From an uncultured Prevotellaceae bacterium (GTDB lineage: Bacteria > Bacteroidota > Bacteroidia > Bacteroidales > Bacteroidaceae), in NCBI GenBank assembly GCA_902769705.1, contig CACXPX010000013.1, positions 34,956-98,955 of the forward strand: 64,000 bases of DNA. The letters are read 5' to 3'. Under the pieces are notes generated by a model. It was not told the origin of the DNA. It saw only the letters and a program-made list of their open reading frames with translations, and made no database searches. This document shows, in pieces, positions 1 through 64,000 of the stretch. The position numbers and the translations under genes were made by a program. How positions within the stretch are numbered: position 1 is the stretch's first letter; the number at the start of each line of letters is the position of its first letter.

Positions 1-2830
1 GCAGATTGTAGTATTCTATGGAAGAGCCTTGTTGCGAGGGGGACAAGGAAAGAGGAGCGATGGCCGCCGTCACTCCGTTACGAAAGTCTTCGATGGCCTT
101 TTCCAAGTCGATGATTGCAGCTGGCACATCAGCGACAGTTGCTTCGGTGGCCATGGAGAAAACAGTTTCGGCTTTTTTCACAGCATCAGCCAACAACGGC
201 AGTCCTTCCTCATTTGGGTTCTTTTCCATCAGGTCGTAAGCTTCGGCGATGGTCTCAGCCAATGCGGTATAGTCGCGATCGTCACCCAACTTCGTGTCGA
301 ACGCTCTCACACCACTGCGTTTCGTGATGGTCATCAGTGTAGCAAACGGTGGAAGCGGAGTCCCCTCGTCGGTGGGACGATAATAGGGGCGGCTATTATA
401 GATTTGGAATGCCATCATGTTCGCTCCCACCTCAAAGGCTGTAGTAGAGCCGACGAGTTGTCCATCGGCTACTGAGGTCTCCGTCAAGGCTGCGATATCG
501 ACATTATCACCCGTGAGAACGTTGTGCTCTGGATGGTCAATCATGCATAGCACCATCGACATGGCATCCACATTGCGTTTCTGTTCCACAACAAGCGCGG
601 TACCATCAAGTCCTGTCATCTGGCGAACGAGCATTCCTTGAGATGCGGCGGCCGCAAATGGCACTACCGCATCCACCCACTGCCCCACCTTTGCACGCTC
701 AACGGTAAACGTCGCCTTGCGAGCCTTAAAGGCTTCCATGGGGATGAAATCGGCCTCGCTCGTCAACACCAAGTTGTCGCAAATGCCTTCGGCAACGGTG
801 TTCGTAGTGCCAAGTATGGGAGCAGCAACAATAAAGAGAGCATTGGGATTGACGGCCACTGGTTGAGCGTTCATGCCCTTGGTGGCCGTGAAGTCGTAGA
901 CACACACCTCGGCCCCACCCTTTTTCTGGTTGAAGACGTCTTTGTTCCACGAGCCCGTGACAACAGCTTTGCGACCATCTATAGCCACCTCAAGGTCAGG
1001 TTCCAGCACCTTAAACAGGGCGATGGTGTCTGTGCCTTCGTATGTGATTTCACTTGTTTTACCCGCCCTTACGGTCTTATTCATCTCAGCTTTATAGAAA
1101 GTGTTGGGCGTCAGCTTGTCAAAAGAGAATGTCACGGTCTTGCGTTCGCCCACATCGAAAGTCACATCAGTTACGGTATTTGAACCGCAAGACGTCCAAT
1201 TCTTTGTCTCGGCATCATAGCTAAAGAGCCGACATTGCATCGTGGGCTGACAGAACGAGCCTCCTTCAAAGTTTTGGAAGTCGGCAAGGATATTCACCGA
1301 CGTATTGTTCACCACTTGGAATGCCATGTCATCGAGTGTCTCCACTTGACTGTTGGCCTCTGCCTTCATGGATTTCAGGTGCAAGTCGGCAATAGTGGGA
1401 ACGACCGACAATTTCATCGAGTCGAGCAAGTTGTTACGCGTGTCGCAAAGGAACACGTAGACATTGGCCTGTCGGTTGGGCGAATAAGTCCACTCCACTT
1501 CCGCCGACTTTCCCGAAGGAATACTCACGCTGGCCAAAGGTTCATGATCGCTATTGCTCAGCATGCTGCTACTTGTACCGCAATACAGTTTGACGGAGTT
1601 GCATGCCAAAGTGCCGTTATTGTGAACGACAGCCTTAATTCTGTTGTCAACCTTCATATAAAGGCTTCCCATACGCATGAGTTCGCCTTTCAGATTGGCC
1701 TTCTTGGGTGTCGTGCGCGACAGCATCGCCTGCCCCGTTTTAAATCCGTTCATACCTGTTTCGTCGTCAACGGTGTACCATCCGTCGCCAGCACCGCTCC
1801 ATCCAAAGTTGAAGTGATAGAGTCCTGTTGATGCTTGGTAACCGTCGAGCACCACAGCATGTCCCCCATCGTCGTTGGCTCCCGAATAGAGCATGGGACG
1901 ACCACTCGTCAGATTGTTGTATACCAACGTCTCCCACCCTGTCTGCGAGTAATTCCATTTTCCACAATAGTCGTTCGCCAAATTGAATTGACTGTCCATT
2001 GCTGCTCCCATCTTGTCGGTGTCGCCAGCCGTGGCCGTTCCGTCTTGATAGCCATAACCCAAATGGGCACAGGTGCCGAGAGCATACATCAGCACAGCCA
2101 CAGCCGTGTCTTGCGCTGCAGTGCCCGAGCCCGACAGCCGCATCAAGTCATAACGCACGGGAGTGCCTTTGGGTAACGAATATGTGACAGGGGCATTGAA
2201 CCAACCTTCGCTATAGGTGGGTGTGCTATAAAGCAGTTCTTTCGGATTATCGCGGCGGAAGTAATAGACGACTTGCGCTGCAGCAGTAGCCTCGCATCCC
2301 GTCAGCGTCTTCTGCCCGTTGTCAGCACGCTTGGGCGAGAAGATATTGTAAGGATGTCCTTGGTCCCAATGAGTTTGAATCAGCGGTGCCACATCCTTCC
2401 ATCCGCTCTTGAACGCATCCACTCCTTTACGGGCTGCATCAAGACGAGCACGCACATTGCGCCGCGCAGCAGATTCTGCACCATTCGCCTCTTTATCTTG
2501 CGACTGCTGGAGTTTTTCTATCTTCTTTGCCCATGTATTGAGCATACTCTTCAATCCCTCGGGCAACGTGCTAAAGTCGAAATCGCCTTGGTCGGTGTAT
2601 CCGAGAATAGGAGCCGTTGTGTCATCGCCCGATACAATCACGAAGCCGTGTCCTTCGCCACGCGAGAATATATAATATGGTGACAATGGCACGTCATCGG
2701 TCGAGGCATCATCGATACCTACAAACGCTTGCGCCACGACCCGCGCTTCAGCCTTGTTTATCGGATTGGCATAAAGTGGCATCGATATAGCAAAAGCCAT
2801 AGCCACCAACGTGTTCTTCAATCTTGTCAT
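1..2830 (-). CDS. Secreted C10 (streptopain-family) cysteine protease, C-terminus cut by window edge
   Basis: The reading frame is open from the ATG at 2830 to the left edge with no stop, giving about 943 residues. A signal peptide (MTRLKNTLVAMAFAISMPLYA) opens the protein. The following ~90 residues, containing FVIVSGDD and PILGYTDQGDF, look like the Spi-type inhibitory propeptide of this family. The catalytic region shows Cys179 in TGCEATAAAQ, His324 in GHAVVLDGY, and the downstream FNFGWSG motif typical of C10 peptidases. The long C-terminal part is beta-rich and unassigned; a sorting tail, if present, lies outside the window. Family members degrade host or dietary proteins outside the cell. 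It is divergent from the two-component genes at 3133. Family assignment is secure; the substrate is unknown. Confidence 0.9.
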   Translation of the reverse strand, partial: MTRLKNTLVAMAFAISMPLYANPINKAEARVVAQAFVGIDDASTDDVPLSPYYIFSRGEGHGFVIVSGDDTTAPILGYTDQGDFDFSTLPEGLKSMLNTWAKKIEKLQQSQDKEANGAESAARRNVRARLDAARKGVDAFKSGWKDVAPLIQTHWDQGHPYNIFSPKRADNGQKTLTGCEATAAAQVVYYFRRDNPKELLYSTPTYSEGWFNAPVTYSLPKGTPVRYDLMRLSGSGTAAQDTAVAVLMYALGTCAHLGYGYQDGTATAGDTDKMGAAMDSQFNLANDYCGKWNYSQTGWETLVYNNLTSGRPMLYSGANDDGGHAVVLDGYQASTGLYHFNFGWSGAGDGWYTVDDETGMNGFKTGQAMLSRTTPKKANLKGELMRMGSLYMKVDNRIKAVVHNNGTLACNSVKLYCGTSSSMLSNSDHEPLASVSIPSGKSAEVEWTYSPNRQANVYVFLCDTRNNLLDSMKLSVVPTIADLHLKSMKAEANSQVETLDDMAFQVVNNTSVNILADFQNFEGGSFCQPTMQCRLFSYDAETKNWTSCGSNTVTDVTFDVGERKTVTFSFDKLTPNTFYKAEMNKTVRAGKTSEITYEGTDTIALFKVLEPDLEVAIDGRKAVVTGSWNKDVFNQKKGGAEVCVYDFTATKGMNAQPVAVNPNALFIVAAPILGTTNTVAEGICDNLVLTSEADFIPMEAFKARKATFTVERAKVGQWVDAVVPFAAAASQGMLVRQMTGLDGTALVVEQKRNVDAMSMVLCMIDHPEHNVLTGDNVDIAALTETSVADGQLVGSTTAFEVGANMMAFQIYNSRPYYRPTDEGTPLPPFATLMTITKRSGVRAFDTKLGDDRDYTALAETIAEAYDLMEKNPNEEGLPLLADAVKKAETVFSMATEATVADVPAAIIDLEKAIEDFRNGVTAAIAPLSLSPSQQGSSIEYYNL

Positions 2831-2857
2831 ATTTGAGTTTGATGTTTGATGATTTGA

Positions 2858-2865
2858 CAAAGTTA
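2858..2865 (-). promoter_or_regulatory. Probable -7 element for the C10 protease
   Basis: CAAAGTTA on the + strand reads TAACTTTG on the minus strand, matching the Bacteroidetes TAnnTTTG element, 28 bases upstream of the start codon. No clear TTTG is seen 19-21 bases further upstream, so only half of the promoter is supported. Confidence 0.5.
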
Positions 2866-2897
2866 ATCATTATCAACCAAACGCATCGCATGCGCAC

Positions 2898-2916
2898 AAA
2901 CTTTATAGGAAAGTTT
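2898..2916. promoter_or_regulatory. Palindrome in the divergent promoter region (candidate operator)
   Basis: AAACTTT and AAAGTTT form a perfect 7-bp inverted repeat around ATAGG, in the roughly 300-base gap between the C10 protease start (2830) and the sensor kinase start (3133). It lies between the two promoters. The rest of the gap holds only those promoters, with no open frame that looks real. Confidence 0.35.
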
Positions 2917-3022
2917 AACTATCACACTCCCATCACGATATCACTTAGTGACAATGGAAATGAATCGATATTGAACTTATGCAGCACATTCGTTGAAGAA
3001 AAACAGAGATTGACTGATTGTT

Positions 3023-3054
3023 TTTGGATGTTTCCTCATCACATTATAACTTTG
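3023..3054 (+). promoter_or_regulatory. Bacteroidetes-type promoter of the LytS/LytTR operon
   Basis: TTTG at 3023-3026, a 20-base spacer and TAACTTTG at 3047-3054 fit the consensus exactly. The start codon at 3133 follows after a leader of roughly 70 bases. Confidence 0.75.
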
Positions 3055-3132
3055 CATCAAGCGTTCCAAAAAACATTCGAAAGCACAATAAAACGCGACT
3101 GCACCCGTTAAAAAACAAAAACCAGACTGCCT

Positions 3133-4344
3133 ATGGCAAAACGTCTACACTTGGGAAAAGAAAACCTTGTCTATCTGGGACTATGGTTTATCATGTTCCT
3201 TACTCCTGTCCTCACCCAGTATTCCAGAAGCCACAATTCGGGAATTGATTTCAGCTGGGACGAGGTTTTCAACATCTGGAAAGTCTATGCAGCCTACCTT
3301 GTGGTGTTTATCATTCACAACTTTATGTTGGCGCCCATCCTGATACACAGGCACAAGAAAGTAATGTATTTTGCCACAACGCTGTGTCTCATTGGAGTGT
3401 TCATTGTCTATCATTGCACACAACGTCCCAACTTGCCACATCCGCCCGGGCCACCACCCCACAAGATGGAAATGCGAGACGAAGCACACCGGCATCCTCA
3501 CAAAGGAATGGAACCCGACCACGCCCAACGTCCACCCTTCGACAAATGGGAAAAAGGGCATGGACCGAAAGAGGAAAGCCAAAACGGCAAACACAGGAGA
3601 GAAGAACTGCCACCATTGTTTTTCGGACAGAGAGACATCATCGGAGCCATAGTCGTGATTTTGCTGATTGGAATGAACTTGGGCATCAAGCTCTATTTCA
3701 AGTCCGAAGAGAGAATCAAGGAGATGGAGATTTTGGAGAGGCAAAACCTGGAGCAACAGTTGGAGTACCTGAAATTCCAAATCAACCCCCACTTCTTCAT
3801 GAACACCTTGAATAATATCCATGCATTGGTCGACATCGAACCCGAGAAAGCCAAAAGCACCATACTGGAACTCTCGAAACTGATGCGCTATGTGCTCTAT
3901 GAAGGGGCTAAGCAGACGGTGCCCCTAAGCCGCGACATCGAGTTCCTGAACAACTACATCACCCTGATGCGGCTGCGTTACAGCGAAAAAGTAAAAATCA
4001 ACATCGATTTCCCGTCCATCGTTCCCGACACCGCCATCCCACCTATGCTGTTCATCACATTCGTAGAGAATGCCTTCAAACATGGTGTGAGCTATCAGAA
4101 AGAATCGTTCATCAACATCAAGATGAACATTGACGAGCAACACATCAACTTCACTTGCCGCAACAGCAAGTACCCAAAAACCACCACCGAGCAAGGAGGC
4201 GTGGGACTGGCTAATGTCAAACAGCGCCTTGAACTCATTTACAGAGAGAACTACATGCTGAACATCAACGATGGAGAACAGGAATACGATGTTGACCTGA
4301 CCATTCCCTTGCAACTCAACAACATCCATCATCCAAACACCTAA
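3133..4344 (+). CDS. LytS/YehU-family sensor histidine kinase with His-rich periplasmic loop
   Basis: 403 residues. Four predicted membrane segments (about 12-30, 50-70, 77-95 and 168-188) precede a cytoplasmic coiled linker and a His_kinase (PF06580) domain. The phospho-acceptor is His220 in INPHFFMN, and the ATPase N-box is FVENAFKHG. Basic residues after segment 2 (IHRHKK) place the loop between segments 3 and 4 outside the membrane. That loop, about 97-166, is rich in Pro and contains eight His between residues 103 and 154. In this family the cognate LytTR regulator follows directly, as here. The signal is unknown; metal binding by the loop is inference. Confidence 0.93.
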   Translation: MAKRLHLGKENLVYLGLWFIMFLTPVLTQYSRSHNSGIDFSWDEVFNIWKVYAAYLVVFIIHNFMLAPILIHRHKKVMYFATTLCLIGVFIVYHCTQRPNLPHPPGPPPHKMEMRDEAHRHPHKGMEPDHAQRPPFDKWEKGHGPKEESQNGKHRREELPPLFFGQRDIIGAIVVILLIGMNLGIKLYFKSEERIKEMEILERQNLEQQLEYLKFQINPHFFMNTLNNIHALVDIEPEKAKSTILELSKLMRYVLYEGAKQTVPLSRDIEFLNNYITLMRLRYSEKVKINIDFPSIVPDTAIPPMLFITFVENAFKHGVSYQKESFINIKMNIDEQHINFTCRNSKYPKTTTEQGGVGLANVKQRLELIYRENYMLNINDGEQEYDVDLTIPLQLNNIHHPNT

Positions 4345-4359
4345 CCCCCACAACCCATC

Positions 4360-5082
4360 ATGATTAAATGTCTAGCCATCGACGACGAGCCTCTGGCATT
4401 GCAACAACTCGCTGCCTATATCAAGAAAATTCCTTACTTCCAACTCGTGGCCGAATGTCCAAACGCCATCGAAGCAAAGGAAATCATGGAGAATGACATC
4501 ATCGACGCCATTTTCGTTGACATCAACATGCCCGACCTCAACGGAATGGACTTCGTGAAATCGCTCGCCGCACCCCCTATTGTGGTCTTCACCACAGCCT
4601 ATTCCGAATATGCCGTAGACGGATTCAAAGCCGGCGCGCTCAACTATCTGCTGAAACCATTCGGTCTCGACGACTTCAGACAATGTGCCGAACGCGTGAA
4701 ACGCCAGTACGAATTGGAGAATGCACAAAACAGCTCAGTGTCGTCGCCCGATGAAGACGACGCACTCTTCCTGAAAACCGAACATCGCGTGGTGCGCATC
4801 AAAATGAGCGACATCAAATATGTGGAAGGCATGAGCGAGTATCTGAAAATCCATTTCGACAACCAAAAACCACTCATCGTGCTGCTCTCCATGAAGAAAC
4901 TGGAGGAGCGACTGCCTCAGCATTTTATGCGCATTCACCGCTCATATATCATCAACCTCAGAAAGATACAGGAAGTGAACAAGAACCGGGTTATCATGGA
5001 CGCCGACACCTACCTGCCCATCGGCGACCTTTATCGCGACGCGTTCAACAACTATATCAACTCGAAATTTCTGGGAAAGTGA
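4360..5082 (+). CDS. LytTR-family response regulator
   Basis: 240 residues. The receiver domain (1-120) has the acidic pair D8/D9, phospho-acceptor Asp54 in FVDINMPD, and Lys99 in LLKPF. The C-terminal ~100 residues (LKTEHRVVRI onwards) form a LytTR DNA-binding domain. The gene starts 15 bases after the kinase stop and is its partner; together they would sense an envelope signal and regulate transcription. A terminator follows. Targets cannot be read from the sequence. Confidence 0.95.
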   Translation: MIKCLAIDDEPLALQQLAAYIKKIPYFQLVAECPNAIEAKEIMENDIIDAIFVDINMPDLNGMDFVKSLAAPPIVVFTTAYSEYAVDGFKAGALNYLLKPFGLDDFRQCAERVKRQYELENAQNSSVSSPDEDDALFLKTEHRVVRIKMSDIKYVEGMSEYLKIHFDNQKPLIVLLSMKKLEERLPQHFMRIHRSYIINLRKIQEVNKNRVIMDADTYLPIGDLYRDAFNNYINSKFLGK

Positions 5083-5123
5083 CCTCTTGACAATCAAAAG
5101 AACAAATGCCAGCACTTTTTCAT

Positions 5124-5142
5124 GGGTTGAAAAACCCTTTTT
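5124..5142 (+). terminator. Rho-independent terminator after the LytTR regulator
   Basis: GGGTT, a GAAA tetraloop and AACCC are followed by five T residues, 41 bases after the stop codon. The stem is short but the layout is standard. Confidence 0.65.
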
Positions 5143-5152
5143 GCTGAATTTG

Positions 5153-5184
5153 TTTGCTCAATCGGAGAAAACAATGTAAATTTG
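5153..5184 (+). promoter_or_regulatory. Promoter of the VTC / DUF4956 / DUF2490 operon
   Basis: TTTG at 5153-5156, 20 bases, then TAAATTTG at 5177-5184: a perfect match to the Bacteroidetes consensus, immediately after the upstream terminator and about 30 bases before the ATG at 5214. Confidence 0.8.
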
Positions 5185-5213
5185 CAGAGATAAACAATAA
5201 CTAACTATCCATA

Positions 5214-5969
5214 ATGGACCAAATCCTGCAACAATTCGACCCCATCACGCTGGAGGAGATGAGTGGCATCCGACTGATGAACCGCATCGACACCAAGTTC
5301 GTGACGACGCTGCCCGTGCTCATGCAACTTCTGCAGATGGCACAGGGGGAGTATCGTGTTCAGGAGATTGGCCAAGAGCGCAACATGCGCTACGACACCA
5401 CCTATTTCGACACGCTCGACTTCAACATGTTCCATGTTCATCAAACGGGACATACTGGCCGGCAAAAACTTCGTTTCCGCACCTACGTCAGTTCTAACCT
5501 ACAGTTCATGGAAGTGAAGACCAAGAACAACCACGGGCGAACGAAGAAGAAACGCATTCAGGTGACCGACATGTCGCTCGAAGACCAGCAGAAAACCGAT
5601 TTCCTCGCCCAGCACCTGCGCTACGACATCGACGTTCTGCAGCCCACGCTTCACAACTATTTCGACCGCATCACGCTTGTCAACCGTGCCGAGACCGAAA
5701 GGCTCACCATCGACACATCGCTGCATTTCGACAATCTCATCACCGGTCAGCAGCGCGACATGGGGAAACTGGTCATCGTTGAACTCAAGCGCGACGGTCT
5801 CTGCCACTCACCCGTGCTCGAGATGTTGCGCCAATTGCGCGTGCATCCTCATGGATTCAGCAAATACTGCATGGGGAGTGCATTCACCAACGAAGAGCTA
5901 CAGGTGAACCGCTTCAAACCGAAACTGCGCGATGTGGAGCGAATCCTCAACCAAGCCAACAACCTTTAA
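5214..5969 (+). CDS. VTC-domain (polyphosphate polymerase-like) protein
   Basis: 251 residues with the VTC/CYTH-type tunnel fold: RIDTKFV near the N-terminus, YDTTYFDT, RFRTYV, FMEVKTKNNHGRTKKKR, and the acidic end of the tunnel near VIVELKRDG. In eukaryotic VTC4 this fold polymerises phosphate from ATP into polyphosphate. Bacterial homologues are annotated as polyphosphate polymerase-domain proteins, mostly without proof. It is the first gene of a three-gene operon with DUF4956 and an outer-membrane DUF2490 protein. There is no signal peptide, so it is probably cytoplasmic. The family is clear; activity is inferred. Confidence 0.88.
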   Translation: MDQILQQFDPITLEEMSGIRLMNRIDTKFVTTLPVLMQLLQMAQGEYRVQEIGQERNMRYDTTYFDTLDFNMFHVHQTGHTGRQKLRFRTYVSSNLQFMEVKTKNNHGRTKKKRIQVTDMSLEDQQKTDFLAQHLRYDIDVLQPTLHNYFDRITLVNRAETERLTIDTSLHFDNLITGQQRDMGKLVIVELKRDGLCHSPVLEMLRQLRVHPHGFSKYCMGSAFTNEELQVNRFKPKLRDVERILNQANNL

Positions 5970-6013
5970 CCCATTCAACAGCAAACAAAACAAATAAAAA
6001 ACAATAAAAAGAC

Positions 6014-6679
6014 ATGAACTTCCAACAACTATTCACTGCCGACTTTACCGAGATGATGATACGTTTCGTCATCTGTCTGGCCTTCAACTGGTTCATCATC
6101 GACCGCCTATACTACAAAAAGAGCAAGCGCCGCGATTTCTATTTCACGTTCCTGCTCACTAGCATCGCCATCTTCTTCCTGGTCTTCTTCATGATATTCG
6201 GCCTCGACAAACTGGGCGGAAAGACCTCGATGGGTATCGGTATCGGTCTCTTCGGCATCTTCTCCATCATGCGCTATCGCACCGACGCCATGCCCGTGCG
6301 CGAAATGACCTACCTCTTTGTCATCATCTCGCTCTCGGTGGTGAACGCCATTGCCAGCTCGGCTACATTCGCCGAAATCATTGTCACCGACGCCATCGTC
6401 ACCTTTGCTATCTGGATTTGCGAGAGACGACTGCGCATACAGTATAGCAAGCTCGTGCAATACGACCGCATCGAACTCATCAAAGCCGAACGCTATGATG
6501 AACTCAAAGCCGATGTCGAGCAGCGGCTGGGACTGGAAGTTATCAAGATTGAAGTGGGCGCTATCGACCTGCTCCGCGATATGGCCATGCTGCGCGTCTA
6601 TTACAAAAGCGAATCCCACCATGCCAGTTCGGTCGACCACAAGATAAAGTTCAAGAACGAAGATCTGACTAACGTATAA
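6014..6679 (+). CDS. DUF4956 membrane protein
   Basis: 221 residues with about four hydrophobic segments in the first 130 residues (near 14-32, 45-65, 72-90 and 100-125) followed by a soluble, charged C-terminal domain of about 90 residues. This is the DUF4956 architecture. In many bacteria DUF4956 sits beside a VTC-domain gene, as here (44 bases downstream). It probably works with the VTC protein at the inner membrane. The precise role is unknown. Confidence 0.85.
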   Translation: MNFQQLFTADFTEMMIRFVICLAFNWFIIDRLYYKKSKRRDFYFTFLLTSIAIFFLVFFMIFGLDKLGGKTSMGIGIGLFGIFSIMRYRTDAMPVREMTYLFVIISLSVVNAIASSATFAEIIVTDAIVTFAIWICERRLRIQYSKLVQYDRIELIKAERYDELKADVEQRLGLEVIKIEVGAIDLLRDMAMLRVYYKSESHHASSVDHKIKFKNEDLTNV

Positions 6680-6701
6680 CACCCCAATACCCATCACCAA
6701 C

Positions 6702-7484
6702 ATGAAAAAACTGTTTTCCATTGTAGCCTTTCTGGCATTCGCCACAGCAGGCTACGCCCAAAGCGACGACTTCGGCATCTGGACATCTTTCGAGGCGCAG
6801 AAGAAAATCAACAAGAAAGTGAATATCTCACTCGAAGGCGAATTGCGCACACGCGACAACGTCTCCACCAACGACCGCTGGAGCATTGGCCTTGACGCGA
6901 GTTACAAACTCACGAAATGGCTGAAAGCATCGGTTGGATACACTTTCCTCTACGACAACAACGAGCGCATTTCCTATTATGAGGTGGGCGACAAGAAAGT
7001 GGAAAGTGGAGCCGTCAACGCTGGTGACCCCAAGAAACGTGCCGAATACTGGGCACCACGCCACCGCTTCCACGTCTCGCTGACAGCATCGCAGTCGTTT
7101 GGCAACCTCGAAGTGTCACTTCGCGAGCGTTGGCAATACACCTACCGCCCCGAAAAGACCGTCAGCCAACGCTGGTCTTATTGGGACGAAGAATGGGATG
7201 GTGAGGAACATTCCTACCGAGGAAAAGGAAAGAACGTGCTGCGCAGCCGTCTGCAACTGGAATACAAACTGAAGTCACTCGGCCTGACGCCCTATGCCAG
7301 CGTGGAACTGAGCAACGCATGGGACGTAGAGAAAATACGCTATACCATCGGAGCCGACTACAAAATCACTAAGCAACACGCCTTCGGACTCTTTTACCGT
7401 TATCAGGACATCCGTAGCGACGACGACTTCGAGACAGAACCCAACATGCACATCTTGGGCGTAGACTACAAGTTCAAATTCTAA
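6702..7484 (+). CDS. DUF2490 outer-membrane beta-barrel protein
   Basis: 260 residues. A signal peptide (MKKLFSIVAFLAFATAGYAQ) is followed by alternating aromatic strands (WSIGLDASYKLTKWLKASVGY, then RFHVSLTASQ, VSLRERWQYTY) and an aromatic C-terminal Phe (YKFKF), as in an outer-membrane barrel. The pattern matches DUF2490. It is the last gene of the VTC operon, 22 bases after DUF4956, and converges with the lipoprotein gene ending at 7494 across 9 bases. Pore or export function is plausible but not shown. Confidence 0.85.
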   Translation: MKKLFSIVAFLAFATAGYAQSDDFGIWTSFEAQKKINKKVNISLEGELRTRDNVSTNDRWSIGLDASYKLTKWLKASVGYTFLYDNNERISYYEVGDKKVESGAVNAGDPKKRAEYWAPRHRFHVSLTASQSFGNLEVSLRERWQYTYRPEKTVSQRWSYWDEEWDGEEHSYRGKGKNVLRSRLQLEYKLKSLGLTPYASVELSNAWDVEKIRYTIGADYKITKQHAFGLFYRYQDIRSDDDFETEPNMHILGVDYKFKF

Positions 7485-7493
7485 GCGCCTGCG

Positions 7494-8216
7494 TCACTCG
7501 GTTTCTTTCTCGCTTGCCACGCGGATGAACTTTCCATCCACGGAATAGGCGCGATTGTACGTGTAGCGACCTAATTCTATATCATAGCCATAACTGGCGA
7601 GGATGATTTCCTCTTTCTCCCAGTCGATTTCCATAACGCCCTCCGTTGATGGAAATTGCTTGGCTGTTCCTTTGTCGGGGTCGATGATGTAAGTCCACAC
7701 GTTGCGGGCATCGGGACAACCCTCCACTATCACTTTTCCGTAGGGCGCGACATAAGCTTTGGAGGCAATGGCTATCTGGTCGATGGGCACTTCCACAGCA
7801 TCGGAATCCTCTTTCTTCATCTTTTCCCATTGTGCTTGGGCATTAGGATTGGTTTGGCACAACTTCTTAGCGGTGCCTGCACGCTCGTCGGCCAGCCATA
7901 CGGTATAGACACCGCAGAGGTCGTCTTCATTGGGAGCTTTATCCTCATTCACATAGACGGCAATCTGGAAATGACTATCCACACGATTGGCGGTCTTTGG
8001 AATCTCGCTAATGTCCACCAAGTCCTTGTCGTCGTTAGAGAGTCCTTCCACTTCAAGAGCTGCACTCTCTTCATCCGATGATTTGTCCTCAGCCGTTCCA
8101 CGCACTTCCTGGCCATCCTCCTGCTTGAGCTGGTCTTTGTCACTATTGCCTTTACATCCTGCCGAAACAAACATCAAGGCCATGAAAAACAAAATCTTCT
8201 TCATATTCCCATTCAT
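7494..8216 (-). CDS. Putative lipoprotein
   Basis: 240 residues with a lipoprotein signal peptide ending in FVSAGC. An acidic, Ser-rich linker (about 24-60) precedes a soluble domain of about 170 residues with WLADERAGTAKKL and IIDPDKGTAKQFPS, two similar segments that suggest an internal duplication. No family is recognised. It is 16 bases downstream of a second lipoprotein gene and likely shares its promoter at 8979. An internal start at 8204 (MKKILFF) is equally possible. Confidence 0.75.
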   Translation of the reverse strand: MNGNMKKILFFMALMFVSAGCKGNSDKDQLKQEDGQEVRGTAEDKSSDEESAALEVEGLSNDDKDLVDISEIPKTANRVDSHFQIAVYVNEDKAPNEDDLCGVYTVWLADERAGTAKKLCQTNPNAQAQWEKMKKEDSDAVEVPIDQIAIASKAYVAPYGKVIVEGCPDARNVWTYIIDPDKGTAKQFPSTEGVMEIDWEKEEIILASYGYDIELGRYTYNRAYSVDGKFIRVASEKETE

Positions 8217-8232
8217 TTAGTTGTCTATAACA

Positions 8233-8937
8233 TTATTCGTCGTCGCCCTCGTCCAACTCCCCGTTTTCTCTCATCTCCGCTTCTATCTGGCGTCCTTCTT
8301 CTCGCGATTCCACCTGAAGCCACACTTCCTTCACCGCCTCGTCAGACATACCGTCGATGCGGGTAATCTGCAAATGATCCAAGCGACCGCCTACAGTGTA
8401 AGTGAGCAGTTGCTTGGCCGACAGCATGCCATCTCCCCAATAGCCAACGGTGAACAACTTGGTATAGTGTCCGTCCTTGTCGGCAACGGCTTGAGTCTGG
8501 CGATTCAGCGCCACCATACCCTCCTCGTCAGTACAAGTGAGGAGCCATGTGGCATAGTCTTGCTCAAACTCGGCACCTTCCTTTTTATACTCAGCCTTGA
8601 CCGAGTCAGCCTTCGCCTTCAGCACCGACAGCACGCCAGGAGCAAGATAGCGACGCAACACGGCCTCATCCCACTTCTCGTTGTCCTTCGGCACATGGCT
8701 GTAGAACTCGTTGATGAGCCGCACGGCCAACGTGTCACGCTCGGCTTGGGGAAGTTTCGAAAACTCATCGTCCTCGGCAGAAGTCTCGCCAACAGCGACC
8801 TGAGCAGTCATGCTGTCGCTTGTAGCCACGTCATTACCACCCTTCGCATCGGCCTTTCCGCCACACGACATGACCATCATCAACACGACAGCCAAAACAA
8901 GTAATTTGGAGAAATAGTGTCTCATAAGCTTTTTCAT
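8233..8937 (-). CDS. Putative lipoprotein
   Basis: About 234 residues from the ATG at 8937 (MKKLMRHYFSKLL), with lipobox VMSC and the mature protein starting CGGKADAKGG. A longer frame reaches 8991, but that start lies upstream of the promoter -7 element at 8979-8986, so 8937 (or 8925) is preferred. The soluble part carries ERDTLAVRLINEFYSHV and a C-terminal acidic tail (GELDEGDDE); the fold suggests an NTF2/DUF-type lipoprotein but is not assigned. It is the first gene of a two-lipoprotein unit with the gene ending at 7494. Confidence 0.75.
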   Translation of the reverse strand: MKKLMRHYFSKLLVLAVVLMMVMSCGGKADAKGGNDVATSDSMTAQVAVGETSAEDDEFSKLPQAERDTLAVRLINEFYSHVPKDNEKWDEAVLRRYLAPGVLSVLKAKADSVKAEYKKEGAEFEQDYATWLLTCTDEEGMVALNRQTQAVADKDGHYTKLFTVGYWGDGMLSAKQLLTYTVGGRLDHLQITRIDGMSDEAVKEVWLQVESREEGRQIEAEMRENGELDEGDDE

Positions 8938-8978
8938 CAATTTAGTCTTCAGTATTGAACATTTTAACGATTGCCTGA

Positions 8979-9010
8979 CAAAAATACACAATTATTCCCA
9001 ATCCGCCAAA
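8979..9010 (-). promoter_or_regulatory. Promoter of the two-lipoprotein operon
   Basis: On the minus strand, TTTG (9010-9007), 20 bases, then TATTTTTG (8986-8979). It is a perfect spacing match and sets the start of the lipoprotein gene at 8937. Repeat array A lies directly upstream. Confidence 0.8.
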
Positions 9011-9072
9011 TCTTTTCGAAAGATAATGCAAAAACGCCGAATCTGCCCGCCCCTCTTGATGTTTATGCCGCC

Positions 9073-9212
9073 CGCGCATGCCACATCTACAGCCAGTACA
9101 TGCCAGTGGTAACACCATTACCAGCCCTTGGTAACACTATTACCAGTCGTTGGTAATAACATTACCAGCCATTGGTAATACTTCTACCAACGGCTGGTAA
9201 TGGTTTTGGTAA
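9073..9212. repeat. 22-bp-period palindromic array, locus A
   Basis: Six units in strict 22-bp register, with 17-bp words at 9074, 9096, 9118, 9140, 9162 and 9184, and a partial unit after that. The core words read TTACCA-GCCCT-TGGTAA, TTACCA-GTCGT-TGGTAA and TTACCA-GCCAT-TGGTAA; the flanking ones are degenerate (GTACAT-GCCAG-TGGTAA, CTACCA-ACGGC-TGGTAA, GCGCAT-GCCAC-ATCTAC). Each word is followed by a 5-base spacer. The array fills the roughly 260-base gap between the stop of the carbohydrate-binding protein gene (9254) and the lipoprotein promoter. Confidence 0.85.
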
Positions 9213-9253
9213 AATGCTCTGATGACTGATGACAGCCGCGCTGTCTGCCCAGA

Positions 9254-11431
9254 TCATTTGGCCGTGAAACTGTAGACTTTGTTGCTGCCCACCGCAGAAG
9301 AGCCGAGATAGAGGCCGTGGAAGGCTGTTGTGGCATCGGTGGGAGCAGTCGTAGACGACCAAATGTTGTAAGTGCCACTCTTCGTCATACCCTTGGCAGT
9401 GATGAACGAAAGAGAGTTGGATACCTTGGCCGCAAAGCTGTAGGTCACAAGATTGTTGCCCGAAGCATCGGCAAGGGTGTAATAGGTGTTGGCGGCATAA
9501 CTACTGGGGCTGGAGAGGAAGGCGTATCCCTGCTTGGCATTCGAGACGGTGCCCGACATGCTGCTTTGCTTTCCGCCAGCACTGATGCCAATTCCTGTGC
9601 CCGTAATCTGGATATAGCTATTGTTGTCACAATCGAAGCCTTCGTCGGGATCGCCCTTTGTCATATAGGCAAACACCACACCATCGCCAATGGTGATGGC
9701 TCCCGTGCTCCCCAAGTTGGAGTCTACGGCATCATTGCCTGTGGAATAGCAGACAGCGACACCACCGTTGAAGACAATCTTACCCGCCGAGTTGATGCAG
9801 TCGTCGTAGCATTGGAAATAATGCTTGCCGCCACGGATGTCGACCGATGTCTTCGACTCAAGACCTTCAGCACCGTTGGTCTTCGTGGTCACGGTGGTTT
9901 CTCCGCCATAAAGGATGATGGCGCAGATGGCCTTGATGGCCTTCGCATCGGAACCCGATTGTCCCATTCCGCCACCGCCGGGCCCCCATCCGCCTCCGCC
10001 AGGTCGGCCTCCACCGCCTCCCGAACTGCCGCTACTGAGCGTGCTGCCCGTGGTGTTCACGGTGAGCGTGGGGCCAGTGCCATCGGCAAGTCCCTGTGTA
10101 TAAGAACCTTTCACGTTCGTGTAGGTTGTTCTGTTCCAACTGGTGGTCTGCGTGCCGCCGCCCACGCGGATGCCCTTGCCGCCCGTTCCACTCATGTTGA
10201 TGGTAATGACGCCAGCATTAAGGGCGATATTGAGGGCTTTCAGACCCTTGGCAGTATAGTTGTCGCTGCTGCCTGTCTGCCCGGCACCACTATTGTTAAT
10301 GGTTTGCGTGCCGCCGTTGATGGTGATGGCATCTTCTGCAGAAACGCCGCGTCCAGCAGTTCCTGTAATGGTCATGGCGATAGTTCCGCCATTCTGTACG
10401 AACGACTGTGCCTTGATGCCTGCCGTGTAAGACGGGTCGCTGGTGTCGGTAAGGTCGATGGCTCCGCTGGCTTTCAGCGTGAGAGTACCATCAGCTACGG
10501 TCACCGTTCCCTCGCTCTTGATGCATTTGGCGGCTTTACCTGTGGCAGTGATGTCGAGCGTTCCACCTTTGATGATGACCTCGCCCGTGTTGTCCTCATC
10601 GTCAGAGATGGGAATAATCTGGTCGTTGTCATCGGTCTTGAAACTCAGCTGGATGCCGTCGTCGCCCACATTCTTGATGGTCACAGCACCACCATTCTGC
10701 TGGAAGAACTGGTTGACGTTGAAACCATCGCCCACAGCACCTAGAATGTTGATGGTGCCAACGGTCTTCTTCAGTTGTACATATTCCTTACCCCAAAAGG
10801 CATGCGCCGTGTTGCCCGTGATGTTCAGCGTGCCGCCACCCTTGAACTCGGTGTGGCCTTTCACGGCAAAGCAAGCTTTCTGCGAACCACCACTTCCGTC
10901 GGTCAGTGTGTTGGTGGTTCCATCGGCCAGTTCCACCGGGATGCGTTTTCCGTCACGAATATTGATGGCAGCGCTATCAGGGTTGTTCAGCGTCAATCCC
11001 TTGAGCACAAACGAAGCCTTGGTCTCTCCGTCCATATAGAACGAGCCATTGGTGGATGTTCCGCTGAGCGTGTAGGTGATTTCATCGGTGACACTGGCAT
11101 CCTGCACAATGCTGACGTGGGCATTGCGAGTCGTGATGGTCAAATATTTCGCAATGTTTCCCGCAACGGTAACGGCAGCACTGGTGCCATTGTAGCTGAC
11201 ATCCACCGTATTGTCAACAACGACAGACTCATCCACATACATGCTTTTCACCTCGCTCAATGCGTAGCTTTTGCCCATGATTTCCACATGAGTGCCGTTG
11301 CTGTAGATCATGTCACCAGCCTGGACAGCAGGAATCTTGTAAGTCACATTCCCCACTTCCACATTCAACGTTTGTGACAAGGATGCAATGGCCACAAGAA
11401 AAGCCGTGAGAAGGAGTGCTATTCTTTTCAT
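9254..11431 (-). CDS. Secreted Cthe_2159-like carbohydrate-binding-domain protein
   Basis: 725 residues. A signal peptide (MKRIALLLTAFLVAIASLSQ) is followed by a short beta domain (about 20-75, ending VKSMYVDES). The remainder consists of long Gly/Thr/Asn-rich repeats (VTIKNVGDDGIQLSF, INGGTQTINNSG, IRGGKHYFQCYDDCINSAG) typical of the Cthe_2159 right-handed beta-helix family, whose founder binds cellulose-type polysaccharides. A Gly-rich linker lies at about 467-490. Its ATG overlaps the stop of the upstream small gene (ATGA), so translation is probably coupled. Its ligand is unknown; homologues often neighbour VTC/DUF4956 genes, which lie 2 kb away here. Confidence 0.82.
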   Translation of the reverse strand: MKRIALLLTAFLVAIASLSQTLNVEVGNVTYKIPAVQAGDMIYSNGTHVEIMGKSYALSEVKSMYVDESVVVDNTVDVSYNGTSAAVTVAGNIAKYLTITTRNAHVSIVQDASVTDEITYTLSGTSTNGSFYMDGETKASFVLKGLTLNNPDSAAINIRDGKRIPVELADGTTNTLTDGSGGSQKACFAVKGHTEFKGGGTLNITGNTAHAFWGKEYVQLKKTVGTINILGAVGDGFNVNQFFQQNGGAVTIKNVGDDGIQLSFKTDDNDQIIPISDDEDNTGEVIIKGGTLDITATGKAAKCIKSEGTVTVADGTLTLKASGAIDLTDTSDPSYTAGIKAQSFVQNGGTIAMTITGTAGRGVSAEDAITINGGTQTINNSGAGQTGSSDNYTAKGLKALNIALNAGVITINMSGTGGKGIRVGGGTQTTSWNRTTYTNVKGSYTQGLADGTGPTLTVNTTGSTLSSGSSGGGGGRPGGGGWGPGGGGMGQSGSDAKAIKAICAIILYGGETTVTTKTNGAEGLESKTSVDIRGGKHYFQCYDDCINSAGKIVFNGGVAVCYSTGNDAVDSNLGSTGAITIGDGVVFAYMTKGDPDEGFDCDNNSYIQITGTGIGISAGGKQSSMSGTVSNAKQGYAFLSSPSSYAANTYYTLADASGNNLVTYSFAAKVSNSLSFITAKGMTKSGTYNIWSSTTAPTDATTAFHGLYLGSSAVGSNKVYSFTAK

Positions 11432-11841
11432 TTGATTGCAATTTTATAGGTTTTGTCACTCTGCTTGACGATATAGACGCCCATCGAGAGCGCTTGTTTG
11501 GCCTGGCTTAGGCTGCTGAATCGCCCCATGTTCACGCCCGCCGTTGTGAAGACCTCCACACCGGCTTCGTCCGCTATAGGTTGGTCTTCCTCAATGTTTG
11601 TGACTGCAGAGTTCGTGAAATACATCTTGTTTAAATCCGAAAGACTGATGGTTTGGTTGGTCTCACTGTTCTCTGCCACCAACTGTCCGTTGGAAAAAGT
11701 AATCTTCAGTTGGCTTACCGAGAATGAAATCTCTTTGCCGTCAACACTTCGGAAGGTGAGATAGGTAAAGTCGCCAGCTTGGGCAAAGTGTACAATAGCT
11801 GCGGAAATAACCAGTGTGATAAGTAGTCTCTTCATACACAT
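11428..11841 (-). CDS. Small secreted protein with Por-type C-terminal tail
   Basis: About 137 residues from MCMKRLL at 11841 (MKRLL at 11835 is the alternative); a longer frame to 11898 would place the start upstream of the -7 element at 11871. A signal peptide is followed by a small beta domain (FTYLTFRSVDGKEISF to LNKMYFTN). The C-terminal ~45 residues (VEVFTTAGVNMGRF to GVYIVKQSDKTYKIAIK) resemble a type IX sorting tail. The stop overlaps the start of the Cthe_2159-like gene (ATGA). The same two-gene layout recurs at 18875-21615. Function unknown. Confidence 0.75.
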   Translation of the reverse strand: MCMKRLLITLVISAAIVHFAQAGDFTYLTFRSVDGKEISFSVSQLKITFSNGQLVAENSETNQTISLSDLNKMYFTNSAVTNIEEDQPIADEAGVEVFTTAGVNMGRFSSLSQAKQALSMGVYIVKQSDKTYKIAIK

Positions 11842-11870
11842 TCGATTGTTAGATAGTATCTTTGATGCTA

Positions 11871-11878
11871 CAAAAGTA
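11871..11878 (-). promoter_or_regulatory. Probable -7 element for the small secreted protein
   Basis: TACTTTTG on the minus strand, 30 bases upstream of the chosen start. The expected TTTG further upstream is not seen; the asd terminator occupies that space. Confidence 0.5.
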
Positions 11879-11879
11879 C

Positions 11880-11921
11880 AAAAAAAATGCCTGTTCACCG
11901 ATATTTTTTCAGCGAACAGGC
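11880..11921 (-). terminator. Rho-independent terminator of asd
   Basis: On the minus strand GCCTGTTCGCTG and CGGTGAACAGGC form a 12-bp stem (two G-U pairs) around a 9-base A-rich loop, followed after one A by eight T residues. It lies 56 bases past the asd stop codon. Confidence 0.9.
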
Positions 11922-11976
11922 AAATAATTTCAGTAAAAAGCGGGGGAAAACCGCTCCCTGTGTATCTGGAAAGGTA

Positions 11977-12987
11977 TTATTTCACATTTCCAACCTTGAT
12001 GAGGTATTCGGCAATCTGCACGGCATTAAGAGCTGCGCCCTTACGGATTTGGTCGCCCGAGAGCCAGAATGTCAGGCCATTGTCGTCTGCAAGGTCCTTG
12101 CGGATGCGACCCACATAGACATCATCCTTGCCTGCAGTCTCAAGCGGCATGGGATAAACCAGGTTCGAGGGGTCGTCCTTCAACGTGCAACCGGGTGCGG
12201 CGGCGATGGCGGCACGAGCCTCCTCGACGCTGAGGGGACGCTCGGTCTCAATCCATACGCTCTCAGAATGGCTGCGCAAAGAGCTCACGCGCACACACAT
12301 AGCTGAGCAACGGGCATCGGTATGCATAATTTTGCGGGTCTCGTTGAACATCTTCATCTCTTCCTTCGTGTAACCGTTATCGGTGAAGACGTCAATCTGC
12401 GGAATCACGTTATAGGCCAACTGATGTGGGAACTTCTTCACCGTGACAGGCTGATTGTTCACCAGTTCGCTGTATTGCTGTTGAAGTTCGGCCATAGCTG
12501 CGGCTCCAGCACCGCTGGCACTCTGATAGCTGGCCACATGGATGCGACGGATGTGGCTCAACTTCTCGAGAGGTTGCAGCACAGTAACCATCATGATGGT
12601 GGTGCAGTTGGGGTTGGCGATGATGCCACGCGGACGGTTCAACGCGTCTTCTGCATTGCACTCGGGCACCACGAGGGGCACATCGTCGTCCATGCGGAAG
12701 GCACTCGAATTGTCGATCATCACCGTGCCAAACTTCGTGATGGTCTCGGCAAACTCCTTGGAGGTGCCACCACCTGCCGACACAAAGGCGATGTCGATGT
12801 CGCGGAAGTCATCGTTGTGCTGCAGAAGTTTCACCTCATAGTCCTTTCCCTTGAATGCATATTTGCGACCGGCACTGCGCTCGCTACCAAAAAGAACCAA
12901 CTCATCCATGGGGAAATCACGCTCGGCGAGAATGCGCAGGAACTCTTGTCCCACAGCTCCGCTCGCACCAACAATTGCTACTTTCAT
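11977..12987 (-). CDS. asd: Aspartate-semialdehyde dehydrogenase
   Basis: 336 residues, normal length. The N-terminal NADP-binding motif is [15 protein letters not shown]; the nucleophile is Cys128 in [20 protein letters not shown] and the late substrate-binding region are present. The enzyme reduces aspartyl phosphate to the semialdehyde, feeding lysine/diaminopimelate, threonine and methionine synthesis in the cytoplasm. It is a single-gene unit with its own promoter (13055-13086) and a strong terminator. Confidence 0.97.
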
Positions 12988-13054
12988 CTTAATAATTCCT
13001 CTTTAAAAATTTATAATAGATGTATACTCAATCACAAAAATCTTTTTTCGGCTG

Positions 13055-13086
13055 CAAAATTACAACTTTTCCCTTGTTTATTCGAA
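13055..13086 (-). promoter_or_regulatory. Promoter of asd
   Basis: TAATTTTG on the minus strand (13062-13055), with TTCG instead of TTTG at 13086-13083 after a 20-base spacer. It lies about 70 bases upstream of the asd start. A degenerate CACCTTTG at 13105-13112 on the + strand may serve the divergent antiporter gene. Confidence 0.55.
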
Positions 13087-13142
13087 TATTTGATATTTTT
13101 TTTGCACCTTTGCATAGCGAATTGCCAAACGAACACATATTT

Positions 13143-15272
13143 ATGCCGAATTTATCCCAATATTTCCCCATTGCCGACCCGACGTTGATTTTCTTCGTGG
13201 TACTGCTGATTATATTGTCGGCTCCTATCATCATGGGAAAACTCCGCATTCCGCACATCATCGGAATGGTGTTGGCGGGTGTCTTGGTGGGACAATATGG
13301 TTTGAATATCTTGGAACGCGACGAGTCGTTCGAACTCTTTGGCAAGGTGGGACTCTACTACATCATGTTCCTGGCCTCGCTCGAGATGGACATGGACGGC
13401 CTGCGCAAGAACGCAAACCGCGCAAGCATCTTCGGACTGCTGACATTCGCCATTCCTTTCGGCGCAATGTTCATCACCGCCATCACCATCTTGGGTTACA
13501 ATGCAAAAACATCGTTCCTACTGGGTGCACTGATGGCATCGAACACGCTGATAGCCTACCCCATCGTGGGCCGGTATGGTCTGCAACGCAAGCCGAGTGT
13601 GACGCTGAGTGTGGGCGGCTCGATGCTCTCGCTGCTGCTGGCGCTCATCTGTTTGGCGGCACTCGAAGCGGCTAACGACGGCAACAGCGGCCTGTTGTTC
13701 TGGGGTTGGTTCGCAGCAAAATTCGTACTGTTCTGCGCCACGCTGTTCTTCCTCATCCCCCGACTGGCCCGATGGTTCCTTCGCCGATATAGCGATGCCG
13801 TCATGCAGTTCATCTTCGTGATGTCGCTGCTCTTCATGAGTGCGGCGCTGAGCGAGGCGGTCGGACTGGAAGGCGTTGTGGGTGCATTCTTGTCAGGTCT
13901 CATCCTCAACCGCTACATCCCTCACGTGTCACCCTTGATGAACCGCATCGAGTTCATCGGCAACGCGCTCTTCATCCCCTACTTCCTCATCGGCGTGGGC
14001 ATGCTCATCAATGTGCGCTTGCTCTTCGAGGGCGGCGCCATCATCTGGATTGTCCTGGCCATGGTGTTTTTCGGCACTTTCGGCAAAGCGGCAGCGGCTT
14101 ATATCGCCAGCTTCTTCTTCCGCATGCCCCTCTCATCGGGTAACATGATGTTCGGTCTGACTTCCGCCCACGCTGCTGGCGCCATCGCCATGGTCATGGT
14201 GGGAATGAACATCAGCACCAGCGACGGTGGATACCTTGTGAACGACGACATCCTGAATGGCGTCATCATCATGATTCTCTTCACGTGCATCATATCGACA
14301 CTTGTGACCGAAGCGGCTGCACAGCAAATCACCATCCGCGACAAAGACATGCCGCGCGAGGACAACAATGCCGAAGGCGATGACGAGAAGATGCTCATCC
14401 CCGTGAAATATCCCGAGTATGCCAACCGTCTCATCAACTTGGCCATACTGACGCGCAATCCGAAGTTGAACAGAGGATTGGTGGCGCTGAATGTGGTTTA
14501 TGACGATGCCAACATGCGGCGCAATCAGGAAAACGGGCAACAACTGCTGGAGAAAGTGACGCAATATGCAGCGGGAAGCGATGTGCGGGTGCAGACACAA
14601 GTGCGCATCGCCGCCAACATTGCCAACGGCATCAAGCATGCCTTCAAGGAGTTCCGCGCCAGCGAAATCATCATCGGCATGCACCAGCACAAAGAGGTGT
14701 CTCCGAAGTTCTGGGGCGAGTTCCACCAAAGCTTGTTCAACGGTTTGAACCGACAGATTATCATGGCACGACTGAAGCAGCCGCTGAACACCATACGGCG
14801 CATTCAAGTGGCTGTGCCGTCGAGAGCCCAATTCGAGCCCGGTTTCTACCGATGGCTGGAACGCCTGTCGCGATTGGCAGAGAATCTGGAGTGCCGCATC
14901 ATCTTCTTCGGACGCAACGACACCATCGAACTCTTACGCGAATATGTGCAGAACCGCCATCAAAGCGTGAGAGCCGAATACAAGCTGATGACGCATTGGA
15001 ACGAACTTCCACAACTGGCTGGCACCATTGCCGAAGACCATCTCTTTGTGGTGGTCACTGCCCGTAAAGGCACTGTCTCCTACAAGACCGCTATGGAACG
15101 CCTGCCCGAGGAGCTGACGCGCCACTTCAGCGGCACAAGCATGATGATTATCTTCCCCGACCAGTTCGGTGACGCTATGGACGAGATGACATTCGCACAA
15201 CCGCAACACACCGAGGAAAAGAGCGCATACGAGATTCTGCGCGACTGGCTGAAACGAAGAATAAAACTCTAA
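13143..15272 (+). CDS. Kef-type (CPA2) cation:proton antiporter with C-terminal USP-like region
   Basis: About 709 residues from the ATG at 13143 (MPNLSQYFPIADPT). An upstream in-frame start at 13020 would add 41 residues unlike the family and overlap the promoter zone. Roughly twelve membrane segments cover the first 400 residues, including the family signature around LEMDMDGLRKNANRAS and GVVGAFLSGLILNRYIP. After about residue 420 the protein is soluble, with universal-stress-protein-like alpha/beta segments (VALNVVYDD, AAGSDVRVQTQVRIA, EIIIGMHQHK). It probably exchanges Na+ or K+ for H+ at the inner membrane. The ion is not readable from the sequence. Confidence 0.9.
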   Translation: MPNLSQYFPIADPTLIFFVVLLIILSAPIIMGKLRIPHIIGMVLAGVLVGQYGLNILERDESFELFGKVGLYYIMFLASLEMDMDGLRKNANRASIFGLLTFAIPFGAMFITAITILGYNAKTSFLLGALMASNTLIAYPIVGRYGLQRKPSVTLSVGGSMLSLLLALICLAALEAANDGNSGLLFWGWFAAKFVLFCATLFFLIPRLARWFLRRYSDAVMQFIFVMSLLFMSAALSEAVGLEGVVGAFLSGLILNRYIPHVSPLMNRIEFIGNALFIPYFLIGVGMLINVRLLFEGGAIIWIVLAMVFFGTFGKAAAAYIASFFFRMPLSSGNMMFGLTSAHAAGAIAMVMVGMNISTSDGGYLVNDDILNGVIIMILFTCIISTLVTEAAAQQITIRDKDMPREDNNAEGDDEKMLIPVKYPEYANRLINLAILTRNPKLNRGLVALNVVYDDANMRRNQENGQQLLEKVTQYAAGSDVRVQTQVRIAANIANGIKHAFKEFRASEIIIGMHQHKEVSPKFWGEFHQSLFNGLNRQIIMARLKQPLNTIRRIQVAVPSRAQFEPGFYRWLERLSRLAENLECRIIFFGRNDTIELLREYVQNRHQSVRAEYKLMTHWNELPQLAGTIAEDHLFVVVTARKGTVSYKTAMERLPEELTRHFSGTSMMIIFPDQFGDAMDEMTFAQPQHTEEKSAYEILRDWLKRRIKL

Positions 15273-15311
15273 CACCCATCACCCATCACCCAATACCCAT
15301 CGCCCAAGAAT
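15273..15311 (+). repeat. 7-bp tandem repeat leader before the LolD-type ATPase
   Basis: Five successive heptamers of the type CCCATCA (CCCATCA, CCCATCA, CCCAATA, CCCATCG, CCCAAGA) fill the gap between the antiporter stop and the ATG. No ribosome-binding purine tract is present. Confidence 0.7.
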
Positions 15312-16070
15312 ATGATAGACATACAAGGAATAACCAAGAGCTTTGGCTCACTGCAAGTGCTGAAAGGCATAGACCTCCACATCGACAAAGGCGAGGTGGT
15401 CAGCATCGTGGGCCCCAGTGGCGCCGGAAAAACCACGCTGCTGCAAATCATTGGCACACTAGACAAGCCCGATGCTGGCACCGTTCACATAGACGGCATC
15501 GACGTCACTACGCTCAGCCAGAAGAAACTGAGCGATTTCCGCAACCAGCACATCGGTTTCGTGTTCCAGTTCCATCAGCTGCTGCCCGAATTCACCGCCA
15601 TCGAAAACATTATGATTCCTGCCTTCATCGCAGGGAAATCACATGCTGAAGCCAAGCAACGCGCTCAGGAACTGCTCGAGTTCATGGGACTTACAGACCG
15701 CGCCAGCCACAAACCTGCCGAACTGTCGGGTGGTGAAAAGCAGCGCATCGCCGTGGCTCGCGCCTTGGTCAACAATCCCGCCGTCATCCTGGCCGACGAG
15801 CCCAGTGGTAGCCTCGACAGCAAGAACAAGGCCGAGCTGCACCAGCTGTTCTTCGACCTGCGCGACCGCTACGGCCAGACTTTCGTGATTGTGACGCACG
15901 ATGAGTCGCTGGCTGCCATCACCGACCGCACCATCCATCTGCGTGACGGCTTGATTGAAATGCCAGAAGCCATTCCCTCTCCAATTCCCGAGCAAGAACC
16001 AGTTCAAGAAGAGGAAATCGAAACGGCTGACCCATCAATAGAAACAGAAGACCCCTCAACTCAACTGTAA
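15312..16070 (+). CDS. LolD/MacB-type ABC transporter ATP-binding protein
   Basis: 252 residues. Walker [10 protein letters not shown] (about 34-42), Q-loop [10 protein letters not shown], signature [15 protein letters not shown], Walker [13 protein letters not shown] and the H-loop VTHDE are all intact. The sequence matches the LolD/MacB class that powers lipoprotein release or efflux permeases. No permease gene is adjacent, so its partner must be elsewhere. The last ~35 residues form a Pro/Glu-rich acidic tail that the family normally lacks. It probably shares a transcript with the antiporter upstream (39-base gap). Confidence 0.9.
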
Positions 16071-16186
16071 ATTATCAGTTAAGTCGGCAGTTAATTGTAA
16101 AATGTCAATTGTTAATTGTAAATTGTCAATTGCCTCAAGCCGAGCCGCTAATTGTAAATTGTTAATTGTAAATTGTCAATTGTAAA
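16071..16186. repeat. Heptameric AATTGTN repeats before the CvfB-like gene
   Basis: The 116-base gap is almost entirely built of 7-bp steps of AATTGTA, AATTGTC and AATTGTT, interrupted by a GC-rich insert (CCTCAAGCCGAGCCGC). Several steps pair with their own complement (AATTGTC with GACAATT-like neighbours), so the leader could fold. It ends directly at the ATG. Confidence 0.75.
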
Positions 16187-17056
16187 ATGCCCAACCTCAA
16201 ACTCGGCGACTTCAACCGCCTGAAAATCAACAAGAAAGTGGACTTCGGCCTCTATCTCGATGGAGGCCCGGAAGGTGAGATCCTGCTTCCGTCGCGCTAT
16301 GTACCCGAATCCTACAACATCGGCGACGAATTGGACGTTTTCATTTATCTCGACCAAAACGAGATGCCTGTTGCCACCACCGAGAAACCGTTCTGCAAGG
16401 TGGGCGATTTCGCCTACTTGGAGGTGGCATGGGTCAACAAATACGGGGCCTTCCTGAAATGGGGACCCATGAAAGACCTCTTCTGCCCCTTCCGCGAGCA
16501 AAAACAACGGATGGAGATCGGGCACAAGTACATTGTCCACGTGCATATAGACGAAGACAGCTACCGCATCGTGGCATCTGCTAAGGTGGAACGCTATATG
16601 ACCGACCCGCTGGACGAAGATGCCGACGCCCCCATCCACAGCTATCGCCCCAACACGCCCGTTTCCGTTCTAGTTTGGCAGAAGACCGAGTTGGGATTCA
16701 AAGTCATCGTCGACAATCGCTATCCGGGCCTTGTCTACGAAAGCCAAGTCTTCAAATACATCCACACGGGCGACCGCATGACTGCCTATATCCAAAACGT
16801 ACGCCCCGACGGGAAAATCGATGTGATGCTGCAACCTTCAGGTCGACAGCAGACCTTGGATTTCTCCGACACGCTGCTACAATATCTAGAAGAAAACAAC
16901 GGGAAATGCGATTTGGGCGACAAGAGCGATGCTGAGGACATCAAGAACCGCTTCCAAGTCAGCAAAAAGACTTACAAGAAAGCCATTGGCGACCTCTACA
17001 AACGCCATCTCATCAGAATAACGGAAGAAGGAATCGAGCTTATTCCGTCGGAATAA
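16187..17056 (+). CDS. CvfB-like S1 RNA-binding protein
   Basis: 289 residues. The order is the CvfB/YitL one: an N-terminal S1-like barrel (VDFGLYLDGGPEGEILLP), a second S1 segment (FAYLEVAWVNKYGAFLKWG), a third with LVYESQVFKYIHTGDRM and VRPDGKIDVML, and a C-terminal winged helix (NRFQVSKKTYKKAIGDLYKRHLI). Homologues bind RNA and influence virulence or stress genes in Gram-positive bacteria; the role in Bacteroidales is less known. Its 3' end overlaps the convergent DUF1573 gene by 17 bases. Confidence 0.9.
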   Translation: MPNLKLGDFNRLKINKKVDFGLYLDGGPEGEILLPSRYVPESYNIGDELDVFIYLDQNEMPVATTEKPFCKVGDFAYLEVAWVNKYGAFLKWGPMKDLFCPFREQKQRMEIGHKYIVHVHIDEDSYRIVASAKVERYMTDPLDEDADAPIHSYRPNTPVSVLVWQKTELGFKVIVDNRYPGLVYESQVFKYIHTGDRMTAYIQNVRPDGKIDVMLQPSGRQQTLDFSDTLLQYLEENNGKCDLGDKSDAEDIKNRFQVSKKTYKKAIGDLYKRHLIRITEEGIELIPSE

Positions 17057-17465
17057 CCACTTCGCCCTCCACGACAAGTGTCACAGGATTATTCGACGCA
17101 TTACTGTAAACGACAGCCGTTCTATAGAAATGCGTCGTCTTTTTATTCTCCGCACCGTCATAAACCAACCGGACAACACCTTTCTCTCCATGCGCCACAG
17201 GGTTCTGCGTGTACTCCGCTGCCAGGCAATGGCAACTGGGTTCCACGTGATTGATCACCAATGCCGAATCTCCAGTATTGGTAAACCAGAACTCATATGT
17301 CTTCACCAACTCGTCGCCTGTGCCGCTGAATTGGCCGAAGTCATACACAGAGTCGGCAAATTCCGCCCGTGGCAACCCTTCAGCCGATTTCACCGACTGC
17401 CCATCGTGGCTGCACGACAGGAAAAACGCCAGGCCGAAGAGTGAAAAGAATACTGCTTTTCTCAT
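17040..17465 (-). CDS. DUF1573 lipoprotein
   Basis: 141 residues. Lipoprotein signal MRKAVFFSLFGLAFFLSC, then the DUF1573 Ig-like fold: YDFGQFSGTGDELVKTYEFWFTNTGDSALVINHVEPSCHC, which is split here by my reading only. The CHC pair is the usual conserved motif of this family. DUF1573 proteins are surface or periplasmic in Bacteroidales and of unknown function. The 3' end overlaps the CvfB-like gene. No promoter is visible upstream. Confidence 0.88.
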   Translation of the reverse strand: MRKAVFFSLFGLAFFLSCSHDGQSVKSAEGLPRAEFADSVYDFGQFSGTGDELVKTYEFWFTNTGDSALVINHVEPSCHCLAAEYTQNPVAHGEKGVVRLVYDGAENKKTTHFYRTAVVYSNASNNPVTLVVEGEVVIPTE

Positions 17466-17521
17466 AAACTAATTATATGACGAATGAAAAACTAAAAAGT
17501 TTCATTGCTGAGATTACTTTT

Positions 17522-17604
17522 ATATACATATCATATAGAAATGGCACATGTGGTGTACACGGTTTGTACATGTGGCATGTACAGTTTGTACATGGGGCTT
17601 GTAC
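17522..17604. repeat. 22-bp-period palindromic array, locus B
   Basis: Three clear 17-bp words in 22-bp register at 17544, 17566 and 17588: GCACAT-GTGGT-GTACAC, GTACAT-GTGGC-ATGTAC and GTACAT-GGGGC-TTGTAC, with a degenerate one at 17522. Spacers are five bases. The array lies between the ompA terminator and the DUF1573 gene; the 238-base gap holds nothing else except those elements. Confidence 0.75.
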
Positions 17605-17621
17605 TACTTTCATCTATACAC

Positions 17622-17671
17622 AAAAAACTCCACGGATAACACAGACATAGAGTCGTCTGTGGTATCCGTGG
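17622..17671 (-). terminator. Terminator of the OmpA gene (17704-18834)
   Basis: On the minus strand CCACGGATA-C-CACAGAC pairs with GTCTGTG-T-TATCCGTGG (16 pairs, one mismatch) around an 8-base loop, followed by AG and six T residues. It is one of the strongest stems in the window. Confidence 0.92.
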
Positions 17672-17703
17672 AATCTATTCGTAATACTTAACCCGTGGCT
17701 AAA

Positions 17704-18834
17704 TTACTCAGCGATACAGATTGACACACGGTTCAGATCGTTCTCAGCGAACGGCTGGACACGAGCACCCTTCGAGTCAGAAGTGATACGGTCAGCGGGA
17801 ATGTTGTACTGCTCGATGAGGGTCTTCACCACCTTCTCAGCACGCTGCTTAGCGATGCGGTCGTTGATGATGTCGTTACCAGTACCAGCGTCAGCATAAC
17901 CAGTCACAGCCACCTTCGACTTCGGATACTTGTTCATGTAGTCCACGATGTCGCGAACCTTTTGCACTTCAGAATCTCTGATCACGGTAGAGTTGATGGT
18001 GAAGAAGACGTCACGGCGCAAAGGCTCGATCTTCACAGGAGGCTTCGGGGGCTCGGGCTTCTTGGGCTCGGGAGCAACGTAGGTGTTACCAGTCTCAACG
18101 GGCTCGTCAACGGGCTCGATGAACGGCTCAACCTTCGTGTAGCTCTTACCCAAGTTGATGCGCAGACCAGCGAGAGCGTTGAAATACATGTCGGGGTTGT
18201 CACCGTACTTAGAGTTGTACTTGTCGCTCAGGATGTTGGCATTACCCTCGATGATCAGTTTCACAGCGTCGCTCAGACGGAATGCGAACTCCAGACCACC
18301 ACGTCCGAACGGACGAATCTTTGTGCCATCCCAAACATACTGCATGTTGTAAGCGTCGAGCGAATACAGCTGGGCAGCAATGTCGTTAGCCTCGTCGTTC
18401 TTGAAGCCGATGTTGGCACCGCCACCAAGGAACAAGCTGAGGTTGAAGAAACGCTTCGGGTTGAAGCCGCAGAAAGCGTTCGAGAGGTTGAACATCAGGT
18501 CGAGACCCGGTGCCACGTAGTTGAATTTGTAGTTCTTGTTGAAAGGTGTGCCTAACTTCACATCACGATAGTTAGCCCAACCACCTTTGCTCTGCCAGCC
18601 ATTACCCTGGATGCGGGCAGCAAACCAAGGATTGAACTGGTAACCAATACTCAGCTGAGCGTTCGGGCTGAGCAAGTCCTTGAACTTAGCCTCGCCAAGC
18701 GTGTACTGAGCACCGCCCTGCAAAGTTATGAAGGCGTGCTTCTTGAATTGATACTCAGGCTCTGCGCTCTGAGCCATTGCTGTTGTTGACACCAGTGCCA
18801 ATGCAGCAATCAATAACGATTTTAGTGACTTCAT
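17704..18834 (-). CDS. OmpA-family outer-membrane protein
   Basis: 376 residues. Signal peptide MKSLKSLLIAALALVSTTAMA; an N-terminal beta-barrel of about 210 residues with alternating strands (LSIGYQFNPWFAARIQGNGW, GLEFAFRLSDAVKLIIEGNA); a Pro-rich linker (EPKKPEPPKPPVK); and a C-terminal OmpA peptidoglycan-binding domain with FFTINSTVIRD and VTGYADAGTGNDIINDRIAK, ending RVSICIAE. It anchors the outer membrane to peptidoglycan. The gene follows the FISUMP-like gene by 40 bases and ends with a strong terminator. Confidence 0.95.
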   Translation of the reverse strand: MKSLKSLLIAALALVSTTAMAQSAEPEYQFKKHAFITLQGGAQYTLGEAKFKDLLSPNAQLSIGYQFNPWFAARIQGNGWQSKGGWANYRDVKLGTPFNKNYKFNYVAPGLDLMFNLSNAFCGFNPKRFFNLSLFLGGGANIGFKNDEANDIAAQLYSLDAYNMQYVWDGTKIRPFGRGGLEFAFRLSDAVKLIIEGNANILSDKYNSKYGDNPDMYFNALAGLRINLGKSYTKVEPFIEPVDEPVETGNTYVAPEPKKPEPPKPPVKIEPLRRDVFFTINSTVIRDSEVQKVRDIVDYMNKYPKSKVAVTGYADAGTGNDIINDRIAKQRAEKVVKTLIEQYNIPADRITSDSKGARVQPFAENDLNRVSICIAE

Positions 18835-18874
18835 AAATATAATATTTAGTTAATAATGATTATTCTCTTTCTGA

Positions 18875-21091
18875 TTATGGGCAAACCGGACGAATGGTCA
18901 AGCCGAACTCGCGGTAGAGGCCAGGCATAGGATTGGCATTCGTGTCGCTGGGGTCCGAATTGGCATTGAACTGCAGATTCAGTCCATAGTCGGTGTTACG
19001 CAGGTTCAGCGAACTGGTCCAATACGCACCATATCGGCCGTCTTGCTGCAAAGAGCCGCTTGCACCAGTCTTCCATCCGGCAGCGGGCAGGAATATGCTC
19101 TTACCATTCGGACCTTTGACGATGAAGCCGGGAACGCCTGAATTATTATAGTTATCTGTCCACGTCCAGGTGCACTTTGTCCAAAGCTCACTCATTTCCT
19201 TCTGTGTCGGCACGCGCCATGTGCTTCCCCATATCTTCCGTGCTGCATCATATTTATAGTCTCCATCAGCGTTGAAGTCCTTTCCCAAATAATCGTATGC
19301 CCCATTATTATAATGCACATGCGAAGCCTTTGAGTAGTCGCCATCAGCGGGCTCGGCCACATCGCCCCATGCAATATAGTAGCCAGCCCCCGTAGCACTC
19401 GTGGCACCCAGGTTACGATTAGCCCATTTCACGCTCAGACCCAAGTCAACCGCATTCTTCGGAGTCACTGAAGGAGTGATAGCCTTGTCATAGACGGCAC
19501 GAATCTGCGAGCGTATATGCTTTTTATTAGGTCTGGAAATCGGACCACTTGCAGCAAATCGGCAAAGAACGGGGTTTGTACCGTCTGGATCGATTTCAGC
19601 TGTCCAGAAATATACATATCTATTTACTTCTGCACTCGATGTGCCTGAATAGTAACCAGCTGCAGGGAAGAAAATGGTATTGCCAGTTGTCTTACTGGTC
19701 AAAGCATAACCCGAAATTGTCGCACCTGTAGATGTCATGCGAGTTTCACGCACAGGATCTTTGCAGTTGTCAAACAATTCTTGGAAGTCGGCAAAGGTAG
19801 GCATACGCCAACCGCCACCCCACTTCACGTGGGCTACGTCGTAATTGGTTCCGGCAATAGAAGTTCCCGTAAAGCCAGAGGCATAGTCTGAGGGGTTCGT
19901 ACTGGTCATGTCACCGCTCGTGTCACCCCAACCGAAGTAAGGGCCCAAGTCATTGGCCGATGCGGCACCCATGTCCCATTCAGCCCAATACACACTACCA
20001 CCCATGTCCACATAGTTGGGCTCTGGGAAGCGCGAATTGGTTCTGAACGACAGTTCCTCGCCATAGACGGGCACACCCTCCACCAACACGTAGGGACGAA
20101 CCTTGTAAGAAGTCTCTTCGTCCAAATCTGTCAACGAGAAGACGGCGCTGTTTTCACCCATATCAAGCGATCCGCTGCCCACTTCCTTCGAGCAACTGCC
20201 ACCATATTGCAGACTGGCCGATGATTTTCCCCACAGCACTCCGTACTCGCCTGCCTTGTCGGCATCGCCCGTCAGGGTGTAGGTTACCTTAAAGTCACCC
20301 TCGTCAAGGAAGTTGCTCACATGGTCTTCATTGCAATGGAGCATCTGGATAGCAAATGCCACCTCGAGTCCCTCGTCTCCATAGACAGGACGGATGAGCA
20401 GGCCATAATAGCGTTTCAACGTCTCCAACGACGGTTGACCCGACTGGTTGAAGAAGAGCGAGTAAGCGGTTTCGTCGTCCTGTTTGTTATAGACGCCCGT
20501 CCAATAATATCCATTTTCCTGGGCGTTCTTGATTTCCTGCAGCTCGCGTTGGCCGCCGGCAGGCAGGAAGATGGAGTTTCCGTTGCCTTCAACCAGATAT
20601 CCCCAATTGCCTTCATCGTCTTGGCTCCAGGTCCATTCGCATTTGTCAATCAAGTCTTGCATCTCTTTGTCAGTAGGCAGACGCCACTTGTCGCCCCAGA
20701 GTTTCTGGGCAATGTCACGGCTGCTGTCGTTCACGATGTTGGCAGTGGGATGAGTTACTGGGAAATAACGAAGAGTGTCGGTTTGGTTGATGCCCGTCAC
20801 GTCGCCCCAGCCAAAGTGGGTGAATGTCACGCCTGCATAATCAGGATTGGTGGTGGTGGCGGTCAGGTTAATGGGCGCCCATTTCACTGAAAGGCCCAAA
20901 TCCACAGCATCATCGACTGATGGTGCGGTGGACTCCAGTTCATAGTTGTCGTTCTGGAAGGTAATATCCACCACTTCCCATACATAGCGTTCAATGGTGG
21001 TGTCGTTAAGCTGGATATACACTTTTTGCTGAGCCTGTGCCAAGGTGGCGCAGAGCAGCAGGAGCCATCCTATGCAAAAACTTTTCTTCAT
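18875..21091 (-). CDS. Secreted FISUMP-like protein with three repeated domains
   Basis: 738 residues. A signal peptide (MKKSFCIGWLLLLCATLAQAQ) is followed by a short beta region (YIQLNDTTIERYVWEVVDITF). Three copies of a FISUMP/DUF1566-like module follow, recognisable by DLGLSVKWAPINL, YVDMGGSVYWAEWDMGA and DLGLSVKWANRNLGA, each with a downstream W(R/M)PT-(D/F/Q)-E-(M/L)-x-(E/D)L and FLPAAG-type motif (WRLPTDKEM, WRMPTFADFQEL, WRVPTQKEMSEL). An Ig-like insert lies between copies one and two (EETSYKVRPYVLVEGVPVYG). Its ATG shares one base with the upstream stop (TAATG). Function unknown; surface adhesion or display is typical for such proteins. Confidence 0.8.
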   Translation of the reverse strand: MKKSFCIGWLLLLCATLAQAQQKVYIQLNDTTIERYVWEVVDITFQNDNYELESTAPSVDDAVDLGLSVKWAPINLTATTTNPDYAGVTFTHFGWGDVTGINQTDTLRYFPVTHPTANIVNDSSRDIAQKLWGDKWRLPTDKEMQDLIDKCEWTWSQDDEGNWGYLVEGNGNSIFLPAGGQRELQEIKNAQENGYYWTGVYNKQDDETAYSLFFNQSGQPSLETLKRYYGLLIRPVYGDEGLEVAFAIQMLHCNEDHVSNFLDEGDFKVTYTLTGDADKAGEYGVLWGKSSASLQYGGSCSKEVGSGSLDMGENSAVFSLTDLDEETSYKVRPYVLVEGVPVYGEELSFRTNSRFPEPNYVDMGGSVYWAEWDMGAASANDLGPYFGWGDTSGDMTSTNPSDYASGFTGTSIAGTNYDVAHVKWGGGWRMPTFADFQELFDNCKDPVRETRMTSTGATISGYALTSKTTGNTIFFPAAGYYSGTSSAEVNRYVYFWTAEIDPDGTNPVLCRFAASGPISRPNKKHIRSQIRAVYDKAITPSVTPKNAVDLGLSVKWANRNLGATSATGAGYYIAWGDVAEPADGDYSKASHVHYNNGAYDYLGKDFNADGDYKYDAARKIWGSTWRVPTQKEMSELWTKCTWTWTDNYNNSGVPGFIVKGPNGKSIFLPAAGWKTGASGSLQQDGRYGAYWTSSLNLRNTDYGLNLQFNANSDPSDTNANPMPGLYREFGLTIRPVCP

Positions 21092-21615
21092 TATTTCTTG
21101 TAAATCTTAAATGACTGTTTATTGGTTTTAATGATATAAAAACCGTGCTGCAAACCGGCAAGATGAATGGTCACCTCGTCGCCATTGCGCTCGGCATCCG
21201 TCGACATGCGTTTGCCGTCGATAGAATAAAGGGCCACCTGCATGGCCTCGTCCACACCTGTCATGCGCACCGTCTGCCCGTCCACATATTCGAAAGTGAA
21301 GCGGTTAGGAGCCGATTCGTTGGCAATATCGGTAACTGGACCTGGGGTGTCCGACGGCTTGGAATCGTCGCCGAAATATATTCGTTTGATGGAGGAATAG
21401 TCAAATTCGGTGGTGAAACTCGAGGATTTAATGTATACAACATCTGCCCCGAACTCCACTTCAGGTTTCTCAGCCAGATAGAAATATTCTTCTGCTTGGC
21501 TGTCGTCATTGAATTCCACGATGAGTGCATCACCAGTATTGGCGGCATTGGCTTTACCGAATACCGACAACACAGCGAACAGCAGTATGTAGAACTTTCT
21601 TTGCAACATCGTCAA
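21091..21615 (-). CDS. Small secreted protein with Por-type C-terminal tail
   Basis: 174 residues. Signal peptide MTMLQRKFYILLFAVLSVFGKANA, a beta domain with ALIVEFNDDSQAEEYFYLAE and SSIKRIYFGDD, and a C-terminal tail (VALYSIDGKRM to GFYIIKTNKQSFKIYKK) that resembles a type IX sorting signal. It shares this plan with the protein at 11428-11841, and like that gene it is coupled by overlap to a large secreted protein gene downstream. Function unknown. Confidence 0.75.
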   Translation of the reverse strand: MTMLQRKFYILLFAVLSVFGKANAANTGDALIVEFNDDSQAEEYFYLAEKPEVEFGADVVYIKSSSFTTEFDYSSIKRIYFGDDSKPSDTPGPVTDIANESAPNRFTFEYVDGQTVRMTGVDEAMQVALYSIDGKRMSTDAERNGDEVTIHLAGLQHGFYIIKTNKQSFKIYKK

Positions 21616-21624
21616 TATATAGTC

Positions 21625-22044
21625 TCAATTTTTTCTTTTATAAATAACGTCGCCCACTATTTTATAATGGATTGGTTCCTTTGTACCATTGGAGAACACC
21701 ACAATGTGTTTCCTGATGCGTCTGGCCGGATATTGCGACATGTCGAACGTTCCTCGGATATGACCTTTTTGGCCAGGCTCGACAAACGAATCCACCGAAT
21801 TAACCTCGGTACACGAACAAGCCGATTTCACAAGATAGACATTCAGCATCTGTGCACCGGTGTTCTTGAACTCTATGTCGAAATCCACCTTAGGGTGGCT
21901 CTTTAGAATGGTACCTACATCGCAAGAGTCGTGGGTGAACTCTAAACGCGGCAAATTTGTCCGGTTGCCTTTGCAGGCCACGAGGGCGAGCAAAAAGACA
22001 ACTGACAAACCTTTGAGGAGATTATTGCTTGATAAACTCCACAT
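21625..22044 (-). CDS. DUF1573 lipoprotein
   Basis: About 139 residues from the ATG at 22044 (MWSLSSNNLLKGLSVVFLLALVACKG), giving a lipobox at ALVAC. A longer frame runs to 22092 but lacks a better signal sequence. The DUF1573 fold is seen in CDVGTILKSHPKVDFDIEF and the conserved CSC pair in VKSACSCTEV. The start overlaps the upstream lipoprotein gene by about 20 bases. Second DUF1573 gene in the window. Confidence 0.8.
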   Translation of the reverse strand: MWSLSSNNLLKGLSVVFLLALVACKGNRTNLPRLEFTHDSCDVGTILKSHPKVDFDIEFKNTGAQMLNVYLVKSACSCTEVNSVDSFVEPGQKGHIRGTFDMSQYPARRIRKHIVVFSNGTKEPIHYKIVGDVIYKRKN

Positions 22045-22570
22045 TACCATTGGTGTTTGACTCGTCGAACACGTCGTAGACACCCTCTGCATTGAGGTCG
22101 AGCAGCGTCAGGTACCATTGACCCTCCTTAAAGACGGGGTTGATGTGCTGGGCAGTGACGCCGATCTCCTTATCGAGGTCGCCCGACGGAACAATCTGCA
22201 ACAAGATGGTGATATCGTTGTTCTTCGCACTACGCAGCAAGAATCCCTTTTTCTTCACACCATAGATGTGCAGTTTGCTGAAAGCCGACTTGAACCCGTT
22301 GGCCTCTTTAGCCTCCAAGGGCACCACTTCACCGTCTTTCACACGGTTGAGCATATTGACGGCGTCTTCCACTCTGTTCTCAGCAAGCAGACCCATATAG
22401 TGGTCGATGAGCTCGTTGATGGCCAAGGTGTCTTCAGCATCGGTCTTCAACTCAGGTTCGGGCAAATAAGGATTGGTATTCGTCTTCTTCTTATTGTCTG
22501 AACACGACGAGCACGAACTGACTAAAACGACTGCCAAAAGCAGCAAAACAGGGATGATAATTCGTTTCAT
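22022..22570 (-). CDS. Putative lipoprotein
   Basis: 182 residues with lipoprotein signal MKRIIIPVLLLLAVVLVSSC. The mature part begins CSSCSDNKKK and contains LAINELIDHYMGLLAENRVEDAV and a C-terminal WYLTLLDLN, a layout resembling NTF2-like lipoproteins of Bacteroidales. No specific family is claimed. It is the first gene of a run (22570 to 17704) with gaps of 40 bases or less. No promoter is seen in the 72 bases behind it, which hold the terminator of the large upstream gene. Confidence 0.75.
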   Translation of the reverse strand: MKRIIIPVLLLLAVVLVSSCSSCSDNKKKTNTNPYLPEPELKTDAEDTLAINELIDHYMGLLAENRVEDAVNMLNRVKDGEVVPLEAKEANGFKSAFSKLHIYGVKKKGFLLRSAKNNDITILLQIVPSGDLDKEIGVTAQHINPVFKEGQWYLTLLDLNAEGVYDVFDESNTNGNVEFIKQ

Positions 22571-22587
22571 TATAGAATTGTTAAGTG

Positions 22588-22621
22588 AAAAAAGGGGAGG
22601 AGTATCAACCCCTCCCCTTTT
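22588..22621 (-). terminator. Terminator of the 1416-residue coiled-coil lipoprotein gene
   Basis: On the minus strand GGGGAGG and CCTCCCC (22617-22611 with 22600-22594), extended by AAAA/TTTT pairs, enclose a 10-base loop and are followed by a run of T residues. It can also work on the other strand. Confidence 0.85.
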
Positions 22622-22642
22622 GTTAGTATCATAAGAATCTGA

Positions 22643-25600
22643 TTAGAACTTCTTAGCCTGAGATGTAGAAGGCTTAACAGTCACAACCACATTCTGGTAA
22701 ACAGTGCCCCAGAGGTACTCAACAGATACGGGCAGCTGTACCTTGAACTCGTCAACAACGTTACTCAAGTTGCGATAGATGAGCTTGCTGACGCCATCTT
22801 CCTCAACATATACGAAGTCGACATTGTCACTTACCTCGCTCATGGTCACCCACTTGCCGTTCCAAACCTTCTTACCATCCTCAATCTTAGTCTGATTCAG
22901 AGTGGTCTGAACATCAGGATTGGTAGATACGTTGTTGCCAGACTCAACACCCTGCAGCTTCACAGACTGGATGCCGTAGAAGGTCTTGTAAGACAGACCA
23001 GTGGTCTCACCAGTCTCTTCGTCGGTCACTTCGTCCTTCCAAGTGTCACGCCAATCGGTGTAAGCGAGCAGATCGTCGAGGAGGATCTCCTGAGGAGCAT
23101 CACCGTGAGCATAAGAAGCATCCTCAACATCCTTACCAGCACCAGATACATTGATCGGGCGGAGGAAGCGAACGAGGATAGAGTTGTTCTTAAGCGGGAT
23201 GAGGCAGATATCAGACTGATCAGCTGTTTCGATAGCACCTTCTTTGGGTTTGTCAATCCAAGCGATGAGGCTAACCTCAGCCTTCAGCACGTCGTCGGCC
23301 AACTCGTTGTGAGCCTTGTAGTTCAACATAGCCTCAACATAACCATTGTTGTCCTCAGAGTGAACGAGAGCAACCTTCATGGTCTCAAGGTCTTCACCCT
23401 CGATGGTAGCGATGAGCTGAGCATCCAAAGGACTGGTCACGTAAGCGTAGAGGTTCTTACCCTGCTTGAGTTGAGGATCGGTAACAGTCTTAATCTTGTT
23501 AACCTCAGCAACGTCGAGGTCAGAAGCGAAGAGCTTGAAGCTTGTGGTCTTGTTCGGGGTCTTGTAGTAACCCTTGAAGGTACCAATCTGCTTAGAAGAC
23601 TCGAAGACGAAGTCGGTCTGGATGTTCTCCTTGTTGTAAGCCTTATTGTTGTTGACCTTCTTACCATCAACCATAGTGGTGATGTCAATCCACATGTTGG
23701 GCTTCACAGCATCGTTCTTGAAGTTACCAACGAAGACGTCAGCCAGCTGAGTGTCGAACGGATCGGCAGTCTTCTCGAAGAAGTCCTCAGGAACGAGGGT
23801 CTGAGCGTGGATTTCGCGGTTGCCACCATCACCCTGGATAGCGTTAGAGTTGAGGGTGAACCAGTAGTTAGAAATCTTATGAGCGTCGAAGTCAACCTCA
23901 CCAGTAACAGTAGCCTTCAAGAAGGCGATGTTGTTAGGATCAGACTTGAAGATCACGAAGATGTCAGGATAAGCATAGTTCTGACTCTTCAGCAAGCAAG
24001 CCACTTGAACTTCCTTATTCTTCTTGAAGAGTTCGATAGCCTCATCAGCATTAACCTTCCACTCGAAGACAGAAGTACGTACACCATTCAGATCCTCGTC
24101 GGGGAGATAAGTGATGGTACCAATCTTCTCAGAAATATTCTTCACGGCAGTCCACTTACCCTTCACAAGGATATACTGCTGAGCCTCGTCGGGATTAGCG
24201 GTCAGTGTAGAACCTTCAGCAAGAGCGGGATCCTGATAGAGAGGACCAGCATTGCCATCCTGATCAAGATAGTTCTTCTCGAAGTCCTCACGAGAGAACG
24301 ACTCGGGCAGAGCATCGTGCTTCATCAGGTCGTACTGAGTCTCAATCCAAGTGGTCTTGCGGCCATAAGCGGTAGAACCAGCACCGAAGCAGTCGTCATA
24401 CTGAGTGTAAGACCACTTGTCGGTAGAAGTGTAAGTTACAGAAACGCCCGGAGTTTCAACAGGAGGTACTCCAGTCTCAGAGATACGTACGGGGATGTAA
24501 CCGTAGTCGAGGATGTGACCAGTGGTCTTCTCAATCAGAGATACGCGAACCAGAGGAACACGGTCGATGGTGGTACGGCTCTGCTCAGCACCGTAAGCTT
24601 GTGCCTTACCGGTGTTCTTCTCAGGCATCTGAGGACGGAGAGTGATACCGTCTTCGGGGTTGATAGCAGCCTGTGCAGACTCAGAAGTAGTGTTGGTACC
24701 GATGATGAACTTGGTGAGTTCGAACTTGTACTCCAAGCCGTACTTAGCAAGGTTCTCAGCACTCATCTTCTCGTGAGCACCGTCAACAGTGGTGTAGTGA
24801 ACCTCAACGAGCTTGCTCAGGTCGAGAGTAGCATTCCAGTCGACAGTATCCTGACCTTCACCGAGGATGTTATCCTTCACACGCGGAGTGTTATCAACGA
24901 AGTACTTAGCCTCGTCAACGGTAGCGAAGAGGTGAGAGTGGTTCATGTCGATTTCCTTCTTGTTGTACTTAGCAACGAGGTCGCAAGTACCGCAGTGAGT
25001 GTTCAGCAGGCCTGTCATAGTGATTGACTCAGGAGTCTTGGTGTTCACGATAGCGTGAGCCAGACGGACATCCTTAATCTGCTGATACTTCAGAGCAGCG
25101 TAGTCAGATGTGATGGTGGTGTCACCCTTCTCACCCGAACGTACAGTAGCCTTGATAGCGAATACAGTTACAGAGTCATTCCAATAAACTGACTTGATCT
25201 TCTCCTGATCGCGAACCTTCAGGTTCACATTCAGCATGCCATTCTCAACCCAGTAAGGAGTCTCGAGGGCCTTGTTGACAGAAACAACGGCCTTAGAAGA
25301 ACGAGTATCTTCGGGGTCTACCTCATAAGGTTTGTCATCGTCAATGACAGAAACGTCGAGGATGCTCTCCTTAGAAACGTTAGAAGGATTCATGTGGTAC
25401 TGAGCAACGAGGTTGAGCACCTTGAATGCCTTCAGAGAGTCGTAACGCTCGTGGATGGTACGTGCAACGTCCTGAGCAGCGAAGTCAACATTAGCTTCCT
25501 TGCTGTTCTTGTGGTCGATGGTGGTACCCTTCTTTTCAGCGAGGTCAGCGTTGGCAGCGGGGATAGGAGTTCCCTTCTTAGCGTCGTCAACGAAGTGGTA

Positions 25601-26893
25601 GTACTCGAGAGAGAGCAGGCGTGTAGCCTCAATACCATAGTAGTAGAAGTCGGGCTTGAAGACCAGCGAGCGGAGCTCACCCTTCACCAGCACGTTCAGA
25701 GCGTTAACGAAAGCCTCAACTTTGTCGAGCTTGTCAGAAACAGCCTGCAAAGAAGTCTCAACGTCATCGATTCTCTTGTCGAGACGAGCAACCTCAGTGG
25801 TCAGAGTGCTCTGGAGAGATTCAATTGACTTCTGAAGAGCATCCTTGGCATCCTTAATGGCCTGCTCAAGTTCACCGTCCTTAGCCTTACGGGCAGCCTC
25901 TTCAGCAGAGATAGCAGCCTTACGGGCAGCCTCTTCAGCAGAGATAGCAGCCTTACGGGCAGCCTCTTCAGCTGTAACAGCAGAAGCAGCAGCGTCGGCA
26001 GCACCCTGAGCGGCGTCGGCAGCATCCTGAGCGTCCTTAGCAGCCTTAGCAGCATTCTTAGCGACCTCAAGAACGGCAGCGTCGCCATCCTCACGGAGCT
26101 TAGCCTCATTCTCAACAAGACCCTTCAACTCAGCAACAACAGCGTCGATGCCGAGCTTGTCGATACGATCGTTGACCTTCTTGAGGTCTTCCTTCAGGCC
26201 ATCGATAACACCGTTAATCTCAGTCTTGAGAGCGGCAATCTTATCGTCAACCTTCAGAGCTGCGATAGCGTCCTTCAAAGCCTGGTTGGTGACATAATCC
26301 TTCTCGATAGCAGCGATCTTGTCTTTCCAAGTCTGGAGGGCGTCGAGCTGCTGCTGCAGGTCTTTCACGGCAGCCTCACGAAGAGCCTTCTCATCATCGA
26401 TACCCTTCTGGAGAGCACCAAACTGCTCAACAGCCTTCTGCATGTGGTCAGCAAGTTTGCCGTCAACAGCAGCAATGGCAGCATAGATCTTAGTAACCTC
26501 ATCATTGAAGTCCGTCTTATCTACCTTACCATCAGCCAGCTTCTGGAGAGCATCAAGAGCCTCCTGAGCTGTACCCAGCTTAGCCTCGAGAGCAGCCTCG
26601 GCAGCTGTAGCGCGAGCGATTTCGTCAGCCAGCTTGCCAGCGTTTTCGTCTGCAGCCTTCTTGGCATTCTCGGCAATAGTCTTGATTTCAGCGTCCTTAG
26701 CCTCAAGCTGCGACTTCAAGTTAGCGATCTCAGCCTGGAGATCAGACTTCACTTGATTGATCGCAGGAGTAAGCGCGTTGATCTGAGTCTGCAAGTCCTG
26801 GATTTCATCATCGTAGTCCTTACAAGACGTCAAGTTTGCTGAAGCCACGATAAGGGCTCCGAGCATCAAAGAACTTAAAAATTTTCTTTTCAT
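22643..26893 (-). CDS. Large coiled-coil surface lipoprotein
   Basis: 1416 residues from the ATG at 26893 (MKRKFLSSLMLGALIVASANLTSC); upstream in-frame codons to 27097 cross the promoter and are not used. Cys24 is the lipidation site. Residues ~30-390 form an Ala/Lys/Glu-rich heptad coiled coil (LQTQINALTPAINQVKSDLQ, AEIANLKSQLEAKDAEI), with three exact 11-residue repeats (SAEEAARKAAI). The C-terminal ~1000 residues are beta-rich without a recognised family. Such proteins are common in Prevotella and are presumed to project from the surface. The promoter is consensus, so strong expression is plausible. Confidence 0.85.
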   Translation of the reverse strand: MKRKFLSSLMLGALIVASANLTSCKDYDDEIQDLQTQINALTPAINQVKSDLQAEIANLKSQLEAKDAEIKTIAENAKKAADENAGKLADEIARATAAEAALEAKLGTAQEALDALQKLADGKVDKTDFNDEVTKIYAAIAAVDGKLADHMQKAVEQFGALQKGIDDEKALREAAVKDLQQQLDALQTWKDKIAAIEKDYVTNQALKDAIAALKVDDKIAALKTEINGVIDGLKEDLKKVNDRIDKLGIDAVVAELKGLVENEAKLREDGDAAVLEVAKNAAKAAKDAQDAADAAQGAADAAASAVTAEEAARKAAISAEEAARKAAISAEEAARKAKDGELEQAIKDAKDALQKSIESLQSTLTTEVARLDKRIDDVETSLQAVSDKLDKVEAFVNALNVLVKGELRSLVFKPDFYYYGIEATRLLSLEYYHFVDDAKKGTPIPAANADLAEKKGTTIDHKNSKEANVDFAAQDVARTIHERYDSLKAFKVLNLVAQYHMNPSNVSKESILDVSVIDDDKPYEVDPEDTRSSKAVVSVNKALETPYWVENGMLNVNLKVRDQEKIKSVYWNDSVTVFAIKATVRSGEKGDTTITSDYAALKYQQIKDVRLAHAIVNTKTPESITMTGLLNTHCGTCDLVAKYNKKEIDMNHSHLFATVDEAKYFVDNTPRVKDNILGEGQDTVDWNATLDLSKLVEVHYTTVDGAHEKMSAENLAKYGLEYKFELTKFIIGTNTTSESAQAAINPEDGITLRPQMPEKNTGKAQAYGAEQSRTTIDRVPLVRVSLIEKTTGHILDYGYIPVRISETGVPPVETPGVSVTYTSTDKWSYTQYDDCFGAGSTAYGRKTTWIETQYDLMKHDALPESFSREDFEKNYLDQDGNAGPLYQDPALAEGSTLTANPDEAQQYILVKGKWTAVKNISEKIGTITYLPDEDLNGVRTSVFEWKVNADEAIELFKKNKEVQVACLLKSQNYAYPDIFVIFKSDPNNIAFLKATVTGEVDFDAHKISNYWFTLNSNAIQGDGGNREIHAQTLVPEDFFEKTADPFDTQLADVFVGNFKNDAVKPNMWIDITTMVDGKKVNNNKAYNKENIQTDFVFESSKQIGTFKGYYKTPNKTTSFKLFASDLDVAEVNKIKTVTDPQLKQGKNLYAYVTSPLDAQLIATIEGEDLETMKVALVHSEDNNGYVEAMLNYKAHNELADDVLKAEVSLIAWIDKPKEGAIETADQSDICLIPLKNNSILVRFLRPINVSGAGKDVEDASYAHGDAPQEILLDDLLAYTDWRDTWKDEVTDEETGETTGLSYKTFYGIQSVKLQGVESGNNVSTNPDVQTTLNQTKIEDGKKVWNGKWVTMSEVSDNVDFVYVEEDGVSKLIYRNLSNVVDEFKVQLPVSVEYLWGTVYQNVVVTVKPSTSQAKKF
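25885..25983 (-). repeat. Three 33-bp tandem repeats inside the coiled-coil gene
   Basis: Copies start at 25885, 25918 and 25951 and are nearly identical at base level; the first two encode an 11-residue coiled-coil step (A-EEAARKAAI-S) and the third runs into KDGELEQ. Identity at the base level points to recent duplication and possible length variation between strains. Confidence 0.85.
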
Positions 26894-26975
26894 ACGATTA
26901 ATTTTTGTTAGACATATATGTAATAATAAAATTTCAATTCTCGAGAATCTCTGCCTAAGAGATACAATTTCGGTG

Positions 26976-27007
26976 CAAATATAGAGATAATTCTTAAAAC
27001 GAGCAAA
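26976..27007 (-). promoter_or_regulatory. Promoter of the coiled-coil lipoprotein gene
   Basis: Minus strand TTTG (27007-27004), 20 bases, TATATTTG (26983-26976): exact consensus. The ATG at 26893 follows after a leader of about 75 bases. Confidence 0.85.
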
Positions 27008-27117
27008 TAAAAAAGCGATTTTTTTTTTAATTTTGTCAATAAAATGTGCATTTTTAGGGGTTTTCGACCATTTTACTGGCGTTTTTACCCTCTGCAACAG
27101 TGTATTGAATGAAATTT

Positions 27118-27153
27118 AACACCGTTTTTTGTTTTTTTATGAAAACGGGTGTT
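27118..27153. terminator. Inverted repeat downstream of asnS, possible terminator
   Basis: AACACCGTTTT at 27118-27128 pairs with AAAACGGGTGTT at 27142-27153 with one bulged base. The loop is A/T-rich, but no good T tract follows on the minus strand, so the terminator role is uncertain. Confidence 0.4.
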
Positions 27154-27188
27154 TCGCTCCTCTTCAGCTCTTTGCACCTTGTACTCTA

Positions 27189-28613
27189 TCAGAATTCCGC
27201 ATTCTTAGGGGTTCTTGGGAAAGGAATGACATCGCGAATGTTCTGCATGCCAGTAACGAAGAGGATGAGTCGTTCGAAGCCGAGCCCGAATCCTCCGTGG
27301 GGGCATGTGCCATACTTGCGGGTGTCGAGATACCACCACATATCCTTCATGGGGATGTTGCGGCTTTGGATTTCGCCAAGAAGTTTGTCGTAGTTTTCTT
27401 CACGAACAGAGCCTCCGATGATTTCGCCGATTTGCGGGAAGAGCACGTCGGTGCCCTGCACGGTCTGCTCCATCGTCTTGCCATCGAGTTCGGGGAGCTG
27501 GTCGTCGATCTTCATGTAGAAGGCTTTGATCTTCTTGGGATAGTGGGTCATGATGACAGGTTTCTTGAAGTGTTCCTCAACCAAATAGCGTTCGTGCTCG
27601 CTGGCGAGGTCGTCGCCCCACTCGCACGGGAACTCGAACTTGCGTCCGTCGCGGATGGCTTGCTGCAAGATGCGTATGCCCTCGGTGTAGTCGAGTCGGA
27701 CGAACTCAGTTTCGACAACGCTCTTCAACCGGTCGATGAGCGTGCGGTCGATCATCTTGTTGAGGAAGGCAAGGTCGTCGGCGCAATTGTCGAGCGCCCA
27801 TTGCACGCAATACTTGATGAAGTCTTCTTCGAGGTCCATGAGCTCGGGAAGGTCGATGAAGGCCACTTCGGGTTCAATCATCCAGAACTCGGCCAGATGG
27901 CGCGGTGTGTTGGAGTTCTCGGCACGAAAGGTGGGGCCGAAGGTGTAGATGGCTCCGAGCGCCGTTGCCCCGAGTTCGCCTTCGAGCTGTCCTGAGACGG
28001 TGAGAGAGGTCATCTTCCCGAAGAAGTCGTCGTCGTAGATGATGTGACCTTCCTCGTCTTTCTCCAGACGGTAGAGGTTCTTAGTGGTGACTTGGAACAT
28101 CTGCCCTGCGCCCTCGGCATCGCTGGCGGTGATGAGGGGAGTGTGGAAATAGAAGAATCCGTGGTCGTGGAAATACTTGTGGATGGCGATGGCCATGTTG
28201 TGGCGGATGCGCATGACGGCACCAAAGGTATTGGTACGCAGGCGCAGGTGTGCGCTCTTGCGCATGACCTCGAAGGACTGTCCCTTCTTCTGCATGGGAT
28301 AGTCGGTGGGGCAAAGTCCGAGGATGTCGATGTGCTGACATTGCACTTCGCTGGCCTGACCGGCGCCCTGGCTCTCGACAAGAATACCACGTGCTGCGAT
28401 GCAGGCACCGGTGGTGATGTCGCGAAGGGCTGCGCCGTCCACTGGGCAGTCTGGGGCTACCACCAGTTGGATATTGTTGATGGTGGAGCCGTCGTTAAGG
28501 GCGATGAAGTCCACAGACTTGCTGGAGCGATGGGTACGTACCCATCCTTTGACAAGGATCTCGTTGCCAAAGTCGGTGGACTTGAGAGCATCAATTACTT
28601 TTGTTCGTTGCAT
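27189..28613 (-). CDS. asnS: Asparaginyl-tRNA synthetase
   Basis: 474 residues. An N-terminal OB fold ([24 protein letters not shown]) binds the tRNA anticodon. The class II catalytic core has motif 2 ([22 protein letters not shown]) and motif 3 ([27 protein letters not shown]). The residue pattern is AsnRS rather than AspRS, and the length is right for AsnRS. The enzyme charges tRNA-Asn directly. No promoter is visible in the 158-base gap behind it, so it may be cotranscribed with the pseudouridine synthase gene. Confidence 0.96.
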
Positions 28614-28771
28614 ATTATTAAATAAGGAGTAGAAGAAGTGGAAGAAGTGAGAGGGAGTAGATACCTTATGCCTTTCTACGCACGTACCTATTTATATTAT
28701 ATATAGACGCGTTTCCCCATCCTTTATCCTTCACTCCATTGAATCATTAAGTTTATTTCGTTTATACCTTA

Positions 28772-30223
28772 TTACTCAAAAGCTCCCATACGAAGGATTT
28801 CGACTTCCTTTTCGGTGAGGAAGCGCCAGTCACCACGACGGAGGTTCTTCTTGGTGAGTCCGGCAAAGAGGACGCGGTCGAGCTTAGTGACGCGATAGCC
28901 GAGGCTCTCGAAGATGCGGCGCACGATGCGGTTCTTGCCGCTGTGGATCTCGATGCCTACCTGAGACTTGTCGTGCTCGTCGCAATACTCTACAGCGTCG
29001 GCATGCACCTCACCGTCTTCGAGCTGAATGCCCTCTGCAATCTGCTGGAGATCGTGAGCGGTGACATTCTTGTCGAGATGCACGTGATAGACCTTCTTCT
29101 TGAGGAACTTGGGATGAGTGAGCTTGGAAGCCAAGTCACCATCGTTGGTGAGCAGCAGGACGCCCGTAGTGTTGCGGTCGAGACGACCTACGGGATAGAT
29201 GCGCTCAGGGCATGCATCTTTAACGAGGTCCATAACGGTCTTGCGCTGCTGAGGATCGTCGCTCGTGGTGACATAGTCCTTGGGTTTGTTGAGCAGCACG
29301 TAAACCTTCTTCTCCAAAGTGACGGGCTCGTTGTGGAACATCACGGCATCAGTGCGCAGAACTTTCGTTCCGAGTTCGGTCACAACTTCACCATTGACGG
29401 TGACGACGCCTGCCTGGATGAACTCATCGGCCTCGCGACGCGAGCAAACGCCAGCATTGGCGAGGAACTTGTTCAAGCGGATGGGCTCGTTGGGATCGAT
29501 GTTCTCCTCTTTGTATTCAATACGTTTCTTGAGACTGTATTTTGCATTGGGGTCGTAGTCGGCTGTGCGCGGACGATAGCCACCCTGCGGGCGCTGGCCG
29601 TAGCCACCACGCTGCTGATAGCCGCCACCTTGAGGACGCTGTCCGTAGCCACCACGCTGCTGATAGCCACCCTGGGGACGGGGTTTGTAGCCACCACGCT
29701 GCTGATAACCGCCTTGGGGACGGGGCTGATAGCCACCCTGCTCGCCGTCGGCATTGTAACGCGGACGATAGCCTTGCTGACGGGGCTGATAGCCTCCTTG
29801 CTCGCCTTCGGCATTGTAGCGCGGGCGATAGCCTTGGGGACGGGGCTGATAACCGCCCTGCTCGCCATCGGCATTATAACGCGGACGATAGCCTTGCTGA
29901 CGGGGCTGATAGCCTCCCTGAGGACGCTGACCGTAACCACCACCTTGCTGATTGTTGTTGAAACGAGGACGATAGGGGCGCTGCTGGGGCGTAGCGGACT
30001 GGAGTCCGGCTCCGAAGCCTTCGGGGCGGAATGCACCACCATCATCGGAAGCCGAGGAACGCTCGGCATTGAAAGGACGTTGCGTATGGATACGCGGACG
30101 CTGGGGACGGCCCCCGGCACGATAATCACGTTGATAGTTGCCTACCGGCTTGTAGCCCTCGCGGCCACCTTCGTTCTGCTCGGCAGACGAATCCTGAGTC
30201 TTGTTTTCGAATTCTGAATCCAT
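28772..30223 (-). CDS. RluB/RsuA-type rRNA pseudouridine synthase with Arg/Gly-rich N-terminal extension
   Basis: 483 residues. The first ~235 residues are low complexity, rich in Gly, Gln, Arg, Tyr and Pro, with several near-identical 20-residue steps such as GYRPRYNADGEQGGYQPR. An S4 RNA-binding domain follows (IRLNKFLANAGVCSRREADEFI). The catalytic domain has the Asp of GRLDRNTTGVLLLTNDG and the late KNRIVRRIFESLGY motif. It isomerises a uridine in rRNA. Bacteroidales homologues often carry such tails; a role in RNA binding or condensate formation is inference. The repeats are a likely site of length variation. Confidence 0.92.
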   Translation of the reverse strand: MDSEFENKTQDSSAEQNEGGREGYKPVGNYQRDYRAGGRPQRPRIHTQRPFNAERSSASDDGGAFRPEGFGAGLQSATPQQRPYRPRFNNNQQGGGYGQRPQGGYQPRQQGYRPRYNADGEQGGYQPRPQGYRPRYNAEGEQGGYQPRQQGYRPRYNADGEQGGYQPRPQGGYQQRGGYKPRPQGGYQQRGGYGQRPQGGGYQQRGGYGQRPQGGYRPRTADYDPNAKYSLKKRIEYKEENIDPNEPIRLNKFLANAGVCSRREADEFIQAGVVTVNGEVVTELGTKVLRTDAVMFHNEPVTLEKKVYVLLNKPKDYVTTSDDPQQRKTVMDLVKDACPERIYPVGRLDRNTTGVLLLTNDGDLASKLTHPKFLKKKVYHVHLDKNVTAHDLQQIAEGIQLEDGEVHADAVEYCDEHDKSQVGIEIHSGKNRIVRRIFESLGYRVTKLDRVLFAGLTKKNLRRGDWRFLTEKEVEILRMGAFE

Positions 30224-30384
30224 AATTGTTGATACTTTTGCTTTTAAGCCTCACGGCTTGGGGTTAATAAATGATTGTACTTATTTCTCTAATGTTATAT
30301 TATTCCTTGAAACACCATGTCGTTCTAAAGCTTCTAACCTTGCTAATCCTTTTTATTCTTCCACTGCTTCCTCTCACTTTCTTA

Positions 30385-31734
30385 TCACATTCCTGTGTAA
30401 TTGGATGGCGTGATGGCCATAAGCTCAGCCTTTACCGACGGGCTGACTTCAAGAGAAGAAATAAAATCGTGTATGGTCTCGGGGGTGAGACGCTGATTGG
30501 TGCGCGTGAGCGCCTTCAAGGCCTCATAGGGATGCGGATAAGCCTCGCGGCGCAGTATGGTCTGAATGGCTTCGGCAACAACAGCCCAAGTGTTGTCGAG
30601 GTCGGCTTGCAAGCGTTCTGCATTGAGAATGAGCTTGCGAAGTCCCTTGAGGGTGCTCTGGATGGCGATGGCGCTGTGTCCGAAAGGCACGCCCACGTTG
30701 CGCAGGACGGTGCTGTCGGTGAGGTCGCGCTGCAGACGACTCACGGGGAGTTTGGCGGCGAGGAACTGCAAGATGGCATTAGAGATGCCGAGGTTGCCCT
30801 CGCTGTTCTCGAAGTCGATGGGGTTCACCTTATGAGGCATTGCACTACTTCCCACCTCGCCGGCCTTGATCTTCTGCTTGAAATAGTCCATCGAGATATA
30901 CATCCAGAAGTCGCGGTCGAGGTCGATGATGATGGTGTTAATGCGGCGCATAGCATCGAAGACGGCTCCGAGGGCGTCATAATTGGAAATCTGAGTGGTC
31001 CACTGCTCGCGCTCCAAGCCAAGTTTTTCGGAAACGAAACGATTGCCGAAGTCGCGCCAATCGCGGTCGGGATAGGCCACATGGTGGGCGTTAAAGTTGC
31101 CCGTGGCGCCACCAAACTTGGCGGTAAGCTTACAAGCGCGAAGACTCTGAAGCTGCTCGGTGAGACGATATACATAAACCATCACCTCCTTGCCCAATCG
31201 CGTGGGCGAAGCTGGCTGGCCGTGGGTCTTTGCAAGCATCGGCACGTCGGCCCACTCGTCAGCATATTGCCGCAACTGGGCGATGAGCTCCTCTACCTGA
31301 GGATAGAACACGTCAGCAAGAGCTTCTTTCACGGAAAGGGGCACGCTGGTGTTGTTAATGTCCTGCGAGGTGAGGCCGAAATGGATGAATTCCTTGTATG
31401 CATCGAGGCCGCCAATCTGGTCGAACTGCTCTTTGATGTAGTATTCAACAGCTTTGACGTCGTGGTTGGTAATCTGCTCAATTTCCTTGACACGCGCAGC
31501 TCCCTTCTCATCGAAAAGGCGGTAGATATCGCGCAAACGAGGGAAAAGCTCGGCAGGGAATGTCTCCAACTGAGGGAGGGGCAACTCGCAGAGGGAGATG
31601 AAATATTCTATCTCCACACGAATGCGGTAGCGAATGAGCGCATACTCAGAAAAATAGTCGGCAAGTTGCTGGGTTTTACTTCTATAACGGCCGTCGATGG
31701 GAGAAATGGCGGTCAATAAATCAAGATTCATCAT
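30385..31734 (-). CDS. purB: Adenylosuccinate lyase
   Basis: About 449 residues from the ATG at 31734 (MMNLDLLTAISPIDGRYRSK); the longer frame to 31758 would begin inside the promoter -7 element. The fumarase-superfamily signature GSSAMPHKVNPIDFEN is intact, as are the LKTHGQPA-type (AKTHGQPASPTRLGKE) and T-S-Q-D-I (LTSQDINNT) substrate loops. The enzyme releases fumarate in two steps of purine synthesis. It is the lead gene of a probable unit with the pseudouridine synthase and asnS. Confidence 0.96.
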   Translation of the reverse strand: MMNLDLLTAISPIDGRYRSKTQQLADYFSEYALIRYRIRVEIEYFISLCELPLPQLETFPAELFPRLRDIYRLFDEKGAARVKEIEQITNHDVKAVEYYIKEQFDQIGGLDAYKEFIHFGLTSQDINNTSVPLSVKEALADVFYPQVEELIAQLRQYADEWADVPMLAKTHGQPASPTRLGKEVMVYVYRLTEQLQSLRACKLTAKFGGATGNFNAHHVAYPDRDWRDFGNRFVSEKLGLEREQWTTQISNYDALGAVFDAMRRINTIIIDLDRDFWMYISMDYFKQKIKAGEVGSSAMPHKVNPIDFENSEGNLGISNAILQFLAAKLPVSRLQRDLTDSTVLRNVGVPFGHSAIAIQSTLKGLRKLILNAERLQADLDNTWAVVAEAIQTILRREAYPHPYEALKALTRTNQRLTPETIHDFISSLEVSPSVKAELMAITPSNYTGM

Positions 31735-31755
31735 TTCATTTTTCTTTTTCGCGTG

Positions 31756-31788
31756 CAAAATTACAAATTATAATTGAAACCACTCAAA
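31756..31788 (-). promoter_or_regulatory. Promoter of purB
   Basis: Minus strand TTTG (31788-31785), 21 bases, TAATTTTG (31763-31756). No purine riboswitch fold is recognisable in the ~20-base leader. Confidence 0.75.
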
Positions 31789-32009
31789 GATTTATGAAAA
31801 AGGTTGTTAAAAAAGGGGCATTGGCGGAATGTTTTTGCAACGAACAACTTCCGGCAGCCCATTCCCCACCCGATGACATAATCTCCGCCTTCTTTTTCCA
31901 GTGTCGAAACAAGTACGAACGGATGTCAGATTGTCAAAATAATTCCGAATTTTTACCCGCAAAAACAGTATGTTTTTGAAGTGAGTAGGGCTTCAGCACA
32001 AAAAAGACC

Positions 32010-32205
32010 GAAAAATGTCATTTTTCAGAAGTCGTTGATAGCCAAAGACTTCCGATTCTTTTACATTTTTGCAGATGATGAAAACAGCGTTTTTGCATTG
32101 TCACTTGTGGCATCTGAGGCTGTCACACATAAGATATAAGAGCGTCAGATGTTACAAGTAGCAGCGTCAGATGCCACATGTGACGCCCTCAGATGCCACA
32201 AGTGA
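32010..32205. repeat. 22-bp-period palindromic array, locus C
   Basis: Five 17-bp words in exact register at 32101, 32123, 32145, 32167 and 32189, including TCACTT-GTGGC-ATCTGA, TCAGAT-GCCAC-ATGTGA and TCAGAT-GCCAC-AAGTGA; the last is the reverse complement of the first. Upstream, GAAAAA-TGTCA-TTTTTC (32010), TCGTTG-ATAGC-CAAAGA (32032) and TGAAAA-CAGCG-TTTTTG (32079) follow the same 6-5-6 plan with one 3-base slip between 32048 and 32079. The array sits in the ~550-base gap between the ACT gene terminator and the purB promoter; apart from these elements I see no gene there. Confidence 0.85.
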
Positions 32206-32320
32206 CAATCCAACCGATCAAAAGTCAAATGGGAAAAGCACATTTCTCACTCTTTTCCCCACTATTTCATTCTAGAATGAGCAGCATGAAAAGCAGAAAT
32301 CTGTTGTGATTTTTCACAAT

Positions 32321-32348
32321 AAAAAACCCCACACTTGGAGGTGCAGGG
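32321..32348 (-). terminator. Terminator of the ACT-domain gene
   Basis: On the minus strand CCCTGCAC and GTGTGGGG form an 8-bp stem (two G-U pairs) with loop CTCCAA, followed by six T residues. Confidence 0.88.
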
Positions 32349-32370
32349 CTTTGTTTATGGATGCTGTATA

Positions 32371-32796
32371 CTACAGCTTGTAGAGGTCGTTTGCTGCAAT
32401 GAGGTCCACTTTTTTCTGCTCCAGCAATTTGTCACACGCCTGAAGGTCGGTGGGACGAATGACGACATTGGCATAATCGCCTTGGCTGAAGGAGTACATA
32501 TACTCGATGAACACCCCATTATCGGACAGATATTTCAACACGACAGCCAGTGAGCCGGGCGTGTTAGGGCACGTGAATCCGATGACATCAGTCACTTTCA
32601 GGGCAAATCCGGCAGCTTTAAGCACCTGATAAGCCTTATCGGGGTCGGAGACGATGCAGCGCAGAATACCGAAGTCGCTGTTATCGGCAATACTCATAGC
32701 CGACAAGTTGACACCAGCCTCTCCCAAAGCTTCGGTGACCTCGGTCAGTCTGCCCGATTTGTTTTCCAGGAAAATAGATAATTGTTTTGCTAACAT
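32371..32796 (-). CDS. Tandem ACT-domain protein
   Basis: 141 residues, two ACT domains: LAKQLSIFLENKSGRLTEV at the N-terminus and GFTCPNTPGSLAVVLKYLSDNG after residue 73. ACT domains bind amino acids. Small ACT proteins commonly accompany phenylacetate-CoA ligase genes in Bacteroidales and archaea, and paaK lies 34 bases upstream here. It probably senses an aromatic or branched amino acid; the ligand is inferred from context only. Confidence 0.92.
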   Translation of the reverse strand: MLAKQLSIFLENKSGRLTEVTEALGEAGVNLSAMSIADNSDFGILRCIVSDPDKAYQVLKAAGFALKVTDVIGFTCPNTPGSLAVVLKYLSDNGVFIEYMYSFSQGDYANVVIRPTDLQACDKLLEQKKVDLIAANDLYKL

Positions 32797-32830
32797 AATA
32801 ATAATGTATTAATGGTTTTGTGAAATAACA

Positions 32831-34129
32831 TTACAAGACGCGCTTGTCAATTACACGTTTGGCCTTGCCCGTGCTACGTTCAATGGACTTTGGCTCGGCA
32901 AGCTTCACCTTGAAACCAAGACCAATAACAGAACGCAACTCGGCTTCGAGTTTCTTCTGAAGACCCACCATAGAAGCCATATCGTCGGTGAAGTACTCTT
33001 CACGCACCTCAACGCGCAGCTCGGAAGTATCGGTGTTGTTGACACGATCGACGGTAAGCAGATAATGTGGCTCGAACTCCTTCAGGCTGAGGATAACAGC
33101 CTCGATCTGCGTCGGGAATACGTTGACACCACGAATGATGAGCATGTCGTCGCAACGGCCCAATATACGGTCCATACGCACGAGCGTGCGTCCACAAGCG
33201 CAACGGTCGTAATGGAGTGCAGTGAGGTCGTGTGTACGATAGCGCAATAGGGGCATACCCTCCTTGGTGAGGTGGGTGAAGCATAGTTCGCCTACAGTGC
33301 CTTCCGGCAACTGTTCGCCCGTATTCGGGTCAACGATCTCGGGATAGAAATAGTCTTCGTTGAGGTGGGTACCGTTCTGGCACTCGCACTCATACCCCAC
33401 ACCTGGACCAGCAACCTCGGAAAGGCCATAAATATCATATGCCTTGATGCCCAGCGTCGATTCAAGTTTCTGGCGCATGTTCTCAGTCCAAGGCTCGGCA
33501 CCGAAAGCTCCCACACGGAGATGGAACTCTTCGCGCGGCCACTCGCTCTCGCGCATTGCCTCGCCCAAGAACATAGCATAGCTAGGCGTGCAGCAAAGCA
33601 CCGAAGTACCGAAATCGTGCATTAGTGTAATTTGCTTCTGCGTATTACCGCTCGACATAGGGATGACGCTTGCACCGATGTTCGTGGCACCGTCGTGTGC
33701 GCCAAGGCCTCCCGTAAAGAGTCCATAACCATAACTGACTTGGAAGATGTCGTCTTTCGTTGCACCATAAGCAGTGAAAGCACGTGAAATGGCTTCTACC
33801 CACATGGCAATGTCCTTACGTGTGTGTAACACAACAACAGGTTTGCCTGTGGTCCCGCTGGACGCATGGATGCGAACGATTTGGCTCATCGGCACGGCAG
33901 CCAATCCAAATGGATAGTTGTCGCGCAAGTCTAGTTTGTTTGTGAAAGGCAACTTCACGATATCATCGATATCGCGAATGTCATCAGGAGTGAGGTCCAT
34001 CTCCTGAAATTTCTTACGATAGAATGGTGTGTTGTGATATACGTAATCCACCATCTTCTTCAATCTAATGCTCTGAATCTCGCGAAGCTGTTCGCGGCTC
34101 ATGCATTCCATGTTTTCGTTCCAAATCAT
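32831..34129 (-). CDS. paaK: Phenylacetate-CoA ligase-type enzyme
   Basis: 432 residues. The AMP-forming motif is HASSGTTGKPVV; the adenylate-forming core continues with YDIYGLSEVAGPGVGYEC and YRTHDLTALHYDRCACGRTLVRMDRILGR (Cys pair in CACG), and ends with a C-terminal domain carrying the conserved Lys (STGKAKRVID). The reaction is phenylacetate + ATP + CoA. In anaerobic Bacteroidales such genes usually serve aryl-acid handling with indolepyruvate oxidoreductase, which is not next to it here. A -7 element (TACTTTTG) lies at 34172-34165. Confidence 0.93.
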   Translation of the reverse strand: MIWNENMECMSREQLREIQSIRLKKMVDYVYHNTPFYRKKFQEMDLTPDDIRDIDDIVKLPFTNKLDLRDNYPFGLAAVPMSQIVRIHASSGTTGKPVVVLHTRKDIAMWVEAISRAFTAYGATKDDIFQVSYGYGLFTGGLGAHDGATNIGASVIPMSSGNTQKQITLMHDFGTSVLCCTPSYAMFLGEAMRESEWPREEFHLRVGAFGAEPWTENMRQKLESTLGIKAYDIYGLSEVAGPGVGYECECQNGTHLNEDYFYPEIVDPNTGEQLPEGTVGELCFTHLTKEGMPLLRYRTHDLTALHYDRCACGRTLVRMDRILGRCDDMLIIRGVNVFPTQIEAVILSLKEFEPHYLLTVDRVNNTDTSELRVEVREEYFTDDMASMVGLQKKLEAELRSVIGLGFKVKLAEPKSIERSTGKAKRVIDKRVL

Positions 34130-34164
34130 AAGCTTCTATTGATAATTAATAGTCTTAGATGGTA

Positions 34165-34172
34165 CAAAAGTA
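34165..34172 (-). promoter_or_regulatory. Probable -7 element for paaK
   Basis: TACTTTTG on the minus strand, 36 bases before the start; only a degenerate CTTG is seen upstream. Confidence 0.5.
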
Positions 34173-34227
34173 ATAAAAAGAAAGGAGATACAAGCGAGAA
34201 GTTCAAAAAAAATAAAACCATAAGACG

Positions 34228-34262
34228 AAAAAAATCCCTGCAGTCCCGAAGGACCACAGGGA
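34228..34262 (-). terminator. Terminator of tRNA-Val with UUCG tetraloop
   Basis: On the minus strand CCCTG and GTCC pair with GGAC and CAGGG around a TTCG loop (with a small internal loop), followed by seven T residues, 11 bases past the tRNA. Confidence 0.88.
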
Positions 34263-34272
34263 AACACCCCAG

Positions 34273-34347
34273 TGGGCGCTGACGGATTCGAACCGCCGAC
34301 CCTCTGCTTGTAAGGCAGATGCTCTAAACCAGCTGAGCTAAGCGCCC
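34273..34347 (-). tRNA. tRNA-Val (anticodon TAC)
   Basis: The minus strand folds as a cloverleaf: acceptor GGGCGCT/AGCGCCC, D arm GCTC...GAGC, anticodon stem TCTGC/GCAGA with loop CTTACAA (anticodon TAC, valine), variable GGGTC, and T arm with TTCGAAT. The discriminator base is A; CCA is not encoded. A terminator follows and the OmpA gene lies downstream on the other side. Confidence 0.97.
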
Positions 34348-34458
34348 ATGCTTTTCAAAAGCGATTGCAAAGGTAATGCTTTTTTATGAAACCACCAAAT
34401 TTTTCGGAGAAAATTTTTCAACTTTCAGTTTTAACATACCGTTCGTAAAGACACGCAA

Positions 34459-34495
34459 AAGCGAAAGCACCTCTGAAAGAGAAGCGCTTCCGCTT
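34459..34495 (-). terminator. Possible terminator of the second OmpA gene
   Basis: AAGCGGAAGC and GCTTTCGCTT (minus strand) make a 10-bp stem about 30 bases after the stop codon; the T tract is poor. Confidence 0.5.
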
Positions 34496-34525
34496 GTATT
34501 TTAACCACTAAAGTCAGCTCAAGAA

Positions 34526-35677
34526 TTACTTGTTGACCATAACAGTTGCACGACGGTTGAAGGAGATGGGCGAAAGCTCATCAACGCCACCGGCAGCAGC
34601 AGTCTGAATCTTGTCGCGGTTGACACCAATCTTAACAAGTTCCTCAGCAACAGTCTTGGCGCGCTCTTCAGAGAGCCACTGGTTGCGCTCGGCAGAACCA
34701 GTTGCGCTGTCAGCATAACCTGTTACGAGCAGACCGAGGTTGTTGTCGATAGCATACTTAGCAATGCCCTGAACATTCACGAGATCCTTCTGAGAAGCGA
34801 TGTTGGTCTTGTCGATGTTGAAGAACACAGAAACGGGAGTTCCAACGAATTCCTTAACATAAACCTTTTCGGGCTGCTTGTTCTTCTCCTCTTCGTAGAG
34901 TTTCTTATAACGGCCAGTCTCGTTGTATGCGTCGTTCAACTGAGCGTTGAGGGCATCGATTTGGCTCTGATGCATTGCATTGATAGCAGCAACATCGGGC
35001 ACTTTGTCCCATGTAGCTCTACCAAGGTTGAAGGTCAGACCCAGTTCTGCATAAAGGTTGTTGTCCTTAGCTTCCCATCCGCGCTTGCCGCTGATAGTGT
35101 TGCCGTCGAAGTCAGGCTCGCAGCGGTTCCAACCAATTTCAAGGTTGAGAGCCACTTTTCTGCTCAGACGGAACTCATTAAGCAAACCGACGTTGAGATC
35201 CATTGCATAGCGATTTGCACTCATGTTGCGAGCCATACCACCACCAGCGAAGGGAATGAAATTCCAAACGCGGTTGGGGTTGTAACCCAACAGCATGTTG
35301 CTCAGATTGAACAGCACCTGCTCGTTGGCAATCCAATAGTCGAAATCATCGGGGTTGGGGCTGTCAACCTTCTTACCTTTCAACACCTGAACTTTCGTAC
35401 GAAGTCCCAAACCTGGGGTGAACCACTTACCAATGGCCAAAGAACCGCCAATGCTTGTGCGATCGCCAGCAAAGAGTCCGAAGTGGTCGCCATTGTCGAA
35501 GCCACGTCCATGCTCTTCACTCGATATGAACGAATTGAAATCACCACCTACCTGAATAAACCAGTTGCTCCAGAAAGAATTGGTAGCTACACTGTACTTC
35601 AGAGTAGGTTCTGCATCTTGTGCCATAGAAGACAAAGAGATGCTGGCCAAAGCCAATACAATAAATAATTTTTTCAT
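34526..35677 (-). CDS. OmpA-family outer-membrane protein
   Basis: 383 residues. Signal peptide MKKLFIVLALASISLSSMAQ; N-terminal barrel of about 220 residues (GLRTKVQVLKG, VALNLEIGWNRCEPDF, NLYAELGLTFNLG); a short coiled linker (MHQSQIDALNAQLNDAYNE); and a C-terminal OmpA domain (VFFNIDKTNIASQKDLV, VTGYADSATGSAERNQWLSE). Similar in design to the protein at 17704 but clearly different in sequence. A -7 element TAACTTTG is at 35753-35746. The upstream gene mutL is 175 bases away. Confidence 0.95.
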   Translation of the reverse strand: MKKLFIVLALASISLSSMAQDAEPTLKYSVATNSFWSNWFIQVGGDFNSFISSEEHGRGFDNGDHFGLFAGDRTSIGGSLAIGKWFTPGLGLRTKVQVLKGKKVDSPNPDDFDYWIANEQVLFNLSNMLLGYNPNRVWNFIPFAGGGMARNMSANRYAMDLNVGLLNEFRLSRKVALNLEIGWNRCEPDFDGNTISGKRGWEAKDNNLYAELGLTFNLGRATWDKVPDVAAINAMHQSQIDALNAQLNDAYNETGRYKKLYEEEKNKQPEKVYVKEFVGTPVSVFFNIDKTNIASQKDLVNVQGIAKYAIDNNLGLLVTGYADSATGSAERNQWLSEERAKTVAEELVKIGVNRDKIQTAAAGGVDELSPISFNRRATVMVNK

Positions 35678-35745
35678 AACTATAAAAAATTAATCAGATA
35701 ATAAAATTCACCTTTAAAACAGTGCCAAATGCACCTATTCAGCGG

Positions 35746-35753
35746 CAAAGTTA
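35746..35753 (-). promoter_or_regulatory. Probable -7 element for the second OmpA gene
   Basis: TAACTTTG on the minus strand, about 70 bases before the start. The upstream TTTG is not evident. Confidence 0.5.
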
Positions 35754-35852
35754 ATAATAATATTCAAATGACAACATTTTTTTTGAAAAAATTTTATACA
35801 AAATAGCCTAAAATGTGCATTTTTTTGTTTTTTGCCCTTAAAATCGGGATAT

Positions 35853-37661
35853 TCAGCGCAAAAGTTGTTCTATTTCGTCCTGTTTCAGTATGGCAAGGAC
35901 AAGTTTACCATTGGGCGTGTAATTGACATTGGAACAAGCGAACAAACTGTTTACAATGTTCTCCATTTCTTCGTTGCCAAGAACCTGCCCATATGGAATA
36001 GCAGCATTACGAGCCAATGTCAGAGCCATCGACTTATCGAGTTCTTCGCGAGCATCGGTTCCACTCTCCACTGCCGAAGCCACCATATCTTTGACAAGAG
36101 CCACCGCATCCACTCCTTCCAACCCTGCCGGGATAGCATTAACGGCATAGTTGCCTTGTCCCAAGTCGGAAAGTTCGAATCCCATATCGGTCAGCACTGG
36201 TTCGATCTTCTCCATCAACACTCGCTCGGAAGGTGAGAACCTCACCATTTCAGTAAACAGAATCTTTTGGGACGTCCACTGTTTTTTACGTTGCTGCTCC
36301 AGATACTGCTCATATAATATACGTACATGCGCGCGATGTTGGTCGATAATCATCAGACCCGACTTCACAGCTGTCATGATATAGCGTCCCTTGTATTGAT
36401 AATGGGTGGGTGACTTTTCGGCTATAATATCCTCACCACTTGCTTCATCAGACGGCTCCACGAAGAGGTCGGATGGCTCATTCCTTTGATTCAAGCCTTC
36501 ATAAAGCGTCTCCCATTGAGAAGGAACAGACTTAGATGAGGCGTGAGAAGTCGGTTTGAAAGGATTATACTGTGGGTCATAGGACGTTTTCGGCACTGTG
36601 GGATGGTCTGTGGGCGAGAAGACGGGGATATCTGGATGTCCATGCTCATCGAAACTAATCGATGGTACATCATTAAAAAGACCTACAGACTCCTTCACAC
36701 ATGCTGTCAAAATCTGCCAGATAGCCTGTTCGTTCTCGAACTTAATCTCCGTCTTCACGGGATGGATGTTCACATCAATATCCTGAGGAGGCACCTCAAA
36801 ATAAATGAAATAGGGAACCTGCTCGCCTGTTGGGACAAGACGTTCGAACGCATTCTGCACAGCTTTATGGAAATAAGGATGTTTCATGTAGCGCCCGTTA
36901 ACGAAAAAGAACTGAAGTGCCCCCTTCTTGCGGGCCGACTCTGGTTTCCCAACAAATCCCGAAATCCGGCACATCGTTGTATCCACCTTGACAGGCAACA
37001 AGTCTTGGTTTACTCGTTTTCCAAAGACATCCATAATGCGCTGGCGAAGATTGCCCGCTTTCAGGTTCAGCAATTCAGATCCGTTGCTATGCAAAGTGAA
37101 AGAGATATTAGGATAGACCAACACGATACGCTCGAAAGCAGCTATAATATTGTTCAATTCAGTCGAATTAGACTTCAAGAACTTCCGGCGCGCAGGGACA
37201 TTGAAGAATAGATTCTCAACCATGATATTACAACCCTCTGCACACGAGCAGGGTTCTTGTCCCATGAACCTTGAACCGGAAATCGACAGATGAGTTCCCA
37301 AGACCTCACCGCGCTGACAAGTCTTCAGCTCAACCTGAGCTACAGCGGCAATGGAAGCCAACGCCTCGCCACGAAAGCCCATCGTGTGCAATGAAAAGAG
37401 GTCGTCTGCCTTTCGGATCTTAGATGTAGCATGACGCTCAAAAGCCAGACGGGCATCGGTATCAGACATACCTTTGCCGTCGTCGATAACCTGAATCGAC
37501 GTACGCCCTGCATCCACCACCAACACATGAATCACGTGAGCATCGGCATCTACAGCATTCTCGACAAGTTCCTTGATGACACTTGCCGGACGCTGAATCA
37601 CCTCACCCGCCGCGATCTGATTGGCAACAGAATCTGGTAGAAGTTGTATGATATCGCTCAT
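35853..37661 (-). CDS. mutL: DNA mismatch repair protein MutL
   Basis: 602 residues. The N-terminal GHKL ATPase shows [22 protein letters not shown] and [10 protein letters not shown]. The C-terminal dimerisation domain holds [27 protein letters not shown]. MutL links mismatch recognition to strand removal. The gene start overlaps the OstA-like gene stop (ATGA), so it is translated with the envelope gene upstream, a conserved order in Bacteroidales. Length is normal. Confidence 0.97.
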
Positions 37662-39415
37662 TCTTCTTGTCTCTCCGTTTCTTCTTGCTTATCTGCTTCT
37701 TGCTTTTCCGTCTTAGGTTCGTCTCCTGAGAATTCCTCCTCCTTTCCTGACACCATCGCACGGTCTAACGTCTGCAACGGAGCAGCATGTCGCTCGATGA
37801 CCTTCAATTCAGCCCCTGCCCCCTTTCCACGCCAATTAAACACATCATCCTTGTCTACAGGACGCACATGTTCAAACCACGCAAACTGGCTCAGACGCAA
37901 TTTGCCAGGTGGAATCTGCGTCATCGGATACAGTGTGCCCGTAGCTTTGGGCATCCAGATCTTCTCCAATTTCCGCTGCTCGGTCAGATACATCCTCATC
38001 GTGTCAGTCTCTGTATAGTTCAGTCCTATCATCGTTGTGTCAGCCTCGTCGATAGGATAATAAATCATCAGCACATTACCAAAAGATTCCATTTGACGAA
38101 CCTTCCCATCGATGAAAAACGACTGCATTTCCTTCGACGAAATCTGATTGTAATGGTCTTTGTCATCGAGCCGTTCCACGCTAAGTGCCTGTCCGATGAT
38201 ATGCGCCCTGCGAACAGTCGTGTCTTGCATGTAAACCTTAATGACCTCACCCAATAGTTGACGATCTTCATTCCATACAATAGGGTCACGATACATTGTG
38301 ATACACGAATCCTTGGAATTATACACCAACGAATCGCAGACAGCCTGAACATCCACCCGATAGGCACGCACCTTGTCGAAACAATGCACCTCGCGATAGA
38401 CCGAGTCTGTGTTGATATTATAGGTGTAAATCTTCATTGAGTCACCATGCAGATAGAGCGTGTCTTTCTGCGAATAATCAACAGCAAGAGCACGGCGCGT
38501 AGCAAAACCATAACCAATCTGCTCGTTGTATTTCAGATGACCGCAATGAAGTTCGTTCTTATTCTCCTTGTCAATATAGATGACATTGCCAAAGCCTTCG
38601 CTTTGTCCGGTTTTGTCGTCATAGAAAAGGCTGTCGCCAGTAATGGATTTTTGCTTGTCCACCACCGTCGAGCGCTGGAACATCTGCGCCTTGTCGGTTT
38701 TGGTGTCGAAGAATCCATCCGTAGTTTCGATGACGCTTTCATTCTGCGTAATGGTCGATGGCCCTACAATATGAGCCGTCGATGTGGCATTGTTGTAATA
38801 AAGCGTATCGGTGGTGATGAGCCTGTTCCCGTTAAAGAGTTTCACATCATAATAGAAGACCGCCTGACGAGTCTCGGTGTTGTATTCACCCCAATCCGAG
38901 ACAAGATTGTCTTTTCCGTCCACCAACTTTCCGCCTTCCACGAAATACGCATTCTTGTAAAGCCGGTCATAGGTCAGGCTATCAGTATAAAGTGTCTGCC
39001 GACGATGCTTCAACACAACATTCTTGCTGGCAACCAACAACTGATTGGAACCATTGTATGTGGCCACATTACAAGTAAGCGAAAGCGTGTCACCTTGTTT
39101 GAAACGCACATGTCCAAAGGCATCAAAAGAATTCGACTCTTCGTAGAAGTAAGCGCTGTCACACCATAGTTGGGCTCCTTGATGGCTGAAATGCACGCGT
39201 CCTTTTGCTATCTGCGCATTGGGATTGACACCATACATATCGTAACGCAATTCATCGGAATGCACCAGATAGACACGGTCGTCTTTCGGCTTAGCCCTAC
39301 GCTTGCGTGCTGGCGTCATCGACTGCACCACACATAGCCCAAACAGGCATAGAACCATCAGCACGATGATTCTATGCCCGTTCAAAGAGCGGCACTTCTT
39401 ATCGTTATTTGTCAT
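37658..39415 (-). CDS. OstA/LptA-like lipopolysaccharide transport protein
   Basis: 585 residues. A hydrophobic N-terminal segment ([15 protein letters not shown]) precedes repeated OstA beta-jellyroll strands with the recurring D(S/T)L-x-Y pattern ([57 protein letters not shown]). The C-terminal ~40 residues are Glu/Lys-rich and disordered. Members shuttle LPS across the periplasm. It lies in a chain of overlapping genes (PPIase, OstA, mutL) with 4-base overlaps at both ends. Confidence 0.88.
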
Positions 39416-40845
39416 TTAACCCAACCTTGATATTCGAATTTACAGTCTTTATATCTGTCGTTCATCCTCACGTAAGTGCGCTTGATCTTGTCAGCCAGCC
39501 ACTCCTTCAACACCTCTGTGCGACGTTTCTCCAACACGACAGCCTTCATCACCTGAAAGTCCTCGGTAATGGTAGCTTTATGGCCTTCAACACGATTCTT
39601 CAGTTTCACAATTACACACAACTTTTTGCCTTTAGCGTTAACCATTGTAAAGGCATTCGACACCTGCCCTATCTTCAACGTGTCTACTACGCGAGCCACT
39701 TCCGTAGGCAGATCCTTCATTTGGAATCTTGACGTGAGGCCTTCCTCCGAAGCATTCGACATCAATCCGTGATTGTTCTTGGTGTCTTTATCTTCAGAAA
39801 GAAACGTGGCACCTTCCTCGAACGAGAACTTACCTGCACGAATGTCGTCGGCAATGGAGTCCAAGCGGGCAATCCCCTGCTCTATCGCCTCCTGCGAGAC
39901 TTGCGGTTTGCGAAGGATGTGGCGCACATTCACCTTGTCGCCACGCTTGTCGATGAGCTGAATGATATGGAACCCGAATTCCGACTCTACAATCTTTGAT
40001 ATTTTCTTCGGATCGGTCAGGTTAAACGCTACGTTGGCGAAGGCGGGGTCGAGGACGGTACGTCCCGTGAAACCCAGTTCGCCTCCTTGACGAGCCGTAC
40101 TAGTGTCCTCAGAATAAAGTTTGGCCAGTGTGGCAAACGTAGTCTCACCCTTTGTTACACGTTCTGTGAATTCCCTGAGTTGGTCTTTTACCTTATTAAT
40201 CTCCTCGATAGAGATTCTCGGTTGCTGAGTGATAATCTCCACTTCCACTTCCGTCTCCACAAAGGGAATGCTGTCTTCGGGCATATTCTGAAAATGCTTA
40301 CGCACATCGGCAGGTGTCACCGTGACGTCTTCCACCAGTTTCATTCGCATCTTCTGAACCAGTTGCGAATTCTTGAAATCATCATGCAAGTCTTGGCGAA
40401 TCTGCGAGATGCTTTTCATCTGGTATTCCTCCAGTTTCTCTTGCGAACCTGCCAATTGTATCCAACGGTTCAGCTGTTCCTCCACACCCAGCGCAATATC
40501 CGACTCGGTTACTTCCAAAGAGTCGATGGCAGCTTGATGTAAGAACAGTTTCTGTACGGCTAACTGCTCTGGAATCGTGCAATCAGGGTCTCCACTCCAT
40601 TTCACGCCATCTTGTTCAGCCTGCAAACGAGCCACTTCTACATCCGACTTGAGAATGGGCTCATCACCCACCACCCAAATCACCTCGTCGATGATGCTGG
40701 TTTCAGGAATAACGGGCGCGGCCACCTTAACTGCCGTAGAGTCGCTATCGACAGCCAAAGCCATACCATTAGCAGTCTTGGCTCCGAGTGCCAAAAGCAA
40801 CAGCACGACAGCAAAGAGCGGTATAATATGTTTGTTCTTATTCAT
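39412..40845 (-). CDS. SurA-like periplasmic peptidyl-prolyl isomerase
   Basis: 477 residues. Signal peptide HIIPLFAVVLLLLALGAKTANG; SurA N-terminal helical chaperone domain (IDEVIWVVGDEPILKSDVE); parvulin domains with ATLAKLYSEDTSTARQGGELGF and FGFHIIQLIDKRGDKVNVRHIL. SurA proteins escort outer-membrane proteins. Its stop overlaps the OstA-like gene start (ATGA). A second PPIase gene is 24 bases upstream. Confidence 0.93.
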   Translation of the reverse strand: MNKNKHIIPLFAVVLLLLALGAKTANGMALAVDSDSTAVKVAAPVIPETSIIDEVIWVVGDEPILKSDVEVARLQAEQDGVKWSGDPDCTIPEQLAVQKLFLHQAAIDSLEVTESDIALGVEEQLNRWIQLAGSQEKLEEYQMKSISQIRQDLHDDFKNSQLVQKMRMKLVEDVTVTPADVRKHFQNMPEDSIPFVETEVEVEIITQQPRISIEEINKVKDQLREFTERVTKGETTFATLAKLYSEDTSTARQGGELGFTGRTVLDPAFANVAFNLTDPKKISKIVESEFGFHIIQLIDKRGDKVNVRHILRKPQVSQEAIEQGIARLDSIADDIRAGKFSFEEGATFLSEDKDTKNNHGLMSNASEEGLTSRFQMKDLPTEVARVVDTLKIGQVSNAFTMVNAKGKKLCVIVKLKNRVEGHKATITEDFQVMKAVVLEKRRTEVLKEWLADKIKRTYVRMNDRYKDCKFEYQGWVK

Positions 40846-40869
40846 GAATCTTTCTTCGAGCGATTATCA

Positions 40870-42312
40870 TCAATGTTTGTTCACCGTCTTCAAGACAGTC
40901 TCGTCCACCTTCACGGCATATTTCCGGCGCAATTCGGCCACCCATTCCTTTTCCAGCTGCTCCTGATAGTCAGTCAGCACCAAGTTGCGAACGTCCTCAT
41001 AACCTTGCGGAGCTTTCAGTTTCTTTCCGAAGACAGCATCATAAGGATAGTCTTTGAGCTTCTTCACCGTGGTGTCTTTCTTGAAAATCTCCTTGTCCAC
41101 CAGCGCATTATCGCCCTGCTTGAAGATTCCCTTCTCCACACGGATGCGCAAGATAGAATCGTTGTTGAATGTTGTGCGCAGCTTTTCGCCCCATTGGTCG
41201 AAAGGCAGTCCTTTCACGGCAGCCTTCACAGCCTTCAGGTCGGCAGCGTCCTTCACGTGGTAGGCAATACCTTTGAAGCGCGGCTGTTCCCACTTGTACT
41301 TCTTCTTGTTCTTTTTGAAGTAGTTGGCCAACCCAGCCTCATCCTTTGCGGCTTTGTCCCAAACCGTTGAATTGCTGATTTCGTAAAGCAGCAATCCGTC
41401 GTGGTATTCCTGAATGAGATATTTCAAGTCCATATCCTCTGCCGACATCTCATTGGCCTTGCTCTCCAACAGCTGGGCCGGAGTCACATGCTGCTCTTCG
41501 GCAATCTCCTTCAGTTTGTTGTCGATGATGCTCTCACGCAGTCCTCTTTGGTCGATGAAACGCAGAATATCGGTACGCACAGAGTCAAATGGGAAGAAGT
41601 TTCCTTTGTCCTTCATCAAAATGATGTGATAGCCGGCAGGCGAAAGCACAGGCTTGCTCATCTCGCCTTTCGCCAAAGCATAGGCGGCATCTTCAAACTC
41701 CTTCAGCGTCTGTCCCTTTGTCAGCCAAGGAAGTTCGCCACCTTGGGCAGCCGAACCTTTATCGTCAGACAAGCGTCTGGCCAATGTACCGAAATCGGCA
41801 CCTTTCTGCAAGGCATTATAGATGGAGTCGATACGCACTTTAGCAGCATTCTGCTGCTCAACGGTGGCACGCTGTCCCAACAACAACAAAATGTGTGCCG
41901 GTTTGATCATACCACCCATCGAATCTATACGCGTCTGGGTCTCTTTGTAAATCTTATGGGCTTCAGCTTCCAGGTCGGCATCGTTGATAAACACCGGACG
42001 AATCTGCTGGTCGCGATACGAAGCAAACTCATCTTTGAACGATGACATCGTATCCAAATGAGCCTCTTTGGCAGCCTCCACCTTTAATTTATAATTGATG
42101 AACAAATCGAGATACTCCTCCACATTCTTCTTGTCAATCACGCCCTCGGCATTGTTCTTGTTGAACGAATACTCAAATTCCGACCTCGGCACCGGCTGTC
42201 CGTTGACAACCATGATAACAGGGTCTTCTTGCGCCGTTGCACGGCTAATGAATAATGAAAAAAGAATAAATAACAAGCCTATTGGCTTTAAACTAATTGA
42301 TATCTTTCTCAT
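40870..42312 (-). CDS. PpiC-type peptidyl-prolyl isomerase
   Basis: 480 residues. Signal peptide ending SRATAQ; N-terminal SurA-like segment (IMVVNGQPVPRSEFEYSFNKNN); one clear parvulin domain (KPAHILLLLGQRATVEQ, FGTLARRLSDDKGSAAQGGEL, PAGYHIILMKDKG). The C-terminal ~200 residues are helical and lack a second obvious parvulin signature. It probably helps fold envelope proteins together with the SurA-like protein downstream. Its start overlaps the four-helix-bundle gene by 20 bases. Confidence 0.9.
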   Translation of the reverse strand: MRKISISLKPIGLLFILFSLFISRATAQEDPVIMVVNGQPVPRSEFEYSFNKNNAEGVIDKKNVEEYLDLFINYKLKVEAAKEAHLDTMSSFKDEFASYRDQQIRPVFINDADLEAEAHKIYKETQTRIDSMGGMIKPAHILLLLGQRATVEQQNAAKVRIDSIYNALQKGADFGTLARRLSDDKGSAAQGGELPWLTKGQTLKEFEDAAYALAKGEMSKPVLSPAGYHIILMKDKGNFFPFDSVRTDILRFIDQRGLRESIIDNKLKEIAEEQHVTPAQLLESKANEMSAEDMDLKYLIQEYHDGLLLYEISNSTVWDKAAKDEAGLANYFKKNKKKYKWEQPRFKGIAYHVKDAADLKAVKAAVKGLPFDQWGEKLRTTFNNDSILRIRVEKGIFKQGDNALVDKEIFKKDTTVKKLKDYPYDAVFGKKLKAPQGYEDVRNLVLTDYQEQLEKEWVAELRRKYAVKVDETVLKTVNKH

Positions 42313-42661
42313 TTTTCCTTGTTGTTTTTAATGAAGCTATTATAATTCTTATTATTTCGTCTATATCGCTTTTTAATGATTCATAGATTTTATCATCTAG
42401 ATAACCCGTTCTGCTTAGAATAACAATCCAATAAGAAGTTTCGCTGGCCTCTTTTAATGAAATGTTAAGCTTATTTGCAAAATCTGCCCTACTCTGCCCA
42501 AATATGGCCTCATGAACATTTGCCCCTATGCTTGTACCACTTCGCAACAGCTGTTTGGACATAACATACTCATTCTTTTCATTTTGTAAATACTGAAAGC
42601 ATTTCACAATTCTAATGGCAAACGAGATAGTTTTCTCCAACAGAGGGTTCTCTGTTCCCAT
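42293..42661 (-). CDS. Four-helix bundle protein (23S rRNA intervening-sequence family)
   Basis: About 122 residues from the ATG at 42661 (MGTENPLLEKTISFAIRIVK). The pattern LSKQLLRSGTSIGANVHEA (here MSKQLLRSGTSIGANVHEA) and EASETSYWIVILSRTGYL is diagnostic of the four-helix-bundle family first found inside 23S rRNA intervening sequences. Here it is a normal protein gene between guaB and a PPIase gene. It is visibly more A/T-rich than its neighbours and is preceded by heptameric AAAGAAC repeats. Function unknown. Confidence 0.9.
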   Translation of the reverse strand: MGTENPLLEKTISFAIRIVKCFQYLQNEKNEYVMSKQLLRSGTSIGANVHEAIFGQSRADFANKLNISLKEASETSYWIVILSRTGYLDDKIYESLKSDIDEIIRIIIASLKTTRKNEKDIN

Positions 42662-42695
42662 ATTTAGTTTTTCTTTGTTCTTTATTCTTTGTTCT
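42662..42695 (-). repeat. 7-bp tandem repeat leader before the four-helix-bundle gene
   Basis: On the minus strand AAAGAAC, AAAGAAT, AAAGAAC and AAAGAAA follow each other directly after the guaB stop and before the ATG, the same 7-bp layout as at 15273 and 16071 but with another word. Confidence 0.7.
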
Positions 42696-44201
<1,506 letters not shown>

Positions 44202-44211
44202 TTATTGCGTG

Positions 44212-44219
44212 CAAATTTA
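44212..44219 (-). promoter_or_regulatory. Probable -7 element for guaB
   Basis: TAAATTTG on the minus strand, 26 bases before the start. A TTTG is present at 44237-44234 but the 14-base spacing is too short for the consensus. Confidence 0.5.
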
Positions 44220-44295
44220 GCAATAAAAATCCACAAAACGCTCCCTTTTCACGAAAAACTTACCTAATTAATACGATTTAACGTCACAGATACTG

Positions 44296-44510
44296 CGTTT
44301 TGCCACACCTGACAAAACCAAAGCATACACCTGACGTCGCCACTTGTATCCTCTTGTGTTGTCATTCGTATCCTTTGATCTAGTAAAATAAATTAATTTG
44401 CAAAGTAAAATAAATTATTTTGCTGTGTAAAATAAATTATTTTACCGACCAAAATAAATTATTTTACCACACCATATGTGGCATCTCGCTATTTCATATG
44501 CCGTCAATGA
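44296..44510. repeat. 22-bp-period palindromic array, locus D
   Basis: Ten 17-bp words in unbroken 22-bp register at 44296, 44318, 44340, 44362, 44384, 44406, 44428, 44450, 44472 and 44494. Four central words are TAAAAT-AAATT-ATTTTA or one to three changes from it; others are TCATTC-GTATC-CTTTGA (44362), CCATAT-GTGGC-ATCTCG (44472) and TCATAT-GCCGT-CAATGA (44494). Thus the word changes while the register does not. The array fills the 360-base gap between guaB and the TonB-C gene; no gene is seen there. Confidence 0.88.
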
Positions 44511-44546
44511 GCTCATCACAACATAAGAGCCTTCTTGAGAGAGTGC

Positions 44547-45902
44547 TCACTTTCTCCTTCTCGGCCGTTTCTTTGGCGTCACATGCTTGAAGACCAATTT
44601 CTCGGTACCAGCAGCCGAGGTAGTGCGTGTTAGCGTGTTGACGCCTCGTGTATAGATGCGCTGACCTTTTTTCGAAGAGGCTTGTTTATAGAGAATAGTA
44701 AGTTCTATGTCATCATCTACGGCCTTGGAGACTTCAGGTGTTGCTGTCATAGTCACTGTTGTGGCTACATCGCTGACTGTCATAGATGCGGTGCACGTAT
44801 ATCCAATTCCCGATGTCCCTTCACTTCCCTGTTGTTTGTCTATAACGAGTTGAGCGTTCAGGGTTGTTGGCGTTACTTCAGTGACTTTATAGTCGGCATC
44901 TTCAAGTATCTTACGGGCATCTTCGATGGAAGAACTGAGCAGTTTGTCGCCTAAAATGACGAAGCCGGAATGGATGGAAGAAGATAAAGATGGGGAGAGA
45001 GGTGAGTTGTCAGCGCTGAAACTCTGTGGGTCAACAGCCTCACGATAAGCCTCGGCATATGCCTTTGCATCCGTTATCTTCAGCAGCACGGCATAACCAC
45101 CCAAGCCAGGAGTTCCGGGCATGAGGGATATCTGCACTTCGCCCAGCGCGTTCGTTATTTTGTAGTTAACAAAGTTGGTTTCGTTCGTATAATAGCCTTG
45201 ACCGTATGTTCTGACGTAATAGTTTTTCACGGTCTTGAACACACTTTTCGCATCATCAGGCAACAAGGCTCCCTCTGTTCCCCCACCCACGAAATAGACG
45301 TTATGGCTGCGGTCGCTCACGGCATAATAGAGTTGCCAGAGACTACCCAAATGAACACCAGTGAATGAACGCATCTCAGTTTGTCCGTCATCGTGTTGGA
45401 TGAGGTTGCCTTTTAGTTCAAAATGTGCGCGTTCGAGTTTTTGATCGAACACATCGCAGTGGGCCCCAAGGGGAATACCATCGAACACCATGTGGCGGTT
45501 GTCTGAGGTTAGGCGGAATGGGATAGATAAGGAAACTGTTCCTTTCGTCTTTTTCCCTTTCTTAGATGCAGGAACCCATCTGGGCATGCTCTGCACCAAG
45601 CGTAGAGCCTCTGCATCAAGGGAGGGCTCCACTGACTGCGCCAAAGAGATTCCTTTCAAAGTGCCGTTCTTCTCAACGTTGAAAGTCACCACCACTTCGC
45701 CTTCTATGCCTTTTTCCATCGCATTGCCTGGATATTGCAGATTCTCGGAAAGATAGAACTGCAACGCAGCCTCACCACCTGGGAACGAAGGAGGCTGCAG
45801 GTCGGCTTGTTGGGCTAGTGACGTAATGGGAAACAAAAAGGCAAACAAGGCCATCAGCCCTGTCTGCCTGATGAAATGTAGGATGTTATTCATTGTTTTC
45901 AA
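44547..45902 (-). CDS. Secreted protein with an N-terminal TonB-C-like domain
   Basis: 451 residues. A signal peptide (MALFAFLFPITSLAQ) is followed at about 35-125 by a TonB C-terminal domain (FPGGEAALQFYLSENLQYP, GIEGEVVVTFNVEKNGTLKG, MPRWVPASKKGKKTKGTVSL). The remaining ~320 residues have no family I recognise and end in a basic stretch (KKRPRRRK). It lacks the membrane anchor and Pro-rich arm of a working TonB, so energy transduction is unlikely; the domain may act in periplasmic binding. Its start overlaps the recQ stop (ATGA). Confidence 0.8.
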   Translation of the reverse strand: MKTMNNILHFIRQTGLMALFAFLFPITSLAQQADLQPPSFPGGEAALQFYLSENLQYPGNAMEKGIEGEVVVTFNVEKNGTLKGISLAQSVEPSLDAEALRLVQSMPRWVPASKKGKKTKGTVSLSIPFRLTSDNRHMVFDGIPLGAHCDVFDQKLERAHFELKGNLIQHDDGQTEMRSFTGVHLGSLWQLYYAVSDRSHNVYFVGGGTEGALLPDDAKSVFKTVKNYYVRTYGQGYYTNETNFVNYKITNALGEVQISLMPGTPGLGGYAVLLKITDAKAYAEAYREAVDPQSFSADNSPLSPSLSSSIHSGFVILGDKLLSSSIEDARKILEDADYKVTEVTPTTLNAQLVIDKQQGSEGTSGIGYTCTASMTVSDVATTVTMTATPEVSKAVDDDIELTILYKQASSKKGQRIYTRGVNTLTRTTSAAGTEKLVFKHVTPKKRPRRRK

Positions 45903-48076
45903 TTTGCCATTTCAGATAAGAACTTGATTCTGACGAGACGGATTTCGTCTTCAGAATAGTCGCTTCCGAGCTCTTCCATAGCCGCGTCGAGACTATCGGT
46001 GTCGCTCTCGCGGAAATACTCGTAAATATCATCGACATGATCTTCATCCATCACCTCGTCAAGGAAATAGTCGATGTTGAGTTTTGTGCCGCTATAGACG
46101 ATGGCTTCCACTTCATCAAGCAATTCGCTGAAGTCAAGCCCTTGAGCATTTGCAATATCATCAAGTGCCACTTGCCGGTCAATGCTTTGAATGATCTTAA
46201 CTTTCAGCATCGACTTTTTGGCTACTGTACGCACGCGCAACTCCTCGGGACGCTCTATATCGTTTTCCTCGCAATGGCGTCGGATGAGATCGCAGAAAGG
46301 TTGCCCGTAACGTTTTGCCTTACCGGCACCCACGCCTTGAATATTCTGAAGTTCTTGCAAGGTGATGGGGAACATCGTAGCCATCTGCTCGAGCGACGGG
46401 TCTTGGAAAATCACATAAGGTGGCACTTCCATCTTCCGTGCCATATTCTTGCGCAGGTCTTTCAACATGGAATAGAGTGCTGGATCAAGTGCCGAGCCTG
46501 TGGCTTCGCTGCCTTCATCGTCATAGTCGTCTTTGAAGTCAGTGTCTTCAACAATCATGAACGACTTGGGATTCTTGATGAATTTCTTTCCAGCTGAAGT
46601 GACTTTCAATAGACCATAATTCTCGACATCTTTCTTCAGGTAACCTGCAATGAGTGCCTGACGGATAACTGGATTCCAAATCTTTGGATCCTCGTCTTCG
46701 CCAGCTCCGAACTCTTCGAGCAGATGATGCTTGTGAGAGGTAATGTCGTCGGTGGGACGACCTTTTACAAAGTCGATGATATAGTCTTGTCGGAAATTCT
46801 CCTTAACGGCAAGCACAGCCTCCAAAACAACAAGCAATGCATCTTTGGCTTCACGTTTCTCTTTGGGATGCACGCAATTGTCACAGTTATGACAATTGTC
46901 TTCCTTGTACTCCTCGCCAAAATAATGAAGCAACATCTTGCGGCGGCAGACAGAAGACTCTGCATAGGCTGCTGTCTCCTGCAAAAGCTGGCGGCCGATG
47001 TCTTGTTCGGCTACCGGTTTGCCCTCCATAAACTTTTCCAACTTCTGCAAATCCTTATAAGCATAGAAGGCGATGCACATGCCCTCTCCTCCGTCTCGCC
47101 CAGCACGACCAGTCTCCTGATAATACCCTTCGAGACTCTTGGGGATATCATAGTGGATGACAAAGCGGACATCGGGTTTATCGATTCCCATTCCAAAGGC
47201 TATTGTGGCAACAATGATATCGATGCGTTCCATCAAGAAATCATCCTGCGTCTGAGAACGCGTCTGCGAGTCAAGTCCGGCATGATAGGCAGCGGCTTTT
47301 ATCTCGTTGGCTTGCAACACAGCAGCCAATTCCTCAACTTTCTTCCTTGAGAGACAATAGACGATACCACTCTTGCCTTGATTCTGCTTGATGAATTTGA
47401 TGATCTGCTTGTCGATATCATTGGATTTCTGCCTTACTTCGTAGTAGAGGTTGGGGCGGTTGAAAGAGCTCTTGAACTCCTTGGCGTCCATGATGCCCAG
47501 GCTTTTCTTGATGTCAGTACGCACTTTGTCGGTAGCTGTCGCCGTGAGGGCTATGACAGGAGCATTGCCAATTCTGTTGATGGTGGGACGGATATTGCGA
47601 TATTCAGGTCGGAAATCATGTCCCCACTCCGAAATACAATGAGCCTCATCAATGGCATAAAAAGAAATCTTGACCTCTTTGAGAAAGGCGACATTCTCGT
47701 CCTTGTTGAGCGATTCTGGAGCTACATAAAGCAATTTGGTCTTCCCGCAACGAACATCGTCAATGACTTGTTGAATGGCTGCTTTGTTGAGCGAGGAGTT
47801 GAGGTAGTGAGCCAATCCCTCCTCTTCGCTGATGCCATTCACCACATCCACTTGGTTCTTCATCAACGCGATGAGTGGAGAGATGACAATAGCTGTGCCT
47901 TCCATAATGAGCGACGGCAACTGATAGCACAAACTTTTCCCACCGCCAGTAGGCATCAGCACAAACGTGTCGTTTCCAGCAAGCAGATTCTGGATGATAG
48001 CCTCCTGGTCGCCTTTGAATGTGTCAAAGCCGAAGTAGTGTTTAAGTTTCTCTGTAAGGTCAATTTTCTTTGCCAT
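45899..48076 (-). CDS. recQ: ATP-dependent DNA helicase RecQ
   Basis: 725 residues. Walker A MPTGGGKSLCYQLP, DEAHCISEWGHDFRPEY, the conserved QETGRAGRDGG motif VI, four zinc-binding Cys (SVCRRKMLLHYFGEEYKEDNCHNCDNC region), winged helix and an HRDC domain (VPPYVIFQDPSLEQMATMFP). It unwinds DNA in recombination and repair. It follows clpX in the conserved tig..clpP-clpX-recQ order. Its leader contains two 7-bp AACACC-type steps. Confidence 0.96.
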   Translation of the reverse strand: MAKKIDLTEKLKHYFGFDTFKGDQEAIIQNLLAGNDTFVLMPTGGGKSLCYQLPSLIMEGTAIVISPLIALMKNQVDVVNGISEEEGLAHYLNSSLNKAAIQQVIDDVRCGKTKLLYVAPESLNKDENVAFLKEVKISFYAIDEAHCISEWGHDFRPEYRNIRPTINRIGNAPVIALTATATDKVRTDIKKSLGIMDAKEFKSSFNRPNLYYEVRQKSNDIDKQIIKFIKQNQGKSGIVYCLSRKKVEELAAVLQANEIKAAAYHAGLDSQTRSQTQDDFLMERIDIIVATIAFGMGIDKPDVRFVIHYDIPKSLEGYYQETGRAGRDGGEGMCIAFYAYKDLQKLEKFMEGKPVAEQDIGRQLLQETAAYAESSVCRRKMLLHYFGEEYKEDNCHNCDNCVHPKEKREAKDALLVVLEAVLAVKENFRQDYIIDFVKGRPTDDITSHKHHLLEEFGAGEDEDPKIWNPVIRQALIAGYLKKDVENYGLLKVTSAGKKFIKNPKSFMIVEDTDFKDDYDDEGSEATGSALDPALYSMLKDLRKNMARKMEVPPYVIFQDPSLEQMATMFPITLQELQNIQGVGAGKAKRYGQPFCDLIRRHCEENDIERPEELRVRTVAKKSMLKVKIIQSIDRQVALDDIANAQGLDFSELLDEVEAIVYSGTKLNIDYFLDEVMDEDHVDDIYEYFRESDTDSLDAAMEELGSDYSEDEIRLVRIKFLSEMAN

Positions 48077-48148
48077 ATTTGGTGTTGGGTGTTAGATAAT
48101 TTAAGGAAGTGTCTTGTTGCGGTTGAAGGATAGCCTCCTCTCTTTTGG

Positions 48149-49393
48149 TCAGGCCGACAACAAGTGGGATTTGTCAAGTTGCGCTTTGGCGTATTCGAGT
48201 GTCACCTCGAAAGACTTGGTTCGTTTGGATGGTATCTCGAACATAGCGTCCATCATGATGGTTTCAACGATAGAACGCAATCCGCGTGCACCCAGTTTGT
48301 ATTCAACAGCCTTCTCCACGATGAAGTCCAACGTCTCACTAGGGAACGTCAACTTGATACCATCCATACTGAATAGCTTTTCGTATTGCTTCACGATGGA
48401 GTTCTTGGGTTCCTCCAGAATACGACGTAGAGCCTCGCGGTCGAGCGGGTTCAGATATGTGAGCACAGGCAAACGGCCGATGATTTCGGGAATCAGTCCG
48501 AATGACTTGAGGTCTTGCGGAAGGATATACTTCATAAGGTCATTCTTGTCGATGTTCCGCACGTTCTGCACCGAGTTGTATCCCACGACATGAGTGTTCA
48601 ACCGTTGGGCAATCTTCCGTTCGATACCATCAAAAGCGCCACCGCAAATAAACAAGATATTACGCGTATCGACGTGAATATATTCTTGGTCGGGATGCTT
48701 ACGGCCTCCTTGTGGAGGAACATTTACCATTGTTCCTTCAAGCAGTTTCAGCAATCCCTGCTGGACACCTTCTCCGCTGACATCGCGAGTGATGCTGGGA
48801 TTGTCGCTTTTGCGAGCAATCTTGTCAATCTCATCGATAAACACAATGCCACGCTCGGCAGCCGGTACATTATAGTCGGATACCTGAAGCAATCGCGACA
48901 AGATGCTCTCCACATCTTCGCCCACATAGCCAGCTTCGGTAAACACCGTTGCATCGACAATTGTGAAAGGAACATCGAGCAGTTTGGCGATAGTACGTGC
49001 CAGAAGAGTCTTACCAGTACCCGTCGAGCCCACCATGATGATGTTGCTCTTCTCTATCTCCACACCACTATCGTCATGAGTTTGCTGCAATCGTTTGTAG
49101 TGGTTGTAGACAGCAACAGCCAGAAAACGTTTGGCTTCATCCTGTCCGATGACATACTGATCAAGGTAATCCTTTATCTCTTTTGGCTTGGGCACTTTCT
49201 TCAGTTCAAAAGGGGCTTTGTCTTTCTTCTTTCCTCCTTTGTCAATCACGCCCGATGACTGCACGATCTCATAGGCTTGCATGGCACAGTCCTCGCAGAT
49301 ATAGCCATTAAGCCCCGTGATGAGCAACCGCACATCCTTGTCGCTTCTTCCGCAAAAATTGCAAACTTTCTTCATCATTTCCATCTTCGGCAC
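48149..49393 (-). CDS. clpX: ClpX ATPase subunit of Clp protease
   Basis: 414 residues. An N-terminal zinc finger ([12 protein letters not shown] and YICEDC) is followed by the AAA+ core: Walker [12 protein letters not shown], Walker [13 protein letters not shown], pore-loop GYVGEDVES and sensor-2 GARGLRS. ClpX unfolds substrates for ClpP. The internal starts at 49378 or 49375 (MMKKVCNFC) would shorten it by five or six residues and fit the family better. It lies 46 bases downstream of clpP and is presumably cotranscribed. Confidence 0.97.
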
Positions 49394-49439
49394 ATCAAGT
49401 GAACAACATTGTTCTCTGTCTTATGCGCTTTCTTTCTTA

Positions 49440-50108
49440 TCACTTTTTACGTACCAGCACTTGGTCAATCATTCCATACTCCTTAGCCTCGTCGGCTGTC
49501 ATCCAATAGTTGCGGTCGGAGTCTTTCCACACCTTCTCGTAAGGCGTGTGCGAGTGGTTGGAGATGATGGTGTAGAGTTCCTTCTTGAACTTCTGAATCT
49601 CCTTGGCTTCGATTTCAATGTCGCTGGCCTGACCTTGCACACCACCAAGAGGCTGGTGAATCATCACGCGGCTATGAGTAAGAGCGGAACGTTTCCCCTC
49701 CTGTCCTGCTACCAACAGCACGGCAGCCATCGAGGCGGCCATTCCTGTACAGATGGTTGCAACATCACTCGAAATGAACTGCATAGTGTCATAAATTCCA
49801 AGTCCTGCTGTCACGCTTCCACCTGGAGAGTTGATATAAATAGAGATGTCTTTACCAGCATCAACGCTGTCAAGATAGAGCAACTGAGCCTGCAGAGTGT
49901 TAGCCGTATAATCGTCAATTTCAGTTCCAAGAAAGATGATGCGATCCATCATCAGTCGTGAGAAGACGTCCATCTGCGTCACATTCAGTTGGCGCTCTTC
50001 GAGGATGTAGGGGTTCAGATACTGTGACTGGGCGCTGATGACGCTGTCGAGCGTCATGCTACTCATACCCAAATGCTTGGTAGCATATTTTCTAAAGTCG
50101 TTCATCAT
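49440..50108 (-). CDS. clpP: ClpP protease subunit
   Basis: 222 residues. Catalytic Ser126 in TGMAASMAAVLLVAG and His151 in MIHQPLGG; the Asp lies in the C-terminal third (WMTADEAKEYGMID region). It forms the proteolytic barrel worked by ClpX. A -7 element TAATTTTG at 50197-50190 lies about 80 bases upstream. In related genomes tig directly precedes clpP; here two other genes lie between. Confidence 0.96.
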   Translation of the reverse strand: MMNDFRKYATKHLGMSSMTLDSVISAQSQYLNPYILEERQLNVTQMDVFSRLMMDRIIFLGTEIDDYTANTLQAQLLYLDSVDAGKDISIYINSPGGSVTAGLGIYDTMQFISSDVATICTGMAASMAAVLLVAGQEGKRSALTHSRVMIHQPLGGVQGQASDIEIEAKEIQKFKKELYTIISNHSHTPYEKVWKDSDRNYWMTADEAKEYGMIDQVLVRKK

Positions 50109-50189
50109 TTATTGTTATTTGGTACAAAAAACAGGTATTCCACCTTTCATTAATTATCTCAAGGCCTACAATCGTCAGCCTTTCTAACA

Positions 50190-50197
50190 CAAAATTA
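50190..50197 (-). promoter_or_regulatory. Probable -7 element for clpP-clpX
   Basis: TAATTTTG on the minus strand, about 82 bases before clpP. No matching TTTG is visible upstream. Confidence 0.45.
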
Positions 50198-50270
50198 ATA
50201 AAAAAATACCGATAATCATGCCGTCTGATACATGTTTTTTTCGGTTTTAACTATTTTTGAGGATTGCAAG

Positions 50271-51983
50271 CTATCGTCCACCGCCGCCACCGCCGCCAGA
50301 GAAGCCACCTCCACCACCAAAGCTGCTCGAACTTCTATGCCCACTTGAACCGCCAGAACCGCTCGATTCCACAGGAGGATGCGCTGCGCGATAGAACGAT
50401 GACGACCACGTAGCCACATAACTTGTGTCGACTGCGTCAAGATTTCGGCCCAACTGCGACATCTTGAAATATTCGGGGTTCACCTTGCGCATCTCCTCTG
50501 ACACCTGTTTCGCCAATCCGAAAAGTTGGGCGTAAACCAGATATTCGTCCCAAAGCACCACTTCTTTTACATGTCGTTCTTCCATTAATGTGAAGTCTTT
50601 CAGGAAATTACGTAGTTCGAAGAGGTCTTTGGCATTTTCGTTCACATAAGTTGAATCAGCTTTTGTGTCGAGAACTTTCAGGAAACTGTTCATCTCATCG
50701 CGATGCCATGAAGCCCAAGAAGAAAACTCATGAGGTTGCAGAATCAAATCGCTGCCTGACGCTTTAGTCAGAAACCACAGCACACGCTGTTGGATCGCTT
50801 CATCGCTGGTTCCCATTTCGGGTTTGTCCTTGAGAGGACATTCTATCTTCAAGCACGTCTTCGGCTTTGCATTTTTCTTCTTTATGTCGGCCCATTCAAC
50901 AAACGACACTTGCCCCGATGACACCAAACGCATCAGCAGAGCACCGATGATGTTCTTATTTTGTTTGCCAGAAAATAGGCTGAAATAAGACAAATTGCGT
51001 AACACTCCCGCATTCTTGACCAGCGACCACTTCTCATTAATATCGCGATGATAGTTTCCATTGGCAATACCCAACCGCATTCGTTTGAGTTTCACACGAA
51101 GAGGTTTCAGCGACACAACCCACCATATGAAAGGAAGCATGAGCAATATTACAGGTGAAAAGATGATGCAAATCAGCAAAATCCACTCGCCTATTGTGAG
51201 GTCGTCATTGGAATCGCTTTCCCAATCGCTACCTTCCAAAGCACGCCTCTTCACTTCCTCCCACGATTTCTCATTTTGGAGGGTTGGATGGAACAAACCT
51301 TTCTCAAACTGCAACATCAGAATCATTCGTCCCTCACCATCGCCTATAGTACCATCGGATGTAGCAACCAAACTGTCACCCTGCCACTCAATCGAACCGT
51401 GATAACCAAAAGCCCAACGTAGTGTATTGCTGTCGTTCAACTCCACCAGCGAATCGGCAAACAAGGTTACATTTGCTTGCTCAATAGGCACATTCATGTC
51501 TATAAAGCAATGATTGAAACCGTCGTGCGTGTCGTAAGCCTGCACAAGATTCGTCAGCCGATAGTTTACGATGTATTCATGCCGACCATAGTCGCCGAAT
51601 CCCCAACAAATCTCGTTTCCGTTATTGATGCCACAACGTCCCGTTTTTTCACTACGCGTCCAATCCACATCCCAATCATCGAGTGTCTCAAAAGCCACTA
51701 AATCCTTTGCATCTGGCACATAGCCTTTCATCCGAAGGTCCACGATGTTTCGCTGCCCCAGATTCCGATGCGCCACATACCATTCAGTCTTCGCGTCAGA
51801 GTCAGTCACATCAATATCCCAACGTTCTTCTATCAAGCCGTCGCCATTAGGCAACAACTTCACAAGAACGTCAAGACGCTTCACCGTGCTGGCTTGCAAG
51901 ACCGAGCTCAAAGCCAACAACAAACATCCAAAAGTCAATGCCCCCCACCGAACGGCAGGGGGGCTCCACTTCGGTTCCTTCAT
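50271..51983 (-). CDS. DUF2207 membrane protein with Gly-rich tail
   Basis: About 570 residues from the ATG at 51983, two bases past the LemA stop; the longer frame to 52019 overlaps lemA. A signal/anchor segment (WGALTFGCLLLALSSVLQAS) leads a periplasmic beta domain (VLVKLLPNGDGLIEERWDI). A membrane segment sits near 285-305 (WILLICIIFSPVILLMLPFI), then a cytoplasmic domain, and the chain ends in SSSFGGGGGFSGGGGGG. This is the DUF2207 layout, usually paired with LemA, as here. Function unknown. Confidence 0.9.
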   Translation of the reverse strand: MKEPKWSPPAVRWGALTFGCLLLALSSVLQASTVKRLDVLVKLLPNGDGLIEERWDIDVTDSDAKTEWYVAHRNLGQRNIVDLRMKGYVPDAKDLVAFETLDDWDVDWTRSEKTGRCGINNGNEICWGFGDYGRHEYIVNYRLTNLVQAYDTHDGFNHCFIDMNVPIEQANVTLFADSLVELNDSNTLRWAFGYHGSIEWQGDSLVATSDGTIGDGEGRMILMLQFEKGLFHPTLQNEKSWEEVKRRALEGSDWESDSNDDLTIGEWILLICIIFSPVILLMLPFIWWVVSLKPLRVKLKRMRLGIANGNYHRDINEKWSLVKNAGVLRNLSYFSLFSGKQNKNIIGALLMRLVSSGQVSFVEWADIKKKNAKPKTCLKIECPLKDKPEMGTSDEAIQQRVLWFLTKASGSDLILQPHEFSSWASWHRDEMNSFLKVLDTKADSTYVNENAKDLFELRNFLKDFTLMEERHVKEVVLWDEYLVYAQLFGLAKQVSEEMRKVNPEYFKMSQLGRNLDAVDTSYVATWSSSFYRAAHPPVESSGSGGSSGHRSSSSFGGGGGFSGGGGGGGR

Positions 51984-51984
51984 C

Positions 51985-52533
51985 CTACAATTCGGGATAT
52001 TCTGTCTTTTTCTCGTCAACCTTCAGGTATTCTTGCAAGCCAAAGCCCAGCATTTGTGCAACCAAGTTGCTGGGGAACTGGCGCACCATGCGGTTCATCT
52101 TTGTCACCGTGTCGTTATAAACCATACGGCTTGTTCGCACTTTGTTCTCATAGTTGTCCATCGAATCCATCGCCTTCTGATATGCCTCAATGGCTTTCAA
52201 GTCGGGATAACGCTCGGCAACAGCACGAACCTGACCTATCACGGTACCGATGGCCGACTCCTGTTTCTGTACGTCGTCTGCAGTCTCCACGCGGTCGTTC
52301 CGACGAGCGTTGATAGTGTCCTGAAGCGTATCGTGCTCGTGCTTTGAATACTTCTCCACCATCTTCACCAACGCTTGGACAAGATCCCAACGCGAAGTGA
52401 GTTGAACACCAATCTGCGACAATGCATTCTTGCACAACTCTTCCAGCTGCACCAAAGAACGTTGCGTGCTGATGATATAGAAAATCACTCCCACCACCAA
52501 CGCAACAACAATCAAGATAATCACTGCTATCAT
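51985..52533 (-). CDS. LemA-family protein
   Basis: 182 residues. One N-terminal membrane segment (IAVIILIVVALVVGVIFYII) followed by helices with LCKNALSQIGVQLTSRWDLVQALVKMVEKY, which I give in parts: ALSQIGVQLTSRWDLVQALV is the family hallmark, and YNDTVTKMNRMVRQFPSNL the second. LemA proteins are membrane-bound, of unclear role, and co-occur with DUF2207. A -7 element (TATATTTG at 52584-52577) is upstream. Confidence 0.94.
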   Translation of the reverse strand: MIAVIILIVVALVVGVIFYIISTQRSLVQLEELCKNALSQIGVQLTSRWDLVQALVKMVEKYSKHEHDTLQDTINARRNDRVETADDVQKQESAIGTVIGQVRAVAERYPDLKAIEAYQKAMDSMDNYENKVRTSRMVYNDTVTKMNRMVRQFPSNLVAQMLGFGLQEYLKVDEKKTEYPEL

Positions 52534-52576
52534 TCTTCTAATGGTCTTAAAAGGTTTAACTTTTCAAATCTTCTTG

Positions 52577-52584
52577 CAAATATA
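52577..52584 (-). promoter_or_regulatory. Probable -7 element for lemA-DUF2207
   Basis: TATATTTG on the minus strand, 44 bases before the start. The nearest TTTG is 24 bases upstream, longer than the consensus spacing. Confidence 0.5.
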
Positions 52585-52703
52585 CAAAAAAACACTCATA
52601 TTCCATCACAAAAACTCGAGTTTTTATTCGCCAAAACAGAAAAGAGGAGGAGAAGGGAAGAATATGGCGGCTTTTGTGCCCCAAAAACTTTGTATGGAGC
52701 CAT

Positions 52704-52741
52704 AAAAAAGCAGGTAACCACATCATCGTGCGATTACCTGC
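52704..52741 (-). terminator. Terminator of tig
   Basis: On the minus strand GCAGGTAA and TTACCTGC, with inner GCAC/GTG pairs, are followed by six T residues, 31 bases past the tig stop. It separates tig from the lemA unit. Confidence 0.9.
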
Positions 52742-52771
52742 TTCCAACAAAAAATAGATTTTGTATGAAGT

Positions 52772-54124
52772 TTACTCGGACATGAGTTTGTTGAACTCAT
52801 CGAGCGAGACAGTCTTCTCGTTGAGCTTCACAACGTTTTTCAGAGCGGCAGTCAACTTCTGATCGATTGCACGATCAACATAACCCTGCACGTTGTCTTC
52901 CTTCTTCAACATCTCAGTAGCATAGTTGTCGAGATAGTCGTCGGGAACGTTGTTCATACCATATTGTGCGAACTGAGCGCGAGCAGCCTCACGAGCAGCA
53001 GCCTTCACATCATTGTCGTCGACTTTGATCTCTGTGGCGTTCACGAGTTGCTCCTTGATGAGGTGCCAAGTCAATTCCTTGATGCTGCCCTCATAATTCT
53101 TCTCCACATATTCAGCGTCCTTGTCTTTATTGTTCTGCTGCATAATGCGCTTCAAAAGGGCATCGGGGAATGTCAGTTCACCCACTTTCTGCTCCATATA
53201 CTTGCGAACGTCCTGCAAGAACTTCCAATCGCTGTTACCAACCAATTGAGCCTGAATCTCACTTGCGATACGAGCGCGGAACTCCTCTTCGCTCTTCACG
53301 GCGTCAGCGCCATACACTTGGTCAAAAAGAGCCTGATTCACCTCAGCCTTCTTGAAACGACTGATTTCGGTAATCTGATAGCTGAAGTCGCCTGTGTGGA
53401 AGCCCAAATCGGCCTTGTCAACCTTCAAGAATGCGGCCAACTCAGCATCACTCTCATAAGCCTTGCGGGGATTGAAGGTGATGACATCACCCAACTTAGC
53501 ACCCTCGAAGAGTTTCTTTTGGTCTTCGTCCTTAATATAAGCGGGCATCACGATATCTTCGCTCACCTCAATGCCACCTTCCTTCGTGCTGCCATCGGCC
53601 TCCAGTTCGCGGAGATCACCCTTCAGCATGTCGTTGCCTTCGTAGTTGTCCACTTTCTCATAGCTTCCAGCACGACTGGCGAACATGTCAACCTGCTGGT
53701 CGATGAGTTTGTCGTCAACATTGATGGTATAATAGTCGATGGCATCCTTGTTTGTCAGTTCGGCCTTGAACTCAGGAGCCACAGCGATGTCGAACTTGAA
53801 TGTGTAGGGAGCCTCGTGCTCCAAGTCGACGGCTTCTGCATCGAGGTTAGGCAACGGCTCGCCGAGCATCTGGATATTGTTGTCCTTCACATATTTGTAG
53901 ATTTGTTCGCCAACAAACTTGTTGATGGCTTCCATCTTGACAGATGTGCCAAACTGGCGCTTGATAAGGCCCATAGGAACCATACCTGGGCGGAATCCTG
54001 GGAGATTGGCGCGTTTGCGATACTCCTTCAATGTCTTCTCGACATTCTCCTTGTAGTCGGCCTCTTCGACGGTGATGGTCATCAGGCCATTGATTTTGTC
54101 AGGGGTTTCAAATGAAATGTTCAT
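52772..54124 (-). CDS. tig: Trigger factor
   Basis: 450 residues from the ATG at 54124 (MNISFETPDKINGLMTITVE); codons further upstream to 54244 lie across the promoter. The ribosome-binding signature is FRPGMVPMGLIKRQFG (family GFRxGxxP). A degenerate PPIase domain (KDEDQKKLFEGAKLGDVITF) and a helical C-terminal domain follow. It is the ribosome-bound chaperone. A -7 element TAACTTTG lies at 54183-54176. Confidence 0.94.
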   Translation of the reverse strand: MNISFETPDKINGLMTITVEEADYKENVEKTLKEYRKRANLPGFRPGMVPMGLIKRQFGTSVKMEAINKFVGEQIYKYVKDNNIQMLGEPLPNLDAEAVDLEHEAPYTFKFDIAVAPEFKAELTNKDAIDYYTINVDDKLIDQQVDMFASRAGSYEKVDNYEGNDMLKGDLRELEADGSTKEGGIEVSEDIVMPAYIKDEDQKKLFEGAKLGDVITFNPRKAYESDAELAAFLKVDKADLGFHTGDFSYQITEISRFKKAEVNQALFDQVYGADAVKSEEEFRARIASEIQAQLVGNSDWKFLQDVRKYMEQKVGELTFPDALLKRIMQQNNKDKDAEYVEKNYEGSIKELTWHLIKEQLVNATEIKVDDNDVKAAAREAARAQFAQYGMNNVPDDYLDNYATEMLKKEDNVQGYVDRAIDQKLTAALKNVVKLNEKTVSLDEFNKLMSE

Positions 54125-54175
54125 CTTTCTTCTTTCGTTATATGTTTTGTTCTTGATAATTTTACAATTGAGGTG

Positions 54176-54183
54176 CAAAGTTA
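54176..54183 (-). promoter_or_regulatory. Probable -7 element for tig
   Basis: TAACTTTG on the minus strand, about 52 bases before the start; the upstream TTTG is missing. Confidence 0.5.
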
Positions 54184-54322
54184 CACATTTTTCCTCGAAT
54201 AGGCTAACAATTGAGAAATAATTTGCTTTTTTTACATAAAACATCGCAAAAAAAGAAGAGCCTTAATCGCAAAAAATGCTATTCAACATCGCTTGCGCTC
54301 TCATCTTATTTCTCCGGATTTG

Positions 54323-54427
54323 TCATTGATGGCTTTTGACAACGCCATTTGTGGCTTTTGACCGTCTCATTTGTGGTCTTTGACAGCGTCATTTGTGGCC
54401 TTTGACAAAGTCATTTGCGGCCTTTAA
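54323..54427. repeat. 22-bp-period array, locus E
   Basis: Five 17-bp words in exact 22-bp register at 54323, 54345, 54367, 54389 and 54411: TCATTG-ATGGC-TTTTGA, CCATTT-GTGGC-TTTTGA, TCATTT-GTGGT-CTTTGA, TCATTT-GTGGC-CTTTGA and TCATTT-GCGGC-CTTTAA. Arms are only partly inverted (TCA...TGA). The array lies in the 340-base gap between tig and lptB; nothing else but the tig promoter is seen there. Confidence 0.85.
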
Positions 54428-54464
54428 GAAATCAAAGGCTAATCATGGATAAAATCGGAGTTTT

Positions 54465-55415
54465 TCAGTTGGCAGCCTCCATTTCTTCCTGCTCACGTGC
54501 ACGTTTCTGTTCATCGATGAGCTGGAAGTCCTTCTTGCGGAGCACGAACGAAGTGGAGAGGTATTTCTCGCGTACAATCTTGTTGGCGGCAAGTTCTTCG
54601 GGTTTGCCTTGGAAAAGAATCTTTCCCTCGAAGAGCAGATAAGCGCGGTCGGTGATGGTTAGCGTTTCCTGCACATTGTGGTCGGTGATGAGAATACCGA
54701 TGTTGCGATATTTCAGTTGCCAGACGATGTGCTGAATGTCTTCCACAGCAATCGGGTCGACACCAGCGAACGGCTCGTCGAGCATGATGAACTTGGGCTC
54801 GATGGCCAAACAGCGAGCAATCTCGGTGCGTCGGCGCTCACCTCCAGAGAGTTGGTCGCCCTTGTTCTTACGCACTTTCTGCAAGCGGAACTCGTTGATC
54901 AGGCTTTCGAGTTTCTGCAACTGGTATTCGCGCGGTTTTCCTGTCATTTCGAGAACGGCCATAATATTGTCTTCCACCGACATCTTACGGAAAACAGAGG
55001 CTTCCTGCGGAAGATATCCAATACCTGCTCGGGCACGCTTATAGACGGGATAATCGGTGATTTCAAGGTCATCGAGATAAACATGTCCCGCATTGGGAAT
55101 CACCAAACCTGTGGTCATATAGAACGAAGTAGTCTTGCCGGCTCCATTAGGTCCCAGCAATCCCACAATCTCACCCTGCCGAACGTTGATGCTCACTCCG
55201 TTTGCCACCGTCCGTTTGCCATAGATTTTCACCAATCCTTCTGTGCGCAGCACCATTCCTCCCGGGGTGCCCGGTGCGGTTTGCGAAGCATCTGGAGCCA
55301 CATCCTCAATGTCGGTCGCCACATCTTGAATCTCTGCAGTTGCATCTTGAATTTCCGTCGTCGTGTCTGGAATATCCGTAGCTGCGTCTTGGGTGTTGAT
55401 GTTCAATTCGTCCAT
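54465..55415 (-). CDS. lptB: LPS export ABC transporter ATP-binding protein with N-terminal acidic extension
   Basis: 316 residues. The LptB core begins near residue 54 ([20 protein letters not shown]) and has Walker [14 protein letters not shown], the signature [13 protein letters not shown], Walker [14 protein letters not shown] and the switch TDHNVQETL. It powers LPS transport from the inner membrane. The first ~53 residues are an extra acidic tail of repeating (T/A)(D/E)IxD steps. The promoter at 55435-55465 lies upstream of the long start, so the tail can be translated, though Met54 (55256) is the canonical family start. Confidence 0.94.
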
Positions 55416-55434
55416 AATCGAAATGTTTTGGCGG

Positions 55435-55465
55435 CAAAGTTACTATTTTTTTTCCATTCATCAAC
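55435..55465 (-). promoter_or_regulatory. Promoter of lptB
   Basis: TAACTTTG on the minus strand (55442-55435) with GTTG in place of TTTG at 55465-55462, 19 bases upstream. The leader to the ATG at 55415 is short, under 20 bases. Confidence 0.6.
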
Positions 55466-55485
55466 ATTATTTCCCCTATTTTTCG

Positions 55486-55493
55486 TATCTTTG
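55486..55493 (+). promoter_or_regulatory. Probable -7 element for the MlaE-MlaF operon
   Basis: TATCTTTG, 26 bases before the ATG at 55520, divergent from the lptB promoter. No TTTG at the expected upstream distance. Confidence 0.55.
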
Positions 55494-55519
55494 CAACCAA
55501 CAAACCTACCAACAAGATT

Positions 55520-56266
55520 ATGTTCATTGGTAAAGCACTTGAAACATTCGGACGCTACCTAATGCTTATGGGGCGCACATTCTCGATTCCTGAACGGCTG
55601 CGCATGTTCTGGAAACAGTATGTGAAGGAGATGTCGCAGCTGGGCATCGACTCCATCGGCATTGTGCTGCTCATTTCGTTCTTCATCGGAGCGGTGATTT
55701 GCATTCAGATGAAGGTGAACATCGAAAGCCCGTGGATGCCCCGATGGGTGGCTGGCTACACAACACGCGAAATCATGCTGCTGGAATTCTCTAGCAGTAT
55801 CATGTGTCTGATTTTGGCAGGAAAGGTGGGATCGAACATCGCGTCTGAATTGGGAACAATGCGTGTAACCCAACAGATTGACGCATTGGAGATTATGGGC
55901 GTGAACTCTGCCTGCTACTTGATTCTGCCTAAGATTCTGGGGCTCATCACCATCATGCCTTTCCTCGTGATTTTCTCGTCGGCCACAGGCATTCTTGGAG
56001 CCTACGGAACGGCTTACATTGGACACATTCTCTCACCTGAAGACCTGACAGAAGGATTGCAGCACGCGTTCATGCCTTGGTTCATGTATATGTCCATCAT
56101 CAAGAGCCTGTTCTTCGCCTTTATCATTTCAAGCGTGTCATCGTTCTACGGTTATACGGTTGAAGGAGGTTCTGTTGAGGTGGGTAAGGCTTCTACAGAT
56201 GCTGTAGTTTCATCGTCAGTATTGATTTTGTTTAGCGACGTATTCTTAACACAGATATTATCATGA
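55520..56266 (+). CDS. MlaE-family ABC transporter permease
   Basis: 248 residues, about five membrane segments (first IGIVLLISFFIGAVICIQM). The family motif FSSSIMCLILAGKVGSNIASELGTMRVTQQIDALEIMGV (given here as motif FSSSIMCLILAGKVG, then ASELGTMRVTQQIDALEIMG) is intact. MlaE/MlaF complexes move phospholipids between the membranes. The stop overlaps the ATPase gene by 4 bases. Confidence 0.95.
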   Translation: MFIGKALETFGRYLMLMGRTFSIPERLRMFWKQYVKEMSQLGIDSIGIVLLISFFIGAVICIQMKVNIESPWMPRWVAGYTTREIMLLEFSSSIMCLILAGKVGSNIASELGTMRVTQQIDALEIMGVNSACYLILPKILGLITIMPFLVIFSSATGILGAYGTAYIGHILSPEDLTEGLQHAFMPWFMYMSIIKSLFFAFIISSVSSFYGYTVEGGSVEVGKASTDAVVSSSVLILFSDVFLTQILS

Positions 56267-57093
56267 TTGAAGTACGCCATCTATATAAGTCGTTCGACGA
56301 CAAAGAGGTACTGAAAGACATCTGCACGGTGTTTGAAGACGGAAAGACAAACCTGATTATCGGACGGTCGGGATCGGGAAAGACTGTGCTGATGAAGAAC
56401 CTCGTGGGCCTGTTGGAACCTACGAGCGGAGAGGTTCTTTACGACGGACGCGACTTTGTGCGCATGTCGAAGAATGAGAAGGTGATGATGCGTCGTGAAA
56501 TGGGCATGATTTTCCAAAGTGCCGCGCTCTTTGATTCGCTCTCTGTGCTGGAAAACGTGATGTTTCCGCTCGATATGTTCTCACCGATGACGCTTCGTGA
56601 ACGTGAGCGCAGAGCAATGGAATGCTTAGAGCGAGTGAATCTTCACGGGGCTGAGAAGAAGTATCCTGCAGAAATCTCAGGAGGTATGCAGAAACGTGTA
56701 GCCATTGCTCGCGCTATTGTATTAAACCCGAAATACCTGTTCTGCGACGAACCTAACAGCGGACTCGACCCGAAGACTTCACTCGTGATTGACGACCTGT
56801 TGTCAGCTATCACCCACGATTTGGGCATCACAACCATCATCAACACGCACGACATGAACTCGGTGATGGGCATTGGTGAGAATATCGTGTTCATCTACAA
56901 GGGAGAGAAGGAATGGCAGGGCGTTTCATCGCAAGTGATGCGTTCGTCTAACAAGCGCCTTACTGACTTCATTTTCGCCAGCGACTTGCTGAAGAACATG
57001 CGCGAAGTGGTGATTGAAAACGGCATCGAATTCGAACACAAGAAACACTTGGAAAAAGAAGAATCCAGCGAACAAGATGTTCAACTGACATGA
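56263..57093 (+). CDS. MlaF-type ABC transporter ATP-binding protein
   Basis: 276 residues. Walker A GRSGSGKTVLMKN, signature ISGGMQKRVAIARAI, Walker B FCDEPNSGLDPKTS and H-loop INTHDMNSV. Met instead of the usual residue in SGGMQ is typical of MlaF. It pairs with the permease upstream by an ATGA overlap. No MlaD-type substrate-binding gene follows; the partner must lie elsewhere. A terminator follows. Confidence 0.95.
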   Translation: MIEVRHLYKSFDDKEVLKDICTVFEDGKTNLIIGRSGSGKTVLMKNLVGLLEPTSGEVLYDGRDFVRMSKNEKVMMRREMGMIFQSAALFDSLSVLENVMFPLDMFSPMTLRERERRAMECLERVNLHGAEKKYPAEISGGMQKRVAIARAIVLNPKYLFCDEPNSGLDPKTSLVIDDLLSAITHDLGITTIINTHDMNSVMGIGENIVFIYKGEKEWQGVSSQVMRSSNKRLTDFIFASDLLKNMREVVIENGIEFEHKKHLEKEESSEQDVQLT

Positions 57094-57104
57094 AATAAAA
57101 CAAC

Positions 57105-57140
57105 AATCCGATGGAGCGAGTTGCTTCATCGGATTTCTTT
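57105..57140 (+). terminator. Terminator of the MlaEF operon
   Basis: AATCCGATGGAGC and GCTTCATCGGATT form a 13-bp stem (one G-U) with loop GAGTT, followed by T-rich sequence, shortly after the stop codon. Confidence 0.85.
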
Positions 57141-57184
57141 TATTTACCAAGTGGCATTTTTCATTATTGCGATGAATGTCATTC

Positions 57185-57571
57185 CTATCGCAAATACCAG
57201 ATACCATTGCTTTCTATCATTGGTACATTGACTTCCTCACTAGTAGAATCCCCATATGTGAACACCAGGAAAACATTGGCGGTGTGCAGAGCGGTGTCGG
57301 CTTCGGCATTCACAATGCGTGTCTCCTTGATGCCTCGATGCTCACGTTTCTGTTGACCGATAAACATTCGGGCATTGGTGACAAGTCCTTGCCGATAGCT
57401 CTGAGGAATGCTGTCGGGCATATAGTGCCCCTCAATGAACGCCTCGTATTTCCCGTCAAGCAGATAGTCATAGTATTGCTTGGCAGCATGGGCGGCCTTG
57501 TCAGCTGGATTGACACGAGAACATGCCACAACGGCAACGATGAAAAGCGCAATATAGAGAAGCCTTCTCAT
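57185..57571 (-). CDS. DUF4878-like small lipoprotein
   Basis: 128 residues. Lipobox VVAC after a short signal; the mature part (PADKAAHAAKQYYDYLLDGKYEAF) and the C-terminal GIWYLR resemble the NTF2-like DUF4878 lipoproteins of Bacteroidales. Its start shares one base with the der stop (TAATG), so it is translated after der. Function unknown. Confidence 0.75.
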   Translation of the reverse strand: MRRLLYIALFIVAVVACSRVNPADKAAHAAKQYYDYLLDGKYEAFIEGHYMPDSIPQSYRQGLVTNARMFIGQQKREHRGIKETRIVNAEADTALHTANVFLVFTYGDSTSEEVNVPMIESNGIWYLR

Positions 57572-58884
57572 TATTTCTGACGTATGAATACGTTAATCGG
57601 GCATCCTGTCATCGGCCAATTCTCGCGTATCTTGTTTTCCAAGAAACGGCGATAATTCTCTTTCACATACTGCGGCAAGTTGGCATAGAACACGAAAGTG
57701 GGTATCTGTGTATTAGGCACCTGCGAGCAGTACTTGATTTTTATGTACTTGCCTTTGATGCTGGGGGGAGGAGTTGCTTCGATGATGGGAAGCATCACTT
57801 CGTTAAGTTTCGTAGTTCCTACCTTTGCCGTACGGTTCAAATAAACCTGCTTGGCGGTTTCGAGAACTTTGAAGATGCGTTGCTTGGTCAAAGCTGAAGC
57901 GAAAATAATGGGGAAGTCGGTAAACGGAGCCATTCGATCACGGATGGCATTCTCGAATGTTTTAATGGCAATAGGCGACTTGTCTTCCACAAGGTCCCAC
58001 TTGTTGACAACCACCACTATCGACTTATTGTTCTTCTGAATAATCTGGAAGATGTTCATGTCTTGCGCCTCAATGCCACGCGTGGCGTCAATCATCAAAA
58101 TACAGACATCTGAGTTCTCGATGGCACGGATGGAACGCATCACCGAATAGAACTCCAAGTCTTCCGTCACCTTGTTTTTGCGGCGTATGCCTGCTGTGTC
58201 AACCAAATAGAAATCAAAGCCAAACTTGTCGTAACGAGTATAGATACTGTCGCGTGTGGTGCCTGCAATCTCGGTCACAATATTGCGTTCTTCGCCGATG
58301 AAGGCATTGATGATACTCGACTTGCCTGCGTTCGGACGACCTACAACTGCAAAACGGGGAATGCCGTCTTCCACACTCTCTTCACTTGTAGATGGAAGTT
58401 TCCCAACCACAATGTCCAACAAGTCGCCCGTACCGCTACCCGTCACCGAACTGATGCACTGAGGTTCGCCCAAGCCAAGCTTATAAAACTCATACGAATC
58501 GTAAATCTGAGCATTGTTGTCGGCCTTGTTCGCCACCAATATCACAGGCAACTTTGAGCGGCGCAGTATCTGTGCCACATCCTCATCGAGGTCGGTTAAT
58601 CCTGTTGTAACATCGACAAGAAACAACACAAGATCGGCTTCTTCTGTAGCCAAAAGCACTTGCTTGCGAATTTCCTCTTCGAAAATGTCATCACTGTTGA
58701 CTACCCAGCCACCAGTATCGACCACAGAAAACTCCCGCCCACACCATTCGCATTTGCCATATTGGCGGTCGCGCGTGGTACCTGCTTCAGCGCTCACGAT
58801 GGCTTGACGAGTTTTGGTCAGCCTATTGAACAGTGTGGACTTACCCACGTTAGGGCGTCCTACGATTGCTACTAAATTTCCCAT
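57571..58884 (-). CDS. der: Ribosome-biogenesis GTPase Der
   Basis: 437 residues, two GTPase domains: [14 protein letters not shown] (about 8-21) with NKADNN, and [14 protein letters not shown] with NKWDLVE, each with a DTGGW/DTAGI switch 2, then a C-terminal KH-like domain. Der helps 50S assembly. It sits in the chain era, small secreted protein, der, lipoprotein; both its ends overlap neighbours by one base (TAATG). Confidence 0.97.
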
Positions 58885-59300
58885 TAATAACTTTGCATCA
58901 ATTCAAAATGAAACTTCTCACCTTTTCTATTCGTAAAGGTTCCCTCATATCCATCGCCTCGCAACTCACGCTGACCGTTAAACGTGCCAGTATGATTGCC
59001 TTTAGGCGAGTATTCTTTGAGTACCAGATGCATAGAGCCTTTGGCATTAATTGCCGCATATTCCACCAGTCGCAGAGTAAAACGGCTCTTCGGGCGGTCA
59101 TTATAATAATAGTAACCCACCTCAGCATCCTCATCGGCATATTCCAGATTCACAAAGAGCGTAATAGCATACGGACCTATCTTTCCCGTAAACTTCTCAT
59201 ATTTCACGTCCTGCTCCTTTTGTGCCATTGCTGAAAAAGCGCCTAACACAAATAGCAGACAACACATTAATGTCTTAACTCCGTAACGCCTCAACTCCAT
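58884..59300 (-). CDS. Small secreted protein, unknown
   Basis: 138 residues. Signal peptide [27 protein letters not shown]; the mature domain has [27 protein letters not shown], read as successive beta strands, and [20 protein letters not shown] near the end, which looks like a small lipocalin-type or calycin-type barrel by strand pattern only. No family is claimed. It lies between era and der with an overlap at its stop. Confidence 0.75.
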
Positions 59301-59317
59301 AATCGGCCTCCTTTCAA

Positions 59318-60199
59318 TTATTCCGGATTATATCCAAACGAATCCAATTCCTTTTGTGACGAACGCCAATCCTTGTCAACCTTGACAAAGGTTTCCAGAT
59401 TGATTTTCTTACCAAAGAATTTCTCCAGAGCCTTACGGCTTTCCATTCCCACCTTCTTCAAAGCTACGCCCTGATGTCCGATGATGATGCCTTTCTGGCT
59501 CTCGCGTTCCACATAGATAACTGCATGGATGTCAATGCGGTCCTTGCTCTCTTTAAACGAGTCAACTCTCACCTCCACAGCATAGGGAACTTCTTTATCG
59601 TAATAAAGCAGTATCTTCTCACGGATAATCTCGCTCACGAAAAAACGTGCAGGCTTGTCAGTCAACTGGTCTTTGTCGAAATAGGGCGGCGAGTCGGGCA
59701 GCAATTCCTTGATGCGTTTCAGTAGCATGTCTATCCCGAACTTGTTGCCTGCCGATATAGGTAGTATCTCTGCATTAGGCAAGAGCGAGTGCCACTTCTC
59801 CACAAGGTCGCCAAGCACCTTCTGGTCGCTCAGGTCAATCTTGTTGATAAGCAGAAGGACTGGAATCGTCATCTTCGCCACTTTCTCCAAGAAATCCATG
59901 TTCTTCTGCGGGTCTTCCACCACATCAGTGACATAGAGCAGCACATCAGCATCAGCCAACGCACTCTCCGAGAACGCCAGCATCATCTCCTGCATCTTGT
60001 AGTTGGGCTTCAACACACCCGGCGTATCGCTGAACACAATCTGCATGTCATCGGTGTTCACGATGCCCATAATGCGATGACGAGTAGTTTGTGCTTTGAA
60101 CGTAGCAATCGAGATGCGCTCACCCACGAGTTGGTTCATCAGCGTGGACTTGCCGACATTCGGATTACCAACGATGTTTACAAAACCTGCTTTGTGCAT
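59318..60199 (-). CDS. era: GTPase Era
   Basis: 293 residues. G1 [17 protein letters not shown]3 DTPGVLKP, G4 NKIDLSDQ, and a C-terminal KH domain (QKGIIIGHQGVALKKVGMESRKALEKFF, in parts IIGHQGVALKKVGMESRKAL). It helps 30S assembly. It lies 159 bases downstream of fabH, a gap in which I see no clear promoter or repeat. Confidence 0.97.
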   Translation of the reverse strand: MHKAGFVNIVGNPNVGKSTLMNQLVGERISIATFKAQTTRHRIMGIVNTDDMQIVFSDTPGVLKPNYKMQEMMLAFSESALADADVLLYVTDVVEDPQKNMDFLEKVAKMTIPVLLLINKIDLSDQKVLGDLVEKWHSLLPNAEILPISAGNKFGIDMLLKRIKELLPDSPPYFDKDQLTDKPARFFVSEIIREKILLYYDKEVPYAVEVRVDSFKESKDRIDIHAVIYVERESQKGIIIGHQGVALKKVGMESRKALEKFFGKKINLETFVKVDKDWRSSQKELDSFGYNPE

Positions 60200-60358
60200 A
60201 TTCGATATGTTTTGAAGTCAATGGGTATGAAACGAAATTCAAGAGCCGAAAAGCCACAGAAGTTCACACATGCCAGCACCTTCCATCATAATGTATCAAG
60301 GCGCGAAGACCATGCAAGAACTACTGTAACTCCCTCGACTCCTGAACCTCTAAATCTC

Positions 60359-61378
60359 TTACTTTCTTGCCGCAGCCGCAGCGCCGTCATAAGCCCATTT
60401 GCAGAGCGAAGCACCGTGGGTGAAGCCAGCGCCGAACGCGGTTAGCACCACGTTGTCGCCCTTCTTGAAATTCGCCTCATTGTCCCACATAGCAAGTGGG
60501 ATGGTGGCGCCACTCGTGTTGCCGTATCGTTGGATGTTGACAACAATCTTCTCCATCGGCAGATTCACGCGCTTGGCAACGGCTTCGATGATGCGAAGGT
60601 TAGCCTCGTGAGGCACCACCCAATTCACATCTTCGTTAGTCAAACCGTTGCGATTCAGTATTTCCGCCACATCGTCACCCATACTGGTCACAGCATAGCG
60701 GAACACCGTGCGGCCTTCCTGATAGATGTAGTGCAGACGATGGTCGACCGTGAAATGGGAAGGAGGACAAACCGACCCGCCCGCTTTCATGTGAAGGAAA
60801 GGCAAGCCTTTGCCGTCAGTACGGAAGAAAGCATCTTGCAAACCAACACCTTCTTCCTCTGTACCCTCCACAAGCACAGCACCGGCACCATCGCCGAAAA
60901 GCACACAAGTCTGCCGGTCGGTGTAATCCACCATCGACGACATCTTGTCGGCGCCAATGACAATGATACGTTTGCATCTGCCGCACTTAATCATCGATGC
61001 GGCAAGGTCAAGCGCATACATGAATCCGGCGCAAGCTGCCGATGTGTCGAAAGCAAACGCGTTCTTCAAGCCCAACTTGCCCACCACGATAGACGATGTG
61101 GGTGGGAACTTGTAGTCGGGAGTGGTTGTCGCAACAATTAATGCATCAATGGTATCGGGGTCGACGCCTGTCTTGCGAAGCAACAGTTTGGCTGCCTTAC
61201 GAGCCATATAGCTCGTGCCAAGTCCTTCTTCCGTCAAGATATGGCGTTCCTTGATGCCCACACGCGTCATGATCCACTCGTCGTTGGTGTCAACCATGCG
61301 AGCCAACTCCTCATTGGTGAGAATATAGTCGGGCACGTATCCACCTACGCCAGTGATTATCGCGTTAATCTTTCCCAT
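60359..61378 (-). CDS. fabH: Beta-ketoacyl-ACP synthase III
   Basis: 339 residues. Catalytic triad: Cys116 in DTSAACAGFMYAL, His in VVPHEANLRII, Asn in YGNTSGATIPLAM. It starts fatty acid synthesis by condensing acetyl-CoA with malonyl-ACP. The gene begins four bases after rpmF, the widespread DUF177-rpmF-fabH order. Confidence 0.97.
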   Translation of the reverse strand: MGKINAIITGVGGYVPDYILTNEELARMVDTNDEWIMTRVGIKERHILTEEGLGTSYMARKAAKLLLRKTGVDPDTIDALIVATTTPDYKFPPTSSIVVGKLGLKNAFAFDTSAACAGFMYALDLAASMIKCGRCKRIIVIGADKMSSMVDYTDRQTCVLFGDGAGAVLVEGTEEEGVGLQDAFFRTDGKGLPFLHMKAGGSVCPPSHFTVDHRLHYIYQEGRTVFRYAVTSMGDDVAEILNRNGLTNEDVNWVVPHEANLRIIEAVAKRVNLPMEKIVVNIQRYGNTSGATIPLAMWDNEANFKKGDNVVLTAFGAGFTHGASLCKWAYDGAAAAARK

Positions 61379-61381
61379 TGA

Positions 61382-61567
61382 TTACTCTGCAACTTCCTGA
61401 ACGATAGCGACTTTTCCTCTGTAGTAACCACAAGAGGGGCATACTGTGTGATAGACATAATATGCGCCACAGTTGGGGCAAACTGCCAGCGTGGGAGCCA
61501 CTGCCTTGTCATGCGTTCTTCTTTTAAGTGTACGAGTCTTCGACTGTCTTCTTTTAGGATGTGCCAT
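61382..61567 (-). CDS. rpmF: 50S ribosomal protein L32
   Basis: 61 residues, AHPKRRQSKTRTLKRR at the N-terminus and a zinc ribbon with CPNCGAYY and CPSCGYYRG. Length and position between DUF177 and fabH are canonical. Confidence 0.97.
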   Translation of the reverse strand: MAHPKRRQSKTRTLKRRTHDKAVAPTLAVCPNCGAYYVYHTVCPSCGYYRGKVAIVQEVAE

Positions 61568-61609
61568 AATACTTTTATATTTTAATGTTTATTATTTAAT
61601 CTTTGACCG

Positions 61610-62140
61610 TTATTTATCCATTTTCAACCCTTTTAGCGCCTCCCAGCGCGGATCCACAGGTTCATCCTCCTCATTCGCATTGTTGCGGGTGGCGTCGAGT
61701 TCTTCCAACATCTTCGTCATCGCAGGATTGCATTCACCTGGGGCATGAACATGCTTGATGGGAATATCAAGGGCTATAAACTCATAAATCACCCACGACG
61801 TGTCGAGCATTCCGTCTGCTTCATCCACCGTCACGAGTTCATCGTCCATGCTGTATTCCTCTGTGCCCAAACGCGCAACCAAATGGTTCTTGACGTCAAT
61901 GGGCTGTTCCATATCGTCCAAACACAGGTCGCAAGGCACATGAACCGTCCCCACACAATGGAAATCCAGCTCAAACAAGTCACCTCTCCTCTTCACGTCG
62001 AGGTCTACATGCACTTCGCCACGTTCCACTTCTGGGGCATCGACCGCCTTAAAGTAATCGTCATTCAAATCGAACTGGAAATGAGTCGTTCCCTCTTCCA
62101 GTCGTTTCAGATTCAGCTGTAAGGTATCCAATGTACACAT
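61610..62140 (-). CDS. DUF177 (YceD-like) protein
   Basis: About 176 residues from the ATG at 62140 (MCTLDTLQLNLKRLEEG). The longer frame to 62176 begins upstream of the -7 element at 62149-62156, so it cannot be used from this promoter. The DUF177 hallmark CDLCLDD is present, with the acidic C-terminal part (DPRWEALKGL). Members accumulate in a complex with 23S rRNA in other bacteria. It opens the unit with rpmF and fabH; the leader is only a few bases. Confidence 0.9.
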   Translation of the reverse strand: MCTLDTLQLNLKRLEEGTTHFQFDLNDDYFKAVDAPEVERGEVHVDLDVKRRGDLFELDFHCVGTVHVPCDLCLDDMEQPIDVKNHLVARLGTEEYSMDDELVTVDEADGMLDTSWVIYEFIALDIPIKHVHAPGECNPAMTKMLEELDATRNNANEEDEPVDPRWEALKGLKMDK

Positions 62141-62148
62141 TTGGGGTG

Positions 62149-62179
62149 CAAAGTTACGAATAAACGAGCAAACCACAAA
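62149..62179 (-). promoter_or_regulatory. Promoter of the DUF177-rpmF-fabH unit
   Basis: Minus strand TTTG (62179-62176), 19 bases, TAACTTTG (62156-62149). It decides the DUF177 start. An 18-base palindrome (AGAAAACA and TGTTTTCT around AC, 62209-62226) lies upstream and might be an operator. Confidence 0.75.
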
Positions 62180-62277
62180 ATAAAATCGGTTTTATTTTCC
62201 ATTTTCCGAGAAAACAACTGTTTTCTTTTCACCTTATTCTATAATAAAAAAGCGAGGTAATGATAATCTGAAAAGCC

Positions 62278-62514
62278 TCATTTGCCATTACAAAACGCGC
62301 CAAAAACATGGAGTATTGGAGTCAAAGCTATCATCTTGTGAAGTGAAACGAATGATCTGGTAAAGTAAAATAAATTAATTTACCGACTAAAATAAATTAT
62401 TTTACACAACAAAATAAATTATTTTACTGAGCAAAATAAATTATTTTACAACGTCAAAGCTATGCTTTTACGATTTCATATGTAGCATATGAGAGGCTCA
62501 GAGCTATCGTTTAA
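62278..62514. repeat. 22-bp-period palindromic array, locus F
   Basis: Eleven words in 22-bp register at 62278, 62300, 62322, 62344, 62366, 62388, 62410, 62432, 62454, 62476 and 62498. Four are TAAAAT-AAATT-ATTTTA or one to three changes from it, the same word as in locus D. Others include TCAAAG-CTATC-ATCTTG (62322), TCAAAG-CTATG-CTTTTA (62454, same word 132 = 6 x 22 bases later) and the perfect palindrome TCATAT-GTAGC-ATATGA (62476). The last unit runs into the kinase stop codon. The ~360-base gap holds only this array and the DUF177 promoter. Confidence 0.88.
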
Positions 62515-63670
62515 GTTCAATCCTAAACGTCGTTCCCTTTCCTAACTCGCTGCTCTTCACAAAAATGCGGCCGTGATGATACTCCTCAACGATGCGTTTT
62601 GCCAAAGAAAGGCCCAACCCCCACCCGCGCTTCTTCGTGGTGAATCCCGGGCGGAACACATTGCTCAGGTCCTTCTTCGGAATGCCTTTTCCTGTATCGC
62701 TGATTTCTATGGCAACTATATCATCCTCGATGTTCATGAACAACGTGATGACACCCTCGCCACCCATTGCGTCTACGGCATTCTTACAAAGGTTCTCCAC
62801 CACCCATTCGAAGAGCGAAGCATTGATGCGAACAATGATGTCTTCAGGTGGAAACACGCGTTTCATCAGTACCTTATTCGATGTGCGACGGTCCATGTAT
62901 TCTATTACATGATTCATCACTTCTATCAAACTCGACGGAACTGGTTCGGGTAGCGAACCTATTTTTGAGAAACGGTCGGCAATCAGTTGCAGTCGCTTCA
63001 CGTCTTTGTCCATCTCAGGTATCAGCGTATCATCAGGATAGGTCTCCTTCAAAATTTCTGTCCACGCCATCAAACTCGAAATCGGAGTACCCAATTGATG
63101 GGCGGTCTCCTTCGAAAGTCCCACCCACACCTTGTTCTGCTCAGCACGCTTTGAGGTTAACAACGCAAAGATAGCAACGACCACGAATATCAACACAATA
63201 CCCAACTGCACGTAAGGATACACCTCCAAACGCTTCAGCATCAGCGAATCGTCGTAACATACATCAATATAGTCGCTTTTCTTCGAACCATCCTCAAGAC
63301 TGATGCGGATATAACGGCCAGCATCCTCCATCCGTTTCCCCATCGCAGCGATTGCCGCCATACTATCCTCCTTATTGTCAGCATTCACTTTCAGGTTGCG
63401 ATATATCTGCACTGTCCCAAGCGAATCCATCACAATAACAGGAATCGTAGTATTATCCTCAATCACCTTCAACACCAAATTCATTCCCGCGTTCTCATCA
63501 TCATAGTTCAGCGTACGCATAGCTTCCGCCCAAATGGCCATTTTCTTGTGTTCTTCCTCATACAAGTCGCGAATCAGGATATTTGACACCACCAATGAGG
63601 CCACAGCGATCACCACCGCCATGACCATCAACATGATTTTCACTTGCCTGATTCTATCTGTCCATTGCAT
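62504..63670 (-). CDS. Sensor histidine kinase
   Basis: 388 residues. Two membrane segments (about 12-32 and 153-172) flank a periplasmic domain of about 120 residues; no HAMP is evident. The H-box is GLSKETAHQLGTPISSLMAW with His acceptor, the N-box ENLCKNAVDAMGG, G-boxes DTGKGIPKKDL and RGWGLGLSLAKRIVEEYHHG. No response regulator is adjacent, so it is an orphan here. The signal is unknown. Confidence 0.94.
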   Translation of the reverse strand: MQWTDRIRQVKIMLMVMAVVIAVASLVVSNILIRDLYEEEHKKMAIWAEAMRTLNYDDENAGMNLVLKVIEDNTTIPVIVMDSLGTVQIYRNLKVNADNKEDSMAAIAAMGKRMEDAGRYIRISLEDGSKKSDYIDVCYDDSLMLKRLEVYPYVQLGIVLIFVVVAIFALLTSKRAEQNKVWVGLSKETAHQLGTPISSLMAWTEILKETYPDDTLIPEMDKDVKRLQLIADRFSKIGSLPEPVPSSLIEVMNHVIEYMDRRTSNKVLMKRVFPPEDIIVRINASLFEWVVENLCKNAVDAMGGEGVITLFMNIEDDIVAIEISDTGKGIPKKDLSNVFRPGFTTKKRGWGLGLSLAKRIVEEYHHGRIFVKSSELGKGTTFRIELKR

Positions 63671-63839
63671 GATATAATAACGCTGAAATCAAAAGGATAT
63701 TGCACCAACAAATGATTTATGAGTCCTAATGTGCTGATATTCCAATATTTTCGAACAATGGACTTGTAATGAATATCACCAACATCATCCATCCTCTTCC
63801 TCTTTCAATCCACCTCCAGCAACCACAACAGGAAGAAAC

Positions 63840-63875
63840 AAAAAAACGCCCCGCTCCTCACTGAGGAACAGGGCG
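63840..63875 (-). terminator. Terminator of the rrn operon
   Basis: On the minus strand CGCCCTGTTCCTC pairs with GAGGAGCGGGGCG over 13 bp (loop AGT), followed by seven T residues. A small extra hairpin (GAGCC/GGCTC) and an eight-T run lie between it and the 5S gene. Confidence 0.93.
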
Positions 63876-63908
63876 GACGAGCCTCACTGGCTCTTCTCTC
63901 AAAAAAAA

Positions 63909-64000
63909 GGCGGCCACCTACTCTCCCGCATTGCATCGCAGTACCATCGGCGCAGGCGGGCTTAACTTCTCTGTTCGGGATGGGAAGAGGTGGGGCCCCG
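63909..64000 (-). rRNA. rrf: 5S ribosomal RNA, 3' part (cut by window edge)
   Basis: The minus strand reads the 5S core: CCACCTCTTCCCATCCCGAA, then AGAGAAGTTAAGCC, CGCCGATGGTACTGC and GGGAGAGTAGGTGGCCGCC at the 3' end. The 5' part lies beyond position 64000. It implies an rrn operon entering from the right on the minus strand. The exact 3' end may be one to three bases inside 63909. Confidence 0.95.

Follow-up and report, generated by a model that had tools for sequence, protein, structure and literature searches.

Intergenic arrays on a 22-bp lattice, spelled in different words by different species, in an uncultured Prevotellaceae bacterium and its genus

Introduction

PINSR, a 188-bp repeat of Prevotella intermedia, is intergenic, probably non-coding, and present in 177–184 copies per genome. 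In the portion of its description available to us, it is without terminal inverted repeats, has about three quarters of its places in common between two strains, and is presented as a lineage-specific repeat, with neither a 22-bp lattice nor relatives outside its group. BrickBuilt of Porphyromonas gingivalis is a minisatellite/MITE with a 23-nt unit without spacers that occupies 19 loci, and its ends are terminal inverted repeats resembling those of ISPg1 and ISPg9 (PMC4596501, accessible sections). Like the arrays we describe here, BrickBuilt belongs to the Bacteroidales and is intergenic and dispersed, with a variable number of short tandem units between a leader and a tail, but its unit is 23 nt as opposed to a period of 22, and the accessible sections of PMC4596501 report no dyad lattice or dialects. 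REP and BIME elements also resemble our arrays, being high-copy extragenic palindromes that alternate in BIMEs and have words that differ between species, but as far as the accessible sections of PMC2817692 describe them they are GTAG-tagged and have a cognate tyrosine transposase, neither of which we found here. A literature search, with most subscription papers outside its reach, found no 22-bp lattice in Prevotella, and the accessible text of PMC5771137 yielded no 22-bp term.

Results

The window is the whole 64-kb stretch of DNA that we analysed. An earlier note on it placed 22-bp tandem units in six gaps, and all six are present where that note put them. A lag scan of the window (40-bp window, at least 31 matches) returned exactly six regions at lag 22 and four at lag 44, all four among the same six, while each of the other lags from 4 to 60 gave none or one. 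Tandem Repeats Finder missed locus C and assigned period 22 to the other five arrays. Array A (9107..9211, plus strand) has five words of the form TGGTAA-N5-TTACCA, starting at 9107, 9129, 9151, 9173, and 9195, the last degenerate. Array B (17544..17604, minus strand) has GTACAT-GTGGC-ATGTAC words at 17566 and 17588 and a degenerate word at 17544. Array C (32101..32205, plus strand) consists of five TCAGATGCCACAAGTGA-type cells (32101, 32123, 32145, 32167, and 32189) within a dispersed element, the C/E element, whose leader the DNA 5′ of the array (~32010–32080) resembles by eye. Array D lies on the plus strand, with a core of four TAAAATAAATTATTTTA-type words (44384..44466; starts at 44384, 44406, 44428, and 44450) between three in-phase, partly degenerate left outer cells of the TCA..TGA type (44318..44383) and right outer cells at 44472, 44494, and 44516 (44472..44532). 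Array E (54323..54427, minus strand) has five TCAAAGGCCACAAATGA-type words, at 54323, 54345, 54367, 54389, and 54411. Array F, on the plus strand, is built like D, with degenerate left outer cells (62300..62365), a core of four TAAAATAAATTATTTTA-type words (62366..62448; starts at 62366, 62388, 62410, and 62432), and right outer cells at 62454, 62476, and 62498 (62454..62514).

When the lag-22 autocorrelation that the earlier note had proposed was run on the source genome and its relatives, the signal extended far beyond the six loci. We found 26 lag-22 arrays in 464 kb of the source genome, 14 of them in 320 kb of unselected sequence (C1 and C2) and the others from the window or from regions chosen near D words; lag 23 gave no region in the same 464 kb. 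The sister species G299 has 16 lag-22 arrays in 389 kb. Seventeen other members of the genus gave 30 in 755 kb at the adopted threshold of 30/40 (34 at the looser 29/40), a count that takes in a few simple or possibly coding repeats such as L125 and L106 and combines ten genomes sampled at fixed coordinates (11 arrays in 400 kb) with seven near relatives (19 arrays in 355 kb); at least one array was present in 13 of the 17. Markov controls with N removed gave no lag-22 region in any set, which rules out that lag 22 is no stronger than in shuffled DNA. Extrapolated to 3.6 Mb, the count from unselected sequence (14 in 320 kb) gives an estimate of ~150–200 intergenic arrays per genome. From these scans, we conclude that the 22-bp arrays are real and far more numerous than the six loci.

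The unit had been described as an inverted 6-5-6 word, and this description fits A, B, D, and F well but is weak for C and E, where mainly a TCA...TGA dyad is left. In a dyad test at p ≤ 0.05, 36 of 63 lag-22 arrays passed, including 13 of the 26 from the source genome, and the 27 failures were above all of the E class; in the window, E failed (p = 0.72) and C was marginal (p = 0.055). At lag 28 the pass rate was similar (6 of 11 arrays), and dyad symmetry is therefore not peculiar to period 22. The words had also been taken to differ locus by locus, but they are instead drawn from a few genome-wide families: the source genome has 68 exact copies of the D word and 253 copies of the C/E word at no more than one mismatch, and A arrays stand at three loci with common flanks. 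What does stand, within this genome and across the genus, is that geometry is kept while words vary.

The D and F arrays are composite, with about three outer cells, four core words, and about three further outer cells, and their flanks lie on the same 22-bp grid. Core spacings in D-type arrays were 22 bp in 121 of 121 cases, and the outer cells, with consensus YCANWNS-NNN-SNWNTGR, had A3 and T15 in phase in 245 of 264 cases compared with at most 34 of 264 at 22 other shifts. Dyad sites, helical phasing, and constrained half-sites, as in an operator array, are all found in the D cores and outer cells; in the C/E class the dyad is weak. The 5-bp stretch between words is not the free spacer it had been thought to be, at least in D arrays, where the 121 spacers of the source genome use only 21 of the 512 strand-canonical 5-mers, and this set of 21 covers 13 of 13 spacers in species G028 and 14 of 25 in G299. 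Such a small shared vocabulary in D cores would not be needed in a plain spacer and counts against reading the arrays as rows of protein-binding sites. A CRISPR array was rejected as a candidate, since 17-bp words with 5-bp spacers of small vocabulary stand against unique spacers of ~30 bp.

The earlier note also placed every array between the 3′ end of one gene and the promoter side of the next. This fails: the 26 arrays of the source genome comprise 14 in co-directional, 7 in divergent, and 5 in convergent gaps, and the gap at window locus C is itself convergent. None of the 26 lies within an ORF, as judged with a simple ORF caller. Of the gaps of at least 200 bp, an array is present in 12 of the 40 that are tandem, 7 of the 20 that are divergent, and 5 of the 12 that are convergent (24 of 72 in total, in a sample that takes in the window and stretches chosen near D words), and no preference for gene orientation is evident.

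The lack of an evident orientation preference, with arrays in divergent and convergent gaps too, bears on whether the words act in transcripts as strings of RNA hairpins (terminators or stabilisers). Words of the A and D types could form stems of 6–7 bp, and in seven of nine aligned C/E copies a leader hairpin is followed, by eye, by a T-rich run. Against this, Rfam gave no match at arrays in five sources including the window, where only tRNA and 5S rRNA were matched, and no arm covariation was found among 245 outer words. Pairing at symmetric outer positions gave z-scores against shuffles of −1.7 (positions 1/17), −0.1 (2/16), 0.5 (4/14), −3.0 (5/13), 0.7 (6/12), 2.1 (7/11), and −2.7 (8/10), with 3/15 fixed by the filter; the half-sites therefore vary independently. 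Because the outer-word arms do not covary, we regard RNA hairpins as very unlikely.

Next, we compared orthologous loci between the source species and G299, with one genome per species. Among 13 orthologous gaps in G299, two are clean absences and one more is without such an array. The gap of array A holds a B-type array (GTACAT..) in G299 instead, and just upstream of array A the source genome has the B remnant GTACATGCC, with the A half-sites on the same 11-bp lattice (by eye). The gap orthologous to that of B is without such an array. At D, the G299 array is one unit shorter and keeps the CAAAG and CCGAC spacers but has the centres AAC/GAC; at E, it has E-type words in reversed orientation; and at F, TCAAAGCATAGCTTTGA-type words stand instead. 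Because G299 gaps lack some of the arrays, no array is shown to be necessary at its place.

At five orthologous D arrays (18 words), we counted differences at 2 of 216 arm, 32 of 54 centre, 4 of 36 edge, and 24 of 65 spacer positions; the G299 partners were chosen for containing an exact-arm word, which biases the arm figure, and the D elements have common ancestry, so that counts over loci are not independent. At these five loci the D words change while the outer cells and many spacers stay. The centres of exact-arm words are AAT/ATT in 68 of 68 cases in the source genome, GAC/GTC (9), GAT/ATC (7), or AAT/ATT (2) among 18 in G299, and GCC/GGC in 34 of 36 in G028, whose D arrays are solitary with about three words each. 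On a common lattice, each species has its own dialect of words, and the centres change in concert at orthologous loci. The AAT centre of the source species is probably derived and could partly reflect C-to-T/G-to-A mutation bias.

Neutral minisatellites growing by slippage or unequal crossing-over would vary by whole units, and this is seen: D cores of 2, 3, 4, or 5 words occur, and there is a one-unit difference between two orthologous arrays. However, four is the exact number of words in 32 of the 44 D cores, the arms differ far less than the spacers at the five loci above (loci partly selected), and period 22 is retained from dialect to dialect and also in a genome from a different family, so that we consider this reading improbable.

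Beyond the source species, a triple-cell TCA-lattice pattern had 313 matches per strand in the source genome, none in the control, and none in 107 further genomes from the order (a single one from the same family, with same-genus genomes left out), and the C/E and CATAGC words had 0–3 copies in eight other genus members; the TCA dialect is therefore local. Outside the genus, we found 4 lag-22 arrays in 343 kb (compared with 5 at lag 66), two of which are palindromic arrays in G397, a genome of another family; with extra stretches of G397 and a looser threshold, its total came to 4 in 80 kb, and G355, from the family of G397 but a different genus, gave none in 80 kb. In G084 (two contigs, 2.7 Mb), 22-bp cells make up a high-copy element of ~190–210 bp. 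PINSR is similar to this element in size and copy number, the only two properties compared; the two may be the same repeat, and PINSR is probably one dialect of the 22-bp lattice. The earlier statement that no named repeat family has this grammar is thus probably only partly right.

The G084 element is also what would be expected of non-autonomous mobile elements, MITE-like as BrickBuilt is, in which the lattice would be an internal repeat or a recombinase-binding part, spreading copy by copy, with dialects as successive bursts. The C/E arrays sit in a dispersed element of ~390 bp with conserved leader and tail (nine aligned copies, picked by leader motif) that gave 27–35 blast matches above self background over 400 bp, not all of them distinct copies, and both the clean absences and the flanks common to three A loci fit such spread. 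However, neither terminal inverted repeats nor target duplications are evident by eye in the nine aligned C/E elements or the two clean absences, D elements have no conserved flank outside the lattice, and D arrays in G028 stand alone. Nor does re-insertion give a change of D word with outer cells and many spacers retained. We consider this mobile-element reading rather unlikely, if well worth weighing. A search for PF01797 (Y1_Tnp), the one transposase search made, gave no match in the source genome (99.4% complete, 72 contigs), whereas 5 of 14 control genomes matched. This largely refutes, for the source genome, REP/BIME elements driven by a REP-associated tyrosine transposase (RAYT); the arrays are intergenic, high-copy, palindromic, alternating, and species-specific as REPs are, but the words are without a GTAG/CGTC foot (by eye) and lack arm covariation, and we give this reading hardly any weight.

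Discussion

A lattice of period 22, in exact phase, with held arms and no arm covariation, runs through the genome and the genus. The earlier note had offered protein dimers or RNA hairpins as readings, and of these a row of dimers is favoured because the arms vary without compensation and are held between species, and because, in one gap, the 11-bp lattice survives the exchange of A and B words. We put it at about even chances that the arrays are rows of sites for putative dimeric DNA-binding proteins and that dispersed elements carry part of them. Such arrays would be recognition lattices in double-stranded DNA, with 17-bp dyad sites every 22 bp and half-sites that alternate in orientation every 11 bp, roughly one turn of the helix, so that neighbouring dimers could line up along a single face of the DNA. 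A set of related dimeric proteins, possibly a different one for each class of word, would probably bind cooperatively and form nucleoprotein platforms at roughly 150–200 intergenic places per genome. We infer that partner specificity may drift between species, shifting words genome-wide in concert while spacing and often position persist, and that the role may be at the level of the chromosome (nucleoid organisation or insulation) and not of a single regulon.

In lambda-type phage operator clusters and plasmid iterons, cooperative binding takes place at 17-bp dyad sites or iterated sites that follow one another at some two turns of the helix. Our arrays are like them in having dyad or iterated sites at about this spacing, but those systems occupy one or a few loci beside a regulator gene, whereas here ~150–200 arrays of several word classes are dispersed.

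A bolder proposal, which we advance tentatively and think less likely to be right than wrong, is that dimeric DNA-binding proteins of one fast-diverging family co-evolve with their sites, of which each genome would have hundreds to thousands, set on an invariant lattice of 22 bp with half-sites every 11 bp, with words switched in concert across the chromosome and PINSR as one dialect. If true, this genus-wide, co-evolving recognition code would be the bacterial counterpart of runaway protein–satellite co-evolution. If our reading is right, a third of the larger gaps sampled in the source genome share one architectural grammar, to which word-based repeat searches are blind because each species spells it differently. 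The grammar would probably link PINSR, an orphan repeat, to many relatives as yet unseen, and a natural experiment in protein–DNA co-evolution would be offered by sister species with D words that, locus for locus, diverge chiefly in the centre. The lattice would also make it testable which protein organises these chromosomes.

Results

A 22-bp period in intergenic DNA

We used a word-free lag scan, in which every base is compared with the base 22 positions further on. In the window this yields exactly six regions at lag 22, with 0–1 at lags apart from 22 and 44, and reading those gaps bears out the words that an earlier note had quoted for them. Across 464 kb of the source genome (3.6 Mb in 72 contigs), lag 22 gives 26 arrays, lag 44 gives 19 and lag 66 gives 8, the next highest lags being 7 (9 regions) and 14 (4 regions). 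This sample is not neutral, since it includes the window, which was the starting point, and four stretches close to D words already known, three from contig C3 and one from C10. Contigs C1 and C2, 320 kb chosen regardless of arrays, hold 14 lag-22 arrays. The nearest named record found, the sister species Prevotella sp. RGIG7546 (G299), shares synteny with the window, at a DNA identity of about 80–86%, and has 16 arrays in 389 kb. A further 11 lie in 400 kb of ten genus genomes sampled at fixed coordinates, 19 in 355 kb of seven near relatives and 4 in 343 kb from other families of the order; at least one array was found in 13 of 17 genus members. The comparison with randomised DNA, set beforehand as the refuting one, leaves the signal standing: arrays occur in every set, while first-order Markov controls gave 0 lag-22 regions for each.

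A genome of another family of the order, G397, has 22-bp arrays (stretches L259–L261) whose words are unrelated; one array is clearly palindromic (TGGCACAGCTGTGCCA). As these arrays lie outside the genus, the lattice may extend beyond it. The scan also finds a second, separate periodic series at multiples of 7, strong in near relatives, several of which are periodic at these lags; AATTGTA heptamer arrays lie at window 16090–16186.

Words and elements

The claim that geometry is conserved and words differ holds up, since other species show the identical period with words such as TAAAATAGGCTATTTTA, CAAAACAAGTTGTTTTG and CAAAATAAGTTGATTTG. The D word TAAAATAAATTATTTTA has 68 exact copies in the source genome and a single copy, in one genome, among 149 other genus members. 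The C/E word TCARARGCCACAARTGA occurs 253 times at ≤1 mismatch (control, 1); the A and B words are TGGTAA-N5-TTACCA and GTACAW-N5-WTGTAC. E-class words have also shifted between the source genome and G299, the CCACA type counting 253 against 99 and the CATAGC type 73 against 139, with 0–3 in eight other genus members.

We examined 44 D elements of the source genome that have complete flanks and two or more words at ≤2 mismatches. The core has four words in 32 and two, three or five in the rest, and successive core spacings are 22 bp in 121/121. Outer cells stay on this grid, with A3 and T15 in phase in 245/264, the other 22 shifts giving at most 34/264. This signal fades past three cells per side, so that a D element comprises roughly 3+4+3 cells over some 220 bp. 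The consensus spacers to the left of the core (tgttg/tgtag) and to its right (caaca/ctaca) are reverse complements of each other. Of 512 strand-canonical 5-mers, D spacers draw on 21, a set that includes 13/13 spacers in the genus member G028 and 14/25 in G299. In ten G028 elements the D core is about three cells long, with no outer lattice of this kind visible by eye.

The C/E arrays lie centrally in a dispersed element, about 390 bp long, whose leader and tail are conserved in nine aligned copies, although these were chosen by the leader motif CTTTACAT, which is thus conserved by construction. One element as a blast query gave 27–35 matches above self background across the same 400 bp, overlapping loci included. 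The leader, for example at C1:150553, has an imperfect hairpin of the GGAAGTCGTTGA..TCAACGACTTCC type and then a T-rich run, which is terminator-like; by eye, 7/9 aligned elements have both.

Gene context

With a simple ORF caller, 0/26 arrays of the source genome lie inside ORFs. Arrays occupy 24/72 gaps of at least 200 bp: 12/40 tandem, 7/20 divergent and 5/12 convergent. The divergent and convergent cases contradict the claim that every array lies between a 3′ end and a promoter side, and the spread over all three orientations argues against a role specific to terminators or promoters. Tandem repeats of 33, 21, 42 and 60 bp at window 25883–26044 and 29575–29930 lie in long ORFs, which presumably encode repetitive proteins; a 5S rRNA gene at 63905–64000 is cut off by the window end.

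Orthologous gaps

Of 61 source-genome arrays tested against G299, 13 had both flanks within the G299 DNA examined. Five gaps are D in both genomes and two are C or E type in both; two pair D composites with TCAAAGCATAGC-type arrays in G299 (C2:101263 and window F); at two, C2:56947 and C2:115442, the array is cleanly absent from G299; and at window B the G299 gap lacks such an array. In the remaining gap, at window 9107, array A faces a B array in G299; here one B half-site survives in the source genome, and the first A half-site comes after it with the right spacing. Of the five D pairs, four entered only through G299 loci picked for exact-arm D words; the nine other gaps, taken through synteny, comprise two absences, one without an array and six with one. 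Dispersal as mobile or copied elements would explain such presence and absence. Separately, a stretch of about 1.6 kb that contains a D array (C2:83603–85222) has no match at G299 C38:69017–69052, and G299 C35:35744–35920 matches its D-array region at 78%, with centres of the source-genome type.

The D pairs comprise 18 words; where one unit is missing, as it is at two of the five loci, the last three words were paired. Differences affect 2/216 arm, 4/36 word-edge, 24/65 spacer and 32/54 centre positions. Locus selection pulls the arm count down, and missing units push the spacer count up. Exact-arm D words have AAT/ATT centres in 68/68 copies in the source genome; G299 (n=18) has 9 GAC/GTC, 7 GAT/ATC and 2 AAT/ATT, G028 (n=36) has 34 GCC/GGC, 1 ACC/GGT and 1 GAC/GTC, and G172, G006, G200 and G047, also of the genus, gave 0 matches. 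Because position 8 is mostly G in G028 and G299, the A-N-T centre was probably derived in the source lineage by a change affecting positions 8 and 10 symmetrically.

Symmetry of the words

The earlier note described the word as usually inverted. Dyad symmetry is common, passing in 36/63 whole lag-22 arrays (source genome 13/26, genus 16/30, named records 7/7), but not every array has it and other lags show it too, with passes of 2/19 at lag 14, 4/15 at 21, 1/9 at 24, 6/11 at 28 and 2/10 at 35. Rows of dimer sites and RNA hairpins had both been offered as readings. Among 245 outer words (the 264 minus 19 without A3/T15), symmetric positions pair no more than in shuffles (z −3.0 to 2.1), which speaks against hairpins. 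Half-sites thus vary independently of one another about a consensus with dyad symmetry; binding half-sites behave in this way, in keeping with dimer sites.

Discussion

PMC4755523 describes PINSR of P. intermedia as an intergenic repeat of 188 bp in 177–184 copies, without terminal inverted repeats and with a limited species range. An element of similar size and copy number is present in G084, a genus member of 2.7 Mb in two contigs: it is about 190–210 bp long, consists of 22-bp cells (TTTTGCA..GCAAAAG) and gives 236 pattern matches on the forward and 257 on the reverse strand, several per element and some perhaps scored on both strands. From size and copy number, we infer that PINSR probably represents a dialect of the 22-bp lattice. 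P. pleuritidis is lane 19 of the PCR in that paper, where PINSR is reported for only four species, all of them others; the record Hoylesella pleuritidis JCM 14110 yields two lag-22 arrays in 21 kb, with words of its own. BrickBuilt, as described in PMC4596501, differs from the arrays in period, spacer and ends. REP/RAYT was rejected, RAYT not being found in the source genome.

Predicted protein-binding lattices, on which a putative partner protein would sit, are the best account of the constraint, the phase, the lack of covariation and the concerted change. A binding lattice and dispersal as mobile or copied elements may both hold together. The intergenic architecture is real, ordered and genus-wide, its spacing fixed and its spelling species-specific.
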